This document shows positions 1 through 64,000 of a DNA stretch of 64,000 nt, in pieces (position 1 is the stretch's first letter; every line of letters starts with the position of its first letter). Source of the DNA: Branchiostoma floridae (taxonomy: Eukaryota > Chordata > Leptocardii > Amphioxiformes > Branchiostomatidae). The position numbers and the translations under genes are program-made. Below the pieces are notes generated by a model. The model did not search any database. It had not been told where the DNA came from and saw only the letters and a list, made by a program, of their open reading frames with translations. Where the stretch lies: contig NC_049989.1 in the NCBI RefSeq assembly GCF_000003815.2, positions 7,714,195 through 7,778,194 of the forward strand. Direction: 5' to 3'.

Positions 1-330
1 GTGCGTCCATTGTTTTCATCTTATGGGTAGAGTTTGGAGGCTGTTGCGTAATTGATTAATTCATGCATGATTCGAAAACTAATTTAAACCAAAGGACGTG
101 GGTGGAAAGACACCTAAAATATCAGAGACTGAATAAAAGACAAATTGTTTAAGTATGTTATATGGGAAAATAAATATATTAAGTCGTTTCAGCTTCTAAG
201 AAAAAAATCGGCTTTTACGGTTACTACTTACTAATTACAAATTTCATGCAATGTGATCAAGACAAAGATTTTGAAGGCAAACAAAATCAGTGTTTCACGA
301 AAACTGAATTTTACTAAACGCTAAAAGCAG

Positions 331-573
331 ATGGCAAAAGATCTGGTACAAAATGATTCACTTTCTGAACTGTTGGATATTCGACCCTTCCCTCAAACCA
401 ACCCGGAAAACCGGACCAGCAACTTGGATGTTTTAAGGGGTCACTTCATCCCTGATATGCCGCACTCTGACAGACAACGCGCAGAAATGGTCATGGGAAG
501 GAAAGAGTGTGTCATGCGAGTGGTTCTTGTCAGCGCTGTTATCGGGACATTCATTTTTGCCGTGCTCACATAG
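331..573 (+). CDS. Tail-anchored small protein, 80 aa, unrecognised
   Basis: An ATG-initiated frame of 80 codons. The first 55 or so residues are polar (SLSELLDIRPF, then a Pro/Asn-rich stretch). A basic MGRKECVMR stretch precedes one C-terminal hydrophobic segment (VVLVSAVIGTFIFAVL), and the protein ends one residue later. This is the layout of a tail-anchored protein with a cytosolic N terminus. A splice-acceptor-like AAAAGCAG ends exactly at the ATG. The stop is followed two bases later by a possible donor (AG|GTACTG), the same stop-next-to-donor arrangement as in the micropeptide exons downstream, so it may be an early member of that cluster. Known SERCA micropeptides such as another-regulin also have a polar head and a terminal membrane segment, but I see no shared motif. 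The function is unassigned. It could also be a chance frame; composition and context make a real exon more likely than not. Confidence 0.5.
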   Translation: MAKDLVQNDSLSELLDIRPFPQTNPENRTSNLDVLRGHFIPDMPHSDRQRAEMVMGRKECVMRVVLVSAVIGTFIFAVLT

Positions 574-575
574 AG

Positions 576-1418
576 GTACTGTATTGGAACAGTCATAGTT
601 TCAGTTAGTTATAAGGCCAACATTGGAACTCGTAATACCCATAGGATTTGAAACGACACTGCTAAATACCGACTTTAGTCCTTGGTGCCAGATGTTGTAG
701 ATTTGTGTTCTTCGCTAGTCTAGCCGTGTCCTTATGAATAATTCCATCCACCTATCTTGTCGTTACATATTTGATAAATTTCATCTACCTATAAAATGCG
801 CGCTAATGTTAATTTGGGCCTCTGATTGAAACCCCTTACTGTACCCACTGAAGCCGCGATTGGTTGCCTTGGGGGCCTTAGTCTTAGTTGTCTGCCGGGC
901 CGTAGTTCTACTATGTACGGTGTTCCATGGTATGCCCTTTGACTATCAGAACAGGTTTTGTCTCGATTTATACAATGATTTGTACGGTGTTTGAGCATTT
1001 AAGCTTACACACACTTGCCTTGTACTTCACAGCTTGGCTTTGGAATAACGTGAAAAGTGGAGCTATGTATATAGCACGTTAAAAACGTGCAATAGAATAG
1101 ATGGGCATTACTTCTACCGTACCTTTGTTCTCACTGACAAATAATTTAGACATTTCCACTTTCCGTTAAACTTGATAGAATATTGATATGAAATTATAGT
1201 TGACATAGCAAGTTCAAATTATGTTGCATGTCTTTATTTGCATTTGTTTTATTGTCATGTTTGGGATTGCAACACATCAAAAGTGGCTTTTATGCACATC
1301 ATTTTTGAAATTTCAGAAAGACTCGCAAAACCTAGCTTCTGCATGGCTTATAGATATAATTGTGCTTTGCTTCTGCTTGCAACTTAAGTCTATGCTTTTG
1401 CTCTTTTTTGCTTTACAG
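576..1418. other. Intergenic or intronic stretch, no gene seen
   Basis: I see no convincing coding exon here. A TATA-like GTATATAGCACG lies near 1066-1077 and a pyrimidine run leads into the acceptor at 1418, so part of this may be 5' flank or first intron of the gene whose coding exon begins at 1419. Confidence 0.4.
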
Positions 1419-1455
1419 AATTCGCTTTTAGCACAGATAAGCCGCTGCAGCAAGT

Positions 1456-1545
1456 ATGAGCATTGGCAACCAGGTTGTGAGCTTTTTCGCTGTTTGTGCT
1501 GGGCTTATGTTCGGCCTCTTCCTGGTCACGGTGGGCATGGTATAG
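1456..1545 (+). CDS. Single-membrane-pass micropeptide A1 (29 aa)
   Basis: A complete 29-codon frame that begins MSIGNQVV and ends TVGMV. From residue 7 on it is one hydrophobic segment, with no charged residue anywhere. It lies inside an exon bounded by a good acceptor (TTTGCTTTACAG, ending 1418) and a good donor (ACAG|GTAGGT at 1550); only four bases separate the stop from the donor. The 3' UTR is then in the exon starting at 1885. It is about half identical in protein to the copy at 5015, with identities at M, S, Q6, V7, V8, the GLMF block and the terminal G-x-V. The size and layout resemble sarcolamban-type calcium-pump regulators, which is inference only. It could instead act as a subunit or chaperone of another membrane complex. 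No promoter of the type found at 4221 was seen upstream. Confidence 0.66.
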   Translation: MSIGNQVVSFFAVCAGLMFGLFLVTVGMV

Positions 1546-1601
1546 ACAGGTAGGTGGCTTTCTTTCGCACGTTCCTAACGCTTACTGTGCACTTGCATAT
1601 T

Positions 1602-1652
1602 TACAAACACACAAGCACGCACGCACACGCATACACACACAGACATGCACAC
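1602..1652. repeat. CA-rich microsatellite
   Basis: Imperfect (CA/CG)n run of short ACAC and GCAC blocks inside the intron between the coding exon (ends 1549) and the 3' UTR exon (starts 1885). Confidence 0.7.
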
Positions 1653-1884
1653 GCAAACATCAGCAACAACGAACTAGCCAACCGACTAGACAATATGTCA
1701 GTAGAACATATAATCTCAAGGATACATGTAATTAATTTTACTGACTGTGCAGTCTGCATTTCACGTTGTACCTCGTTTTCCTTTCAGAGTATGCTGAGGG
1801 GATAGCTTCAAAGATTCAGTACAGGATAAGTTTTGACAAGCTTTAATTTGTAAAGATATTTTTGTTTTCTCTACCACACATTAG

Positions 1885-2720
1885 GGCAGCTGCATGCCAC
1901 GGTAGGAGCTTGCAGGAAGGATGGACGGTAGCTACAGACAGCAGGCCTGGGCTATGGACACCAAACACCAAGTCATCACATCCTCGGCGTCTTCACAGCG
2001 ACACCTATTGACTTCTGACGGAGCTGCTGTGATGGACGCTGACGTCAGAGCTGTTTGTTGGACATCGCCAACGTCGTTGATCCGTAGACACCTGCCACCA
2101 GTTCTGCCAACCTACCGGCTGTTGCTCTCCTGTTTATAGCCATCCCACTGTCGTTATACTTACGCTGCTGACTATTATTACTGATACTATGTGATAGTCA
2201 TCTTCTCTACACTAACAAACGCGGACGGGACATATGCTGCTTCTGCAAGAATTACATTTTGTATCCATTAAAGATTCCTCGTCACTACCAAAGCTGAAGA
2301 CTATATTGATGTCATGATGACATAAAACTCACTTTGGTTTTAAGTCACGTTGATGTCATCAGTCTTTGAGCTTTATAGTAGTCAGACTGTACCGTAATGA
2401 TGACGTAAACTTAACCATGAGATTTCGTCATGATATCGTAATGGTCGGCTGCACTCCACCAGTACTTTGCATTGAATGATAGCCGCTCGTTTGTGCCCAG
2501 ATTTCTTACAGACGTCACGTCACTGTGACATAATGTATGTTAACCTGACATTGTGTCTAATGTAATCGTTCAGTCTTTATGAAGTCTCGGGCCTGATGGA
2601 GACGTATTGTAGACTGACTCTATAGTCGTATTCACATCGTGTAAGCTACATGATTCTAGGCAAAGTTTTCCGGTCTTCTGTTTCCTTTGGTTCAAATAAA
2701 TCAAACTAACACGCTTGAAA
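1885..2720 (+). other. 3' UTR exon of micropeptide gene 1, with poly(A) signal
   Basis: The acceptor CTACCACACATTAG ends at 1884. The exon starts GGCAGCTGCATGCCACGGTA and is repeated, with high similarity, at 6007 and 11789. The AATAAA signal is at 2695-2700. A block at 2381-2541 is almost unchanged in the other two copies and contains short self-complementary pieces, such as CATGA...TCATG and GTCAC...GTGAC. The short open frames in this exon are not conserved and are taken as noncoding. Confidence 0.62.
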
Positions 2721-4220
2721 ACGTGTGTGCCAGTTTTTCTCTTGCAAATAATATAGTAAGGCATATCCACTGAATTCTAAATCGTGTGTATGCGCGAGTG
2801 AAAGAGAAATAGGTCGATCTAGTGAGTTACTTCTCAACACATTGCCTACAAACATACTATAAATTGCATCTATCTGTAATTCTAAAGATTCATACCCGAA
2901 AACATCAAATGAACGGCGTCGGAGACATAAGTTTCTCTACTTTGGTCACTCACTTACACACCGGTCCCATAGCCTCACCGGCCGTAGCTAGGGGCAGCAA
3001 TTCCATCAACATCTACTTTGGTCACCTTACATAAAAAAGTGATTGTAACAAACTACCAGACCATAGTTGTGACTACTATGTTATATAAATTAAGAAGGTC
3101 TCTTTAACTTCAGTCAAATCATATAAACCATATGTAATCTCAACATGGAACAGGTTTTGGTATTTGGACATTTTCTGAAGAGGGAACAGAACGACGCACA
3201 TCCACACGTAGTGTGTGAAGTCATCCATACTCAGCTTTGACAACTTGCCATTGTGGGCTTTATGTTAGCTTCCTTGACATACGTTACATCAACCATGGGC
3301 AATTTAAACTTAATTATTCACATTTACAGCAGGACTAGCAGTCAATCCCTTTCTTCAGATATTCCAACTTTTTATCGAACTGCCCTTCTCCTGTCTTTAG
3401 GCAAGTAGACAGCATCAAACACTCTAAACAAAAACTCTACATTGTCAATGGAGGAACTTATCCTGGTGAGAGGTTGTCCGAGGTTGTGGCAGGCAGGCCC
3501 GAAACCCGGCGTGTCTGGCGTGATGTGATCACCCTGCCCGATATTATGATAAACTGACGTAAGTTTAACCTTTTTGACTTTATTCCGTTTCGGCAAGTTT
3601 TCCCAAAAGAAAGTTGAGTCTTCGGACTTACTTTGAAAATTCTGTTTTTCTACACCAACAAAAAGGACTTATCCCGGTGAGAGGTTTTCCGATGCCATCT
3701 CCACGTCTTGCTGTACGGTGACGTCCAGAACGATCGATGTTCATGTAAAAGCCCTGCCAGAGGACTTGTTTGTCTTATGGGGTGTGAAATAAATGCCGAG
3801 GACTGGCTCTTGCTGGCAATGTAGCACGCCATGAGGAAATGGCCGCCAAAGTTCTCCCCTGGGAACCTGACGCGAAGAGAAAAAAGGGACGACCAAACCT
3901 GACACTTAAGACAGTATCGGAGGAGGAGGTCGGTATAAAGGACTACAAATTGCTAGCCGCCATGCTAGATAGAGATGTATGGTCGGACATCGTTATTAAT
4001 GGCACCTCATATGAGGATGAACTGAACTGATTGCTTATCATATATAAGTTATGTGCTAGGTACGTACCTCGTCATTCTCATATTTTTTAGTCAAGTTGGT
4101 CTCGTGTTGGTCTCGTCTTTGGGTAGTCCTCAACACTGTTACAGCACTTAAGATTTATGAATAAATAAATACAATAATTAACGACAGACTGAAATAAATC
4201 ATTTGACACCTTTATCGCTG
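2721..4220. other. Spacer with decayed retrotransposon sequence
   Basis: Mostly unrecognised. The motif ATCC(T/C)GGTGAGAGGTT occurs twice (around 3459 and 3669), which suggests an internal duplication of a degraded repeat. The only coding-like remnant is the retrotransposon piece at 3839-4030, listed separately. Confidence 0.4.
3839..4030 (+). mobile_element. Non-LTR retrotransposon remnant (end of reverse transcriptase ORF)
   Basis: The translated 63 residues contain WEPDAKRKKGRPNLTLK, then a KDYKLLAAMLDRDVWSDIV stretch. This fits the usual C-terminal tail of LINE polyproteins (W-x-P-x-G-K-R-x-x-G-R-P, followed by a D-R-x-x-W box). The part upstream, with the catalytic core, is absent, so this is a 5'-truncated or decayed copy. 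Confidence 0.6.
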
Positions 4221-4245
4221 GTGTAACCAGTTCTTTGGCATAAAG
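4221..4245 (+). promoter_or_regulatory. Shared promoter module of micropeptide gene 2
   Basis: Contains TAACCAGTTCTTTGGCATAA followed by AG. The same spaced blocks (TAACCA, about eight bases, GGCRTAA) occur at 8211, 9714 and 15980 ahead of other micropeptide genes. The CATAAAG part could serve as a TATA-like box: the first exon ends about 115 bases downstream at 4359. Confidence 0.5.
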
Positions 4246-4269
4246 TTAGACCCTGACCCTATTTTTTGG

Positions 4270-4359
4270 TACACATACTAGGACATCTACACACTGCTCT
4301 ATATACTCATGAGCTTTTATGATAAAAGCTCCTTGATATACTGCTCGCGGAATTTACAG
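4270..4359 (+). other. Probable noncoding first exon of micropeptide gene 2
   Basis: Ends in GCTCGCGGAATTTACAG with donor GTAAAA at 4360. The same exon end is found at 8303 and 9804, each time downstream of the shared promoter module. The 5' limit is a guess from the TATA-like box; only the 3' end is supported. Confidence 0.45.
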
Positions 4360-5014
4360 GTAAAACTACAGTTAGACTTTTATCATGAATATTCGTTTAC
4401 GTTGCGTTGTAGTAGTTTCATAAGTTGTAGAACAATCACCAAAGCTATGTTTACTGTTATTCAATAGAAGTGAATCTCTTTTGTTTTGTGTGCGCATGTC
4501 TTAGGAGACGTCAAGACAGAATTTATAGCATTGCGACTTGAAGTCGTAAACGACCATTTTGTGTCATCTCCTGGACAGAAGGTAGGTTTGAGTTGGTTTC
4601 TTTTCCCGAAAATATGACTTAAGTCAGTCACATTTTACAACAGCAAGGCAATATTAGTCCGTCTTAAGACGCACGAAGTCATGACATCTACCAGTCAAGG
4701 TGGTGTAGACCCTGATAAGTGGTAAAATGTAACAAGACTTAACAACGCAAGACAGCGCTAGCCCAGAGCAAAGGACGAAAGTTGTAACGTGTCAAATCAG
4801 CATCAGGTGTTGCGGTCTAACTACTGCAAGTTTGTAAAGCAAAAATATAAGGGCATAAGTTGTTGCTCAATATTTTCTTAACAGAATGTACTTTCTTTGG
4901 ATTTGATGTAGTTGGTTGAGTGCTATCATTTATATAAACCGTCAGAACCCTTCACTGTTGTAGAAAGCATACTTCAGAATCTATTTCTTTTCTACAGAAA
5001 TCGTCGTGACAGAG

Positions 5015-5104
5015 ATGAGTCTGAACATGCAGGTTGTCTGTGTGGTGGCGGTCATCGTGGGACTGATGTTCAGCGTCAAACTCATAATCATGGGGCTGGT
5101 GTAA
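5015..5104 (+). CDS. Single-membrane-pass micropeptide A2 (29 aa)
   Basis: A 29-codon frame that begins MSLNMQVV and ends MGLV. A hydrophobic core of about 22 residues carries one internal lysine (FSVKL), the only charge. The exon runs from 4998 (acceptor CTTTTCTACAG) to 5108 (donor ACAG|GTAAAA), four bases after the stop. It is 26 of 29 identical to the copy at 8773: the three replacements are M5I, I25T and a conservative context, and one serine codon differs silently (AGC/AGT). That pattern is expected if the frame is translated. Upstream lie the promoter module at 4221 and first exon ending 4359; downstream is the 3' UTR exon from 6007. The function is unknown; a role in regulating a membrane pump is the leading guess. 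Confidence 0.68.
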   Translation: MSLNMQVVCVVAVIVGLMFSVKLIIMGLV

Positions 5105-5640
5105 ACAGGTAAAAACCCTGTATCTAGGGATGTGCAATTAACCCACTTAGTGACTTACGCAGTTAATACACACGGTTTCAGTACCCACTGATCTTTCTCA
5201 CAAAGAAACATTGTCTCGATCGTCTCAAAATGCAACTGACCCTGCAAAGTCAAATCTACCGAAAATGATTGATATTGCCATGCGGAATGTTAGTAAATTC
5301 GTCGACACAGACTTGTACTCTAACACCTTCCTTTTCTACCGCCTAAAAGACCCTGTCAGGAACTAAAAATTCTCGCAAACTACAAATTCAAACTTGGCAC
5401 AGGGTGACATATTGTATGGTCGCACTAGGCAGTGTTTCTGTGTCGGGACCAGAAATCGTGTGGTCGTGGCCGCGTTGGACAGGTGGCTGCTATAGACTAT
5501 TTCTTAATGCTTAGGCCAATGGGAAAAATTAAAGGGACCGACAAAAACTGACCGCAATGGCCAGGTGGCCGCTATGCAAAGGTGGACTCTAATACAGGTT
5601 TGACTGTATCAAGGACGTTCATATAACGTCCTTGACTGTA

Positions 5641-5860
5641 TGCCAAAGGAAATTATCTCCTTCAGTCTGTTCATTCGTGATTTGGCTGACATCACTATGA
5701 CCGGTATAACCAGTTTTTAGGCATAAAGGCAGCTCCGGCCCTACTTCTTACATACATACTACATTCTCTTTGTCATTGCCCAGTTTCAGACCAATCTCAT
5801 TTATTCGTATTCTTCTTGCTCCTGCGTTTGTATAAATGGTAGTGCAATAATCTCTGCAGG
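5641..5860 (+). promoter_or_regulatory. Second copy of the promoter module inside gene 2 intron
   Basis: CGGTATAACCAGTTTTTAGG then CATAAAGGCAGCTCCGG is nearly the same as the module at 9709-9747, together with about 60 bases upstream (CAGTCTGTTCATTCGTGATT). It lies between the coding exon (ends 5108) and the 3' UTR exon (starts 6007), where no first exon of the GCTCGCGGAATTTACAG type follows. It is likely a leftover of tandem duplication, or an alternative start site. Confidence 0.4.
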
Positions 5861-6006
5861 ATTCTTGTACTTTTTACTGACTAGTAGACGGGTTTTACTT
5901 TGTACCGTTTTCTTGTTCCATAGGCATCAGAGGTTCAGTACAGGTTGTCTCGTTTTGCCAAAGTTCAAAGTGTAATTAGCTTTTTGTTTTCTGTTCCACA
6001 CCTTAG

Positions 6007-6785
6007 GGTAGGAGCTTACAGGAAGGATGGACGGTAGCTACAGACAGTGGGCATGGGTTATGGACACCAATACCAAGTCATCACATTCTAGACGTCTTCA
6101 CAGCGACACCTATTGACTTCTGTCGGAGCTGTTGATCCGTAGATACGTGCCATCAGTTCTACCAACCTACCAACTGTTACTCTCCTGTTAATAGCCAACC
6201 TACTGTCGTTATACTTACCTTGAATGTCTCTCACCAATATCTACTGATACTATGTGGTAATCATCTTCTCCATACTAACAAATGCGGACGGGACATATGC
6301 TGTTGCTACAACCATATTGCAAATATTGTCTCCATTCAAGATTAGTCGTCATTACCAAAGCTGAAGACTATATTGATGTCACGATGACATAAAACTCACT
6401 TTAGTTTTAAGTCACGATGATGTCATCAGTCTTTAGCTGTATAGTAGTCAGACTGTACCGTAATGATGACGTAAACTTAACCATGAGATTTCGTCATGAT
6501 ATCGTAATGGTCGGCTGCACTCCACCAGTACTTTGCATTGAATGATAGCCGTTCGTTTGTGCCCAGATTTCTTACAGACCTCACGTCACTGTGACATAAT
6601 GTATGTTATCCTGACATTGTGTCTAATGTAATCGTTTAGTCTTTATGAAGTCTGGGGCCTGATGGAAACGTATTGTAGACTACCTCTACAGTCGTATTCT
6701 CATCGTGTAAGCTACATGATTCGAAGCAAAGTTCTCCTGTCTTCTCTTCCCGTTGGTTCAAATAAAGCAAACACGCTTGAAAACG
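6007..6785 (+). other. 3' UTR exon of micropeptide gene 2, with poly(A) signal
   Basis: Acceptor TTCCACACCTTAG ends at 6006. The exon lacks the first dozen or so bases of the gene 1 and gene 4 versions but otherwise follows them, with the strongly conserved block at 6447-6607 and AATAAA at 6761-6766. Confidence 0.6.
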
Positions 6786-6789
6786 TTTG

Positions 6790-8200
6790 AGCCAGTCATT
6801 CTCAAGCAAATAATCTAGTAAGGCATATCCACTGAATTCTAATGTGTATGAGCGAGTGAAATGGAAATGGCTCGATCTAGTGGGTTACTTCTCAATGCCT
6901 ACAAATATGCATCTATCTGTAACTTTAAAGAATCATCCCCGAAAACATCAAATGAACGGTCACCGAAAACATATGTTTGCCTTCGTAGGTAATACATATT
7001 CACTAACCAGTGAGTCCATAGTTGTGACTACTAGCTTAAATCATGGAGGTTTATTTAACCTCCTCGGTTAAGTCATGTAAACCAGCGATTACACGTGCAC
7101 GAGGCTGGGTTGTTTGTATCTCAGCATGGAACAGGTTTGGGAGTTGAACATTTTCTGAAGAAGGCCAGAACGACGCAAACATCCACACGTTATTTGCAAA
7201 TTCATCTTGCCATATAATGGCGAGCTAGCTTTGATAACTTGCCATTGTGGCTTTTAAGTTAGCTTCCTTGACATTCGTTATATCAAACATGGATAGTTTA
7301 CACTTAATTAGTCCCATTTACAGCATGGATAGCAGCTTCATTTGCATGGAATCAACACTCCTTGCCACAGAGAGGCCTGGAGCCAGCGCACCCACTGTCC
7401 GTTCAGAAGATGGGAGGAGTAAATTCAATACGTGAAGAATTTCTGCTCGGGGGTCTTTCAAATTGATGGACAGCCACTGAATCGAGTATGGCATGGCTAC
7501 TGGTTTGCATTCCTATTTTGACGGGCCTTTCTCGCCTTTCTCTTCGCCTCGACGGCTGCAACCCTCTCGGTCTCGAAGGTTGACACGGTGGGGTTGGTCA
7601 GCTGCCGCAATGCATTGCGATTAGAACATAGTTTTTCAAGATTTACTGGGTCAATATGTCCCTTCTTCAAGTTATGTTTCAGAGTGTCCTTATATCTCTT
7701 TCTCTGTCCACCCCTTGATGTGGGCGTGTCCCTTGATACAGTTGGCCAAACAGAATCTGTTATATCTGGCACTCGGACACAGTGACCGGTCCATCGTAGT
7801 TGGCTGCGCATAATAAATGCCTCTATGCTACAGGAGCCAGCCCCAGCTAGCACACTTTCAAAATTAAAAGCATTGTGGTTTACACTAATGTTTGCAGTTA
7901 TCTACTCACAGTCAAATGCACTGTGATGATGCCAGGCAGGCTAAAACAGCTAGCTACAAAGCTACACATCTCGAACAGCCAACACGTTTTTGCCTGTCAG
8001 AGCGGTTTCAATCTTTATAAGTAAAAAAAAAACACTCTGAAATCATTCAAACAAGCCTTACAATTTAACCTCTGACCCTTCTAACCAAAACAAGGGATGA
8101 CCTAGTATTTTGTTTTCATTTGATAAACAGCTTAAGGGACGACCCTTAAGATTAATGAATGGAAAGGGAACTTATCTCCTGTTTGTAACCATTACACCTT
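6790..8200. other. Spacer between micropeptide genes 2 and 3
   Basis: The left part repeats sequence that also follows the gene 1 poly(A) site (compare CATCTATCTGTAA and CATCAAATGAACGG near 2865-2914 with 6909-6957), so the duplicated unit extends past the transcript end. The only coding-like remnant is the retrotransposon tail at 7497-7853. Confidence 0.45.
7497..7853 (-). mobile_element. Non-LTR retrotransposon remnant (reverse transcriptase C terminus)
   Basis: The minus-strand frame of 118 residues reads SIEAFIMRSQLRWTGHCVRV, then RGGQRKRYKDTLKHNLKK, then a basic KRKARKARQNR end. The LRW-x-GH-x-x-R block followed by RGGQ(K/R)-x-RYKD is typical of the part downstream of the polymerase domain in RTE/CR1-like LINE proteins, often annotated as 'craniofacial development protein 2-like'. 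No polymerase core is present, so it is a dead 5'-truncated copy. Confidence 0.72.
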
Positions 8201-8210
8201 TATCACTGGT

Positions 8211-8232
8211 CTAACCAGTTCTTTGGCGTAAC
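8211..8232 (+). promoter_or_regulatory. Shared promoter module of micropeptide gene 3
   Basis: TAACCAGTTCTTTGGCGTAA, one base different from the module at 4224-4243. It is followed by a conserved CTACTTCTTACATACCAGGG stretch and by the exon end GCTCGCGGAATTTACAG|GTAAAG at 8303. Confidence 0.5.
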
Positions 8233-8772
8233 ATTATCCCCGGATGCTACTTCTTACATACCAGGGCATCTACGTTTACACTAACTGCTCGCGGAATTTA
8301 CAGGTAAAGCTACAGTTAGACGTTTGTCAACAAATATTCGTTTATATTGTAGTAGTTTTGTACGCTGTAGAACAATTCTGTTTCCTGTTATCCATTCGAT
8401 CAATAGAAGTAAATCTCATTTGCTTTGTGTGCGCATGTTTTTGGAGACAGAATTTATAGCTTGGCGAATTGAAGTTGTAATTGGGGTAGGTTTGAGTTGT
8501 TTTCCCCCCAGACGTATATCAGCCACATTTTACAGCACCAAGACACGATTTCATGATATGTACCAGTCAAAGGTGTTCCAGATGTTGCGGGTCCAATTAC
8601 TGCAAAGTTGCAAAGCAAAGATATAATGACAGCGTGGTTCTACATTTTCTTACAACAGAAAGTACTTTCGTTTGATTTGATGTAGTTGGTTAAGTTCTAT
8701 CATTCCGCAACCTTTCACCGTTGTTGAAAGCGTACTTCCGAATCTATTTCTACAGAAGTCGTCGTGACAGAG

Positions 8773-8862
8773 ATGAGTCTGAACATTCAGGTTGTCTGTG
8801 TGGTGGCGGTCATCGTGGGACTGATGTTCAGTGTCAAACTCATCACCATGGGGCTGGTGTAA
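8773..8862 (+). CDS. Single-membrane-pass micropeptide A3 (29 aa)
   Basis: Begins MSLNIQVV and ends ITMGLV, close to the 5015 copy. The exon runs 8756-8866 between acceptor CTATTTCTACAG and donor ACAG|GTAAAA, four bases past the stop. The promoter module (8211) and first exon end (8303) are in place upstream. The matching 3' UTR exon found in genes 1, 2 and 4 is missing from the next 2.4 kb; a retrotransposon piece (8960-9166) occupies part of that space. The transcript may therefore use the terminal exon at 11789, or another one I cannot see. The single internal lysine of the 5015 copy is kept. Confidence 0.66.
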   Translation: MSLNIQVVCVVAVIVGLMFSVKLITMGLV

Positions 8863-8959
8863 ACAGGTAAAAACTCGTATCTAGACGTCAGAACTAGTTT
8901 TAACTAGTACAGAACCCTAGATCACTATCATTTTTTGTGACATGATCAAAGAATTGTTT

Positions 8960-9166
8960 CTAGAGTATCCGCCTTTTTATGACGTTAAGTATTGTTCTAT
9001 CCACTCCCAGCCTTTCTATTATATAAACAGAGTCTTTTATGCGATGGCCAGTCCGTAGTATCTTCCTGTAGCACTTCATCTCCAAGGCCTGGATTCTGCG
9101 GCTGTCACTGGCGTGTAGAGTCCATGACTCATAGTCATAGGTTACCACACAACACGGACAGTGCAT
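8960..9166 (-). mobile_element. Non-LTR retrotransposon remnant (reverse transcriptase tail)
   Basis: The minus-strand frame contains YDYESWTLHASDSRRIQALE followed by MKCYRKILR. This matches the widespread Y-G-x-E-x-W-T-L...RRIxAFEMxCxRxxLR block of LINE polyproteins. It is a short decayed piece that lies just downstream of the coding exon of micropeptide gene 3. Confidence 0.68.
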
Positions 9167-9708
9167 TCTGTTTAGTGGCTTGTCTTGAGGGCCCTGTCAG
9201 TATCCCAAGTTCTTGAGTTCAGACGGCTGCACGAGCTGTTCCTAGGCGTATACTGACAGCTACAGCTATTTGTTTGGCTATCTGTTCTATTGTGGGCACG
9301 ACGTACTTAGGTCCTGAGACCTGTTTTAGTTGTTCGTATCGTCATGTGACTGTTACTTGAATGGGTCCCTTGGTTACAGCCATTATGTATACAGTCTTCC
9401 AAAAAGTGCCCCTAATTGTCATGCACCTCGTGACCAATTACTGGTAATTTACTTGCACAAAACACTGAAATGTGCATCGTTAGGTCATTGCATCCACAGT
9501 TTTCAAAATATCATAAATCAAAACATGCCAATCTTGTTGGGTTTAACTTTCTGGTGGCCTGTGTGACGTTCACCCTGAGTACTATCCAGATACGTTAAAC
9601 TGTTGAAAATTTCCATCAAATTACGAACAGACTACTGTTGTTACATATGCAAAAGGCTATTATCTCATTCAGTCTGTTCATTCGTGATTCGGTTGACATC
9701 ACCATCAT

Positions 9709-9747
9709 CGGTTTAACCAGTTTTTAGGCATAAAGGCAGCTCCGGGT
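9709..9747 (+). promoter_or_regulatory. Shared promoter module of micropeptide gene 4
   Basis: GGTTTAACCAGTTTTTAGGC followed by ATAAAGGCAGCTCCGG. The first exon that follows ends at 9804 with GCTCGCGGAATTGACAG and donor GTAAAA. The spacing from CATAAAG to this exon end is about 70 bases. Confidence 0.5.
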
Positions 9748-10389
9748 CCTACTTCCTACATACCAGGCCATCTAATTCTACACGGCTGCTCGCGGAATTG
9801 ACAGGTAAAACTTCAGTCAAACGTTTTAAACTTTATCTTCACTATTCGTTTGCATTGTAGTAGTTTCGTTTGTAGAACTTTTGAATCGGGAACACCAGTT
9901 CGGTATCAACTTGTTCCATATGCATCCGGATTTTTTTGTCCGGCTTAACTTTGTCACTCCCAATCCCTGCATCTGAATGCCTGAGAATGCAAAGAATAAG
10001 TCAAAGCCTGTGTAGGCTTCGTGTGTTCATAGCAACACCTAAAGGTATCTACTCGTTGATTGGTATTTGAGTCAATAAGAGAAACAGCAAGACAGAACAT
10101 TAAAGCCGACTCTAGTATGTGGCTCTGCTTTTCGCTTGACAGGAGAATTGGGCAAAAGGGTATCACGAAAATGCTATCTTAAACTAAGCTTATATTTCTC
10201 TTAGATGATCTGTAGAAGACCAAAGATTATCTGTAGAAGACCAACCTTGACTACTTTTCAGCGGTTATATGACAAATCTAGTGTGTTCTGGGCACAACAT
10301 TCGACAAGCATTTGGATTGATGGGGGATAAACATTCTCTTTGTCATTGGCCAGTTTCAGACCGATCTTATTGTAACTGATAACAAATCA

Positions 10390-10850
10390 ATTTCTTCCAA
10401 CAGAAACGTATCGTTTCTATGGACAGAAGTAATGCCTTTGGTAGCTGTTTAGAATCGTTAAACTAAAGAAGTGCAAACTTTCAGCTAAAGAATGGAAAAC
10501 GTTAGACTATTTGCATAGCTTCAGGCTACTTTTTTTTCTTTTGTCACGCAGATGACAATATTGAGGTGTGTTTTTGTTTTTCTCATTGCGACACAAGGAA
10601 AAGGGGATCAAAATTGATAGCAAAATGGTCTCTTCCACCAAGACTTGGTATCATTTCTATGGATAGGAAACATGTCATTAGCTGCTATTTGGAATTGTTT
10701 AAGTAAGGACTTATAAACGTTGGAATCCTTTCACCTGCTGTCCTAGTTTCAAGAGTATTCCACTCTGGCTCTGTTTTGCATAGCTTAAGGCTAGTCGATT
10801 TTTTCTATGGTCTATTGGAGGGTAATACAATGAGGTGCGGCGCGCAAACA
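10390..10850. repeat. Diverged direct duplication in gene 4 first intron
   Basis: TTTCTATGGACAGAAGTAAT near 10416 and TTTCTATGGATAGGAAACAT near 10654 head two related segments that share TAGCTG(T/C)TATTTGGAAT-like and TTTGCATAGCTT(C/A)AGGCTA blocks. This looks like an old tandem duplication, not a gene. Confidence 0.35.
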
Positions 10851-11377
10851 ACAGCAGCTGTTCATACAACACATCTTCAATAGTTACAAACATTTACAAG
10901 CCTGTACATTAGGAACTTTGCAAAGGAGGTGAACAGAAAGCTTCACCCCTGGGACAGATGACGCAATGATTAATGATGAACAAATGTTAATTCACAAATT
11001 GCCTAGGATTGCAATGATTTTTTACGTAAATATGTCACAGTACAGATGGAATCCATGCAGAAAAGAATTCGGAATTCTTCTATGGGGAGATTGGAATCTT
11101 ACCAAAATGCCAAAGAATCCTCTGTTGGATTATTTGTTTGTAAAGTTGGCTAAAGACTTAGCTACTGTTTTACCCTAGAGAGTAGTTTATAGCATATTTT
11201 TAACATCCAAGTTTCAGAAAAAAATGATAATACCTCCTAGATTCCAATGTCTAGTGTCACAAATACACCACATATATTTCTAGCTACATGCACAACAAAA
11301 GAAGCAATGCATTGCTTGACTGACTTGTTTTCTTCCCCTTTTCAGAGGAAACAACAACAAACACCGCAGCAGAAAGT

Positions 11378-11476
11378 ATGAAAAGTTTGAACATAAACAA
11401 CCAAGCCGTCTGCTGTATTGCGGTACTTGTGGGACTGGTGTTCAGCTCGTTCCTCATCACCATGGGGCTGGTGTAA
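11378..11476 (+). CDS. Single-membrane-pass micropeptide A4 (32 aa)
   Basis: Begins MKSLNINNQAV, with three extra residues before the shared Q, and ends SSFLITMGLV. The exon is 11346-11487: acceptor TTCCCCTTTTCAG, donor TCTAAG|GTAATA eleven bases after the stop. Gene 4 has the whole set of parts: promoter module 9709, first exon end 9804, coding exon, and 3' UTR exon from 11789 with AATAAA. It is diverged from genes 2 and 3 at the N terminus and in the core (CCIAVLVGLVFS versus CVVAVIVGLMFS) yet keeps the LITMGLV end. This argues for purifying selection on the membrane segment. Confidence 0.66.
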   Translation: MKSLNINNQAVCCIAVLVGLVFSSFLITMGLV

Positions 11477-11788
11477 ACAAATCTAAGGTAATAAGGCCTT
11501 TTCATCACAAAGTGATCGATTGTACGACGACGAAGATTCCAACTAGGCCAGATGTTTATCAGTGCGTGTGATTTGCATAATGCACAAGTCTTTTGTTCGT
11601 AGTCTTCTTCTCCTGCATTTTATAAATGGAAGTGCAATTGTACTTGCAGGATTCATGTACCTTTTTTACTGACTGTGTAGTTTCTTTCTACTTTTCACTA
11701 AGCGGGTAGAGTCCATGGATATCAAAGGTGGAGTACAGGTTGTTTCATTTTGCCAATTTGTAAACAGGTTTTCTCTACCACACCTCAG

Positions 11789-12775
11789 GGCAGCCGCATG
11801 CCACGGTAGGAGCTTGCAGGAAGGATGGACGGTAGCTACAGACAACGGGCCTGGGCTATAGACACCAAACTCCAAGTCATCACATCCTCGGCGTCTTCAC
11901 AGCGACACCTATTGACTGCTGTCGGAGCTGCCTCGATGGACGCTGACGTCAGAACTGTTTGTTGGACATCGCCATCGTCGTTGATCCGTAGACACCTGCC
12001 ATCAGTTCTGCCAACCTACCAATTGTTGCTCTCCTGTTTATAGCAAACTTACTGTAATTATATGTACTATTCTGAAATATGTCTCTTACTATTGTTTATT
12101 AATGCTAGCTATGTGATAGTCATCATCTCCACACTAACAAGTATGAGGCGGGACATAAGCGGTTGCTACAACCATTGCAAATATTGCGTCTGTATGAAAG
12201 ATTCCGTATATATTTACCCAAACTTCGGTTTTAAGACACCGAAGTCATCAGTCTTAGACCTCTGTAGTAGCCAGACCGTACCGTAATGATGACGTAAACT
12301 TTACCATGAGATTTCGTCATGATATCGCAATGGTCGGCTGCACCCCACCAGTACTTTGCATTGAATGATAGCCGCTCGTTTGTGCCCAGATTTCTTACAG
12401 ACGTCACGTCACTGTGACATAATGTATGTTACCCTGACATTGAGTCTAATGTAAACGTTTAGTTTTTATGAAGTCTCGGACCTGCATGATGGAAACGTAT
12501 ATAGACTAACTCTACGCTCGTCGTGTAAGCTACATGATTCGAAGCAAAGTTCTCCTGCCTTCTCTTCCCGTTGGTTCAAATAAAGCTAACATGTGTGTTA
12601 TCCTGACATTGTGTCTAATGTAATCGTTCAGTCTTTATGAAGTCTCGGACCTGATGGAAACGTATTGTAGACTGACTCTACAGTCGTATTCACATCGTGT
12701 AAGCTACATGATTCGAAGCAAAGTTTTTTGGTCTTCTCTTCCTTTTGTTCAAATAAAGCAAACTAACATGCTTGG
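11789..12775 (+). other. 3' UTR exon of micropeptide gene 4, duplicated poly(A) end
   Basis: Acceptor CTACCACACCTCAG ends 11788, and the exon begins like the one at 1885. The conserved block is at 12271-12430. The final part is duplicated in tandem: about 12418-12584 and 12593-12757 are two versions, each ending in GGTTCAAATAAAG or TGTTCAAATAAAG, with AATAAA at 12579-12584 and 12752-12757. Confidence 0.6.
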
Positions 12776-12779
12776 AAAC

Positions 12780-14200
12780 TGATTGTTTTAGTTCATTTAT
12801 TCTCATCTTTAGCAGCTAATGTAATAAGACATATCCACTGAATGCTGAAGCGCGTGTGTGAGTGAGGAAAACGGCGTAGTTCAGTGGGAACACTACACTA
12901 TATTCTATATATTGTAAATATTTCTCTGTAACTTTTCAAGAATGATCCCTGCAAACAAATGAGCGGACCTGTAAATATATGTTTCTCAACGAAGGTAATG
13001 AAAAGTCGTTTAGCATAAAGCGACTTAATAATGTAACAAAACTGTTAGTCCATACTTGTGACTTATCTACCACGTTAAATCGTGTAACTTGGCAGTGGTG
13101 ACGCGGGGTCAAGTTGTTAACATTCCAACACCAACTAAGTTTGAGAAGTTTTTAGACCTCTCCAGTGAACATGACGCAAACATACACCTCCATAAGTTGT
13201 GGATAAGTGTTAAGTGCACGCAGTACTGCGACTCTACAGACGACCGCTAGAGTAAAGAATACACTATTGTTACAATACATTTGACCTCGTCAGCTTCAGA
13301 ACTGTTATTGTTCATTCTAAAAGATACACGACGTCCTTGAGGAGCGAAGGTCACCACGAGGTACTTATTTTCGGCTCAGGTGACGGTAACAATGGTCTGG
13401 TTGAGAACGACATTTCCCTGACGTCTGCCTTGACCCATAGGGCATCCCTAATGTACAGTAGGGAATATATCATTTACCTGACATTAGGCAAACACAATGC
13501 CATGAGATGAAGTAACCTAGCTGAATCATAAGCCGCGTGAAGTTATTCAAGCTGATTCTAATCCTGCCTACACCCACGAGTCTTTGAGACTTTATTAGAA
13601 AATCCATTAGATATGAAATATTCCTACTATGATATAATACATACTAGTGACACTAAAACGTTATTTCAATGGTCTAAAACGTCATTTTAATGGTCTACGA
13701 TATATTTCATGGTCTAGGTACATAATCTTACAACAGAAAATGAAATTGAGATCTATCAATAATCTTCATCTAATATCGGAAATCATCCAAGTTTCCTAAG
13801 TATGATGTTTTACAGTCTTAAAGACCTATTGTTTAATGTATACTAAAAGCAGTATCACGAGAAGCATCATCATAATAGATTTTATAAATCATTTTGCCAC
13901 AGCTTATTACATTTGCAGGAAGTGCGACTTGCCGACTTACATTATAATTAGCCCTTTTTAGATTTCTTTTCAGTACTCCTTTATTTCAGTGCCAGTTGTC
14001 AGTTGATATATTGTATAAGACGGACAGTGTCCTGGCATTACCGACTACTAAATTTGTCCTTCACTTCTGGGGGCTGGAAAGATCCCTAAACATCCGGACA
14101 AGACGGACTGTGAACACAATCCCAGGGCACACCCAGCTTGATCTTCCACCGTGCCGGCTGCATGACACGTGCGACATTTCGTGTTACTAGTACCACACGA
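12780..14200. other. Spacer, no gene recognised
   Basis: AT-rich sequence with a short locally repeated motif (AAAACGT(T/C)ATTT(C/T)AATGGTCTA near 13657-13697). I see no conserved frame and no promoter module. Confidence 0.35.
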
Positions 14201-14280
14201 CGTGACGACAGTAACATACACATAAGTTCCTTCTCGGAAACAGCACCGTGTCTGGCGTTTGGGTCTTTTTGCCTGAGGTA

Positions 14281-14376
14281 AAGATTGTTTGGGGGAAGAT
14301 TTTTGAAAACGTTTCAGTTCTGTTCATTGTGCTCGGCGCCTTTGGGGTCGTTTGGGCCTTCGTGGTTATGATGTGA
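14281..14376 (+). pseudogene. Family B micropeptide copy lacking a start codon
   Basis: In frame from 14281 it reads KIVWGKIFENVSVLFIVLGA, then FGVVWAFVVMM and a TGA at 14374. Alignment with the intact gene at 16248 (DKILENFSVL...GVVWAFIMMV) puts AAG where the other has its ATG. There is no in-frame ATG between the stop near 14208 and this segment. A donor-like GC|GTAAGA follows at 14384, seven bases after the stop. It is either a copy that lost its start, or an exon whose start lies in an upstream exon spliced to the CTTTTTGCCTGAG acceptor-like site at about 14276. The membrane segment itself is well kept, which makes the second reading possible. Confidence 0.5.
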
Positions 14377-15908
14377 GCCGGGCGTAAGAGAAGAAAAAAG
14401 TCAGTTGTACCTGCATAATATACGGATCGGTAACATTGCATTTCTTGTATACGTAGCTGTATGTATATATATCATCTGTCTATATATGTATCATCAGATT
14501 AATGTTTCCAGAATTCTCTCTCTCAACGGTCTAATATACATCACTGTAACGTTTATAGTCAACGTCTCACATAATTGTGGCACGCTATCCGTCCGATGTG
14601 TAAGGTAGTCATGGTAGTCAATAGGCAGCCCTAACTTATACTCGTATATTTTCATCCAGGGAGCATACTTTACTCCACACAGTACATCTGTGCACTCTGA
14701 TATAGCCGTAGAGAACATTGTGCTATCTTATGTAAAGTAGATTGAACTCATTCCTCAAGCTGCCGACATCTTTCGCATCACATTGTCTTTCGTATCACTA
14801 TTTTATGATTACTAGGTGGATGCTGAGGACAGAAAAGGTGAGTTTCGGTACCAATGAACCTCATTTCCAATCATATGAAATACCACAACTGTCAGTCTGT
14901 CACCACACCGGTTTTAAACATCAGTACAAGCAAGTACCTTGTCTGAGTGACGTAAGTAAAATTTATTACTATTGATAAGGTAGGACAATGCAATTGGATT
15001 AAAAAGTTCACCAATTTATAGTTTTGTTATAGAGTATGTATTATGACCAAGTTACTTACCAGAAGGATGGGAGTGCTTTTTGAATGATATATAGTCATTT
15101 CCCAAACATGACTATGGCTTTTCTACGCATTCATGATGTACTTAACGCGTGACAGGAATAATGGCACCGTCAGTGTAATATTGTCGGACATATATTGGTT
15201 AAGTGCCACCAACAAACGCACACAAAAGGTAAAGCAACCGAGATGAATCACGAATCACGATGCAATAACACACAGAATACCGCCGTAGTTCATCTGAAGT
15301 GCGTTCCGCTCCATGCACACGTATACTATGTATGGGCCTGAATGACGACATTCTATCGTGTTTGAAGATCTCTATTGCCAATTCATGCATTATGATTAGA
15401 ATTAATACTGTGTATGATGTTGCGATAGTATGGATGGAGCACTTGGCAAAATCCCAAGAGGAAGAACAGAGAGACATTGTCCGTAGTGTAGGAAGCCAGG
15501 TTGTGATAGGTCTGGATCCAAATTGTTGACTCAGATGTATTTTGTGACGTATTTACGTCATCTCTTAAAAGTATCTCGCCACACTATGTACTTGTCCATG
15601 GTGATGGCTATAAATGTATAACATTTATTTTGCCCCCCTCCCCCTACAGAAATCAATGTTTGTTACGCGCATGATGTCTTACATTCCATTGACTTGTTAA
15701 TGGTGCATGATAATGCTCACACGCTTAGCAGTTTCTGCATTCATTCTTAATGAACCAAACGGTCACCATAAAAAAGTGATGAACAGGCTAATCTATATGT
15801 TGATTTATGGAAGTAGCGTGAAGTTCAAGAATCATATCTTCCTTGGCAATCAGAGTTTGAGCAACAGGTAGCCATATTTGTTTGATGCATTAAGTGAATT
15901 CCACAGTT

Positions 15909-15968
15909 ATCTGTATCTGTATCTGTATCTGTATCTACATCTGTATCTGTATCTGTATCTGTATCTAT
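15909..15968. repeat. (GTATCT)n hexanucleotide microsatellite
   Basis: About nine units of GTATCT with one CTACAT interruption. It ends five bases before the promoter-like module of the 16248 micropeptide gene. Confidence 0.85.
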
Positions 15969-15972
15969 ATAG

Positions 15973-16000
15973 CCGGTATAACCACCCTTCGGCATAACAC
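15973..16000 (+). promoter_or_regulatory. Promoter module of the family B micropeptide gene
   Basis: CCGGTATAACCACCCTTCGG followed by CATAACACACCGGCAG. It shares GGTATAACCA, TTCGGCATAA and the CCGGCAG-like tail with the modules at 4221, 5702, 8211 and 9709, although the gene it precedes encodes a different peptide family. The coding frame starts 250 bases downstream. Confidence 0.45.
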
Positions 16001-16247
16001 ACCGGCAGTTACATCAGAAACTTGCTTTAAATTCATTTACGTATACCTTGTCTAACGAAATGAATGATCCTACTGATTGTGTTACTTTTCAAAGTTGTAC
16101 GAACGTTTGTGACGATCCCGAAGCTCCAGCGACCTTTGTCCTGCGGCCTGAGGCTACAATTGTCTCGATCCGCCAGCAGAGCCCTCCTGTGTCATTTGCT
16201 CCTGTGTCACTGTACTGCGCACAAGGAACTCACCTCCGCAATCAAAA

Positions 16248-16343
16248 ATGAATGGTCTGGATAAGATTCTCGAGAACTTCTCGGTGTTGTTAATCGTGCT
16301 CGGCTCGGTTGGTGTCGTGTGGGCCTTCATTATGATGGTGTGA
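16248..16343 (+). CDS. Single-membrane-pass micropeptide, family B (31 aa)
   Basis: Begins MNGLDKILENFSVLLIVLGS and ends VWAFIMMV. A short amphipathic, charged head (D5, K6, E9) precedes a hydrophobic segment of about 21 residues. It differs from the MS-x-x-x-Q family, but the related copy at 14281 shows a family of at least two. A single conserved W sits in the membrane segment. The 3' splice structure is unclear: only weak GT sites follow the stop, and an AATAAA lies at 17046-17051. The charged head plus single helix resembles sarcolipin/sarcolamban topology more than the charge-free family A does; that is an analogy, not a homology claim. Confidence 0.62.
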   Translation: MNGLDKILENFSVLLIVLGSVGVVWAFIMMV

Positions 16344-16349
16344 GATGCT

Positions 16350-17400
16350 TGGAGGGTGTATATGTTACAGTGAGTGTCTCGTTCATATTTCACATTACAT
16401 ACGTATATATAGAAAGTGTGCAACACAAGAAGTCATTGTACTGTTGCTCTGTTCTAGTTTGTAACTACCAAACGATACGTCTTGTCCTGTTATGACGTTT
16501 AGCACTGTCTTCTTCTGCTTTATGATGAATATTAATTGAATATGATTTCCGGTTGGAGTAAATTCTACCGTCTGAAGTTAAGGTAAGAGTTTATGGGACA
16601 TACAATGAGATTTTCCACCCTTTTAATCAGATAAATGGCATTAGTCACAAGTGACACACCGGTGGTTGCCAAGTGTTTCTTAGTGCGTAGAACTCAAAGT
16701 AAGGGTAAAGGTAGATGTTTACATTATGCATCAATGGAATCCTTATGCTTTGGGCGACACATCTATGTCAAGATTGTCAACTATGTACAACGCAGTGACA
16801 ACAAATATAGTTCCTGTTGGCATCTCCTGAATGCTACAATAGTCAATTTTCTATGCACCTCTTTTCTAAGTGTCGTGAAGCACTTACGTGACTCTGCCCC
16901 TGTTTATAATGGCGACACTACATCTATCAGATGTACTTTGTTTGAAGTTGTACTAGTCTACCTTCTGTCTTCGTGACGTACGTAACTTTCTGGCCATTTT
17001 AATTGATAATTGATAATTTCAATTGATTGAGAATAGTAATATATTAATAAAATCACATATGGCAACACTTTTATAATTTTCTACTACTTTGTTTTACCAA
17101 CACATTTTAACAAAAACTATATTCCACTGGACAGTTTAATGATGTTTTCTACCACATTTAGGGACATGAGTACACCTACGAGCTTGTCACCTATAATCAT
17201 TGTGGATTTGACGGAAATATTTGTCATGTCTGGCGGAAAACCTGCAATTACTCCCCTGATGTCTATTTACATGATGTCTTGTATGACACACTTTCACAGT
17301 AGGTGTTTGTAAAGGTGTGCATTTGATACGTGACCTATATGAAGATATTGTGCAGGAAAGAAGGGGCAAGAAGGGAGGAGACAAAGTACCTGTTCGTATT
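16350..17400. other. Downstream flank of the family B gene
   Basis: AT-rich, probably 3' UTR or intron of the gene at 16248, with a candidate AATAAA at 17046-17051. Nothing else is recognised. Confidence 0.35.
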
Positions 17401-17409
17401 GTATTTTAG

Positions 17410-17665
17410 GTTATCTTGTCCAAGTAATGGTAACATTGTACAGGTATTTAAGATGTAATCCTGCATGTGTATAGTTAGTGACTTCAAATGTCATACTGCC
17501 CAGGTAGTGGGGTAAGCTGTGATATTGTCCCGGTAGTGGTTAACGTGTAATTCTGTCCAGGTGGTGACTTAAGTTAAGGTCTTATTTTGTCCTGGTAGTG
17601 GATTAAGGTGTAATATTGTCCCGGCAGTTGCTTAAGGTGTAATGCTGCCCCGGCAGTGGCTTTAG
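17410..17665. repeat. Degenerate minisatellite, unit about 36-40 bp
   Basis: Six or so imperfect units built on TGTCC(C/T)GGTAGTGG followed by TTAAGGTGTAAT. The best preserved units are at 17515-17660. Confidence 0.65.
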
Positions 17666-17669
17666 AATT

Positions 17670-19790
17670 GACAATTTACCTTGTTTCAAGTAAATATCTA
17701 CCACCCGCATGTGTTCTAATAGACACCAACTGTCCTATCTTGTACTATTACTTGTCTGTCGTGTGTCTTCCCATGATTTGTTAGTCGCGTGCATGATTTT
17801 GAGTTTGAGTTGTCTGCCGTTACTGGTGCATGATAATCACCTCCAAATGTCAGACCAGTACACGTGTGTGCCGGGTGTTTCACATGTTGCTAGAATCTAA
17901 GTTCAATGTTTCCACTAAACGTTAAAGAGACCCTACATAATGTCACTAATGTTAAATCTAGGTATCTTTATATCATTGCTTTCTAACACTGTGCTCATTG
18001 TTGTTGTTTGTCTATGATTATTGCGTTCTGTCTTGGTCCTATTAGTGTGGGAAAACCATTACAAGTGTAACAATAAACCGTGAATCGAGAGCTAGAAGTG
18101 TAGATTTTAAATGACGACTGTTATCTGTCAGGATATCTGAGTGTTATTGTCCTTCGCTAATCACTAAATGGTGCTGGATTACTATTGATGGTCACTGAAC
18201 CTTTGAAGGCCTGGTGTCTATTTGGCATATGTTTGGGCACTACATCGATGAAGGTTAGACGTCCAGGTAATAAATTAGGTAAACGCCAGGTAAACGTAAA
18301 AAATAGTTACTCATTCTGATAAGCAACTGGAAATCATATCCAGTAGCTTGAGTAACTTGCAAAAATCATATCCAGTTGCTTGAGTAACAGTTGCTGCTTT
18401 TTGGCGTTTGGGCACTATACTGCTGAGCCCCTGTGCTGAGCGAAATATTTTTTTTGTTCACAGGAAAGACAGTAGTGTCAAGTTATCAACTAATTTTAAC
18501 GCCACCACATGCGTATCTAAAACAGCAAACTTGTAGAACTGTCTAATGAATAGTATCTACTATTTCATATGTATCTAATCAATATATTTGTATCTAACAT
18601 TTTCTCCTTTACTCGATACTTGCTGAATACCAAAGACATCTTTGCCGTGATTTCTGGATAGATGACAATGGCGAAAGGTCAATAAAGCTTGCGAAAAATC
18701 CAGCATGAACCTGTTATATCCAGTTTATAATTACATGGTGTGGATGCCATTCCAAGAAGTAGGGTTTATAAAACAATGGCGACCTTTGTGGTCTTTCAAC
18801 ATGCCCCGATGTCCCCAAGCATGCTTATGATGCTGCTTTGTAAATACCTTTCGGAGCGGAAAGTGCATTGGTGCATAGGATGCGATGCCCGTAGCGTAGA
18901 GGGTGCTGGAATGTAGAACCGCCATGAAATCATAACATCTCGACTCAGGTGATGATATAATGAACTTTTATCCATATTTTCTTATCGCGGCGTCAAAGCT
19001 GTTAGATAGAGGTAAAGGCACTCCCACAGCCTTTAAGGTTGAGGCCATAGGAGCGGTCTGTTTGAAGTCCATTCTGTCCCGGGCATCGCATAGGGAGGAG
19101 GAGCTAATCATGTGTCCACTATCTTTTACCTGCTACCCCCCCCCCCCCCCCTCACAACCGAGTCACGGAATCCATCGTTACAGATGGCTGGTGAAAGAAA
19201 AGTTACGTCAACACATATCGCTGTATACTTAAGATACATATTTCATTTAAATGTAGAAAACAAGACTCTATGAATTCAGATTGCCCCTTTCGCCAAGGCG
19301 CACTTGTTATTGGACACACACACAATGCACGAATATCAAATGCCCCAGCCATACTCATAGGGCCTAGGGCTTTTAAGGTCCATTACCCCTTTCCATGCAT
19401 AGCTGCCTTAAATTTTGACTCATCAATTCTCCCCATTTGGTCGATGGCTTAGGGTCTGGTACTCCTCAGGACGAAACTTCCCGTCATTTCTTCACCTTAG
19501 TTTAGACAGTGTATTTCAAAACATGTCATTCATCGGATATCTATTTATAGTCGCTTATCAATAGAAATCCGTGACAGGTTTTCAAGTCTCCTACTGGTAA
19601 ATTATATAGGAGGAGATATGGCCAGGGATTGTCTCATAACTTCTCTCATTATTTTTAGACGAAATATGATTGCATTGATTCATTAAAAAAAACAGAGCTC
19701 ATTTCTGTTAAGTACAAGTGAAGGTACTGGAAATAGTGAGCTTCTGATGCAAATGCATTCAACTTTTTTGTACTCTCCTGTTTCAAAGTA
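17670..19790. other. Spacer without recognised genes
   Basis: No convincing coding exon. It contains the hairpin repeat at 18236-18400 (listed separately) and a poly-C run at about 19136-19152. Confidence 0.35.
18236..18400. repeat. Dispersed hairpin repeat with CAACTGGATATGATTT core
   Basis: Contains AAGCAACTGGAAATCATATC and CATATCCAGTTGCTTGAGTA in inverted and direct arrangement, plus GAAGGTTAGACGTCCAGGTA. The same parts occur in reverse at 36967-37075 (CTCAAGCAACTGGATATG and CCTGGATGTCTAACCTTCAT). The two sites are copies of one short mobile or foldback repeat. Confidence 0.55.
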
Positions 19791-19791
19791 T

Positions 19792-19835
19792 GCCACAAAA
19801 TACATGTACCACTGGTGGTACATGTATTTTGTGGC
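19792..19835. repeat. Perfect 44-bp palindrome
   Basis: Arms of 20 bases (GCCACAAAATACATGTACCA and its exact complement) flank CTGG. The flanks TGTTTCAAAGTAT and AAACTTTAAACA extend the symmetry imperfectly to about 70 bases. It could form a cruciform or a stable RNA hairpin. Confidence 0.85.
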
Positions 19836-20111
19836 AAACTTTAAACAAGAACTGTGAAGTGAGGCTCAAACTTATGATCTAGCACAAAGGCTATTGGCCA
19901 TTCAGAAACTTGAATCATAATGTGTCTTTCTCTTGCGGTTGCCCTTGGCTTTGGGTTCAACGTCGACGCAAAACGGTGTGATTGTCGCAAAACCACGCAC
20001 CTGGCTGAGATGGGTGGGTCTCCAGTAAGAGCAGGTTATTTATGTGTCCAAGTGGAAAACAGTTGTCTACCATTGACTTTGTTTACGAGAGGCATACTGT
20101 TTTGACTGTGA

Positions 20112-20216
20112 ATGAACGCAACAATGCGTCCTTGTACACTGCGCGAGAAGCTGCTATTCGTCCTTGCGCTTGCCGTGGCCTGTATCTTCATCTTAATGGC
20201 ATCTCCTTTCATGTGA
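20112..20216 (+). CDS. Single-membrane-pass micropeptide, singleton C (34 aa)
   Basis: Begins MNATMRPCTLREKLLFVLAL and ends ILMASPFM. A basic, polar head (R6, R11, E12, K13) leads into a hydrophobic segment of about 19 residues. A second ATG is at codon 5. A weak donor (CCAAAG|GTTTGT) lies 13 bases after the stop, and a good acceptor (CTTTACTTGCAG) at 20862 opens a possible 3' exon with AATAAA at 21378. This follows the gene architecture of family A, though the peptide is not related in sequence. A signal-peptide-like frame arising by chance cannot be excluded. Confidence 0.45.
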   Translation: MNATMRPCTLREKLLFVLALAVACIFILMASPFM

Positions 20217-20599
20217 AGATCGTCCAAAGGTTTGTCGCCTCAGAAAACAGTTTTTAAGTTTATGACAGCGGTGGACATTGTTTTGTGGGCATTCCAAGTG
20301 TTCACAATCTGAAAAGTACCATTATATGTATAGGTGGTCTTTGCGTTCAAAAGGAGAAGAAATCTTTTCTGTTTATGGCTTTGACTATGCTGAGAACCAT
20401 TGGACAATGTGCAATAGTTGCAGGAGAACTGACTTAGGTATTTTGAACGGCTAATTGACGCATATGTGAAGGCTACGGCGGCCATTGTTTACCTCACCCA
20501 CCCCATGACCTCAGGCAGTGTTGAACTGAGACATGCGTTTAGACGTACGCACGGACTCCTGTCTTCGGAGAGTTAATTGTTCAGCTGTTTTGGGGTCCC

Positions 20600-20652
20600 C
20601 GTGCGTGCGTGTGAGTCAGCGTGTGCACGTGCGCGTTAGTGTGTGTGCATGA
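20600..20652. repeat. GT/GC-rich low-complexity run
   Basis: Alternating purine-pyrimidine stretch (GTGCGTGCGTGTGAG... and GTGTGTGTGCATG) within the intron of the candidate gene at 20112. Confidence 0.65.
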
Positions 20653-20862
20653 AACTGTGGATGGATCTTTATAAATAATATTTGTTATGTTGGTAGGTGG
20701 CAGCAGAACGAAGGAAAGGGATAATATAGTGACTCTAACAGATGGAAAGGGTAGTAGCTAACGGACACTTTGACGTCGTACGTCACTTGATAGAGTTCAG
20801 GATATCAGTAGTCTTGAATTGAGAATAAAACAGTGATTTAAACATTTCCTCTTTACTTGCAG

Positions 20863-21400
20863 GCATGTTTGGGTCGGGCTCTACTTGCTGCAGTGATGGC
20901 AGACAGCCAAACGGTGACTTGACCACCATGTTGAAGTGATGTCATCACGCTACACTTATCAAGCTGGGATGCTACTCTTTTCGGGATTCTTCGGAAGCCT
21001 TCGGCTATTTTCGCCATCTTCTCGCCTTCGTCTCTACGTTGCCGAGGACAGCGTCATCACCTGCCAATGCATTATGTGTGAACCATATATCAACTTTTAC
21101 TGACAATGAACACTCAGTCCACAACAATACTCCTTGCTGCTATGAAACCCTGCTCCAGCGTTTATCCCACGTTCAAGGCCATTTTCGTAATTCTACCATG
21201 ATTGAAACATCGCGACAAGTCACCAGCAATAGAAAACTTGTAGATTTGACTATCGTTCTACTCACATAGTCTTCAGAACGGCACGTAAAGTTGTCTTACC
21301 ATCTTTGCACAATGTTTTAAGCCGCTTCACATTAATTTTGTGGAGTGGCAATGTCTACTGTTTGCAACTTTTTTCAAAATAAACCGCAATTAAGGTGGCG
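20863..21400 (+). other. Candidate 3' UTR exon of singleton C, with poly(A) signal
   Basis: Acceptor TTTACTTGCAG ends at 20862, and AATAAA is at 21378-21383. There is no conserved frame in it. It is assigned to the gene at 20112 by position only. Confidence 0.35.
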
Positions 21401-22043
21401 GGTACGTTGAATCCTTACTACGATGTGTCAGTACAAAGATGTACTTTTCTTATAATTACATGTGTGTCTAAAACGATTTCGAGTATTTTCGTCTTTGGGT
21501 GAGTTTTCTGCCTATGCCCGGTAAGACATGTACTTCATAACTCAAACACTTAGTCTTCACAGATTGCCCAGAACATGTAATAAGTTGTTTGATTGAGAAT
21601 TTCTTTTGGTAACAGCGCAGTATGTTAAACAGAGCATATAGCATATTACCGGTTTATATGGTGGACTTGCATCTAATCACCAACCAGTATCAGGTGCGTC
21701 TCTTAATTATGTTGGGAACAGCTCTCCAGCTATGGCAATGCAATGCAGTGCCATGTATGCATGTTACTATTCTAGCCGATGGTGTGATATAAAGCATTAG
21801 CCTGAAAGTCTTCACGTACGACACTTGTATTGCAGGGTTTCAGGTATTCTAGCCCCAGACTTAAGGACACTTTCTTGATAATACATGTAAATTATGGCAA
21901 GTTTCATCACCTGTCACACGTTTCAATGGGACATGGGCGTGTCCTATTTAATTTTTTTGAAGGACCCGTAGCTCATAGACAGCCTGTTGACCACCGATGG
22001 GACATCTTTTCTCATCGTCAAAGAGTAGTAAAGAGGGGAGATC

Positions 22044-22130
22044 ATGTCCATCGGCAATCAGGCGGTCATCCTTGTGGCCATACTGGTCAGCCTTTTTTAT
22101 GTAGTCCCGTATCTTATTATGATGCTGTGA
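22044..22130 (+). CDS. Single-membrane-pass micropeptide A5 (28 aa)
   Basis: Begins MSIGNQAVILVAILVSLF and ends PYLIMML. It has no charged residue at all. The MSIGNQ start is the same as in the 1456 copy, 20 kb away, which ties the left and right groups into one family. A proline enters the last third of the segment; this is shared by all four right-hand copies. A strong donor (GTCG|GTAAGT) lies at 22155, 24 bases after the stop, and the start of the intron (GTAAGTACACTTAAGTATGT) resembles that of the 23110 copy. I could not fix the acceptor; TTGTATTGCAG at 21835 is a candidate. Confidence 0.65.
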   Translation: MSIGNQAVILVAILVSLFYVVPYLIMML

Positions 22131-23109
22131 CGCACCCCTGGCGTCCGAGTGTCGGTAAGTACACTTAAGTATGTCGCCAGTCTTACGAAACGCCATCATG
22201 CTGTAATACATTTTTACAATACTGCAGATTAGATCTACCATGTAGAAAGATTATGCAGCCTCATGAAATACCGGAGAAGTCATCCATTTAAAAGGCCAGT
22301 CAGCTTTCAGAGAGAAAAACAGCATAGAGATAGTCGCACGTATGTGCGGCTGCAACGAGAACGCTCATTCGTTTTACAATGGTGCCTTTATACAAAATGG
22401 CAACAGTCAAAGGAAAAACAAGATAGAAATGACTTGGTACTAGATAAGTGGGGCGGGGATAGACTTAATACTTGACAAAGGTGAATAGTCTGTTACTTTT
22501 AATGCATTCATATTCTACGCTCTGCGTTTTGGTACAAGTCCTATCTGAGCGTACTGATTTATTCATGACATACTGCGAGGGCTAGCTTGCTGTAAGCCAC
22601 AATAGAATAGAAATAGGTCAATCTTTAAAGTCTATGTCTGTACATTGTCAGGTGTATCAGCATGCCTTAAATTAAAAGTATGTACAGTGTCATTGTACAC
22701 GGACAGATGACAAGATGTAATTTTGTTCGGATTCAGTCAACAAACTTAGCTTCTTATTGGTTCTCCAGCATGTAGCACTTTCACATTAACCTTGAGTAGC
22801 TATTCCATCGTAATCTACGGTCTTTCCACGCTTAAATGCACACAAATATATTCATATATTCAAGTATGTTATATAGTAGTCCTTGATCTATTTGATTGCC
22901 GAAGCATGAAATCATTAAGGTCTACTTTTCGCCAGACGTTATCTATTGTTTGCAACGACCGGTTGTTCCACTTCTAAAATTCAACTCTCTAGTAGCACTG
23001 GATTCTGGGATACGTGCTTCCATCACGTCACAACAGTCGTTACGTAAGGTTGACTATACTTTAAAGCCGACTTTACGTTGTTCGTACTTCGTAGCTCAAC
23101 GTAAGAAGA

Positions 23110-23196
23110 ATGTCTCTTGGTAACCAAGCGCTTATCTTGGTGGCTGTACTCGTTGGGATTTTCACTTTGACACCGTACCTGATCACCATGCTGTAA
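23110..23196 (+). CDS. Single-membrane-pass micropeptide A6 (28 aa)
   Basis: Begins MSLGNQALILVAVLVGIF and ends TPYLITML. It is charge-free, the closest relative of the copy at 22044, and its LITML end echoes the LITMGLV end of the left-hand group. The exon ends at 23231 with donor GCCG|GTAAGT, 35 bases after the stop. The following intron shares a TTATGTCGCCA-like stretch with the 22044 gene, so the duplication included intron sequence. The acceptor may be the GTACTTCGTAG at about 23091. Confidence 0.66.
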   Translation: MSLGNQALILVAVLVGIFTLTPYLITML

Positions 23197-23231
23197 CGTC
23201 ATGCCAAGGACTTAACGGACTGGCCTTGCCG

Positions 23232-24030
23232 GTAAGTGGTCTTAGTTATGTCGCCATTGTGAAGGACCATCTGATCATGAAGGACAGAATTTCGACAGCC
23301 TTGAATCAAAACTGAACTATTCTGTAAAAGGATGTTGCAAAGCAATGGAATCTGGGCATACATCTATCATAATTTGCTTAGAAAACGTCGTGATAAACAA
23401 GATTTTGCCTTTTACGGTTGACCAGTTGCCAGATAGATTACTAGTATAAAACGCCAGTTACACACCCTAAAATTCCACAGATAGGAGCGCCACATGCATA
23501 CATGCGATACAAAACAATACAAACCCTATCTTCAAAGACGACAAACAGATTTCATGGAAAGAAATAGAACAAATGGGAAGAAATAGAAAGGATAGGGTAT
23601 ATAATTACCGTGGGAAAATTACTCTTGTCTGAACCAAGTTGACCTTGAGTATGACGTAGGCGATTTTCCCGGCAAAACAAGACGTTAAAAAAGGGAAACA
23701 CTATAAAACTCTTTTGTCATTTGGTGCACGATTGATGTCGACGTAAAAACGTTACAAAAGCAAGCGCAAAATCACACATACATCCTCATGCACCCGTTAG
23801 TTCAGTCTGGTCCACAAACCACGCAGTGATAGATAGCCACACTTAACTTCTAGCTGCGAAATGCTAAATACGTACGTAGACGTTTTGTTTTGTTTGATTT
23901 GATTCGGATCTAATAGTGACTAATATGTCACTATTCTTCCTGGAGTCCGGGTGAATGATGTACATCACCCACGGTATGGATGATGCGAGACGGAGGTTCC
24001 CATTTGGGTGATTCAAGTGAATCCTCCAAA
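23232..24030. other. Intron or flank of micropeptide A6, nothing recognised
   Basis: AT-rich, with no coding signal and no clear terminal exon. The gene's 3' UTR exon was not identified; an AATAAA-containing stretch occurs at 24414, beyond the SINE. Confidence 0.3.
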
Positions 24031-24039
24031 CAGAAGGAT

Positions 24040-24318
24040 TTGCACCATCGCACACTGGGGCATGCCCCTACTCCTTTTCGAAAGGTGTGGTGGGTTCTTT
24101 AACGTGCGTACTGTAGGGTGTGGCTCTCCCAAAACACGGGGCTTTCTATCCCAGGGACGGCCCTAGCTAACACTAGCTACTCATTTTCATCTGGGTAAAG
24201 TGGGGAAAGTCGTGTAAAGTGCCTTTCCCAGAGACACTAGATCGGTGACACGGCAGGATTCGAACCTAAGACCCGTAGGTCCCGAGCCAAAGACGCTACA
24301 GATTACACCACGCGGCCC
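24040..24318 (-). mobile_element. tRNA-derived SINE, minus strand
   Basis: Read on the minus strand, it opens GGCCGCGTGGTGTAATCTGT (A-box region) and carries a perfect B box GGTTCGAATCC (plus-strand coordinates 24256-24266). It then has GTGTCACCGATCTAGTG, GGGAAAGGCACTTTACACGA and ACGTTAAAGAACCCACCACA. The second SINE, at 62229, shares the B box and the GGGAAAGGCACTTTACACGA core. The tail probably continues further left, to about 23930, with no obvious end. Confidence 0.72.
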
Positions 24319-25190
24319 CCGCCTCTCAAAGTCTCTTCTCTCAAATTCTGTTATTGAATTATCATTGAATTTTCACGGAAAACGCTAGACTTGACAGTGT
24401 TGTCGATGCTTAAAATAAAAGACTCAAGGATCTGTATTGATTTTGTCTTCCTCCGCAATTTTCATTTCCTAAAGTCGAAATTTCCCTTGCGGTAAGGGTA
24501 GAATTCGGGCACGTACGAATAACCTTAGAATAGAAAGACGGCATTTCTGAAGTAAGCAGAAATCTTTTTTTCCTCCCTAACACAAACGGAAAGAAGAGCC
24601 ATGACTAAGGATCGTACTTTTCTTTACTGCTTATGGGAACAGTTTCTGTCATAATCCACCTCGATATTTGCGCAGGCCAAGGCACAAATATTTAAATGCT
24701 TTATCTCGAATCGGCACCGTGAACGAAAAGTACAACATAACACGCAGATAAACACACAAAACGTGAAATAATGAGTTATGATCATAATTTGTACATTTGT
24801 AATTCTTGCTTTCACTTTATTTTTCCTACGCGTAAACGGCCAATCGGGCCATTTGGAATTCTGGCCCTGGCAATAGTGGGTGGTGCTTGGTACCGCACGA
24901 AGACTGGTTCTACATGCCCGCGGCCCGGAGAGAGAAAATTTAATGTAAATACATGCATTGCCTTTGGCGCAGAGTTTGTTTTGATCCACTTCAACGAACG
25001 TACCTGCCCTTTCACCCTTAATGTCACTGACAGGGTCACAGAAGATGCGCTCACTGCTGAACCGGTTGTACAACTCTTAATCAACACACACACACGCCTT
25101 GAATTTACAATTGACTAGTGCTATTTGATTACCGCACGTGTCGCACAAGACACAAATTATCGAGAGAGAAAAACAATCGTGTTGTGGAGT

Positions 25191-25280
25191 ATGATCGACC
25201 ACGGCACGCAGTTTGTGGCCATTCTGGCTTGCATCTTCAGTTTTACTTGGCTTGTGCCATTCGTCATAACTATCATATAA
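25191..25280 (+). CDS. Single-membrane-pass micropeptide A7 (29 aa)
   Basis: Begins MIDHGTQFVAILACIFSF and ends PFVITII. It keeps the invariant Q (position 7 here), the A-x-x-x-x-x-S pattern and the late proline of the right-hand group, with one aspartate and one histidine in the head. The stop codon is followed by a single G and a strong donor (AAG|GTAAGG at 25282), the tightest case in the window. The 3' UTR exon is probably 26011-26925. Open frames of 100-150 codons overlap here on both strands but show no conserved features. Confidence 0.64.
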   Translation: MIDHGTQFVAILACIFSFTWLVPFVITII

Positions 25281-26010
25281 GGTAAGGGTAGTGTATAGAT
25301 GTTGGGAGGAAATTTTTTCGTTTCTTTCCACCCTACATCTGCTTGGAGATTCAGGTTGCAACCGTATACGTATCTCGTACATCTCTATTGTTTATCATTT
25401 TATATATAGGGACGTTATACATAATTGCATTTCAATTGCAGTACATGACGCTGATAGCCACAGCAAAATGATACGTGCCGCAAGTTTTGACGATGTTTGG
25501 ATTTATGTACGTGCAGTAGTTGTCTACTTGTTCTGTCATGTGTATGATGCGAAAGCGAGTATTAGTACGAAAATGCTGCAGTTGCATTGCACTGTATTGT
25601 TTTGTGTTTATACTGTTTGCTAGATACTAACTTTCTGTGGCTGAATCATTTTGACGCAATTATCATCGACGCTTTTTAAAAATCATTTCCAAACCACCTT
25701 CCAAAAGTCGCCATGAGTAATTTGAGGACATGAGTGAAATGGGCTATCCTGAAACAGTAGGAGCCAACAAAATTCAAGATGATTAGTAACATTTACTTTG
25801 TGTGAAACGTTCATCACATGCCTTCATACAGCCCATCATTAGCATTTTCTAAATCAAACTTCAGTCTTAATTTAGAATTAAGAAAAATCCATTCAAACTT
25901 CTGCTTTAAAATCTTCAGAACTGTATCTGGTATCAGCTAACTATCAAATCTGTTGTTCTACTCTTATCTGACGAAATTCATTTATGGTTTTGTGTCTATG
26001 TCTCTGATAG

Positions 26011-26925
26011 GCCCCTTCTGAAGGTCGACGAGGTCATCAAGAAACATCATGGTGGCCTCCGTGGCGTTCCGTACAACCGATGATAGCAAAGACGTCGACG
26101 CTTCCAAAGGCTTGCCATCACCGCACCTCCTTGCCTAGAAAACACAACAGGAATACACAACAGTAACTCCTTCTATGGACTCTCGGTGATAGAATCCTTG
26201 TTATCAGATCTACATGTAAGGATATAGACAACCTGTGCACCAGAAACATCCAGCTTCATCCGTTGGTTCTTCCGACACCTCATCTCGCTTTATCATGGAG
26301 ATCACCTACCATTGGCTCTATCAGGAGGCATCATCATCTGGTCGTTACAAGGATGAACACGACTCTATCCGGAGTACGTGGCACAATAGGACTTGCAATT
26401 GGGGAAACATCCATATCTGTTAGAAAAATATACTAAACATCATTTTCCATAGAAATATTGGAGGGCAAGGTATACTTTAAGTTGCTGCTAGATTAGATGC
26501 CATTTGCCATGAGTATTTTTTTGCTAGTCGATTTCTACACTCGCTTTTTCCTTCAATAAGCGATGTTGTAGTTTGTTTGGGTTGTTTCATCCATCGTTAG
26601 GTATATCTCTCATATGCCCTCAGATTGAAACGTTTGATGGCAACTGAGAGATTATGATATATGTGACTTGTTTCATAGTTGCTTGAAGTCAGTCCATGAC
26701 AAAGTCGGACTCACTTCAAATATCTATGAATTTGGTCTTAGTGCTCTTCTTGCTGACGAATATGACGATATGTAATATCGTTTTCAAGAAGACAGTTTCA
26801 ACCTGGCATCCTGGTTTTACAGTTCCTTTGTAGAGATGTGAAGCAGAGGATGCTAGGTTACCCTACTACTCGATGAATGGAATAGGTTGATCTAAATATC
26901 TGAATAAATACAACATTGGTTCAAC
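26011..26925 (+). other. Candidate 3' UTR exon of micropeptide A7
   Basis: Acceptor GTCTATGTCTCTGATAG ends at 26010, and AATAAA is at 26903-26908. No frame in it looks conserved. Confidence 0.4.
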
Positions 26926-26983
26926 TTTCAACTTTTAACGCTTAGTTGTCTCATTTTATTAAAAAATTAGAGGTCCAAAACCA

Positions 26984-27099
26984 GGTTTCATCTCCATACA
27001 TTGTAGCATTTTATTATCTCCAGATATGGTATCACTTCATCAGCTTCTGTTCTTTTAGTGAGAAGATGATGAAGTGATGCAATATATGGAGATGAAACC
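26984..27099. repeat. Imperfect hairpin, about 116 bp
   Basis: GGTTTCATCTCCATACATTG at the left pairs with CAATATATGGAGATGAAACC at the right, and ATCACTTCATCAGCTTCT with AGAAGATGATGAAGTGAT inside. It could be a small foldback element or encode a hairpin RNA. Confidence 0.6.
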
Positions 27100-27722
27100 T
27101 TATTGTACCACTTTATTATCTTCTCGCTCAAAATAACAAGTGTTATCCAAATTATAAAGGTATTAAAAATAGGTTGTTCTAAAGTTTCCTCGTCAATTAT
27201 GCAAGGGGTCGTGATTTGGATAATTAATTTATGTTTAACGCGATGTTCATAAATACTTCGATCTGTCAGCCCTTTCCTGAGTTATCTTCTTTCAAAACAT
27301 GTGGTTCCAAAACAAGTTGCTGGTGGATCACGCGTATGTAGTATCTACCACTCCAATATTGTGGTCTTTTAAAAGATATAAAAAACCGAATGATAATATA
27401 ACTACAATACCATGATAAGCCACAAGGGAAGCAATCTAATTATAATTATTTCAAAGTCACATTAAGACACATTTACATATATATACCAGACATCAAGAAA
27501 ATCTATCGAAGCCTTCTAGACTTGTGGTGTTTACAGACTGACAGACATGACCTGCATGGGGTCAAATGACGATGAAGGTCATTGGAAAGTTGTTGATCAA
27601 CTTACGTCGAAGTATCAAATGCCTTTCATTTGGCCGTTGCTGGTTCATCTTTACCAAGAACCTCCAGTCTTGGGGAACACTTAAGGCAGATTTAAAGACG
27701 ACAAACAACGATTTCTAGGACC

Positions 27723-27809
27723 ATGAGTATCGGGACGCAGGCTGTCGTCATTCTGGCGTGTGTCGTGAGCTTCATGTGGTTCATACCCATGATCATACCC
27801 TTCATTTAA
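27723..27809 (+). CDS. Single-membrane-pass micropeptide A8 (28 aa)
   Basis: Begins MSIGTQAVVILACVVSFM and ends PMIIPFI. It is charge-free, has two prolines in the last third, and is related to the 25191 copy (ILAC-x-x-SF block). A donor-like ACAAG|GTGGGG lies ten bases after the stop. It is the rightmost clear member of the cluster; beyond it come 2 kb without genes and then a large transposon. Confidence 0.64.
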   Translation: MSIGTQAVVILACVVSFMWFIPMIIPFI

Positions 27810-27819
27810 GCGATACAAG

Positions 27820-29938
27820 GTGGGGGAAATGTCTCAAGTTTATTTACAGATGACGTCTTGTGTCGTGTGGTAACAGACCTTAAACATCCCCGATAAGAAG
27901 ATTTTCCGAGTTGTCGTGTCCAACACTTGCCTTAACGACTCCACAGTTGGACATATTGCCTATCGAACGGAGAAAAGAACATCAAATAATGCCATAGCTT
28001 GAAACCTCTATCCCGATGATACATACAGTAGGTACTGTTTATTAGCTATTACGGAGTGTAGTGGTGTTTTTAAACGTTTGTTTTGTGCAGTTTTGTTAGT
28101 CAGATATGCGACAACACAAGCATATGCGACAACACAAGTTTATCAAGGTCATCTTAGCCAAACGTTTTACCATAATGATTAGGGGCATTCTCCATGATTC
28201 AAATTATATCCAGTTGGCTAACAAAGATTTGCCCTTGGCACTTAAGAGGTAGAACATTGTACAGTCATTTGTATTACTAAGTAATCATATACAATGCACA
28301 GAAATATCATTTGTAGAAAATAACACCGCATTTTTCTACCTTGTAATAGTATATTTGCGGAGTCAATGACATCGACGGAACAAGTCCACAACCCAACCTT
28401 TTGGCATCTCTTCACCGTGTGTCCGAATGGCTCGTCTGTTGTGCGGCGTTTACAACGGCGTCTACGAAAGAACAAACCACGCTTCAGCAGCTAGCAAGAT
28501 TATCGCCACAAATGCAAAGATGTAAACATTACGCTTACTACTATTTTGCAGACTTTCCTAAAGACTTCCAGCGCGTTGAATTAGCAAAATCCTCTACCCC
28601 TTTATTTGGTGTTACAGCAACGTCAATTTGAAGCATGTCAAAAAATATTCCATACATATTTTATATGTTGAAAAGCTGTACCAAGTTACAACAAGCTAGC
28701 AAAGACATAGAAAATTACATGTATATGAATATTTTTCAATGCATTTTCATTTGACATATGTCAATGTTGGACGAACTTATGATAGATAACGATTAACGTT
28801 ACAAAGGGAGTCTAACGCAGGGAAACTGTTTTCGTGTTTTCTTTAGCTTTATAACATTTACAGCTGTTTATTTTTCGCTTCAATCAGGTCAGTCACACCT
28901 GTGACTCATATTATCAAAATGATTAAAAAGATTCAGGATGTCATCTGGTTATATCACTGTTGTCTTGCCCCATACCTATTCAATCCATAATTGAATGTAC
29001 TCCATATAGTTATCTAATCCATAATTGAAATATTGACACATGACTGTGACCTCAATTATATATAGTAGAATAACGTCTCTTCACGCATGAAAGAACTGAA
29101 CTGTCTAGCACCATAAGAACTTAACGTTAGTCATCCATTTTGCAAAACTCCCTTAGATGTACGTTCTATCTGTATAGTTCCATAGTAATACCTCTTGTCG
29201 ACAATTTATAAAGACGGATTCACCACGACGTTGTATAACCAGGGTTGATGTGCCTCAAGTGATTTGGAAACGGAAAATGACAGAATGGTTGATAGAGCTT
29301 CATTAAAACTTCAATGTAAAAATTTCAACACTCGACTTCTTACTTTACTTAAGGCCGCTGGTATCTAATGCTCTTGTTTTATTTATAAATTATAGTCTAT
29401 TTTGCAAATCTAATAACCCAAGCTCTTCTTGTTGACGTAAACGTAGAGGGTATGTCACACTTCACTTCTTACTCCACCCAAGCCTTGGACAATAAAGTCA
29501 CACTCCATATAACCTGCTCGATTCAAATTGTGTAACCAAACTCTACCAAAGCTCCCCTGCGGTCGTCTGTCTTACACGCAATGGTCAACCATACAACACA
29601 TGATACACTGGTTTCTGGTGTTATGGTAAACAGGCCAACAAAATGCTTAACAAAACACCAGGGCAACTAGGTTTTCTGACGACAGGAAACTCGACCCTAA
29701 GCAGTTCGAGTATTGTAGACCTTTGCCCCTCACCCAGCCCGGTACCATAGGTATTTTTGCACCCGGGGTACCCGCGCTAGGACTGCTAAAGAACAGGCTG
29801 GAGATCAGGCTGCCTTAAGCCTATGTTGAGACCGGTGTTATTTCGTGGTCACTTCATACACCGTGCTGCGTTTGACGACATTGGCAACAGCTCTCCGCTC
29901 CAAGACGTCGACATTTTGGCGACGGTAACAGTGAGCAT
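27820..29938. other. Spacer between the micropeptide cluster and the foldback element
   Basis: AT-rich in its first part. No promoter module, no conserved frame and no identifiable 3' UTR exon for the 27723 gene. A candidate AATAAA lies at about 29490. Confidence 0.35.
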
Positions 29939-29947
29939 CTGAGTGAC

Positions 29948-30742
29948 GGGAGGGTCTTTTTAGCGAATGCCCACAAACGCCCACTCTAGAGAAGTCCGCG
30001 CTGCACGAATCTCATTTTTTTTGCTTGGAATATGTCCACGTTGTGCTCCCATGTATTAATCCTGAGTTTCAAGTCAATCCATTGACCCGAAGTGACATAA
30101 ATAAAAGTTTTCGATTCTCGATGGTCTTTTTAGCGAACGCCCACAAAATGTCTTTTTAGCGAATGCCCACTATATCCACAAAAATATCGGCCGTCGCGCA
30201 ACGACACCTAAACCTACCGCCACAAACATGTTCAATATGGTGTCCCATTGATATGTACGGAGTTTCCGTGCTTTACAAGCATTTTAAGTCCCTGTTTTTG
30301 GTCAAAATGTACGCGCCGATACTACCATACATTAACAATAGCAATTCAAAATGGCGGGCACTAGTCATGTGACCTCCTTGCGGGACTGTTCTATAAGTAT
30401 CGCGGGAGGGACTGTTGTAGCATAACTAATCATACAAACATTTTAGAGTGAATTCTGAACAAGATTTTCATTTCATAGTGCTATCATCTGACTGATATTT
30501 ACATTGTGGTCCTTTTTTCTGTGCTATTATTACCCAGGTTTGAGGAACTTAGTGCAAATATGGATATTGATTCACCTCATCAGTGCCCAATTAATGTACA
30601 AAAGGCTCAGACACATTAGTGTTATAAACCTGACTAGGGGCAGGTAACCAATACTAGAAAAACATAGCTATTTATTATTAACAATACTATTTACATTTTA
30701 ATAATAACTCTTCACCAAACTGGACTTTTCTTATCTTTATTT
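29948..30742. repeat. Left terminal inverted repeat of the foldback element
   Basis: Matches 34535-35325 in reverse complement. It includes a repeated TCTTTTTAGCGAA(T/C)GCCCAC motif (29955, 30124, 30150) and a stretch with an open frame of about 69 codons that recurs, inverted, in the right arm. Confidence 0.75.
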
Positions 30743-32546
30743 ATCACAGAAACATTGTTACAATGAGGATTTGATTAGATGAGTATCTGTTACAGTGTGC
30801 ACAAACTTATTAAATACAAAAATGTATTTCATTTCACTCCCTAAATATCTTTAAAGTATTGGAAGAAGTTGACATATAAACAATATTAATTGCATTATTT
30901 GTGTGCAGTAAAATATGACCACATGCTATCAATAGCCTAATAAAATGTTGGAACATGGCACAAGCGGGCTCCTCTTCTGAGTACAGAAAGGAAATGTTTT
31001 ATAACATTTACTAGTAGTTATTACGTAGAATATTTCAACTGTAAAATGTACCTTTATTAACATTTACAAACAAATTGTTTTTCTCTTCTTAATAAATGAC
31101 AACAATACAGGTAAGTAAGGTGTGTTTCCTTTTATAACAGGCCAGGTAAGACGCCGTACAGGTAAGTAAGGTGTGTTTCCTTTTATAGCAGACCAGGTAA
31201 GACACCGTACAGGTGAGTAAGGTGTGTTTCCTTGACTACAGACTAGGTAAGACGCCGTACAGGTGAGTAACGTGTATTTCCTTTGATTACAGACCAGGTA
31301 AGACACCGTACAGGTGAGTAAGGTGTGTTTCCTTGACTACAGACTAGGTAAGACACCGTACAGGTAAGTAACGTGTATTTCCTTTGATTACAGACTAGGT
31401 AAGACACCGTACAGGTGAGTAACGTGTATTTCCTTTCATTACAGACCAGGTAAGACACCATACAGGTGAGTAACGTGTATTTCCTTTCATTACAGACCAG
31501 GTAAGACACCGCACAGGTGAGTAAGGTGTGTTTCCTTCGCCTATATACCATATAGGCCATTATACAGGTGAGTAAGGCGTCTTTCCTTTGCCTACAGACC
31601 AGATAGGTATTATACAGGTGAGTAAAGCAACTTACTTACCTGTATAATGTCTTATCTGGTCTGTAATCAAAGGAAATACACGTTACTCACCTGTACGGTG
31701 TCTTACCTGGTCTGTAATGAAAGGAAATACACGTTACTCACCTGTACGGTGTCTTACCTAGTCTGTAGTCAAGGAAACACAACTTACTCACCTGTACGGT
31801 GTCTTACCTGGTCTGTAATCAAAGGAAATACACGTTACTCGCCTGTACGGTGTCTTACCTGGTCTGTAATGAAAGGAAATACACGTTACTCACCTGTAAG
31901 GTGTCTTACCTAGTCTGTAGTCAAGGAAACACAACTTACTCACCTGTACGGTGTCTTACCTGGTCTGCTATAAAAGGAAACACACCTTACTTACCTGTAC
32001 GGTGTCTTACCTGGTCTGTAATCAAAGGAAATACACGTTACTCACCTGTACGGTGTCTTACCTGGTCTGTAATCAAAGGAAACACACCTTACTCACCTGT
32101 ACGGTGTCTTACCTGGTCTGCTATAAAAGGAAACACACCTTACTTACCTGTACGGTGTCTTACCTGGCCTGTTATAAAAGGAAACACACCTTACTTACCT
32201 GTATTGTTGTCATTTATTAAGAAGAGAAAAAACAATTTGTTTGTAACGTTAAATGTTAATTTTACAATTGAAATTTTCTACGTCATAACTAAATGTTATA
32301 AAACATTTCCTTTCTGTACCCAGAAGAGGAGCCCGCTTGTGCCATGTTCCAACATTTTATTAGGCTATTGATAGCATGTGGTCATATTTTACTGCACACA
32401 AATAATGCAATTAATATTGTTTATGTGTCAACTTCTTCCAATACTTTAAAAATATTTAGGGAGTGAAAGTATTTAATAAGTTTGTGCACACTGTAACAGA
32501 TACTCATCTAATCAAATCCTCATTGTAACAATGTTTCTGTGATAAA
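30742..32546. repeat. Inner 1.8 kb palindrome with 51-bp satellite
   Basis: The left arm (30742 to about 31630) and right arm (about 31645-32546) are reverse complements, from TTTATCACAGAAACATTGTT outward-in. The inner part of both arms is a tandem repeat of about 51 bp: ten units on the left (31105-31625) and eleven or so on the right (31640-32205). Because 51 is divisible by three, the array is open in several frames and gives repetitive translated products such as SYLVCNQRKYTLLTCT; these are taken as by-products. The palindrome abuts the left TIR directly. Confidence 0.72.
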
Positions 32547-34534
32547 CAAGAGTTCGTAGACCTCAGGCCTGCATGAAATGTATTGGGTTTCTGTAGACCT
32601 ATTGTGTATTTTTGCCTTTTTGTCTGTGGTACGTGGTTGGAAAAATGAGCTTTTTACCGTGTTGGTTGTGCACCATGCAAAAGTCTGACTCTGAAATTCC
32701 ATTTTCTGAATTTGTAAGTTTGGACATGGATGAACATTACTTATTTTGGATTTCTTAAGTATGTAACCAACCACAGTACTTTGAAGTTGTTGAGACGCTA
32801 CCTTTTTTTGTCTCAGATGGCCCATGCACATGTAGTTACTCTGTCACATGATATACTAATATCTTCCTATTTCAATGTACTGACCTAATGCAGCTGCTAA
32901 GTCTCCTTGGTTTGTGTTCTTCCAATGATATTCATTAAAGATTTATTTCTGGGGTGTTATTCACTTGACATCGGAATGTTACTCGCATAATTTGACCAAT
33001 GATACTTTTATCTGTAGTTCCATAGACATTAGACAATATGAATAGTGGTAGCCCCCATGCAGCAGCAACAGTTAGTCCCCAGGGTGGTATGATATTTTCA
33101 TTCAATCCATCCAACCCAAACCTAAATCTCCTGTAGTATCTAAGCCAAATTTAACAGCACAATTTACTATGAAAAATGTCCTTGTCAATCCCATTTATAG
33201 ATGGCAAGCTGCTGGCAATGGAAGCTTTGAAAAGTTCAGAAGCTGTTGTAGTCAGAGCAAACACCCAGCAAACATCCCCGCAAACCAATGAGCAGTTGCT
33301 TAGAAGGGGAATTTCATCATATATTTGCCGCGACAAAATGCAACAAACGATACTGAATTCAAAACAGAACAAAGCTAAGCCTCCACCACTTAACCCTGCC
33401 TGTACCATAGATTAAGCAGGCCCAAAAACCAAGCGAATATGACTAGCCCAAAACAACAAATTACCTGTATACAGTATGGAAATGGCATTACCAAAGAAAC
33501 AAAAAGAAACACAGGACAAATCATACACATACCTTTCTCTTATGCCCACACTCTATACAGTTCTCCTCCACATTAGAAAATTGCATCTTCTTCTGTTTAA
33601 GTTCAAGTTCAACCATGATTGCCAACAGGGTAAAGGAACTTGTACCGGAACTTAAAACTCAGTACTATACAGCTCTAGAAACACCACAAAGAGTAATAAG
33701 CAAACTCCAATTATACCTGACCAACAGATATGTAATCTGGCACACTCCCGTCATCTGGCAAACTGTCAGTGCCACTAAGTAACCTGATACATTGAAGGTG
33801 GCCCAGGCCAGATGATGGTTCTACACCCAACCATAATCTGTTTTTAAAACCAAGCAGATATTGGGAGGATGCCCCAACCACACTAAAACAGGGTCAACCT
33901 ATACAGTATCAAGTTCAAGCACTAGGAGGCCCAAAATCAAACCTGACCATCAGGACACCACAAACAACTCACGTACCAAATGGCAACACAATGGCACCTT
34001 GCGTTCCGGAGATACAGCGCACGCCCCGTGCCCGCACAAAAGGTAACCTAAAAGGTCAAGTTCAAGCACCAAGGGCGCCAAAATCAAAATTGAGCATTAT
34101 TCAGCCACCGCCGACACATGTGCCAAATATCATCGCGCCAGCACCAGCCGTTCAGAAGATATAACTCCGGAAACACCCCTCCCGGACACAAAATTCGACC
34201 TGCCGGGTCAAGTTCAAACGCGACAAGGCCCAAAGTCAATCCTAGGCAACAGGCAACAACCCCCCACCCATGCACCAAAAATCGTCACAATCGCGCGTAT
34301 CGTTCCGGACACACAGCGCCAAAAGTGCCCCAAAAACACCAAAAATGCCACCTTCAATGTCAAGGTCAAGCGCCAGGAGGCCCAAAATCACACCTGAGTG
34401 TCAGGCTACCACCCCCAACCCACGTACCAAAAATCGTCGTGCTCGCACCATCCGTTCACGAGATACAGCGCCCTACATCCCCGGCTACCGAAAAGTTTCC
34501 ACCAGCATCAAAACCATACCTGCATACATGCAGG
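32547..34534. other. Unique interior of the foldback element
   Basis: No transposase recognised. The segment 33850-34470 is an imperfect direct repeat of roughly 150 bases, with recurring GGTCAAGTTCAAGC, GGCCCAAAATCA-like and CGTACCAAAAATCGTC-like blocks. Confidence 0.45.
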
Positions 34535-35325
34535 TAATAAAGATGAGAAAAGTCCAGTTTGGTGAAGAGTTATTATTATAATGTAAATAGTATTGTTAAT
34601 AATAAATAGCTATGTTTTTCTAGTATTGGTTACCTGCCCCTAGTCAGGTTTATAACACTAATGTGTCTGAGCCTTTTGTACATTAATTGGGCACTGAGGT
34701 GAATCAATATCCATATTTGCACTAAGTTCCTCAAACCTGGGGTATAATAGCACAGAAAAAAGACCACAATGTAAATATCAGTCAGATGATAGCACTATGA
34801 AATGAAAATCTTGTTCAGAATTCACTCTAAAATGTTTGTATGATTAGCTATGCTACAACAGTCCCTCCCGCGATACTTATAGAACAGTCCCGCAAGGAGG
34901 TCACATGACTAGTGCCCGCCATTTTGAATTGCTATTGTTAATGTATGGTAGTATCGGCGCGTACATTTTGACCAAAAACAGGGACTTAAAATGCTTGTAA
35001 AGCACGGAAACTCCGTACACATCAATGGGACACCATCTTGAACATGTTTGTGACGGTAGGTTTAGGTGTCGTTGCGCGACGACCGATATTTTTGTGGATA
35101 TAGTGGGCATTCGCTAAAAAGACATTTTGTGGGCGTTCGCTAAAAAGACCATCGAGAATCGAAAACTTTTATTTATGTCACTTCGGGTCAATGGATTGAC
35201 TTGAAACTCAGGATTAATACATGGGAGCACAACGTGGACATATTCCAAGCAAAAAAAATGAGATTCGTGCAGCGCGGACTTCTCTAGAGTGGGCGTTTGT
35301 GGGCATTCGCTAAAAAGACCATGCG
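34535..35325. repeat. Right terminal inverted repeat of the foldback element
   Basis: Reverse complement of 29948-30742 with few differences. It ends 100 bases before the ATG of the gene at 35426. Confidence 0.75.
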
Positions 35326-35425
35326 CTGAGTGACTTCCATGATTAATATTGAACGTGTTGGCCTTTACCATTTGATTGCTAAAGGATCTTCGGAGATGCA
35401 CCGAAAAGTCTGAACACTGAACAAC

Positions 35426-35770
35426 ATGGCGGACGTCATCTTTTTGGAATACCAAAGTAACTTTGGAGCAGTGAACATTCAGGTAGAAGCGGGTGACGGC
35501 AGCATCAGCAACGATGTGGAGGCCAGCATCCGCGACCTTCTCGTAGAAAGAGGTTTACAGGAGGAGGATTTCGACGTGAAGAGAAGTATGGATAGCTGTT
35601 TCAGCATCACTCTGAGCGGGTCACGGGTCAAGGTCAACAGGCCGATGGTCCTACAGGCGGTGATGAAGAAGCCAGGGTTTGTTATCCAGACATCGGCGGT
35701 GTACTACAACATGGATGCCGGTTATACCGGGTACAGCTGGACCCTGGTTCGGAATGTAACGCGGCTGTAA
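35426..35770 (+). CDS. Single-exon small protein, 114 aa, unrecognised
   Basis: The start codon has a good context (ACAACATGG). The protein begins MADVIFLEYQSNFGAVNIQV, has an acidic helix-like middle (DVEASIRDLLVERGLQEEDF) and ends TGYSWTLVRNVTRL. Alternating hydrophobic and polar residues in the last half suggest beta strands. There is no signal peptide or membrane segment. A 3' UTR of about 0.9 kb could run to AATAAA at 36710-36715. Base composition (more GC and codon-like third-position bias) sets it off from the AT-rich flanks. I do not recognise the family. The foldback element ends only about 100 bases upstream, so that element probably supplies or interrupts the promoter. Confidence 0.6.
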   Translation: MADVIFLEYQSNFGAVNIQVEAGDGSISNDVEASIRDLLVERGLQEEDFDVKRSMDSCFSITLSGSRVKVNRPMVLQAVMKKPGFVIQTSAVYYNMDAGYTGYSWTLVRNVTRL

Positions 35771-37448
35771 AATAACGACACCCAGACACCTTTTTGGACT
35801 AAAGTTGGGCACTTTGAAAATAGTAAGCGTTACCCAAGGTTCTGACATGATATTAGATGAAACTGACTTGACGTTTTGATCACAACAGAGCCAACATAAA
35901 CTTTGTCACCCAAAAGGAAGGGCTTAGGCTGTGCTATCTGGCGGCGGGCCAGTTGTATAGACAAGCATAGACAAGCCAAACGTTTCTGTCAAGTTGATGT
36001 GGAAAATGGAATCCTGTTAGCGTGAACTAATGCTGCATTGTAAATTCAGTAGCGGAAAGTATATTGTATGTGTTTTTTGGTCTTATTTTATGTAGTGTGT
36101 GGCGTGTTAGAGATGCCTTGCGTAACCTCTTTTGTTCATGATGAAATTCCACACCACGGTGGAAGGATTATGTTCATTCTTACACAAAGACTTCTGTCTC
36201 ATCTCACGTGCTGCTTGTTTGTGTGTGCCCCAGTGTTTCACGTTCTTTGAAAACTCAAGTTGACCGACAATTTTGTAAACAGGAGCTCCATGAAAGTCTG
36301 AGTTGTAATGTCAGCAAACTACATTTTGTATATAGGAAAATTGTACCTTTCTGTACGTCTTCTTCAAAGACTGAAACGCACAAATTATTCATTTTGAAAG
36401 TAGTTCTTAACGTGAAGAAGAAGAAGGAGCAGACAACAACAACAACAACAACAAATTTGCTACACGTTCTCTCAAACTTGCGGCCTTGAGTACGATGTTT
36501 AATGTCCGTAGTATAGACACTTGGCATTTTGCGATTACTGAATGCCCAATATTGCTGATTTGTCTCGTTTCATACCTAAAGTCAGTCTACAAAATCTATA
36601 ACGTTACGCCTCTTAGCTGTTTGAATTACGTTTTGTTCACCCGGGAAATTGTTCAAGTGCATGATCCGAGTATCACTTTTTTTTTAAATTTCCCCTTTGT
36701 ATGATTGTCAATAAAGTTTTAAAGATCCTGGTCGAGAAACTGTATTTGCGCAATCTTATAATGCCTAAATACAATATGATTGTTTACTATACCTAAAACT
36801 TTTCAATGCTTAAAATCTAAATACGCATTTTAGCACCCTACGGCGCTGTAATGTATTTAGAGAATGTGAGAACAATAAACAATTAATATACAATTATTAA
36901 ATTATACATGTTTTAACGTTATCACTTTCTAACCTTACAAAATTGCTGGTACGCGTGTACTTATGCCAAAAAGTAGTTACTCAAGCAACTGGATATGATT
37001 TTCCAAAAGTATATCCAGTTGCTTGAGTCTTTATGGCATATCCTATTACCTGGATGTCTAACCTTCATCGACGCATAACGTTACGTACTTCTACAAGGAA
37101 AACATGAACCAGCTGGGTCAAAAGCTAAGACGATAGGTTTAGAGCTGGCAGTGGCAGACTTTTGTCACCACAGCAACAGCACTCTGCTCCCACTCTTTCT
37201 CCACCCACAAAGTACAAATGGATAGGAAGACACGATTACAGACGTGCAACTACAAGTCAGGCGTCCATATCGTTACCATTTGAAGTTCCCGCGCTGTATC
37301 AGGTATTTCCCAGGATTCATAGCTATTTGACCTTTGACCTAATAACATGGCGTCTTGTTGCTAAGAGAATCTTTCGTGTAGCAAGAAACCGCGGATTTTG
37401 GATGATTTGGGTGGATACACACTCGGTTACGGGGATTATTTCAGTGCA
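35771..37448. other. 3' UTR of the 114-aa gene, then LRRC43 5' flank
   Basis: AATAAA at 36710-36715 probably ends the transcript of the gene at 35426. An (AAC)n run lies at 36437-36454. The hairpin repeat at 36967-37075 is a copy of the one at 18236. No TATA box was found for LRRC43. Confidence 0.4.
36967..37075. repeat. Second copy of the CAACTGGATATGATTT hairpin repeat
   Basis: CTCAAGCAACTGGATATGAT and ATATCCAGTTGCTTGAGT form a near-perfect inverted pair around a short loop, followed by CCTGGATGTCTAACCTTCAT. The elements match 18236-18400 in reverse orientation. Confidence 0.55.
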
Positions 37449-40400
37449 ATGACAGCAGCAGAGCCTGTTCTAGCATTCAACGCCTTCGAGAAGCAGCTAC
37501 GAGGGCTGTGTTTGCGTGAGTTTCCGTGCGGACTCGGATCATGGGTAAGTTGTCGCAAGAAGCTTATGAAAACAAAAGTTTGACACTTGTCGTTTAGTCA
37601 CCACGCGTTCTCGAATTTCTCCAATTTCGTGCATTGTGAAGTAGTTGAACAATAGAAGAAAGTGACGTACATGTAACAGTTGTCTGTTAATCGATTATGA
37701 CGTTTAAATCTTACGAATGCAAATCATAATACAAAACACAAAACGATAGAAACATGGCTTCCAGGTAATTATAACAAACGTATTTTACTAAACATTAGCT
37801 CGACATTCAATCAAACAAAGCCCTCATAATTAACATACGTAGATCGCAAATGTAGTGATTTGCTCGTGTTTTAGAGACTTAAGTTGAAATTAAGTAGTTG
37901 TTGACTTGATTCAAATTGCGACATAAACAATACAATTAAATAGTCTGTTTGTTACATAATAAAAGACGTGATTCATTTTGGGAATCAGGACGACTCGGAC
38001 CATTACTAACTCGGCCCATTGAAAATCTGGTCAACTCGGACCACTCCCCTGGTCAACTCGGACCACCCCCATGTACCAGTCGGACCAAATTACTTATCTT
38101 TTGAAAAAAAGTTAATTTGACATTTCTTGGTACATTTGTACTAGTATTATAAAGATTGTCCACAGCTGCTACTACTAGAACGTCAGAAGTTATGGTCATA
38201 CAGAGTGGCGGTCCTTTGATCTAGTATCATATGTACCGCGGGCGCCGGCGATATTAAAACCGCGATATTAAAACAAAGTGGACACGGTCGGCTTGAAAAA
38301 ATTCTTAATTAGCAATTAATCTTCAACAAGAATGACTCATACTCTGATCAATACCCACATCTTATTTGTCTAAAACTATTCCGAAGAGCAAGTAATGATA
38401 AAGTTTACTACTGTCCTCTATTAGAAGCGCCTCACACCTATCCACGTGTCCACACACGCTGCGTATTTCGGAGTCAACGACCTAATGTGCGCCGCCTGGA
38501 ATGCCGAAAACTTCGATGAATTACACAATCCAATCAATCCAACCTACAGTTTTCTCATTTCAGAGTATATACATATAAAACTAGTGTTGGGATTACATTT
38601 TCGAAAAAAAATCAATTAAATAGCTGTCCAGGGGGGATGGTCCGAGTTGTCCCGGCAGATGGGCCGAGTTGACTGGGCCGAGATGGTAATGGTCCGAGTC
38701 GTCCGACATTCTTCATTTCGTTACATTTCAGAGAGACAGCAAAGCAAAGAGTAAATCTGCAGTCACCACCAGAGGTATGTCCGTTCCACCACTACGCAGA
38801 CTAAACATCTCTTAAAACGACTTAAATATGTTTAAATTTGACCATATCTAATGATTCTATACCAGCATTCCATGTCATGTCTCGGCTGTTGTCTATAATG
38901 AATAAGATGCTTTGTACAAGTAAAATTAGTGCACAAAATGTGTTTTTGATTCAGGACTACTGTTTTTAAACATCATATTTTTAAGTAGTTTTAAGTGTGC
39001 CTTAAACTCAATTTTCATCAAGACTGAGAGATAGAATAGTATCATTAGAATCTTTTTGCAATTTGTAGGACATAAACAATGTATCAAACAATGTTTGCTT
39101 GCTTATAAGTTCAGAATTTAAAGCATGCAGTGCACCTCAAATGCACAATTTTGTTAAGGTAGATTCTAGGAGACCGTATAACTAAGTAATATCATTTTCA
39201 ATCCTCCATCAGACTACAATGTACAGATAGAGCACCGTGAGACGTTAGAGGAGTTTGTTACGCTGAAACACTCACCGTGGAACATCGACTGCAGCTGGAG
39301 TAACGAGGCGCGGGAACTGCGGGAGCTCGCCGTCAAGTCTCCCTGGCTCATCGATGAGAAATTCATCATGAAGTTCTTCAAAACATTGAAAATCATTGAC
39401 AAACAGGTAGGAAAAGTTGTTTTGATTTTGTGTATACTTTACATGGGACTTTGGGAAAGAATACACAGGAGCTAGGGAATTTCATTTAATACAATATACA
39501 TTTGTAAGTCAGACATGAAATAACTCATTATAATGATTAGAAGAAGGCCAGTCTTTCAACCTTTGCACATAAATTAGTGTAGGTTGCATCATAGCCCAAC
39601 CATTTAAAGTTAGTTCTTTTATCTGTTACCTATTACATGTACATGTACCTGCCATCTAATTAAATGTAAGTTTCTTTACCAATTATGTTGCGACATTTAT
39701 TTTTCTATTTGCAGATCACAGAAGTGGATGCAGGCCTTTTGGGTTTTCCTAACCTGAAGGAGTTGACTCTCAGCGTTAACCTCCTGGAACATGTGAACTC
39801 TACACACCTGCCTCCTAACCTAGAGGTCAGTGGGAACACCTCAGAATACTCTGAGCATATCATTCTGCAATCTACCTGCTCAAGAAATTTAGAATTAGGT
39901 TATGCTATGTTATCACATAAAAGGTTCTTAACTTAAGATAGGGCTCACTTCTACTAACCAGTTGTCTGAAAATGTTTCTAGAATGCTAAATATGTATACT
40001 TTTTTGTGCCAGGTATTAGAGCTATGTGCCAACCAGATCAGAACCCTGGACTCCCTGTGTGTGCAGCCCCCACCGCTGCTGCATCTGGGGTTAGGGTATA
40101 ACCACATCACAGATGTGGACGAGTATCTCACAGGGCACTACTGGTATGTTGAGAACTTTTAGTCTTTTATTGCTTTCTTAAAAACTTGAAAAAGTTAAAA
40201 GTGGTATATGCAATTTGATTGGTCTAATTTATTATAGATAAAGGGTCAAAGATGTTTTTACTTTTCCAGGCCTAAACTCTTGTCCATTGATCTTGGCTTC
40301 AACCACCTGAGTGACTTGTTAGATGTTGTCAGGAAAGTGTCTGGAACTTCCCAGACTCAGGAACCTGGTACTGCAGGGAACCCCTCTGGCAGTAAGTGCT

Positions 40401-43400
40401 GTAATCTAAGATTTCCTCTCATGCTACTATTAGACTGCATTACAGTTGATTTATTATGACAACTGGAATAGTTATTAGTAGTCCAGCTAATCATCTTTAG
40501 CTAAGAGAAGCTTTTTGAGTTAATGTATGAAGACAGTGTTAAAAGAAGTCTTTTACTTTTTCCAAAGCTTGTTCCAGGCTACAGAGGTTACACTATTGAC
40601 AGTCTGAAGAAACTGAGCATTCTGGATGACCAGAGAATCAGTGCTGATGAGAGGCACCGCTTCAAGGGACTCGCCAAAAAGAAAGGTACCCACTAAGATA
40701 TCTTACTATAGTCCAGCATTAAAATTTTCATGATTTGAAAGTTTCATAATTTGATGACTTTTTGTAATCAGCAACTAGTGGTATTGGTACAATGATGAGT
40801 ATCTAAATCTAAAAATTGTAATCAGCAACCAGTTGTATTGGTCTAATGATAACTGTCCAAATGTAGAAAATTAATTTAGACTCAGCCAAACCTATGGTCT
40901 TTTTCCTAGGACTGACTCTAGACAGTGTCTCATGATCTTGTACATGTATAATTTGAGTGATTGGGCAAAGGTTTAGTTCTATACACGTTGATTGTGATGT
41001 ATATCTGAATGTGTCCTTCCCACAGAGGTGATACTAGATGAAGCTAAAGTAACAGTGAGTATCAGCCTGGTGAAGGGTGTGCCCATGCCGGAGGAGCTCC
41101 AGCCGACAGAGGACCAGCCCGAGTTTCCCGTGGTGACCAAGACGTACCACGTGGTGTACGAGTTTGTGGACGACATCCCCAGCACGGGGGTGGGGCTGCT
41201 GCTGGACGACTCCCGGGGGTTTGGACCTCTGGACACGGCTGGAAACAGTGACCTCACTGGTCTGGAATCTGTAAGTGATAGTTGTTGACTTTACAGGGTA
41301 TTTTGTTTGAATCTTTTTTTATTCAAGAGAAGCTCAATTCGGCCTGCAGGCCACTTTTAATTGAGGTCATGACGGAGGTAAGGGTCAGATAAAATATGAG
41401 GTACAGATACGTTAAGTCTACAGTCCTATTAAATCTAGCAACATATATCATTACATATACATAGCACAAAAATGTATACTAGAGCAAAAGCTCAGGTTTC
41501 ATAACCTGTGTCCATCCATTTTTTGCAATTGTTCATTGCTTTTACTTCAGTATTGCTCAGTATTTAGTAAGTGTATTTCGGTAATTGGCATTTCAGTACT
41601 GTGAAACTGAATGTAGTTAAAACTGACAGTAACATGAGTCTATCATACATGCCTTAATCAGCTGGACTGAGAATGATGAAAGTCATTCACTGTACATCTT
41701 TTTATTGCCCCAGCCTGAACCCCCTCCCATGTCGATGGAACATTCTGTCAGAGAGCCCATCCTAGAGGAGCCACTCCCAGAAATGGAAGAGCCCAAGTTT
41801 CCCGGGGACCGCAGACCCATCATACCAGATGTTCCTCCACAAACTGCAGAAAGCATTGATCCACCCATGACCAAAGGTAAACTTTAGAGAGCTTCCATAG
41901 TAAAATTCCTGTGCATAATTCATCATGCACCTACAATTTGTTTGTAAATCATTTATTAATGTTAAGTTGAGACCCTTCACAAATAAAAAGATATCATAAG
42001 ACAACTAACTAGTGTGATAAAGTTGCCCATACTAGATTTGACCAATTTCTAGGCAATATTTTGTAGAAGACCTTTAAAAAAGTCTAAGGCACTGTTGTAG
42101 AAAATTCTACATTTGTACATAAGAAAAAAAAAACAGTTTTAAAAAAGTGTACCGACAAAGAATCCACATGTTACCAGAAATGCTTAATCACTATTTGAGT
42201 ATCATAATCATGCATATTAAGTGATGTTGAATTTGTGGAAATTGTACTGACTCATTGTGTGATCCAAAAAAGTCATGTACATGTACTTATGGAATATTTT
42301 TATATTATCTTGTCTATTTATGAAGGTGTTGTAGTCTCTGGTTTTCTTGAACTATTCTAACATCTCTAACATCCTTCTTGCTGCCTAACCCTGTAACCAA
42401 TATCAACTTAAAACCAAAAGGTTGTGTCATCAAGGGGAAGGTTAAGGAGGTTTCAGGTAACTGTGTCAAAAGCAGGAATCAGGGTTCTCTCCAGCATTCA
42501 TCCTTCCATCCCCAAGAGGGAATTTTTTCCAGACAGATAAAATCCAACCGTAAGTCAAGCCTTCATGACCTTTCATCATATCGTCAACATCGCCACCAAA
42601 AATGCACAAAATTAAGATATAACGCTAGTTCCCCTTTATGCGTTGGGTGACCAATATCCGTTGTTTTTCAAAATAGGGTATCTAGGCACATGAAGCCGAC
42701 GGGTGGTATTTTTAAACTGCAATATACTGAAAATATTACAATTTGAAACCAACATCCGTCAACGTGATATCCCCCAATACCCTGTTTTTAAAAGCAATGG
42801 ATATAGGTTACCCAACGGATAAAGGTAAACAAGTGTTAGCCATTTGAAATTTCCCTAGAATATGTGGAATTAGTGTAACTGAAGAGTGTTCAAAGTTTAA
42901 AATTTCCCAGACCCATCTAGATCATGAGTCAACACATGGTATTTAAAGTTGGAGAGATCCCTGCCAGTGATACAAGACCACTTGAAGTAAAAAGTGGAAT
43001 CATGTCGTATGTTCTGTACCCTGTACTTACCCAACAACGTTTGCCGTGTGTGTGTGTGCTACATTCTCTCTCAACAGACGATCACTTGGAGCCCCGCCCG
43101 TCCATATTTATAACCACACCCGGAGGAGGGGAACTGGAACCGACCTTGACCCCAAGTAAACCCCAACGTTTTCTGAAACTTGTAGTCTTTTCACAGGTGC
43201 TTGCAGGGATATAAGGCTTGTAGATGCTATTTGCAGGTTATATAGTCTTTTCTTGTGACATCATTGGCACCATGTTGGAGTACATTGTACATCTGTTACA
43301 CGCATCAACTGATCCTGTACTCCAACATGGCCACCAGGATTCAAGGAAATGATGTCAAAGAAAAGCCTTTATTGCTGGAAAACATGATTAAGCTGATGCA

Positions 43401-46400
43401 TGGCTTTAAATAGAAATGAATATAGACCCACATGCAAAGCTCTGACATTTACGTCAAATAATACATTCAATATAAGCATAGAATCAATAGTACATAGCGC
43501 TTCTGTTGTACTTACCTGACCTGAGGCATGTAGGCAGGTTACAGGCATGTAGCATGCTTATAGATATTATGATTTATATATCATCAGTGATCATATGTAC
43601 AATTATGCATTCAGAACATCTCATGCTTAATGATTGAATTATAAAACATTGACAGCTAGCAGCAGAAAAAAGTAGATATAGTGTAAGCAATAAGTAGCTC
43701 AGAAGAGTATTAATTTAGCATTGCATCTGTTGCTGAACCTTGCAGCTCTCTAGATGCTCAGGCAGAGCCTAGATGCCTACAGTGTAGCTGTAGCAAACAA
43801 ATGTAGAATTTTGTTTGTAAAACTTGGCTAAGCAATGCACTGGAAGGACTGTTAAGTAAATATGTCTATTAGTAATCTGCATAAAACTGCATTGTTATGA
43901 TTTACAAAAATGAAATTAGGACATACATAGAATTTGTAATTAAAGACAATTTAAAGGCACATCATGTGTCATTGCTACATAGCATTTTAAGAGCTACATT
44001 CTAGCTTTCCAAATGTTCTGTGTAGTACTAACAAGTTGATTTGCAAAGACATCCTTGTTGCCAACATCAGAACGAAATTATAAGAGAATTATTTAGTTGC
44101 TGTCTATATAATGCCCTTGATAGGATCAATCAAACACAGTCAGTGAATGATACTGATGTTTCATTATCTGGTTTGTTGCTAGGAAGTGAAAGAATAATGA
44201 GAGATGAGCCGTCCATAGTGGTGACCACTGCAGAGGGAGTGGAGGGCCCCCTGAGTGACACACAGTCCAACGCACCACAGGAAAACATGGAGGAAGAACC
44301 CGCACAGGGGACATACACGTATGTATGGAAATCACTCACAGGCACTTGTTTCTTTCTGCCCATATATAAAATGTGAAGCAACAGATAGAATACTGCAAAA
44401 AGTTTATCTTGATTGTGATAAAAACATTTGCATTTGAAATTCTGCATTTTAAGCATCTTAGTAATACATTTTGTACTTTGTAAATCTTCATAATGGTTTT
44501 CGTACTTTTTGTGATGACACTGCAAATTTTGGACACTGCACACAAGTGCATTTTTTACAAAGTTTTACTACAGTCACTGTACCTGTCCAGTACTGCAGAT
44601 TGAATGGTTTCAACTTTGAATTGAAAGAACTGCAAAAGCCTCCTTTTAAATGAAGTCCTGGTGTAAACAAATAGATTTGTAGTGCCATCTTGCTCTTTGT
44701 TGTTGAACTGCAGGTTACGACAGGTGAAGACAGAAGGGCGCCCATGGGCTGAGGCAGAAATCCCCATGGAGTATGAACACGACATAACGGTGGACAATCT
44801 GCTAGGACTGAGGGACTTCTTGCAGAAGGGTCTCATGATCTCCCTTATAGAAGAAAAGGTATGATATCACTAAGGGAAGAAAATATCAAAGTAGGTGTTA
44901 AGAAGCCTTATATCTGAGAGTAAAGAGTCAGCAAAAGCAGAAAAAGGGTAAGCAGAAAAGATATAATAACTATAATTAAAAAGGGTACAATAAAGATGAT
45001 AAAGAGGGTACAGCAGAAAAGATATAACAGCTGTTGGATGCTGGTTCTTAGCTACAAAATGTAAAACTTTGGTACTTGAATTAGTAGAAAAATGTTTTAA
45101 CCTGTCTTTCTAATGAAGGCAACAGCTACTTCTTGCATGAGTCCTTGGTACATGTACCTACATGTATATTTTAGTACCTGCAAATCTGTACCTGTATCTA
45201 TGTCAAAATAGTATCTGTACCTGTACCTGGGTGCCTAGTACATATTTTTACCTGGATGTACATTTTTTATACCTCAGTACCTGTACCTACATCTGTATCA
45301 GTACTGCAGTACCTTTTCCTGTACAATGTGTCCTGGTTTCTCATGATCGAGGGGCGGAGTCAGTCCAAGTTATCATCCCTCCATCCCTGATTTTTGTGTA
45401 TTGTAATATTCTATTAGGTTTTGTCCTGGCCAATCGATGAAGACGAGGAGAGAACCAATCTTGGGTCCAAGGACAAGAAGAGGGAGAAGAGTGCCAAAAG
45501 TGACAAGACCAAGGGCAAGGACAAGGTATAGTAGATATTATCATATCATATTTGATATGGTACAATAATTTATTATATTAGTCTTGGGTATATTCAGTCT
45601 GTAGAGTCATGATGACAGGTTGTATGTCCAGGTTGCAATTTTTCTCATTACACATATTGATACAAAAATTGTATATACATATAACATAGTGTCTTAAGTA
45701 CGGAGACAGAGTTTTGACCACAGAAAACGTACTAATATTGATGCAATAGCATTACATTAAGGTATCAGCCTATCTTCATGTAGCTTGATAATTTATCACT
45801 TAATTATCATTAGGCTGTTGAATGAAGCTAACTCAAAGCAGGCAACATATGAGATGGACTGACCTCAAGAATTTTTTGATATTGTTAGGAACTGAAAAGT
45901 AATCCTCTTTTGAATTGATACACTGTAGGGAGGGAAGAGTGGTACATCAGACAAGAAGAAAAAGACCCCTGGAGTTGAACTGAGGCACTCCCCCCCTGAG
46001 ACCAGAGTGTTGGGGACCTACAGCCTATCTCTGGAACAGATGCTGGAGGGAGAAACCACTCTGAATGGGGAGTACACCTTGGAAAAAGTGGTGGAAGTGA
46101 AGGAGGTTAAAGAGGAGGAAACTTTATCTGACAAAAAGGTGAATTGGATTTTGTATGTGAACAATTTGCAGGTGTTATAGCTGTCATATATGATGGGATT
46201 TTGTTGTCCATGACACACAGAAATTTCCATGATCTCAAACAAAACTGAATGTGTTATTATAGTGTTCAATATACATTTGTATAGCTTAAAATCCAAGCAG
46301 GTATGCGAGACGGTAAGCAGGGGTTTGCAGTAGAAATTGAGATGATGGAAAAACATTTAGAACATAGTTTAGGTCTAACCAGTCTGTCTGCCAAATTTGG

Positions 46401-46806
46401 AGAAAAACTTTAACTACCTAAGTTTCTAGATAAAACTTGGATACAGTATTAAGTGTGTATTGCACTATTTAAGTAGGTTCAATCAAATAAATTCAACATC
46501 CTTCTTATATCTGGCCTACAGGACAAGAAATCTCGAGGTGGGAAGAGAGCGAGAACGCCCTCTGCCAAGAAACGTGAGAAGGACAAGGGCAAAGAAAAGA
46601 AGCCCGACAGCAGGAAGGAATCCAGGGACAAGAAGAGGCCCGGATCTGGAGCAGGGAAGAGTGACGATGAAGAGGAGAAGCTCCCCCCTCCCCCTCTCAC
46701 TGTTCAGTTTAAAATCAAACTGCACCAGTGGAAGACTGCTGCTGATAGTATGGGAGCAAGTAAAACAGAGACGAGGACTGAAACACAGCTGATCACAGCA
46801 TCATAG
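37449..46806 (+). CDS. LRRC43: Leucine-rich repeat-containing protein 43 (15 exons)
   Basis: Coding exons: 37449-37544, 38732-38774, 39213-39406, 39715-39825, 40013-40143, 40270-40391, 40568-40685, 41026-41270, 41714-41876, 43078-43155, 44183-44318, 44714-44858, 45418-45525, 45929-46138, 46522-46806. All junctions are GT-AG and phases agree. The total is 2185 bases, one more than a multiple of three, because exon 6 has an extra base; without it the product is 727 residues (human LRRC43, as I recall, about 656). Family matches: LRGLCLREFPCGLGSW at the N terminus, HSPWN, LRELAVKSP, leucine-rich repeats (LKELTLSVNLLEHV, LELCANQIRTLDSL, LLHLGLGYNHI, LLSIDLGFNHL), YRGYTIDSL with ILDD, a KPWAE-like GRPWAEAEIP, and IEEKVLSWP before a lysine-rich tail and a final VQFKIKLHQWK. 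The family is poorly characterised; an axonemal or ciliary link is often suggested. The start is the first in-frame ATG, 32 codons before the first splice site. Confidence 0.9.
37988..38704. mobile_element. Inverted-repeat MITE-like element in LRRC43 intron 1
   Basis: GGACGACTCGGACCATTAC at the left and its complement GTAATGGTCCGAGTCGTCC at the right bound 717 bases. Each end carries further AACTCGG(A/C)CCA motifs in opposite orientation (four on each side). No transposase frame and no clear target duplication. The right end lies 27 bases before the exon 2 acceptor. Confidence 0.66.
40337..40337 (+). other. LRRC43: Apparent one-base insertion in LRRC43 exon 6
   Basis: Reading from the exon start gives SIDLGFNHLSDLLDVVRK. 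Skipping G40337 then gives CLELPRLRNLVLQGTPLA, which matches the expected LRR (L-R-x-L-x-L-V-L-Q-G-N-P-L-A) and joins in phase to LVPGYRGYTIDSL in exon 7. Without the skip the rest of the exon reads out of family. The summed exon length is off by exactly one. Confidence 0.75.
41877..43077. other. LRRC43 intron 9, no other gene
   Basis: 1.2 kb intron. Short open frames in it lack conserved features. Other introns of 300-1,000 bases in this gene also hold nothing recognised, apart from a diverged hairpin at 43254-43366 in intron 10 (CCATGTTGGAGTAC pairing with GTACTCCAACATGG). Confidence 0.5.
45145..45330. repeat. GTACCTGTACCTG low-complexity repeat
   Basis: Degenerate repeats of GTACCTG and GTATCTG in LRRC43 intron 12. 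Confidence 0.6.
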
Positions 46807-47840
46807 TCATTTCTGTTCTGATCGGTCCAGGTGTGCACCTAATATTGCACTAGTTTTTAACCCCAGATCTGATTTCATGTTGGAAGAAAGTATGTATGAA
46901 AGTTTCCTCTTTTTAGCCATGCTGAATATGCTTGAAGCTGCCAGAAGTCTCTAATGAACTCATTTGAAGTGTTCATCTTAGATGATCTGACAGTAAATTT
47001 GCATTTATGTTGGTCTTTTTGGACATTGCATGTACATATGATATACTAATGTACTGATATGTATCAAATGCGTACAACTTTATATAGTACACTTATAGTA
47101 TGTACACTTATGACACAAACTACACTTATGACACAAACTACATTTATGTTAGAAACCAAAGTACATTTGTATGTAGCATATGAGGATTAATAATGAAAAA
47201 GATCATGAGAAGTTTTCTATTTTTGCTATATTACATCAAGGATACATGATAGGAAAATAGTTTATGGCAAACTCAAATATCATTTATGATCCAATGTATC
47301 CACACATTAAAATTGTTGTTTTATAATTGTAGGTCTTCCCTGAAACCCACAAAGAAGGAACTTGTTTTCCTGTTTCCCATGGAAATATGAATCTTTTTGT
47401 ATCTGTTTGAATACTGTGCTACATGACAATATTGTATAATAAGGGTCCTGAATCATTGAAATCTTTTGTGTAAATATATACCAGTTTTGTTTTCAAAGTT
47501 ATGTGTCTTTTTGGTATTTTGGTATGGGGATGTAATTGCTAAGAAGTTCTGTTTTGTTGATAAAAGCTTCTTGGTTTTAAAGCATCATCAGTAGACTTAA
47601 ATGTTACATAAACACTAACACAGCCATTAACCTGAATTCTTGTACATTTTCCTCTTCTGTTTTATAACCCAGAGAGACCTGAAACATTTTAACAATATCT
47701 GAAAAGCTTTTGTGCTTAATTTAGTGTATTTCTCTCGGACTATTTCTTAACCAATACGAATAAGAAAAGGTTCCGTCTCACCCAGTTCACAGCTTACACA
47801 GGTAACTCAATTATCCCGCTAACAGGTGCGTGGCTCTTCC
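46807..47840 (+). other. LRRC43 3' UTR and flank
   Basis: AT-rich sequence with no further exon. I could not settle on a poly(A) signal; an ATTAAA lies near 47306. Confidence 0.4.
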
Positions 47841-47852
47841 ACTAGCATTATA

Positions 47853-48246
47853 CACCTTTCTCACGCGGCGGCCATGATAGATTGAAGGCGAGGTCAATGA
47901 GGCAAACAGACAAAACTTATTTCTAAAATCAGCCCCCATTTAGATTTCCACCAAACCACACACATTTGCACAATGTAAGATCAAATAATAAATATTATAA
48001 CTAGTGTTATGCACCAAAAGATTTAGCAATTTAGAGTAGCGTAGACTGATCCCGTAGTCCCTTAAGAGATGCAAAATAAAAACATAATAATGCAAATATT
48101 TGACAGTCATGCAGCCAAATCTCTTATTGGTTGCTTTCCTAATTTCCATGCTATCATTGGTTGAACTGCTAATTATGATGGACAGTCTTTTGTTTGCCTC
48201 ATTGAACTCGTTTTAGATCTATCATGGTCGCCGCGTGAGAAAGGTG
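47853..48246. mobile_element. MITE, about 394 bp, TA target site
   Basis: CACCTTTCTCACGCGGCGGC at the left matches the complement of GCCGCGTGAGAAAGGTG at the right, continuing through CATGATAGAT/ATCTATCATG. Both ends are flanked by TA, as in Tc1/mariner-type MITEs. A GAGGTCAATGAGGCAAAC / GTTTGCCTCATTGAACTC pair extends the arms. Confidence 0.7.
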
Positions 48247-48922
48247 TATGTCGGGTCATTTCAACACTGCCAAAGATCACCTGACTTAGAACAGTTTCTA
48301 TGAGTTGTTCCGTTTTAACCACCACCATTAAGTCATATGTCCATGACTGGAACATTAAACTAAGTTTCTGTGAACAACAACCGGTAAGAACTCGACAAAC
48401 GTGAAATTTGATGGACTGTATGTTTTCCATGGATCAAAAGCGACCTCTATTAATCATTTGAAGTACTGCAGCGGCGGGGGTGTGGTGGAATACTGCAGTA
48501 ATACCGCTTTCCGCTAGATGGCATCATTAGACCGTGTAGATAGAGTAGGTATCCAGCCCCTTCCAACGAAACTGTAGATGCGGTGCCCCTTGCTGTAACG
48601 ACTGGCTAATGGAAGGACCTTGTGATTCTTCTCCATGAAAGCATTTTATTGCAAATATTGGCATCCAAAAGCATACCATAAAAAAAATCAGCAAATATAT
48701 GCAAATATAGTGGTTAGTTCTTGGCATAAAAATTGTCGACAAGGTAACATTTGGAATTCAGCCTATTGTTACAAACTGTTGTCAACGCCAAAAATAAAGT
48801 TTGTAAAATATTTCTGGGGTTACATTGTGGTTGTTGTAACAAAGATGTGTGGTCAGTTACAATCAAAAGAAGTCTGAATTAGGTGAAGACAACATATGAC
48901 AATTAAGTGAAAATAAGTCATG

Positions 48923-50636
48923 TTTATTTAATCAATCAAATGTGTGTACTGTATCCATAGCTTACAATAAATGTATATACATGTACATTGCCAAACACAA
49001 AAACCACAAAATATAGTGTGAATTATGAATACAACTGTAATATTTTGAGCAAAGGAATGCTTGCATTTGTTAGCGCTAGCTAAAAGTACAACTCAATAGT
49101 TTGTGTCTTACATCATACAGTATGTCATCTTGATATTTATTCACAATTAAACAGGAATAAAACAATTACAGTCAAATTACCTTCGACATATTGCTGGCTG
49201 ATTGTCGATAACAAATATACAAAAGGCTCCTTCATTAGAAAATAGTAGAAAATGGTGGTCAACAACAAATAAGCTGTTATCTATAAATGCATTTCATTAA
49301 TATGACTCAACTGGTTGTTGAGGTGTCATTTTGCTATGTTATTTCCAGACTGCAACCCTGAACTTGTACAAATGAAATACACTTAATTTCAAGGAAGAAA
49401 TCTTCAATATCATCAACTTTCATCGGATTAACCAAACATTCCTTTACATTTGTAAAACAAGTCAAGGGCAATTTCCTTTCAAATAAACAGCAAATATTTG
49501 CAATCCTGCCATTAAATTTCTATATACAATTTGGATGGATGGCAAACGTATAAGTCTCAGCATGCTTCTCCCAATGTGGGGGCAGGACAGAGGAGCCTTA
49601 TGTTGCATCACTTCAACTGAGTTAAGTTGCAAGTTCATATTCATGATTGCATTAGGCAATGGTAAAATACATCAAAGGAAGTAGTCTATGTATGAATGAA
49701 TAAAGGTCTCAGAGACCTTGACTACTTTGGCACCAATGATTCCTTATTACAGATATCCAGCTACACATAACATTACAATCAGTTATTTTCCAAATCCTTA
49801 AAAGTATATTTACGTACTGCATCTTATCTCACCATACCAGTGATATTTGTTTCAAAATACAGACTTTTTATTATAAGATACAAGTTGATATTCAGAGCAT
49901 TGTAAAACTGGACATAGAGCTACTGCTTTGTTTTAATACTAGCAATTCATACAATTGTTACTGTGCAGTAGAGTGAATTATCATAGGTTTGTTACACTGC
50001 AAATTCACAATATATGAGACAATCATGTTTCAATATGTCTGAATGAAATTGAAAATACATGTATAATTGTCAGAACTATGAATTATAGAAAACAACAACA
50101 CTTTTGTAACAGCTGACTGTGGCAGCTTCTTATAACTTAATAAGGTAAGTTATGAACAGACTTTGATATCTCTGGCCAATATTCTAACAATCAAGAGACT
50201 CCCTTGTTACAGAAAAGCAGTCACATTGCTCAAGCATGTGCACTGCTTGTAACTGAATGTCACCATCTGTTTGTAGCTTGAAATACAAATATTTGTGTAG
50301 TATAATTCTTTGTGGTACAATTTCTTTAAAAAATATCTCAGACATAGATTAGGACATAGATATATAGTACTTAAGAATCAACTTGGTGGTGTTGAAGCAA
50401 ATTTGATACAAACCACATAAAAATGTAATGATTAATAAAGAACAGTAATTGTTGTTTGAGATCATAACCTTTCAAATTCACAAGCTAACATTCCAGAAAG
50501 TGAAGGGACAATACAGGTTAGAGTTTTTGCTGTCTTCAGGATGACTTATATATGTAACAGGCCAAGTGATATCTTTCATATTTATATAATAGAGGCTCTG
50601 AATGGGTTTAGCTGAAAGTCTCCCTGTGTGAGATAA
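48923..50636 (-). other. Probable 3' UTR of the bHLH-zip gene
   Basis: AT-rich, no frames of note. The plus-strand TTTATT at 48923-48928 is a candidate poly(A) signal on the minus strand. Confidence 0.4.
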
Positions 50637-53600
50637 TTATGAGATGGCACCTGTCATGACCCCTTGTAGTTCCTCAGGCGTTAGGGGAGGCAAACCTTTC
50701 TGTTGTCTGTTAAAAACAAAAAAAATACAACACTTAGTCATTGCATAATACAGGACAAACTATGGTAAAAACATTTACAGTTAAGCACTTTACCATGCAT
50801 TACACCATGATAAGGATATACATAATGTATTAACATCATGCATGTTATTGTTAATGATAATTACTTCTTAAGAATCTTATGTATAGTGAGAGTTAAAATG
50901 GAGATAGCATCATGTTATATACAATTCTATTGAATATCCTTTAAAAATCAGTAGCTTGTTTGTACTTTGAATATTTACACTTATACTAAATTTTGTCTGA
51001 GGAAAGTTAGTGTCTGGTTCAGTACTCCCATGCAGCACATATGATTTACAAGGCACACGCACCTGAGAAGTTGTAGTTTCTCCTGACAATGTTTGTGTTC
51101 TGCCTCTAGTGAGATGTTCCTCTCCCTCTCAATGGCCAACTCTCTTATCACTCCCTGATTCAGTCGGCTGTCAGCCTTCAGGCTCTCGACATAGTGGAAA
51201 GCTGCAAGAACAGAACATGGAAAATAGTTTCATAGTGTTTTCCCTATGACCACTGATGTCATGGGTCAAGAGTGAGTAAGTGAGTGAGTGAGTAAGTGTT
51301 CTGCCTAAAACAATACATTACACACAATACAACCCTACTGACAATTCTTGCTGAAATGGTATTGAAAGAAAATATAAACATGTAAACCTATTCATGTTTT
51401 GTCCCTACAACTTACAAGTCACGGAACTAGAAAAGAACTTTTGTATACTGTATACTTTGATTCACTTTGTCTTTTTGTTCTCGGACAGGTATATCCGGAG
51501 ACCGTGGATTGTTGAATTCCGCGCCGCGGAATTCATCACTTTACCGATGAAATCCGCGCCGCTTCGGCCGCTAATACTAGCGTTTGGTCGCGGAATTCAT
51601 CACGCTATACCGATGAAATCCGCGCCACTTCGGTCGCTAATACTACCGACTTGTCGCGGAATTCATCACGCTGGACCGATGAAATCCGCGCCACTTCGGC
51701 CGCTAATACTAGCGTTTGGTCGCGGACTTCATCACGCTAGACCGATGAAATCCGCGCCACTTCGGCCGCTAATACTAGCGTTTGGTCGCGGACTTCATCA
51801 CGCTAGACTGATGAAACCCGCGCCACTTCGGCCACTAATACTAGCGACTGGTCGCGGACTTCATCACGCTAGACTGATGAAACCCGCGCCACTTCGGCCA
51901 CTATAAATACTAGCGGCTGGTCGCGGACTTCATCACGCTAGACTGATGAAACCCGCGCCACTTCGGTCACTATAAATACTAGCGTCTGGTCGCGGACTTC
52001 ATCACGCTAGACTGATGAAACCCGCGCCACTTCGGTCGCTGATACTAGCGTTTGGTCGCGGACTTCATCACGCTAGACTGATGAAACCCGCGCCACTTCG
52101 GCCGCTAATACTAGCGACTGGTCGCGGACTTCATCACTCTAGACTGATGAAACCTGCGCCGCTTCGGTCGCTGATACTAGCGTTTGGTCGATCTTCTTCA
52201 CTTGGCATTTGGACCTACATTGCCTTCGATGCAAACCTCTATTTTTGGAGCTGATTTTTGCGCGAAGCTGTTATTTTCAACAATCAAATTTAGAGCTCTA
52301 ATATAATAAAAATGTTAGGTTGAATTTTGTAATCCATCAGAATATTTCTTTCAAAGCGTTGCACATTATATCAGGTCATTGACTTGATCGAATCGGACTA
52401 AACATGAAGCTACTCATTAATTGTTGTGAAGTTGTAATCGTAGAGAGAAAAAATTACAGTTAAATTTACCGCTAAATATCGCAATGACTGACGGGATAGC
52501 TTGGGCGAGGCGCCATTTCCCCAATCATATTGTTCTAATTTCGTGTTGTGTTCGCGAACAATATATCCTGTAAATACACCGATATCTTCTGGTAAAAGGT
52601 TGTAAATGACATGGAAAATGTTTAGGGATTCAATATGCTGTCAATTTGGCCTGTTTGTTGTGTGTTGTTGAATTAATTGTTGTGAAGTTGTAATCGCAGA
52701 GAAAAAAAATACAGTTAAATTTACCGCTAAATATCGCAATGACTGATGGGATAGCTTGTGCGCCATTTCCCACTTTCGTGTTGTGTTTGCGAACAATATG
52801 TCCTGTAAATACGCCGATATCCTCTGCTAAAAGGTTGTAAATGACACGGGAAAATGTTAAGGGATTCAATATGTTGTCAATTTGGCCTGTTGTGTGCTGT
52901 TGAAATAAGCTGACGGAACTCCGAATAGAGACAGTTCTGTGAAAAATCAGTCAAGTTTACCGCTACATATCGCAATGTCTGACGGGATAGCTGGGGCTCC
53001 ATTTTGTTCCATTGTTCCATACGCAAGTCAAGGACATTTTCACCAGTTGAGTCTCAGCATCTCTGTGTTCAAGAACAGAATTTCCTGTAAATATGCCGCA
53101 TCTTCTGCTAAAAAGTTGTGAGCAAGACGGTAAACTGTTGAGGAAACCAATATGTTTGTTGCGTGTTAGCCCTGTTTGTTGCGCAATGTTTTGAAAATAG
53201 GGACTTTGAGTTCTGTATTGTTAGCGACGCCATGCTAAAATGTTGAGGAATCCAATATGTTTGTTGCGTGTTAGCCTTGTTTGTTGCGCATTGTTTTGAA
53301 AATAGGGACTTTGAATATTGTATATTGTATTTCTGGATTGTTAGCGACGCCATGCTCTGTTCAAGTTTGTTGATAATGTATGGAGCCTCCGAGGAATAGA
53401 ATTGATTATTTTCCGTATTGCCGTATTACATGTTAACCATGCGCAAAAATGTATACCGTAGTAGACATAATGAATTAATTATGTGTAACAGTGGGGTTTA
53501 AACCCCCTCTGAATTCTTACATACGCCTATAATGAATCAAACTATGCTTAGCTAAAAATATTATTGCTTGGCTGAACATGCCCTGGTTATCACTATATAT

Positions 53601-55754
53601 CAGAGTTCAAGTCGGTAGCCGGCAAGGGAATTATGCCGCCAACGCATTACTCATGTTACAGTACTAGTAATGATTTGGCTGCTGTGTGTGCTATGACATG
53701 TATGTGAACCCGTAATGAATATAATCATCTTCGCCGCTTGTCAGTTGTAACAGTGGTGTTCAAGAACCGCCTACCGTCCTTGCCCAAGGGCTCTAGAATA
53801 AAAGGTTACTCAGTAACGTTACAGTTGTTGCAAGACTCAATCAATGTTTGTGTGAAGGCAAGTCATTAGTTTATTCAATGGTACTTAGGACACTAAAAAG
53901 CATAGTGAACTGGTGAAGTTTTCAGGAAAATACATCACACAAGCAGAATGACAAGCAGTAGTACTGTACAAAATCAATGTCGGTATCTGGCAACTGTAAT
54001 AGTATACAGCTGACAAATTATTAAATAAAACATGCTCTAGCTCTAGCTAGTCAGTGTAAGTTACACAGTTATACAGCTGACAAATTTATAAAGAAAACAT
54101 GCTATAGCTAGTCAGTGTAAGTTACACCGTTATACAGCTGACAAATTTATAAAGAAAACATGCTCTAGCAAGTCAGTGTAGTTACACAGTTATACAGCTG
54201 ACAAATTTATAAAGAAAACATGCTATAGCAAGTCAGTGTGGTTTTTAAACACTACTAGTAATACAGTAGTTTGTAATTGTTCTACGAAGTTCAAAACTGT
54301 ACATTCGAAAGATGCTTCTTTTGTCCGTATCTTTCCTTTAGCGTAAAATAAATGGAAAGATTTAAATAAGATAAGTTCTAGCCAGTGTAGTACACAGAAA
54401 TACAGCTGACAAATTATAAAAGAAAACATGCTCTAACCACAGTAATAGCATATTTAACACAGTTGACAAATTTATAAAATCACAGGGTAACAAGTGGCAG
54501 GGCATATAGGAGAATCTTACTATTATTCTTACATATCAAACACATCTCCCAAACCAAATTTATATACCGCAAGCAGAAAAAAGTCCTGCTCTATGGCCGG
54601 CGGTGCAGGGTAAGCAGACATTTTTTTACAGAGAGAAGGATGCGGGCCTTCTCCCCAACCAATTTATATACCGCGAGCAGAAAAAAAGTCCTGCTCTATG
54701 GCCGGCGGTGCAGGGTAAGCAGACATTTTTTTTTACAGAGAGAAGGATGCGGGCCTTCTCCCCAACCAATTTATATACCGCGAGCAGAAAAAACGTCCTA
54801 CTCTATGGCCGTCTAGCCGTCAGTCTAGCGTGATGAAGTCCGCGACCAGACGCTAGTATTAGTGGCCGAAGTGGCGCGGGTTTCATCAGTCTAGCGTGAT
54901 GAAGTCCGCGACCAGTCGCTAGTATTAGTGACCGAAGTGGCGCGGGTTTCATCAGTCTAGCGTGACGAAGTCCGCGACCAGTCGCTAGTATTAATGGCCG
55001 AAGTGGCGCGGGTTTCATCAGTCTAGCGTGACGAAGTCCGCGACCAGTCGCTAGTATTAGCGGCCGAAGTGGCGCGGGTTTCATCAGTCTAGCGTGATGA
55101 AGTCCGCGACCAGACGCTAGTATTAGCGGCCGAAGCGGCGCGGGTTTCATCAGTCTTGCGTGATGAAATCCGCGGCGCGGAATTCAACAATCCACGGTCT
55201 CCGAGAAATAGCTCTCTCGGAACTAAATGTTCACGGTGAAAAAATTATTTGTTATCATCACCAAGATGAATTATTTGTTGATAATGATAAGTTCACGTTA
55301 TAGTCGTCACCGTTAAAAACGTGGAGATTGAGTGTACATTGAATAAATCAGGAATTACAGTACCATGCTGCTTGTCAATTGCTAAAGAAATCCCACCTTT
55401 CTTCAATATGACTTGCTTGCTGTGTGTCAGTCCCTTCATGCCTGGTAACAAGCTCTTCAGGTCATCATATCTTTTGTTAATTGCTTTTCTTCTCTTCTTC
55501 TCAGAGAGTTTGTGTGTCGCCTTTCTCAGCAGCACATGTTCGTGTTCCTGTTCTAAGTCAGGTGTTTTCCTGTTGGGGTCTAGTTGTTCTAAACTGTTCT
55601 GGTTGAGTTTCTCCTCTTCCTTGGTGATGTCCAGACCAGTAGCTGTAGGGGGTGGGTTGGAGTCCTCCTGATCCAGACTGGGAGTACTGGTGCCGCTGGA
55701 GGAGCTGCTGGTCCCTGGGTCTGAGGTAGACTCATGGTCTGATGATCCACTCAT
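50637..55754 (-). CDS. bHLH leucine-zipper transcription factor, 188 aa
   Basis: Minus-strand coding exons in transcript order: 55754-55397, 51201-51063 and 50706-50637; the phases join and the sum is 567 bases. Residues 1-70 are Ser/Pro/Glu-rich. The basic region at 77-95 (RKATHKLSEKKRRKAINKR) has H81, E85, R88 and R89, the class B contacts for CACGTG-type E boxes. Helix 1 (YDDLKSLLPG), loop, helix 2 (KQVILKKAFHYVESLK, split by intron 1) and a zipper-like coil (to QEKLQLLR) follow; the end is PLTPEELQGVMTGAIS. The KRR-x-AI-x-x-x-YDDL stretch recalls MLX/Mondo proteins, but their C-terminal domain is missing, so the subfamily is left open. An acceptor (CTGTTGCAG) just before the ATG indicates a noncoding first exon, in or beyond the N gap. 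The 3' UTR may extend to TTTATT (AATAAA on this strand) at 48923-48928. Confidence 0.82.
51278..51300. repeat. (GTGA)n-like microsatellite
   Basis: GTAAGTGAGTGAGTGAGTAA in intron 1 of the bHLH-zip gene. Confidence 0.7.
51540..52195. repeat. 66-bp satellite, left arm (about 10 units)
   Basis: Unit: GATGAAA(T/C)CCGCGCCACTTC, then GGCCGCTAATACTAGCGTTT, then GGTCGCGGACTTCATCACGC, then TAGACC. The length is divisible by three, so one frame stays open and translates as repeats of MKSAPLRPLILAFGRG-like units; some units carry an extra TATAAA and shift the frame. This is considered noncoding. Confidence 0.82.
53990..54470. repeat. Tandem repeat of about 60 bp (five to six units)
   Basis: Units of ACAGCTGACAAATTTATAAA, GAAAACATGCTATAGC, TAGTCAGTGTAAGTTACACA and GTTAT; one unit is interrupted by about 110 bases of other sequence near 54245-54365. 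Confidence 0.75.
54555..54815. repeat. Tandem repeat of about 110 bp (2.3 units)
   Basis: Units share CCAATTTATATACCGCGAGC, AGTCCTGCTCTATGGCCGGC and GGTGCAGGGTAAGCAGACAT. Confidence 0.78.
54822..55175. repeat. 66-bp satellite, right arm (about 5 units)
   Basis: Reverse complement of the array at 51540-52195, with the same spread of unit variants. Confidence 0.82.
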
Positions 55755-55779
55755 CTTGGCTGCAACAGGAAAAAGTATG

Positions 55780-56349
55780 NNNNNNNNNNNNNNNNNNNNN
55801 NNNNNNNNNNNNNNNNNNNNNNNNNNNNNNNNNNNNNNNNNNNNNNNNNNNNNNNNNNNNNNNNNNNNNNNNNNNNNNNNNNNNNNNNNNNNNNNNNNNN
55901 NNNNNNNNNNNNNNNNNNNNNNNNNNNNNNNNNNNNNNNNNNNNNNNNNNNNNNNNNNNNNNNNNNNNNNNNNNNNNNNNNNNNNNNNNNNNNNNNNNNN
56001 NNNNNNNNNNNNNNNNNNNNNNNNNNNNNNNNNNNNNNNNNNNNNNNNNNNNNNNNNNNNNNNNNNNNNNNNNNNNNNNNNNNNNNNNNNNNNNNNNNNN
56101 NNNNNNNNNNNNNNNNNNNNNNNNNNNNNNNNNNNNNNNNNNNNNNNNNNNNNNNNNNNNNNNNNNNNNNNNNNNNNNNNNNNNNNNNNNNNNNNNNNNN
56201 NNNNNNNNNNNNNNNNNNNNNNNNNNNNNNNNNNNNNNNNNNNNNNNNNNNNNNNNNNNNNNNNNNNNNNNNNNNNNNNNNNNNNNNNNNNNNNNNNNNN
56301 NNNNNNNNNNNNNNNNNNNNNNNNNNNNNNNNNNNNNNNNNNNNNNNNN
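55780..56349. other. Assembly gap (570 N)
   Basis: A run of N right after the 5' boundary of the first coding exon of the bHLH-zip gene. Its noncoding first exon and promoter may be in it. Confidence 0.99.
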
Positions 56350-57378
56350 AAGCACAGTCAGTGTAGAAAATGATGCTTTTAAATGATAAAATTATCAAAC
56401 CGTAAAGTTACTTTTTCTTTATACCCTGTTCAAGTCAAGAGAATTTGCCATAATCTGACTGTACATGATAATTTTATCATGGCTGTAAACTGTTCCTACA
56501 CGTAAATCTATATGTAACTTTGATTTGAACAAGTTGAAATATATGAATGGAGAAACGTTTTAAACTTTTATCAGTTTTTGTTTGCAGGTCTGTTGTTTCA
56601 GAGAAGATGAAAAATTAAAGTTACCATAGCAACACATGTTACCAACTTTTCTGATCTGGTTATAGGAAGGATACTTAGATAACACAGCTGTTTGCCTTCA
56701 CTCAAATGTCTGTTTTACAGTTATTGACGTTCCTGTAGCATACACATGACTGAATTTATGATAAAACCCGGCTCGAAGGACAAAGAAACAAGAACAAAGA
56801 AGAAAGACGATCATCTGAAAACATCGACTCAAGAGTGTTTAAAGGAGAAATGTCTTACCTTAAGTGATTGATCATACAGGGAAATCCATAAGATATGTTC
56901 TACATAACACAGAAGGACGTTAATGCTGTCACACAAGAATTCTTTGCCCAAAAAGTTATCAACTTCAAGAAAAAAGTCTATTTGTTACTACTCGCAGCCA
57001 TGTTGAATATAGATCTTTTCACTGTTACATAGGGGTATACCTGATGGTACAGATTTACCAAGTAAATATCACTATTAAGTATCATATAGAATTATTAAAG
57101 ATATCTCATGGATATATTATCACTAAAACTGTGTATTTTAAACTATCATGAAATTTAACTTTAGATAATAGAGCCATTTTCAGTTTGATTCGTTTCACCC
57201 CCACTTAAGTAGTGGTAGCGCCCTAGTGTACATGTACTAGTCATTTTCAAGTTTCAGATTGTATTTAACTCCTTCGACAAATAAGTTTTGCAGAAAAAAA
57301 TGATTTGATTCACTAAGAGATGTTCAAAATTTTTTATGCATAACGTTACCTGGGCTGGTGAAATGTAAAATCCTAAAA
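56350..57378. other. Intergenic region between divergent genes
   Basis: No coding exon. It separates the minus-strand bHLH-zip gene from the plus-strand MAPK7 gene and probably holds the bHLH promoter if that is not in the gap. Confidence 0.5.
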
Positions 57379-57467
57379 GACGTCACAGCTGTGCTCTGAT
57401 TGGTCAGTGATGACGTAGTCCCAGCTTTGTGTCTATTTTTAGGTTCGCCGGACAGGGGTATATAAAA
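57379..57467 (+). promoter_or_regulatory. MAPK7 core promoter with CRE, CCAAT, MEF2 and TATA motifs
   Basis: In order: GACGTCAC (57379-57386, CRE-like), overlapping E box CAGCTG (57386-57391), inverted CCAAT (ATTGG, 57399-57403), TGACGTAG (57411-57418), MEF2 consensus CTATTTTTAG (57433-57442) and TATATAAAA (57459-57467). The TATA box predicts a start near 57490, and the noncoding exon ends at 57671. Confidence 0.72.
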
Positions 57468-57489
57468 TGGCGGCTCTCCTCTGAACGCG

Positions 57490-57671
57490 GAAGTAAAGTC
57501 CAGTCTGGGGAGTTCTTTCGGTTCAGTTGGGGGTTTTCTGGTTCAGACTGCCGTTAACTGTACTTAAGCTAAGACAGGAGGTCTCTGTAATGGAGGAAAA
57601 AGTGCGAGTAGCCTTCCGATTTCGCGTCTTATACTAAGAATCTCAGCTGACATTTCTGGACCTGTTTCTAG
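57490..57671 (+). other. MAPK7: MAPK7 noncoding first exon
   Basis: The 5' end is inferred from the TATA box. The 3' end is donor TCTAG|GTAGGC at 57672. It splices to the acceptor TTTCCCAG at 58023, which leaves 37 bases of 5' UTR before the ATG. Confidence 0.6.
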
Positions 57672-57695
57672 GTAGGCAAACTGTCAACTTTCAGT

Positions 57696-57735
57696 GTGTG
57701 TGTGTGGTGTATGGTGTGTGTGTGTCGTGAGGGAG
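57696..57735. repeat. GT-rich microsatellite
   Basis: GTGTGTGTGTGGTGTATGG and similar, in the first intron of MAPK7. Confidence 0.65.
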
Positions 57736-58048
57736 GGGGTGGTGGTGTTACAATATGTACATTCTATCTATGTGGCATCTATGTGGAGAAATCATCTGGT
57801 CAACATGCCGTAATATATAAACCTACGCAATCTGTGAAATGGCATTTTATTCTAAGCGTCTACCTACTAAGGAGATGTCAGAAGGGACCATATGTTGCTG
57901 ATAATGTATTAGAAAGTGCTGTTAAGGATATACTCGTGTGGTTTGGTAGGAGTTATTTGTGTTTCTTCATACAAAAGTTATAGAACTGCAATCTTCCTAA
58001 TTGTGGTCTTCCTAATTTCCCAGGTTTAAGTTTTGTGTGGTGACCTGA

Positions 58049-62073
<4,025 letters not shown>

Positions 62074-62228
62074 GGTATCATCATCTCCTGTTGATCCTAT
62101 TTTATCTATCCTCTCCCTTTTTCCTAACCCTGTAACCAATACAGATTTGTGAAAATGTATGTATCATGTCATTATCATTTTGACATGTTAACTTGATACA
62201 AATCAATATGTACTAGATATAAATCAAT
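62074..62228 (+). other. Start of MAPK7 3' UTR
   Basis: No poly(A) signal was found before the SINE at 62229, so the 3' UTR may continue into or past it. Confidence 0.4.
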
Positions 62229-62650
62229 AAGTCGCGCAGTGGCAGCATTTGCGGCTTGAGACCGAGAGGTTGCGGGTTCGAATCCAGCTGCTGTGTCACC
62301 GATCTTGTGCCCTTGGGAAAGGCACTTTACACGACTTTCCTCACTTAACTCATGTGTAAATGAGTATCTAGTGGCCTTGTGTGGCTAGGTGGGGCTATGT
62401 GGCCGAGACAGGCCTTACGGGCATGTTCGGGCATGAGCGGAACCCGCCATGGCACACGAGTCGGGGGTAGGAGGAACCCCCTACATCCTTGGTTGGAAGT
62501 CCTCCTAGGAGACGGATACTCTGTACAAACAAAGCTGCATCTGCTGGAGCCGCCTCACACGTTGCATACAGTTGCCCCTGTGAGACTTAATGCTCCAGTA
62601 GACGAGAGGGTAGAGAAGGAATTGCACACCCCTCCTTCACCATAAAAAGT
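62229..62650 (+). mobile_element. tRNA-derived SINE, plus strand
   Basis: A-box-like TGGCAGCATTTGCGG (about 62240-62254), perfect B box GGTTCGAATCC (62275-62285), then TGTCACCGATCTTGTG and GGGAAAGGCACTTTACACGA as in the minus-strand SINE at 24040. The 3' half differs from that copy, so the two may belong to different subfamilies with a shared head. The tail end is not sharply defined. Confidence 0.72.
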
Positions 62651-63700
62651 CATGTGCAGGTCAGGCAAACAGGCAAAATAGCCTGTCTGCCTCCTTATCT
62701 GTCCAATCGACAGGAGAAACCAAACAAGAGCTTTTAAAAAAAGCTGGTCTTTCGCTTACTTATATTGTGTAGGTAAAACTTTTACCAGATGAGTTTCAGA
62801 ACAGTTTCAATGGTATGAACTAGGGGTGGGTACTGGAACAGAAAATTCAGGTACAGGTACAAAGGATCAGGTGCAGGTCCGGACTTGATGGTCTGTGAAA
62901 ACTTTTGAAGGGGCGATACTCAAAACAATTGTCCATTTCGCTACTAAGGAATTAGTGGAGTATCTGATTACCACTGGTGTTATAAAGTCCTATGTTCATG
63001 TGAACAACACTTGTTCTGTACGTTGACGTACAAAGTTTATTCAATTTGTTCTCGTAATTTATTGCACCAGTAAGCCCTTAAACGTATAGATGCCTGCTGA
63101 TATAATGTGTTCATTTTCTAATTGGTGCAGCATCCAGTTTACTGATTTTTGTCAGGTCTGTGTCTGTTAATAAAATTGTACTTAATGAGTTTCAAAATGC
63201 AAATGCAGTTTCATTGTGGTATGTTGAAAGGAACGTTTCATTTCTTTTCGGAATGCAAAATTATTGAGATTTTGATTCATTACGTCAGTGGTTATGGGCC
63301 ACAAACTCACTCCATCGGGGTAGCTTGGAATCTTCTCATTTGAAATCAATTAGATAAAATATTAGTCAGTGTATTTTACATATATCAAAGAGGGATACAC
63401 TTTTGTTGAAGTTTCTTCCACGAAGATCCCTTGAAATTTCGAGTAGTAAGCAATTTTCCACATGCAACCGCCTCCCACCCCACGTCAGATCTCTGCACAA
63501 TTCTGGATTTCATAGAGGTAATTCTCCACATCGTGACTTAGGCTCTGGGTCATTTCAACTTGAGAAGGATCAGAGGACTGATCGAAAGCGTCGGTATATA
63601 AGCGCTTTATTTTGTGCACGGATATATGGTCCTAAAATTGTAACATCGTAATAACACATCAAAATCGCGACACCCCTTCCCAACATGCGACACTCCCTTG
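62651..63700. other. Downstream flank, no gene recognised
   Basis: Contains a degenerate CAGGTACAGGTACAAAGG run near 62850. Small frames are present but none has supporting features. Confidence 0.35.
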
Positions 63701-63707
63701 GGACAAA

Positions 63708-63748
63708 ATGGTGGCGCCCATGGACGCCAACGAAAACAATATACTAGT
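63708..63748 (+). CDS. Possible first coding exon, weak
   Basis: ATG in fair context (GACAAAATGG) starts MVAPMDANENNIL and meets a donor-like ACTA|GTAGGT at 63749. Without the next exon this cannot be confirmed. Confidence 0.15.
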
Positions 63749-63879
63749 AGGTTTTGTTATCGCAGGCCTGTAATGAATTGCTATTTGTTCCAACATATGC
63801 AACTATACAAAAGTAGTTGTCTATACATGCGACGTTCCGGGCGAGCTCTCTCCGGTCACCGACCTTCCAAAATTTCCAC

Positions 63880-63984
63880 ATGGCTGGGGAGGACGCGAGA
63901 CGCCGCCAGCGAGACCCCGACGGCTGTTTAATAACACCAAGGAGGTTAAAAAAGACCTCGTCAGAGAACTTGATGCTGTGCCTT
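63880..63984 (+). CDS. Possible start of a gene at the right edge
   Basis: A strong start context (TCCACATGG) in a locally GC-rich patch opens MAGEDARRRQRDPDGCLITP, then RRLKKTSSENLMLCL and a TAG (34 or so codons). The basic, polar composition is coding-like. It may be a complete small frame or a first exon spliced before the stop (a weak GGAG|GTTAAA site lies at about 63941). The gene would run beyond the window. Confidence 0.22.
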
Positions 63985-64000
63985 TAGGAGATTCATAAAT

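What the first reader, a model, noticed from the sequence alone, without database searches (positions are those of the whole stretch)
331..27809. A cluster of single-membrane-pass micropeptide genes
At least nine intact frames of 28-34 codons (1456, 5015, 8773, 11378, 16248, 20112, 22044, 23110, 25191, 27723 minus any that fail testing) and one start-less relative (14281) lie on the same strand in 27 kb. Each encodes almost nothing but one hydrophobic helix. Most line up with splice sites, and related copies differ mainly by conservative changes. Standard gene finders with a 100-codon cutoff would miss all of them. Known animal peptides of this size and topology (sarcolamban, sarcolipin, phospholamban, DWORF) regulate the SERCA calcium pump, so a lineage-specific family of pump or channel regulators is one attractive hypothesis. 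No sequence motif seen here proves it.
Basis: partly seen in the sequence, partly recalled or inferred. Interest (0 to 1): 0.92.

Follow-up and report, generated by a model that had tools for sequence, protein, structure and literature searches.

The report
Tandem array of one-helix microprotein genes
A 31,000-base stretch of an amphioxus-like chromosome carries about 16 tiny genes, each making a protein that is little more than one membrane-crossing helix, and natural selection appears to have preserved those proteins although gene finders with a length cut-off would overlook them.

Summary
All ten listed frames are present at the stated coordinates. Twelve strongly hydrophobic small ORFs (two of which I do not count as members) lie on the + strand of 1-28 kb against 0.37 per dinucleotide shuffle, and none on the minus strand. 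Eight form one homologous family; silent sites are more changed than replacement sites in 27 of 28 pairs. Copies of one exon carried off by a transposon drift neutrally, pN/pS 1.20. Twelve of 17 frames have a good splice donor within 35 nt after the stop, against 4 of 114 control ORFs. The array continues left of the window: five more frames on C11 give 17 sequences in about 31 kb, 16 with an ATG. The 80-codon frame at 331 probably starts at 487 (28 codons). SERCA-regulator membership is not supported: phospholamban and sarcolipin profiles find nothing over cut-off genome-wide, and 1 of 17 peptides shows their signature. I favour helix-packing subunits or regulators of an unidentified membrane protein. 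No transcript or second species could be tested.

The parts
487..573 (+). probable 28-aa member (MVMGRKECVMRVVLVSAVIGTFIFAVLT), inside the 80-codon frame 331-573
   Evidence: aligns without gaps to the 28-aa peptide at C11:7713009 left of the window, 7 of 28 identical; z 7.7 for the last 33 residues of the frame; weak donor, 3.0
1419..1549 (+). coding exon, CDS 1456-1545 (29 aa, core family)
   Evidence: acceptor score 8.2, donor 10.1 four nt after the stop; profile E 1.5e-12
4582..4587 (+). candidate donor of an upstream leader exon of the 5015 gene (conserved counterpart at about 8486)
   Evidence: conserved GGTAGGTTTGAGTTG between the two copies; inferred
4998..5108 (+). coding exon, CDS 5015-5104 (29 aa, core family)
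   Evidence: acceptor 6.4, donor 7.2; CDS+stop 86/90 identical to the 8773 copy without gaps, upstream DNA 0.813 with 15 gap runs
8756..8866 (+). coding exon, CDS 8773-8862 (29 aa, core family); its surroundings 8564-10155 also occur in a transposon
   Evidence: acceptor 4.0, donor 7.2
11346..11487 (+). coding exon, CDS 11378-11476 (32 aa, core family)
   Evidence: acceptor 9.4, donor 6.8
14281..14376 (+). ATG-less relative of 16248 (KIVWGKIFENVSVLFIVLGAFGVVWAFVVMM); its stop overlaps a possible donor GAT|GTGAGC
   Evidence: phmmer E 2e-7 with 16248; 18 of 31 aa identical; donor overlap
16248..16343 (+). 31-aa peptide MNGLDKILENFSVLLIVLGSVGVVWAFIMMV; carries [LI]xxNFx4I
   Evidence: donor 6.8 at +26
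20112..20216 (+).
   Evidence: donor 5.5 only; no purine at -3
22044..22154 (+). CDS 22044-22130 (28 aa, core family) to its donor
   Evidence: donor 8.8 at +24; pS 0.80, pN 0.21 against 23110
23110..23231 (+). CDS 23110-23196 (28 aa, core family) to its donor
   Evidence: donor 10.4 at +35
25191..25281 (+). CDS 25191-25280 (29 aa, core family) to its donor
   Evidence: donor 11.3 at +1; pS 0.68, pN 0.30 against 27723
27723..27819 (+). CDS 27723-27809 (28 aa, core family) to its donor; right end of the array as far as the window shows
   Evidence: donor 8.6 at +10; no further profile match below E 0.03 in the window

Best explanation
This is a tandem array of about 16 small protein-coding genes (11 ATG frames in the window, 5 just left of it, plus one ATG-less relative at 14281). 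Each encodes a 25-35 residue protein consisting of a short start and one transmembrane helix. Each peptide is complete within one exon whose stop codon usually lies just before a splice donor, so the rest of the mRNA would be 3' UTR. The array grew by local duplication and copies were then kept by purifying selection on the protein. Mechanism (inferred): the helix inserts in a membrane and packs against a partner helix, either itself or a larger multi-pass protein, through a small-residue face. In all eight core members Q6, A12 and G/S16 (core numbering) are kept. A and G/S four residues apart form a small-xxx-small packing motif, and Q6 sits where the helix begins. The paralogues would then be interchangeable subunits or regulators of that protein. 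Shown: the frames, the family, the constraint between copies, the splice-donor excess, the predicted helix. Inferred: transcription, membrane, partner and role. My confidence is about 0.9 that most are real coding genes and about 0.45 for the helix-packing mechanism.
For: 12 hydrophobic sORFs against 0.37 expected, one strand only. Eight-member profile E 6e-16 to 1.5e-12, next window match 0.03 (the eight built the profile). pS exceeds pN in 27 of 28 core pairs. 22044/23110: 30 differences split 9/3/18 by codon position, 19/28 aa identical, 0 of 20,000 random placements as good. Transposon copies of the same exon: pN/pS 1.20. Donor after the stop 12/17 against 4/114, 12/20 with the dropped rows. 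Purine at -3 in 14/16 against 48/117, P 8e-4. CDS 95.6% identical without gaps inside an 81% identical, gapped surround. Q6, A12, G/S16 in 8 of 8 with varying codons. AlphaFold2 of the 11378 peptide with the other seven as alignment: one helix, residues 6-28, mean pLDDT 90.8.
Against: No transcript, ribosome or peptide data. No second species. The core set was partly chosen by hydrophobicity, which itself favours conserved second codon positions. 5015/27723 has pN above pS. 5015/8773 has too few differences (P 0.25), and 25191/27723, 1456/11378 and 14281/16248 give only P 0.005-0.014. Several core pairs taken alone are weakly similar (for example 5015/25191 z 1.9, 11378/27723 z 2.3). Transposon against array copies give pN/pS 0.30-0.73, a mix of both histories. 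The 3' exons were not found. 14281 has no ATG. 331/487 and 20112 have weak donors. AlphaFold2 on a short hydrophobic peptide gives a helix almost by default. The packing motif is read from eight paralogues only.
Confidence: 0.6

Rival explanations
1. SERCA regulators: the peptides, or at least 16248/14281, bind the calcium pump like sarcolipin, phospholamban and sarcolamban and tune its calcium affinity.
For: Same size and topology. 16248 matches [LI]xxNFx4I, which of six known regulators tested only SLN and PLN match; the chance that any of 17 shuffled peptides matches is 0.018 (0.003 with block shuffles). The Asn is kept in 14281. The best shuffle z for 16248 is 3.5, to PLN. That alignment test has low power: true regulator pairs such as SLN/DWORF or SLN/MLN reach only z 0.6 and 1.4.
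Against: Only 1 of 17 matches the signature, and the motif was chosen after seeing the peptide. Across 119 comparisons the best z is 4.1 and the mean 1.1. No phospholamban or sarcolipin match over cut-off in the genome, none of the 13 and 5 weak ones on C11. PDB profile searches return no regulin. Among the core eight only 11378 (Lys) and 25191 (Asp) have a charged residue in the first 15 (His not counted), and no peptide has an SLN-like RSYQY tail.
Confidence: 0.11
2. Alternative first exons or uORF exons of a larger downstream gene: the hydrophobic frame is a leader peptide or a regulatory uORF.
For: The frames are followed by donors, 12 of 17 have no good acceptor, and all lie on one strand, as in arrays of alternative first exons. 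The 14281 and 16248 stops overlap possible donors, so those two could read on into another exon.
Against: The in-frame stop lies before the best donor in the others, and the best donor inside the ORF is 4.0 or less in 13 of 17 (the exceptions are 1456 at 6.3, 22044 at 5.3 and the two just named), so a signal-peptide exon would be cut off. Conservation of the peptide itself is more than a uORF needs. A shared downstream exon was not searched for.
Confidence: 0.12
3. One polycistronic transcript that strings several micropeptide exons together, as in Drosophila tarsal-less/polished rice.
For: Five of 17 exons are framed by an acceptor and a donor, with little besides the ORF between.
Against: Twelve of 17 lack a good acceptor. 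Units 5015 and 8773 each keep their own candidate upstream leader donor. Spacing is up to about 5 kb.
Confidence: 0.08
4. Transposon-derived or chance frames without function.
For: The region is repeat-rich and one unit exists inside a TIR transposon.
Against: Family diversity lies in the C11 array and the transposon copies resemble one unit. Transposon copies drift neutrally while array copies do not. Twelve frames against 0.37 expected.
Confidence: 0.05

Closest known systems
Sarcolipin (31 aa) and phospholamban (52 aa)
   Same: one-helix microproteins; 16248 shares the L/I-N-F-I spacing; coding part in a single exon (recalled)
   Different: no profile or sequence homology; here many tandem paralogues and a donor right after the stop; no RSYQY tail
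Sarcolamban A/B (Drosophila, 28/29 aa)
   Same: same length and topology; two related peptides from one locus (recalled)
   Different: 16248 meets the looser spacing [LI]xx[NTQ]Fx4[ILF], which any of 17 shuffled peptides meets with chance 0.15-0.18; the core family does not meet it; best z 4.1 for 1456 among 119 comparisons is not compelling
OST4 (37 aa oligosaccharyltransferase subunit)
   Same: tiny N-terminal tail, Gln at position 6, one helix (human sequence recalled)
   Different: the genome's OST4 frames are on C2 with a polar tail; nothing in the array matches the profile
tarsal-less/polished rice and other animal smORF genes
   Same: short coding frames missed by length cut-offs
   Different: those peptides are polycistronic and not transmembrane helices (recalled)

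Membership tests
SERCA regulins (PLN, SLN, sarcolamban, MLN, DWORF) | single-pass membrane peptide under about 60 residues | tested here: met
   hydropathy of the frames and helix prediction for one peptide
SERCA regulins (PLN, SLN, sarcolamban, MLN, DWORF) | sequence homology to phospholamban (Pfam PF04272) | tested here: not met
   0 matches over cut-off in the genome, none of the 13 weak ones on C11
SERCA regulins (PLN, SLN, sarcolamban, MLN, DWORF) | sequence homology to sarcolipin (Pfam PF05366) | tested here: not met
   0 matches over cut-off in the genome, none of the 5 weak ones on C11; hmmscan of all 17 peptides against Pfam found nothing
SERCA regulins (PLN, SLN, sarcolamban, MLN, DWORF) | Asn with Leu/Phe/Ile at fixed spacing in the helix | tested here: inconclusive
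   1 of 17 (16248) meets the strict SLN/PLN form; MLN and DWORF themselves do not
SERCA regulins (PLN, SLN, sarcolamban, MLN, DWORF) | binds SERCA in ER/SR and alters calcium affinity | not testable with these tools
   needs biochemistry
OST4 | match to Pfam PF10215 | tested here: not met
   two of 12 matches over cut-off, both on C2; none of the 12 on C11
conserved protein-coding microprotein family (general kind) | homologous ORFs with silent changes in excess of replacements | tested here: met
   27 of 28 core pairs, random-placement tests, neutral control
conserved protein-coding microprotein family (general kind) | conserved in another species | not testable with these tools
   no other animal genome is held
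conserved protein-coding microprotein family (general kind) | transcribed and translated | not testable with these tools
   no RNA or proteomic data

The most novel reading that the evidence does not exclude
An animal gene family made only of single helices: about 16 interchangeable 25-35 residue membrane helices in one array, diversified like a receptor cluster, that assemble with one multi-pass membrane protein or with each other to set its properties. One member gene was picked up and spread by a DNA transposon.
Probability: 0.35. Interest if true: 0.82.

Novelty: new variant of a known kind. Interest (0 to 1): 0.64.

Why it matters
The one-helix microprotein genes that I know of (recalled) are single genes or pairs found one at a time. 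An array of about 16 with internal paralogues allows constraint to be measured without expression data, gives a natural mutagenesis series of one helix, and shows how short-ORF arrays can escape a length cut-off. If the peptides share a partner, the array could reveal how an invertebrate chordate tunes a pump, channel or transporter. The transposon copies provide a built-in neutral yardstick.

Tried and rejected
Rejected: chance frames. OST4 family, a lead I took from Gln6. Phospholamban and sarcolipin families (I read five of the eight fetched sub-threshold phospholamban matches and by eye none looks like a phospholamban; the five weak sarcolipin matches were not read). Signal-peptide exons. 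Muscle-type promoter sites: MEF2 8 sites in 32 kb against 11 in 63.8 kb, CArG 2 against 3, nothing to build on. Two hydrophobic ORFs in the window (17940, 24778) and one at its left edge (-18) were dropped as members: best donors 2.3, 4.4 and 4.6 and no profile match in the window-wide or left-flank scans; they were not used as queries themselves. Similarity to recalled SLN, PLN, sarcolambans, MLN, DWORF and OST4 by shuffled alignment was not decisive.

Led nowhere: literature. Searches were amphioxus + micropeptide (2 papers), at least three of sarcolamban/phospholamban/sarcolipin/amphioxus (14; none holds amphioxus), amphioxus + small open reading frame (9), Branchiostoma + SERCA + sarcoplasmic reticulum (4), Branchiostoma + microprotein (5, 4 listed), at least three of tandemly duplicated/micropeptide/transmembrane/smORF (64, 20 listed) and Branchiostoma floridae assembly terms (208, 8 listed). 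No listing names this array. I saw passages only of PMC8805411, PMC8396278, PMC10188112 and PMC9338278, and listings with abstract starts of the rest. Not being in this open-access subset does not prove it unpublished.
Full report
Where it lies. The window is G000:C11:7714195-7778194 in a genome of 513,431,437 bases and 431 contigs. Positions left of the window are given on C11.

Is it there? Yes. ORFs of 24-45 codons with a 19-residue hydropathy maximum of 2.3 or more number 12 on the + strand of 1-28 kb and none on the minus strand. The remaining 35.4 kb has one and none. In 200 dinucleotide shuffles of 1-28 kb the mean is 0.365 and the maximum 2. Two of the twelve, 17940 and 24778, have no good donor and I do not count them.

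Family structure. A profile of eight peptides (1456, 5015, 8773, 11378, 22044, 23110, 25191, 27723) scores all eight at 6e-16 to 1.5e-12 in the six-frame window, and the next match is 0.03. These eight built the profile, so the gap is the informative part. Shuffle z-scores between 16 of the 17 peptides (8773 left out as a near copy of 5015) place 14281 with 16248 (11.0), and the peptide at C11:7713009 with the end of the 331 frame (7.7) and with C11:7713666 (5.8). Neighbouring core pairs score 8 to 13, but some distant core pairs only 1.9 to 3.5 or less. Peptide 20112 stays without a convincing relative (best z 4.1; phmmer nothing below E 1 besides itself).

The array is longer than the window. 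In 40 kb fetched to the left the same screen (cut-off 2.2) finds frames at C11:7711106 (25 aa), 7711670 (26), 7712408 (35), 7713009 (28) and 7713666 (32), all on +, each followed within 33 nt by a donor scoring 9.0 to 12.3. A sixth, at -18, has only a weak donor (4.6) and is dropped; two more hydrophobic frames, one on each strand, lie 11 and 32 kb to the left and were not followed up. The frame at 331 has 80 codons, but its last 28, from an ATG at 487, align without gaps to the 28-residue peptide at 7713009, with 7 of 28 identical. I take 487 as the start. With 487 and 14281 included there are 17 sequences, 16 of them with an ATG.

Coding constraint. pS exceeds pN in 27 of 28 core pairs. Leaving out the young pair 5015/8773, pS is 0.39 to 0.84 and pN 0.21 to 0.54; the exception is 5015/27723 (0.39 against 0.46). 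The clearest pair, 22044/23110, has 30 differences split 9/3/18 over codon positions and 19 of 28 residues identical. None of 20,000 random placements of 30 differences kept the frame open with as many identities. The six other pairs tested gave 0.0005 (22044/27723), 0.004 (5015/11378), 0.005 (25191/27723), 0.011 (1456/11378), 0.014 (14281/16248) and, with only four differences, 0.25 (5015/8773). Choosing hydrophobic frames favours stable second positions, so these values are somewhat flattering. Around the pair 5015/8773 the CDS with stop is 86 of 90 identical without gaps, while 801 columns upstream are 0.813 identical with 15 gap runs. For 14281/16248 the DNA match covers only the coding stretch, and for 22044/23110 and 25191/27723 blastn at 1e-3 finds no DNA match at all, so nothing but the peptide is visibly kept.

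A built-in neutral control. The 8773 exon with its surroundings (window 8564-10155) also occurs inside a dispersed element on C8, C9, C12, C18, C2 and C152, with a further copy on C7 and four partial matches that stop before the exon. Its ends are inverted repeats (GAGGGTCTGCATG), and 4 of 5 elements with both ends read show a matching 6-base duplication beside them as I read the printed flanks; C18 does not match, and the right end of the C8 element was not located. I read it as a TIR transposon that captured one unit of the array; the direction is inferred from the family's diversity lying in the array. Of seven exon copies, four keep ATG and frame over the full length, C18 starts with GTG, C2 has a TAG at codon 6, and for C7 only 20 codons aligned. 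Among the six full-length copies pN/pS is 1.20, as expected without selection, on few changes (pS 0.044, pN 0.053). The same exon thus looks unconstrained when mobile and constrained when in the array. Comparisons between array and transposon copies give 0.30 to 0.73, a mix of the two.

Gene anatomy. A donor of score 7 or more in the 45 nt after the stop is found in 12 of 17 peptides and in 4 of 114 control ORFs (P 3e-10), or 12 of 20 with the three dropped rows (P 4e-9). The donor and acceptor scores rest on textbook frequencies that I recalled. An acceptor of score 4 or more before the ATG is found in 5 of 17 (C11:7713009, 1456, 5015, 8773, 11378; leaders of 17-37 nt) and in 7 of 117 controls (P 0.008). 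Purine at -3 is found in 14 of 16 against 48 of 117 (for the 331 frame its first ATG was scored, as a miss; 487 has G). Upstream of 5015 and 8773 a GGTAGGT donor is conserved about 416 and 270 nt before the acceptor and may end a leader exon. The model is: leader exon in some members, one coding exon, stop, donor, and 3' UTR exon(s) not identified. In 14281 and 16248 a donor-like site overlaps the stop, so these two might read on.

How it probably works. The peptides are one helix with a minimal tail; AlphaFold2 predicts helix 6-28 for the 11378 peptide at mean pLDDT 90.8, which is weak evidence for such a sequence. In the core family Gln6, Ala12 and Gly/Ser16 are kept in 8 of 8 with varying codons. 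The A-x3-G/S spacing is that of small-residue helix packing (established knowledge), and Q6 sits where the helix begins. The most likely role is packing against another helix in a membrane, as subunit or regulator. The partner is unknown.

Comparison. Pfam has no family for any of the 17 peptides. PDB searches with one peptide and two profiles return no regulin and no OST4. Phospholamban and sarcolipin: nothing over cut-off in the genome. OST4: two strong matches on C2, none here, which also shows that the search finds 34-position helices. Only 16248 shows the SLN/PLN spacing [LI]xxNFx4I, with a chance of 0.018 over all 17 peptides under full shuffling; this was noticed first and tested after. 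Searches of the genome with six single peptides found relatives only in this array, apart from the transposon copies and one E 0.6 match on C2 inside a 108-codon frame. These single-peptide searches also miss most distant members of the array itself, so they do not exclude remote relatives elsewhere.

Verdict. A real array of one-helix microprotein genes that extends beyond the window; I saw no annotation of this genome and cannot say whether any is annotated. The pump-regulator idea is one possible role, best for 16248, not shown. What remains open is expression, orthologues and the partner.

Noticed in passing
window 8564-10155 and G000 C8, C9, C12, C18, C2, C152, C7 (L030-L035, L044): A TIR transposon (GAGGGTCTGCATG ends, apparent 6-base target duplication in 4 of 5) carries about 1.6 kb of the array including the 8773 exon; the copied frames evolve neutrally.
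   Followed up: partly
L045 (G000:C2:24173612-24174311): Two OST4 frames about 210 bases apart on the same strand, both over the Pfam cut-off, each with a Met before SDVQLAIFANM.
   Followed up: no
window 1805-2934, 5924-6978, 11589-12999: About 1.1-kb segments downstream of three peptide exons are 74-82% alike although the neighbouring peptides differ heavily at silent sites; later insertions or gene conversion.
   Followed up: no
window 31246-32368; 51355-51903; 54806-55183: Minisatellite-like repeats that keep several frames open (repeated LLTCTVSYLVCNQRKYT-like and MKPAPLRPLILATGRGLHHARL-like units).
   Followed up: no
window 55296-55775 (-) and 58049-59737 (+): Neighbouring genes: a helix-loop-helix frame (E 4e-8) and a protein kinase frame (E 8e-68); I think of Mlx and ERK5/MAPK7, recalled, not tested.
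   Followed up: no
window 17940-18017, 24778-24876: Two further hydrophobic small ORFs without a good donor; probably chance.
   Followed up: partly
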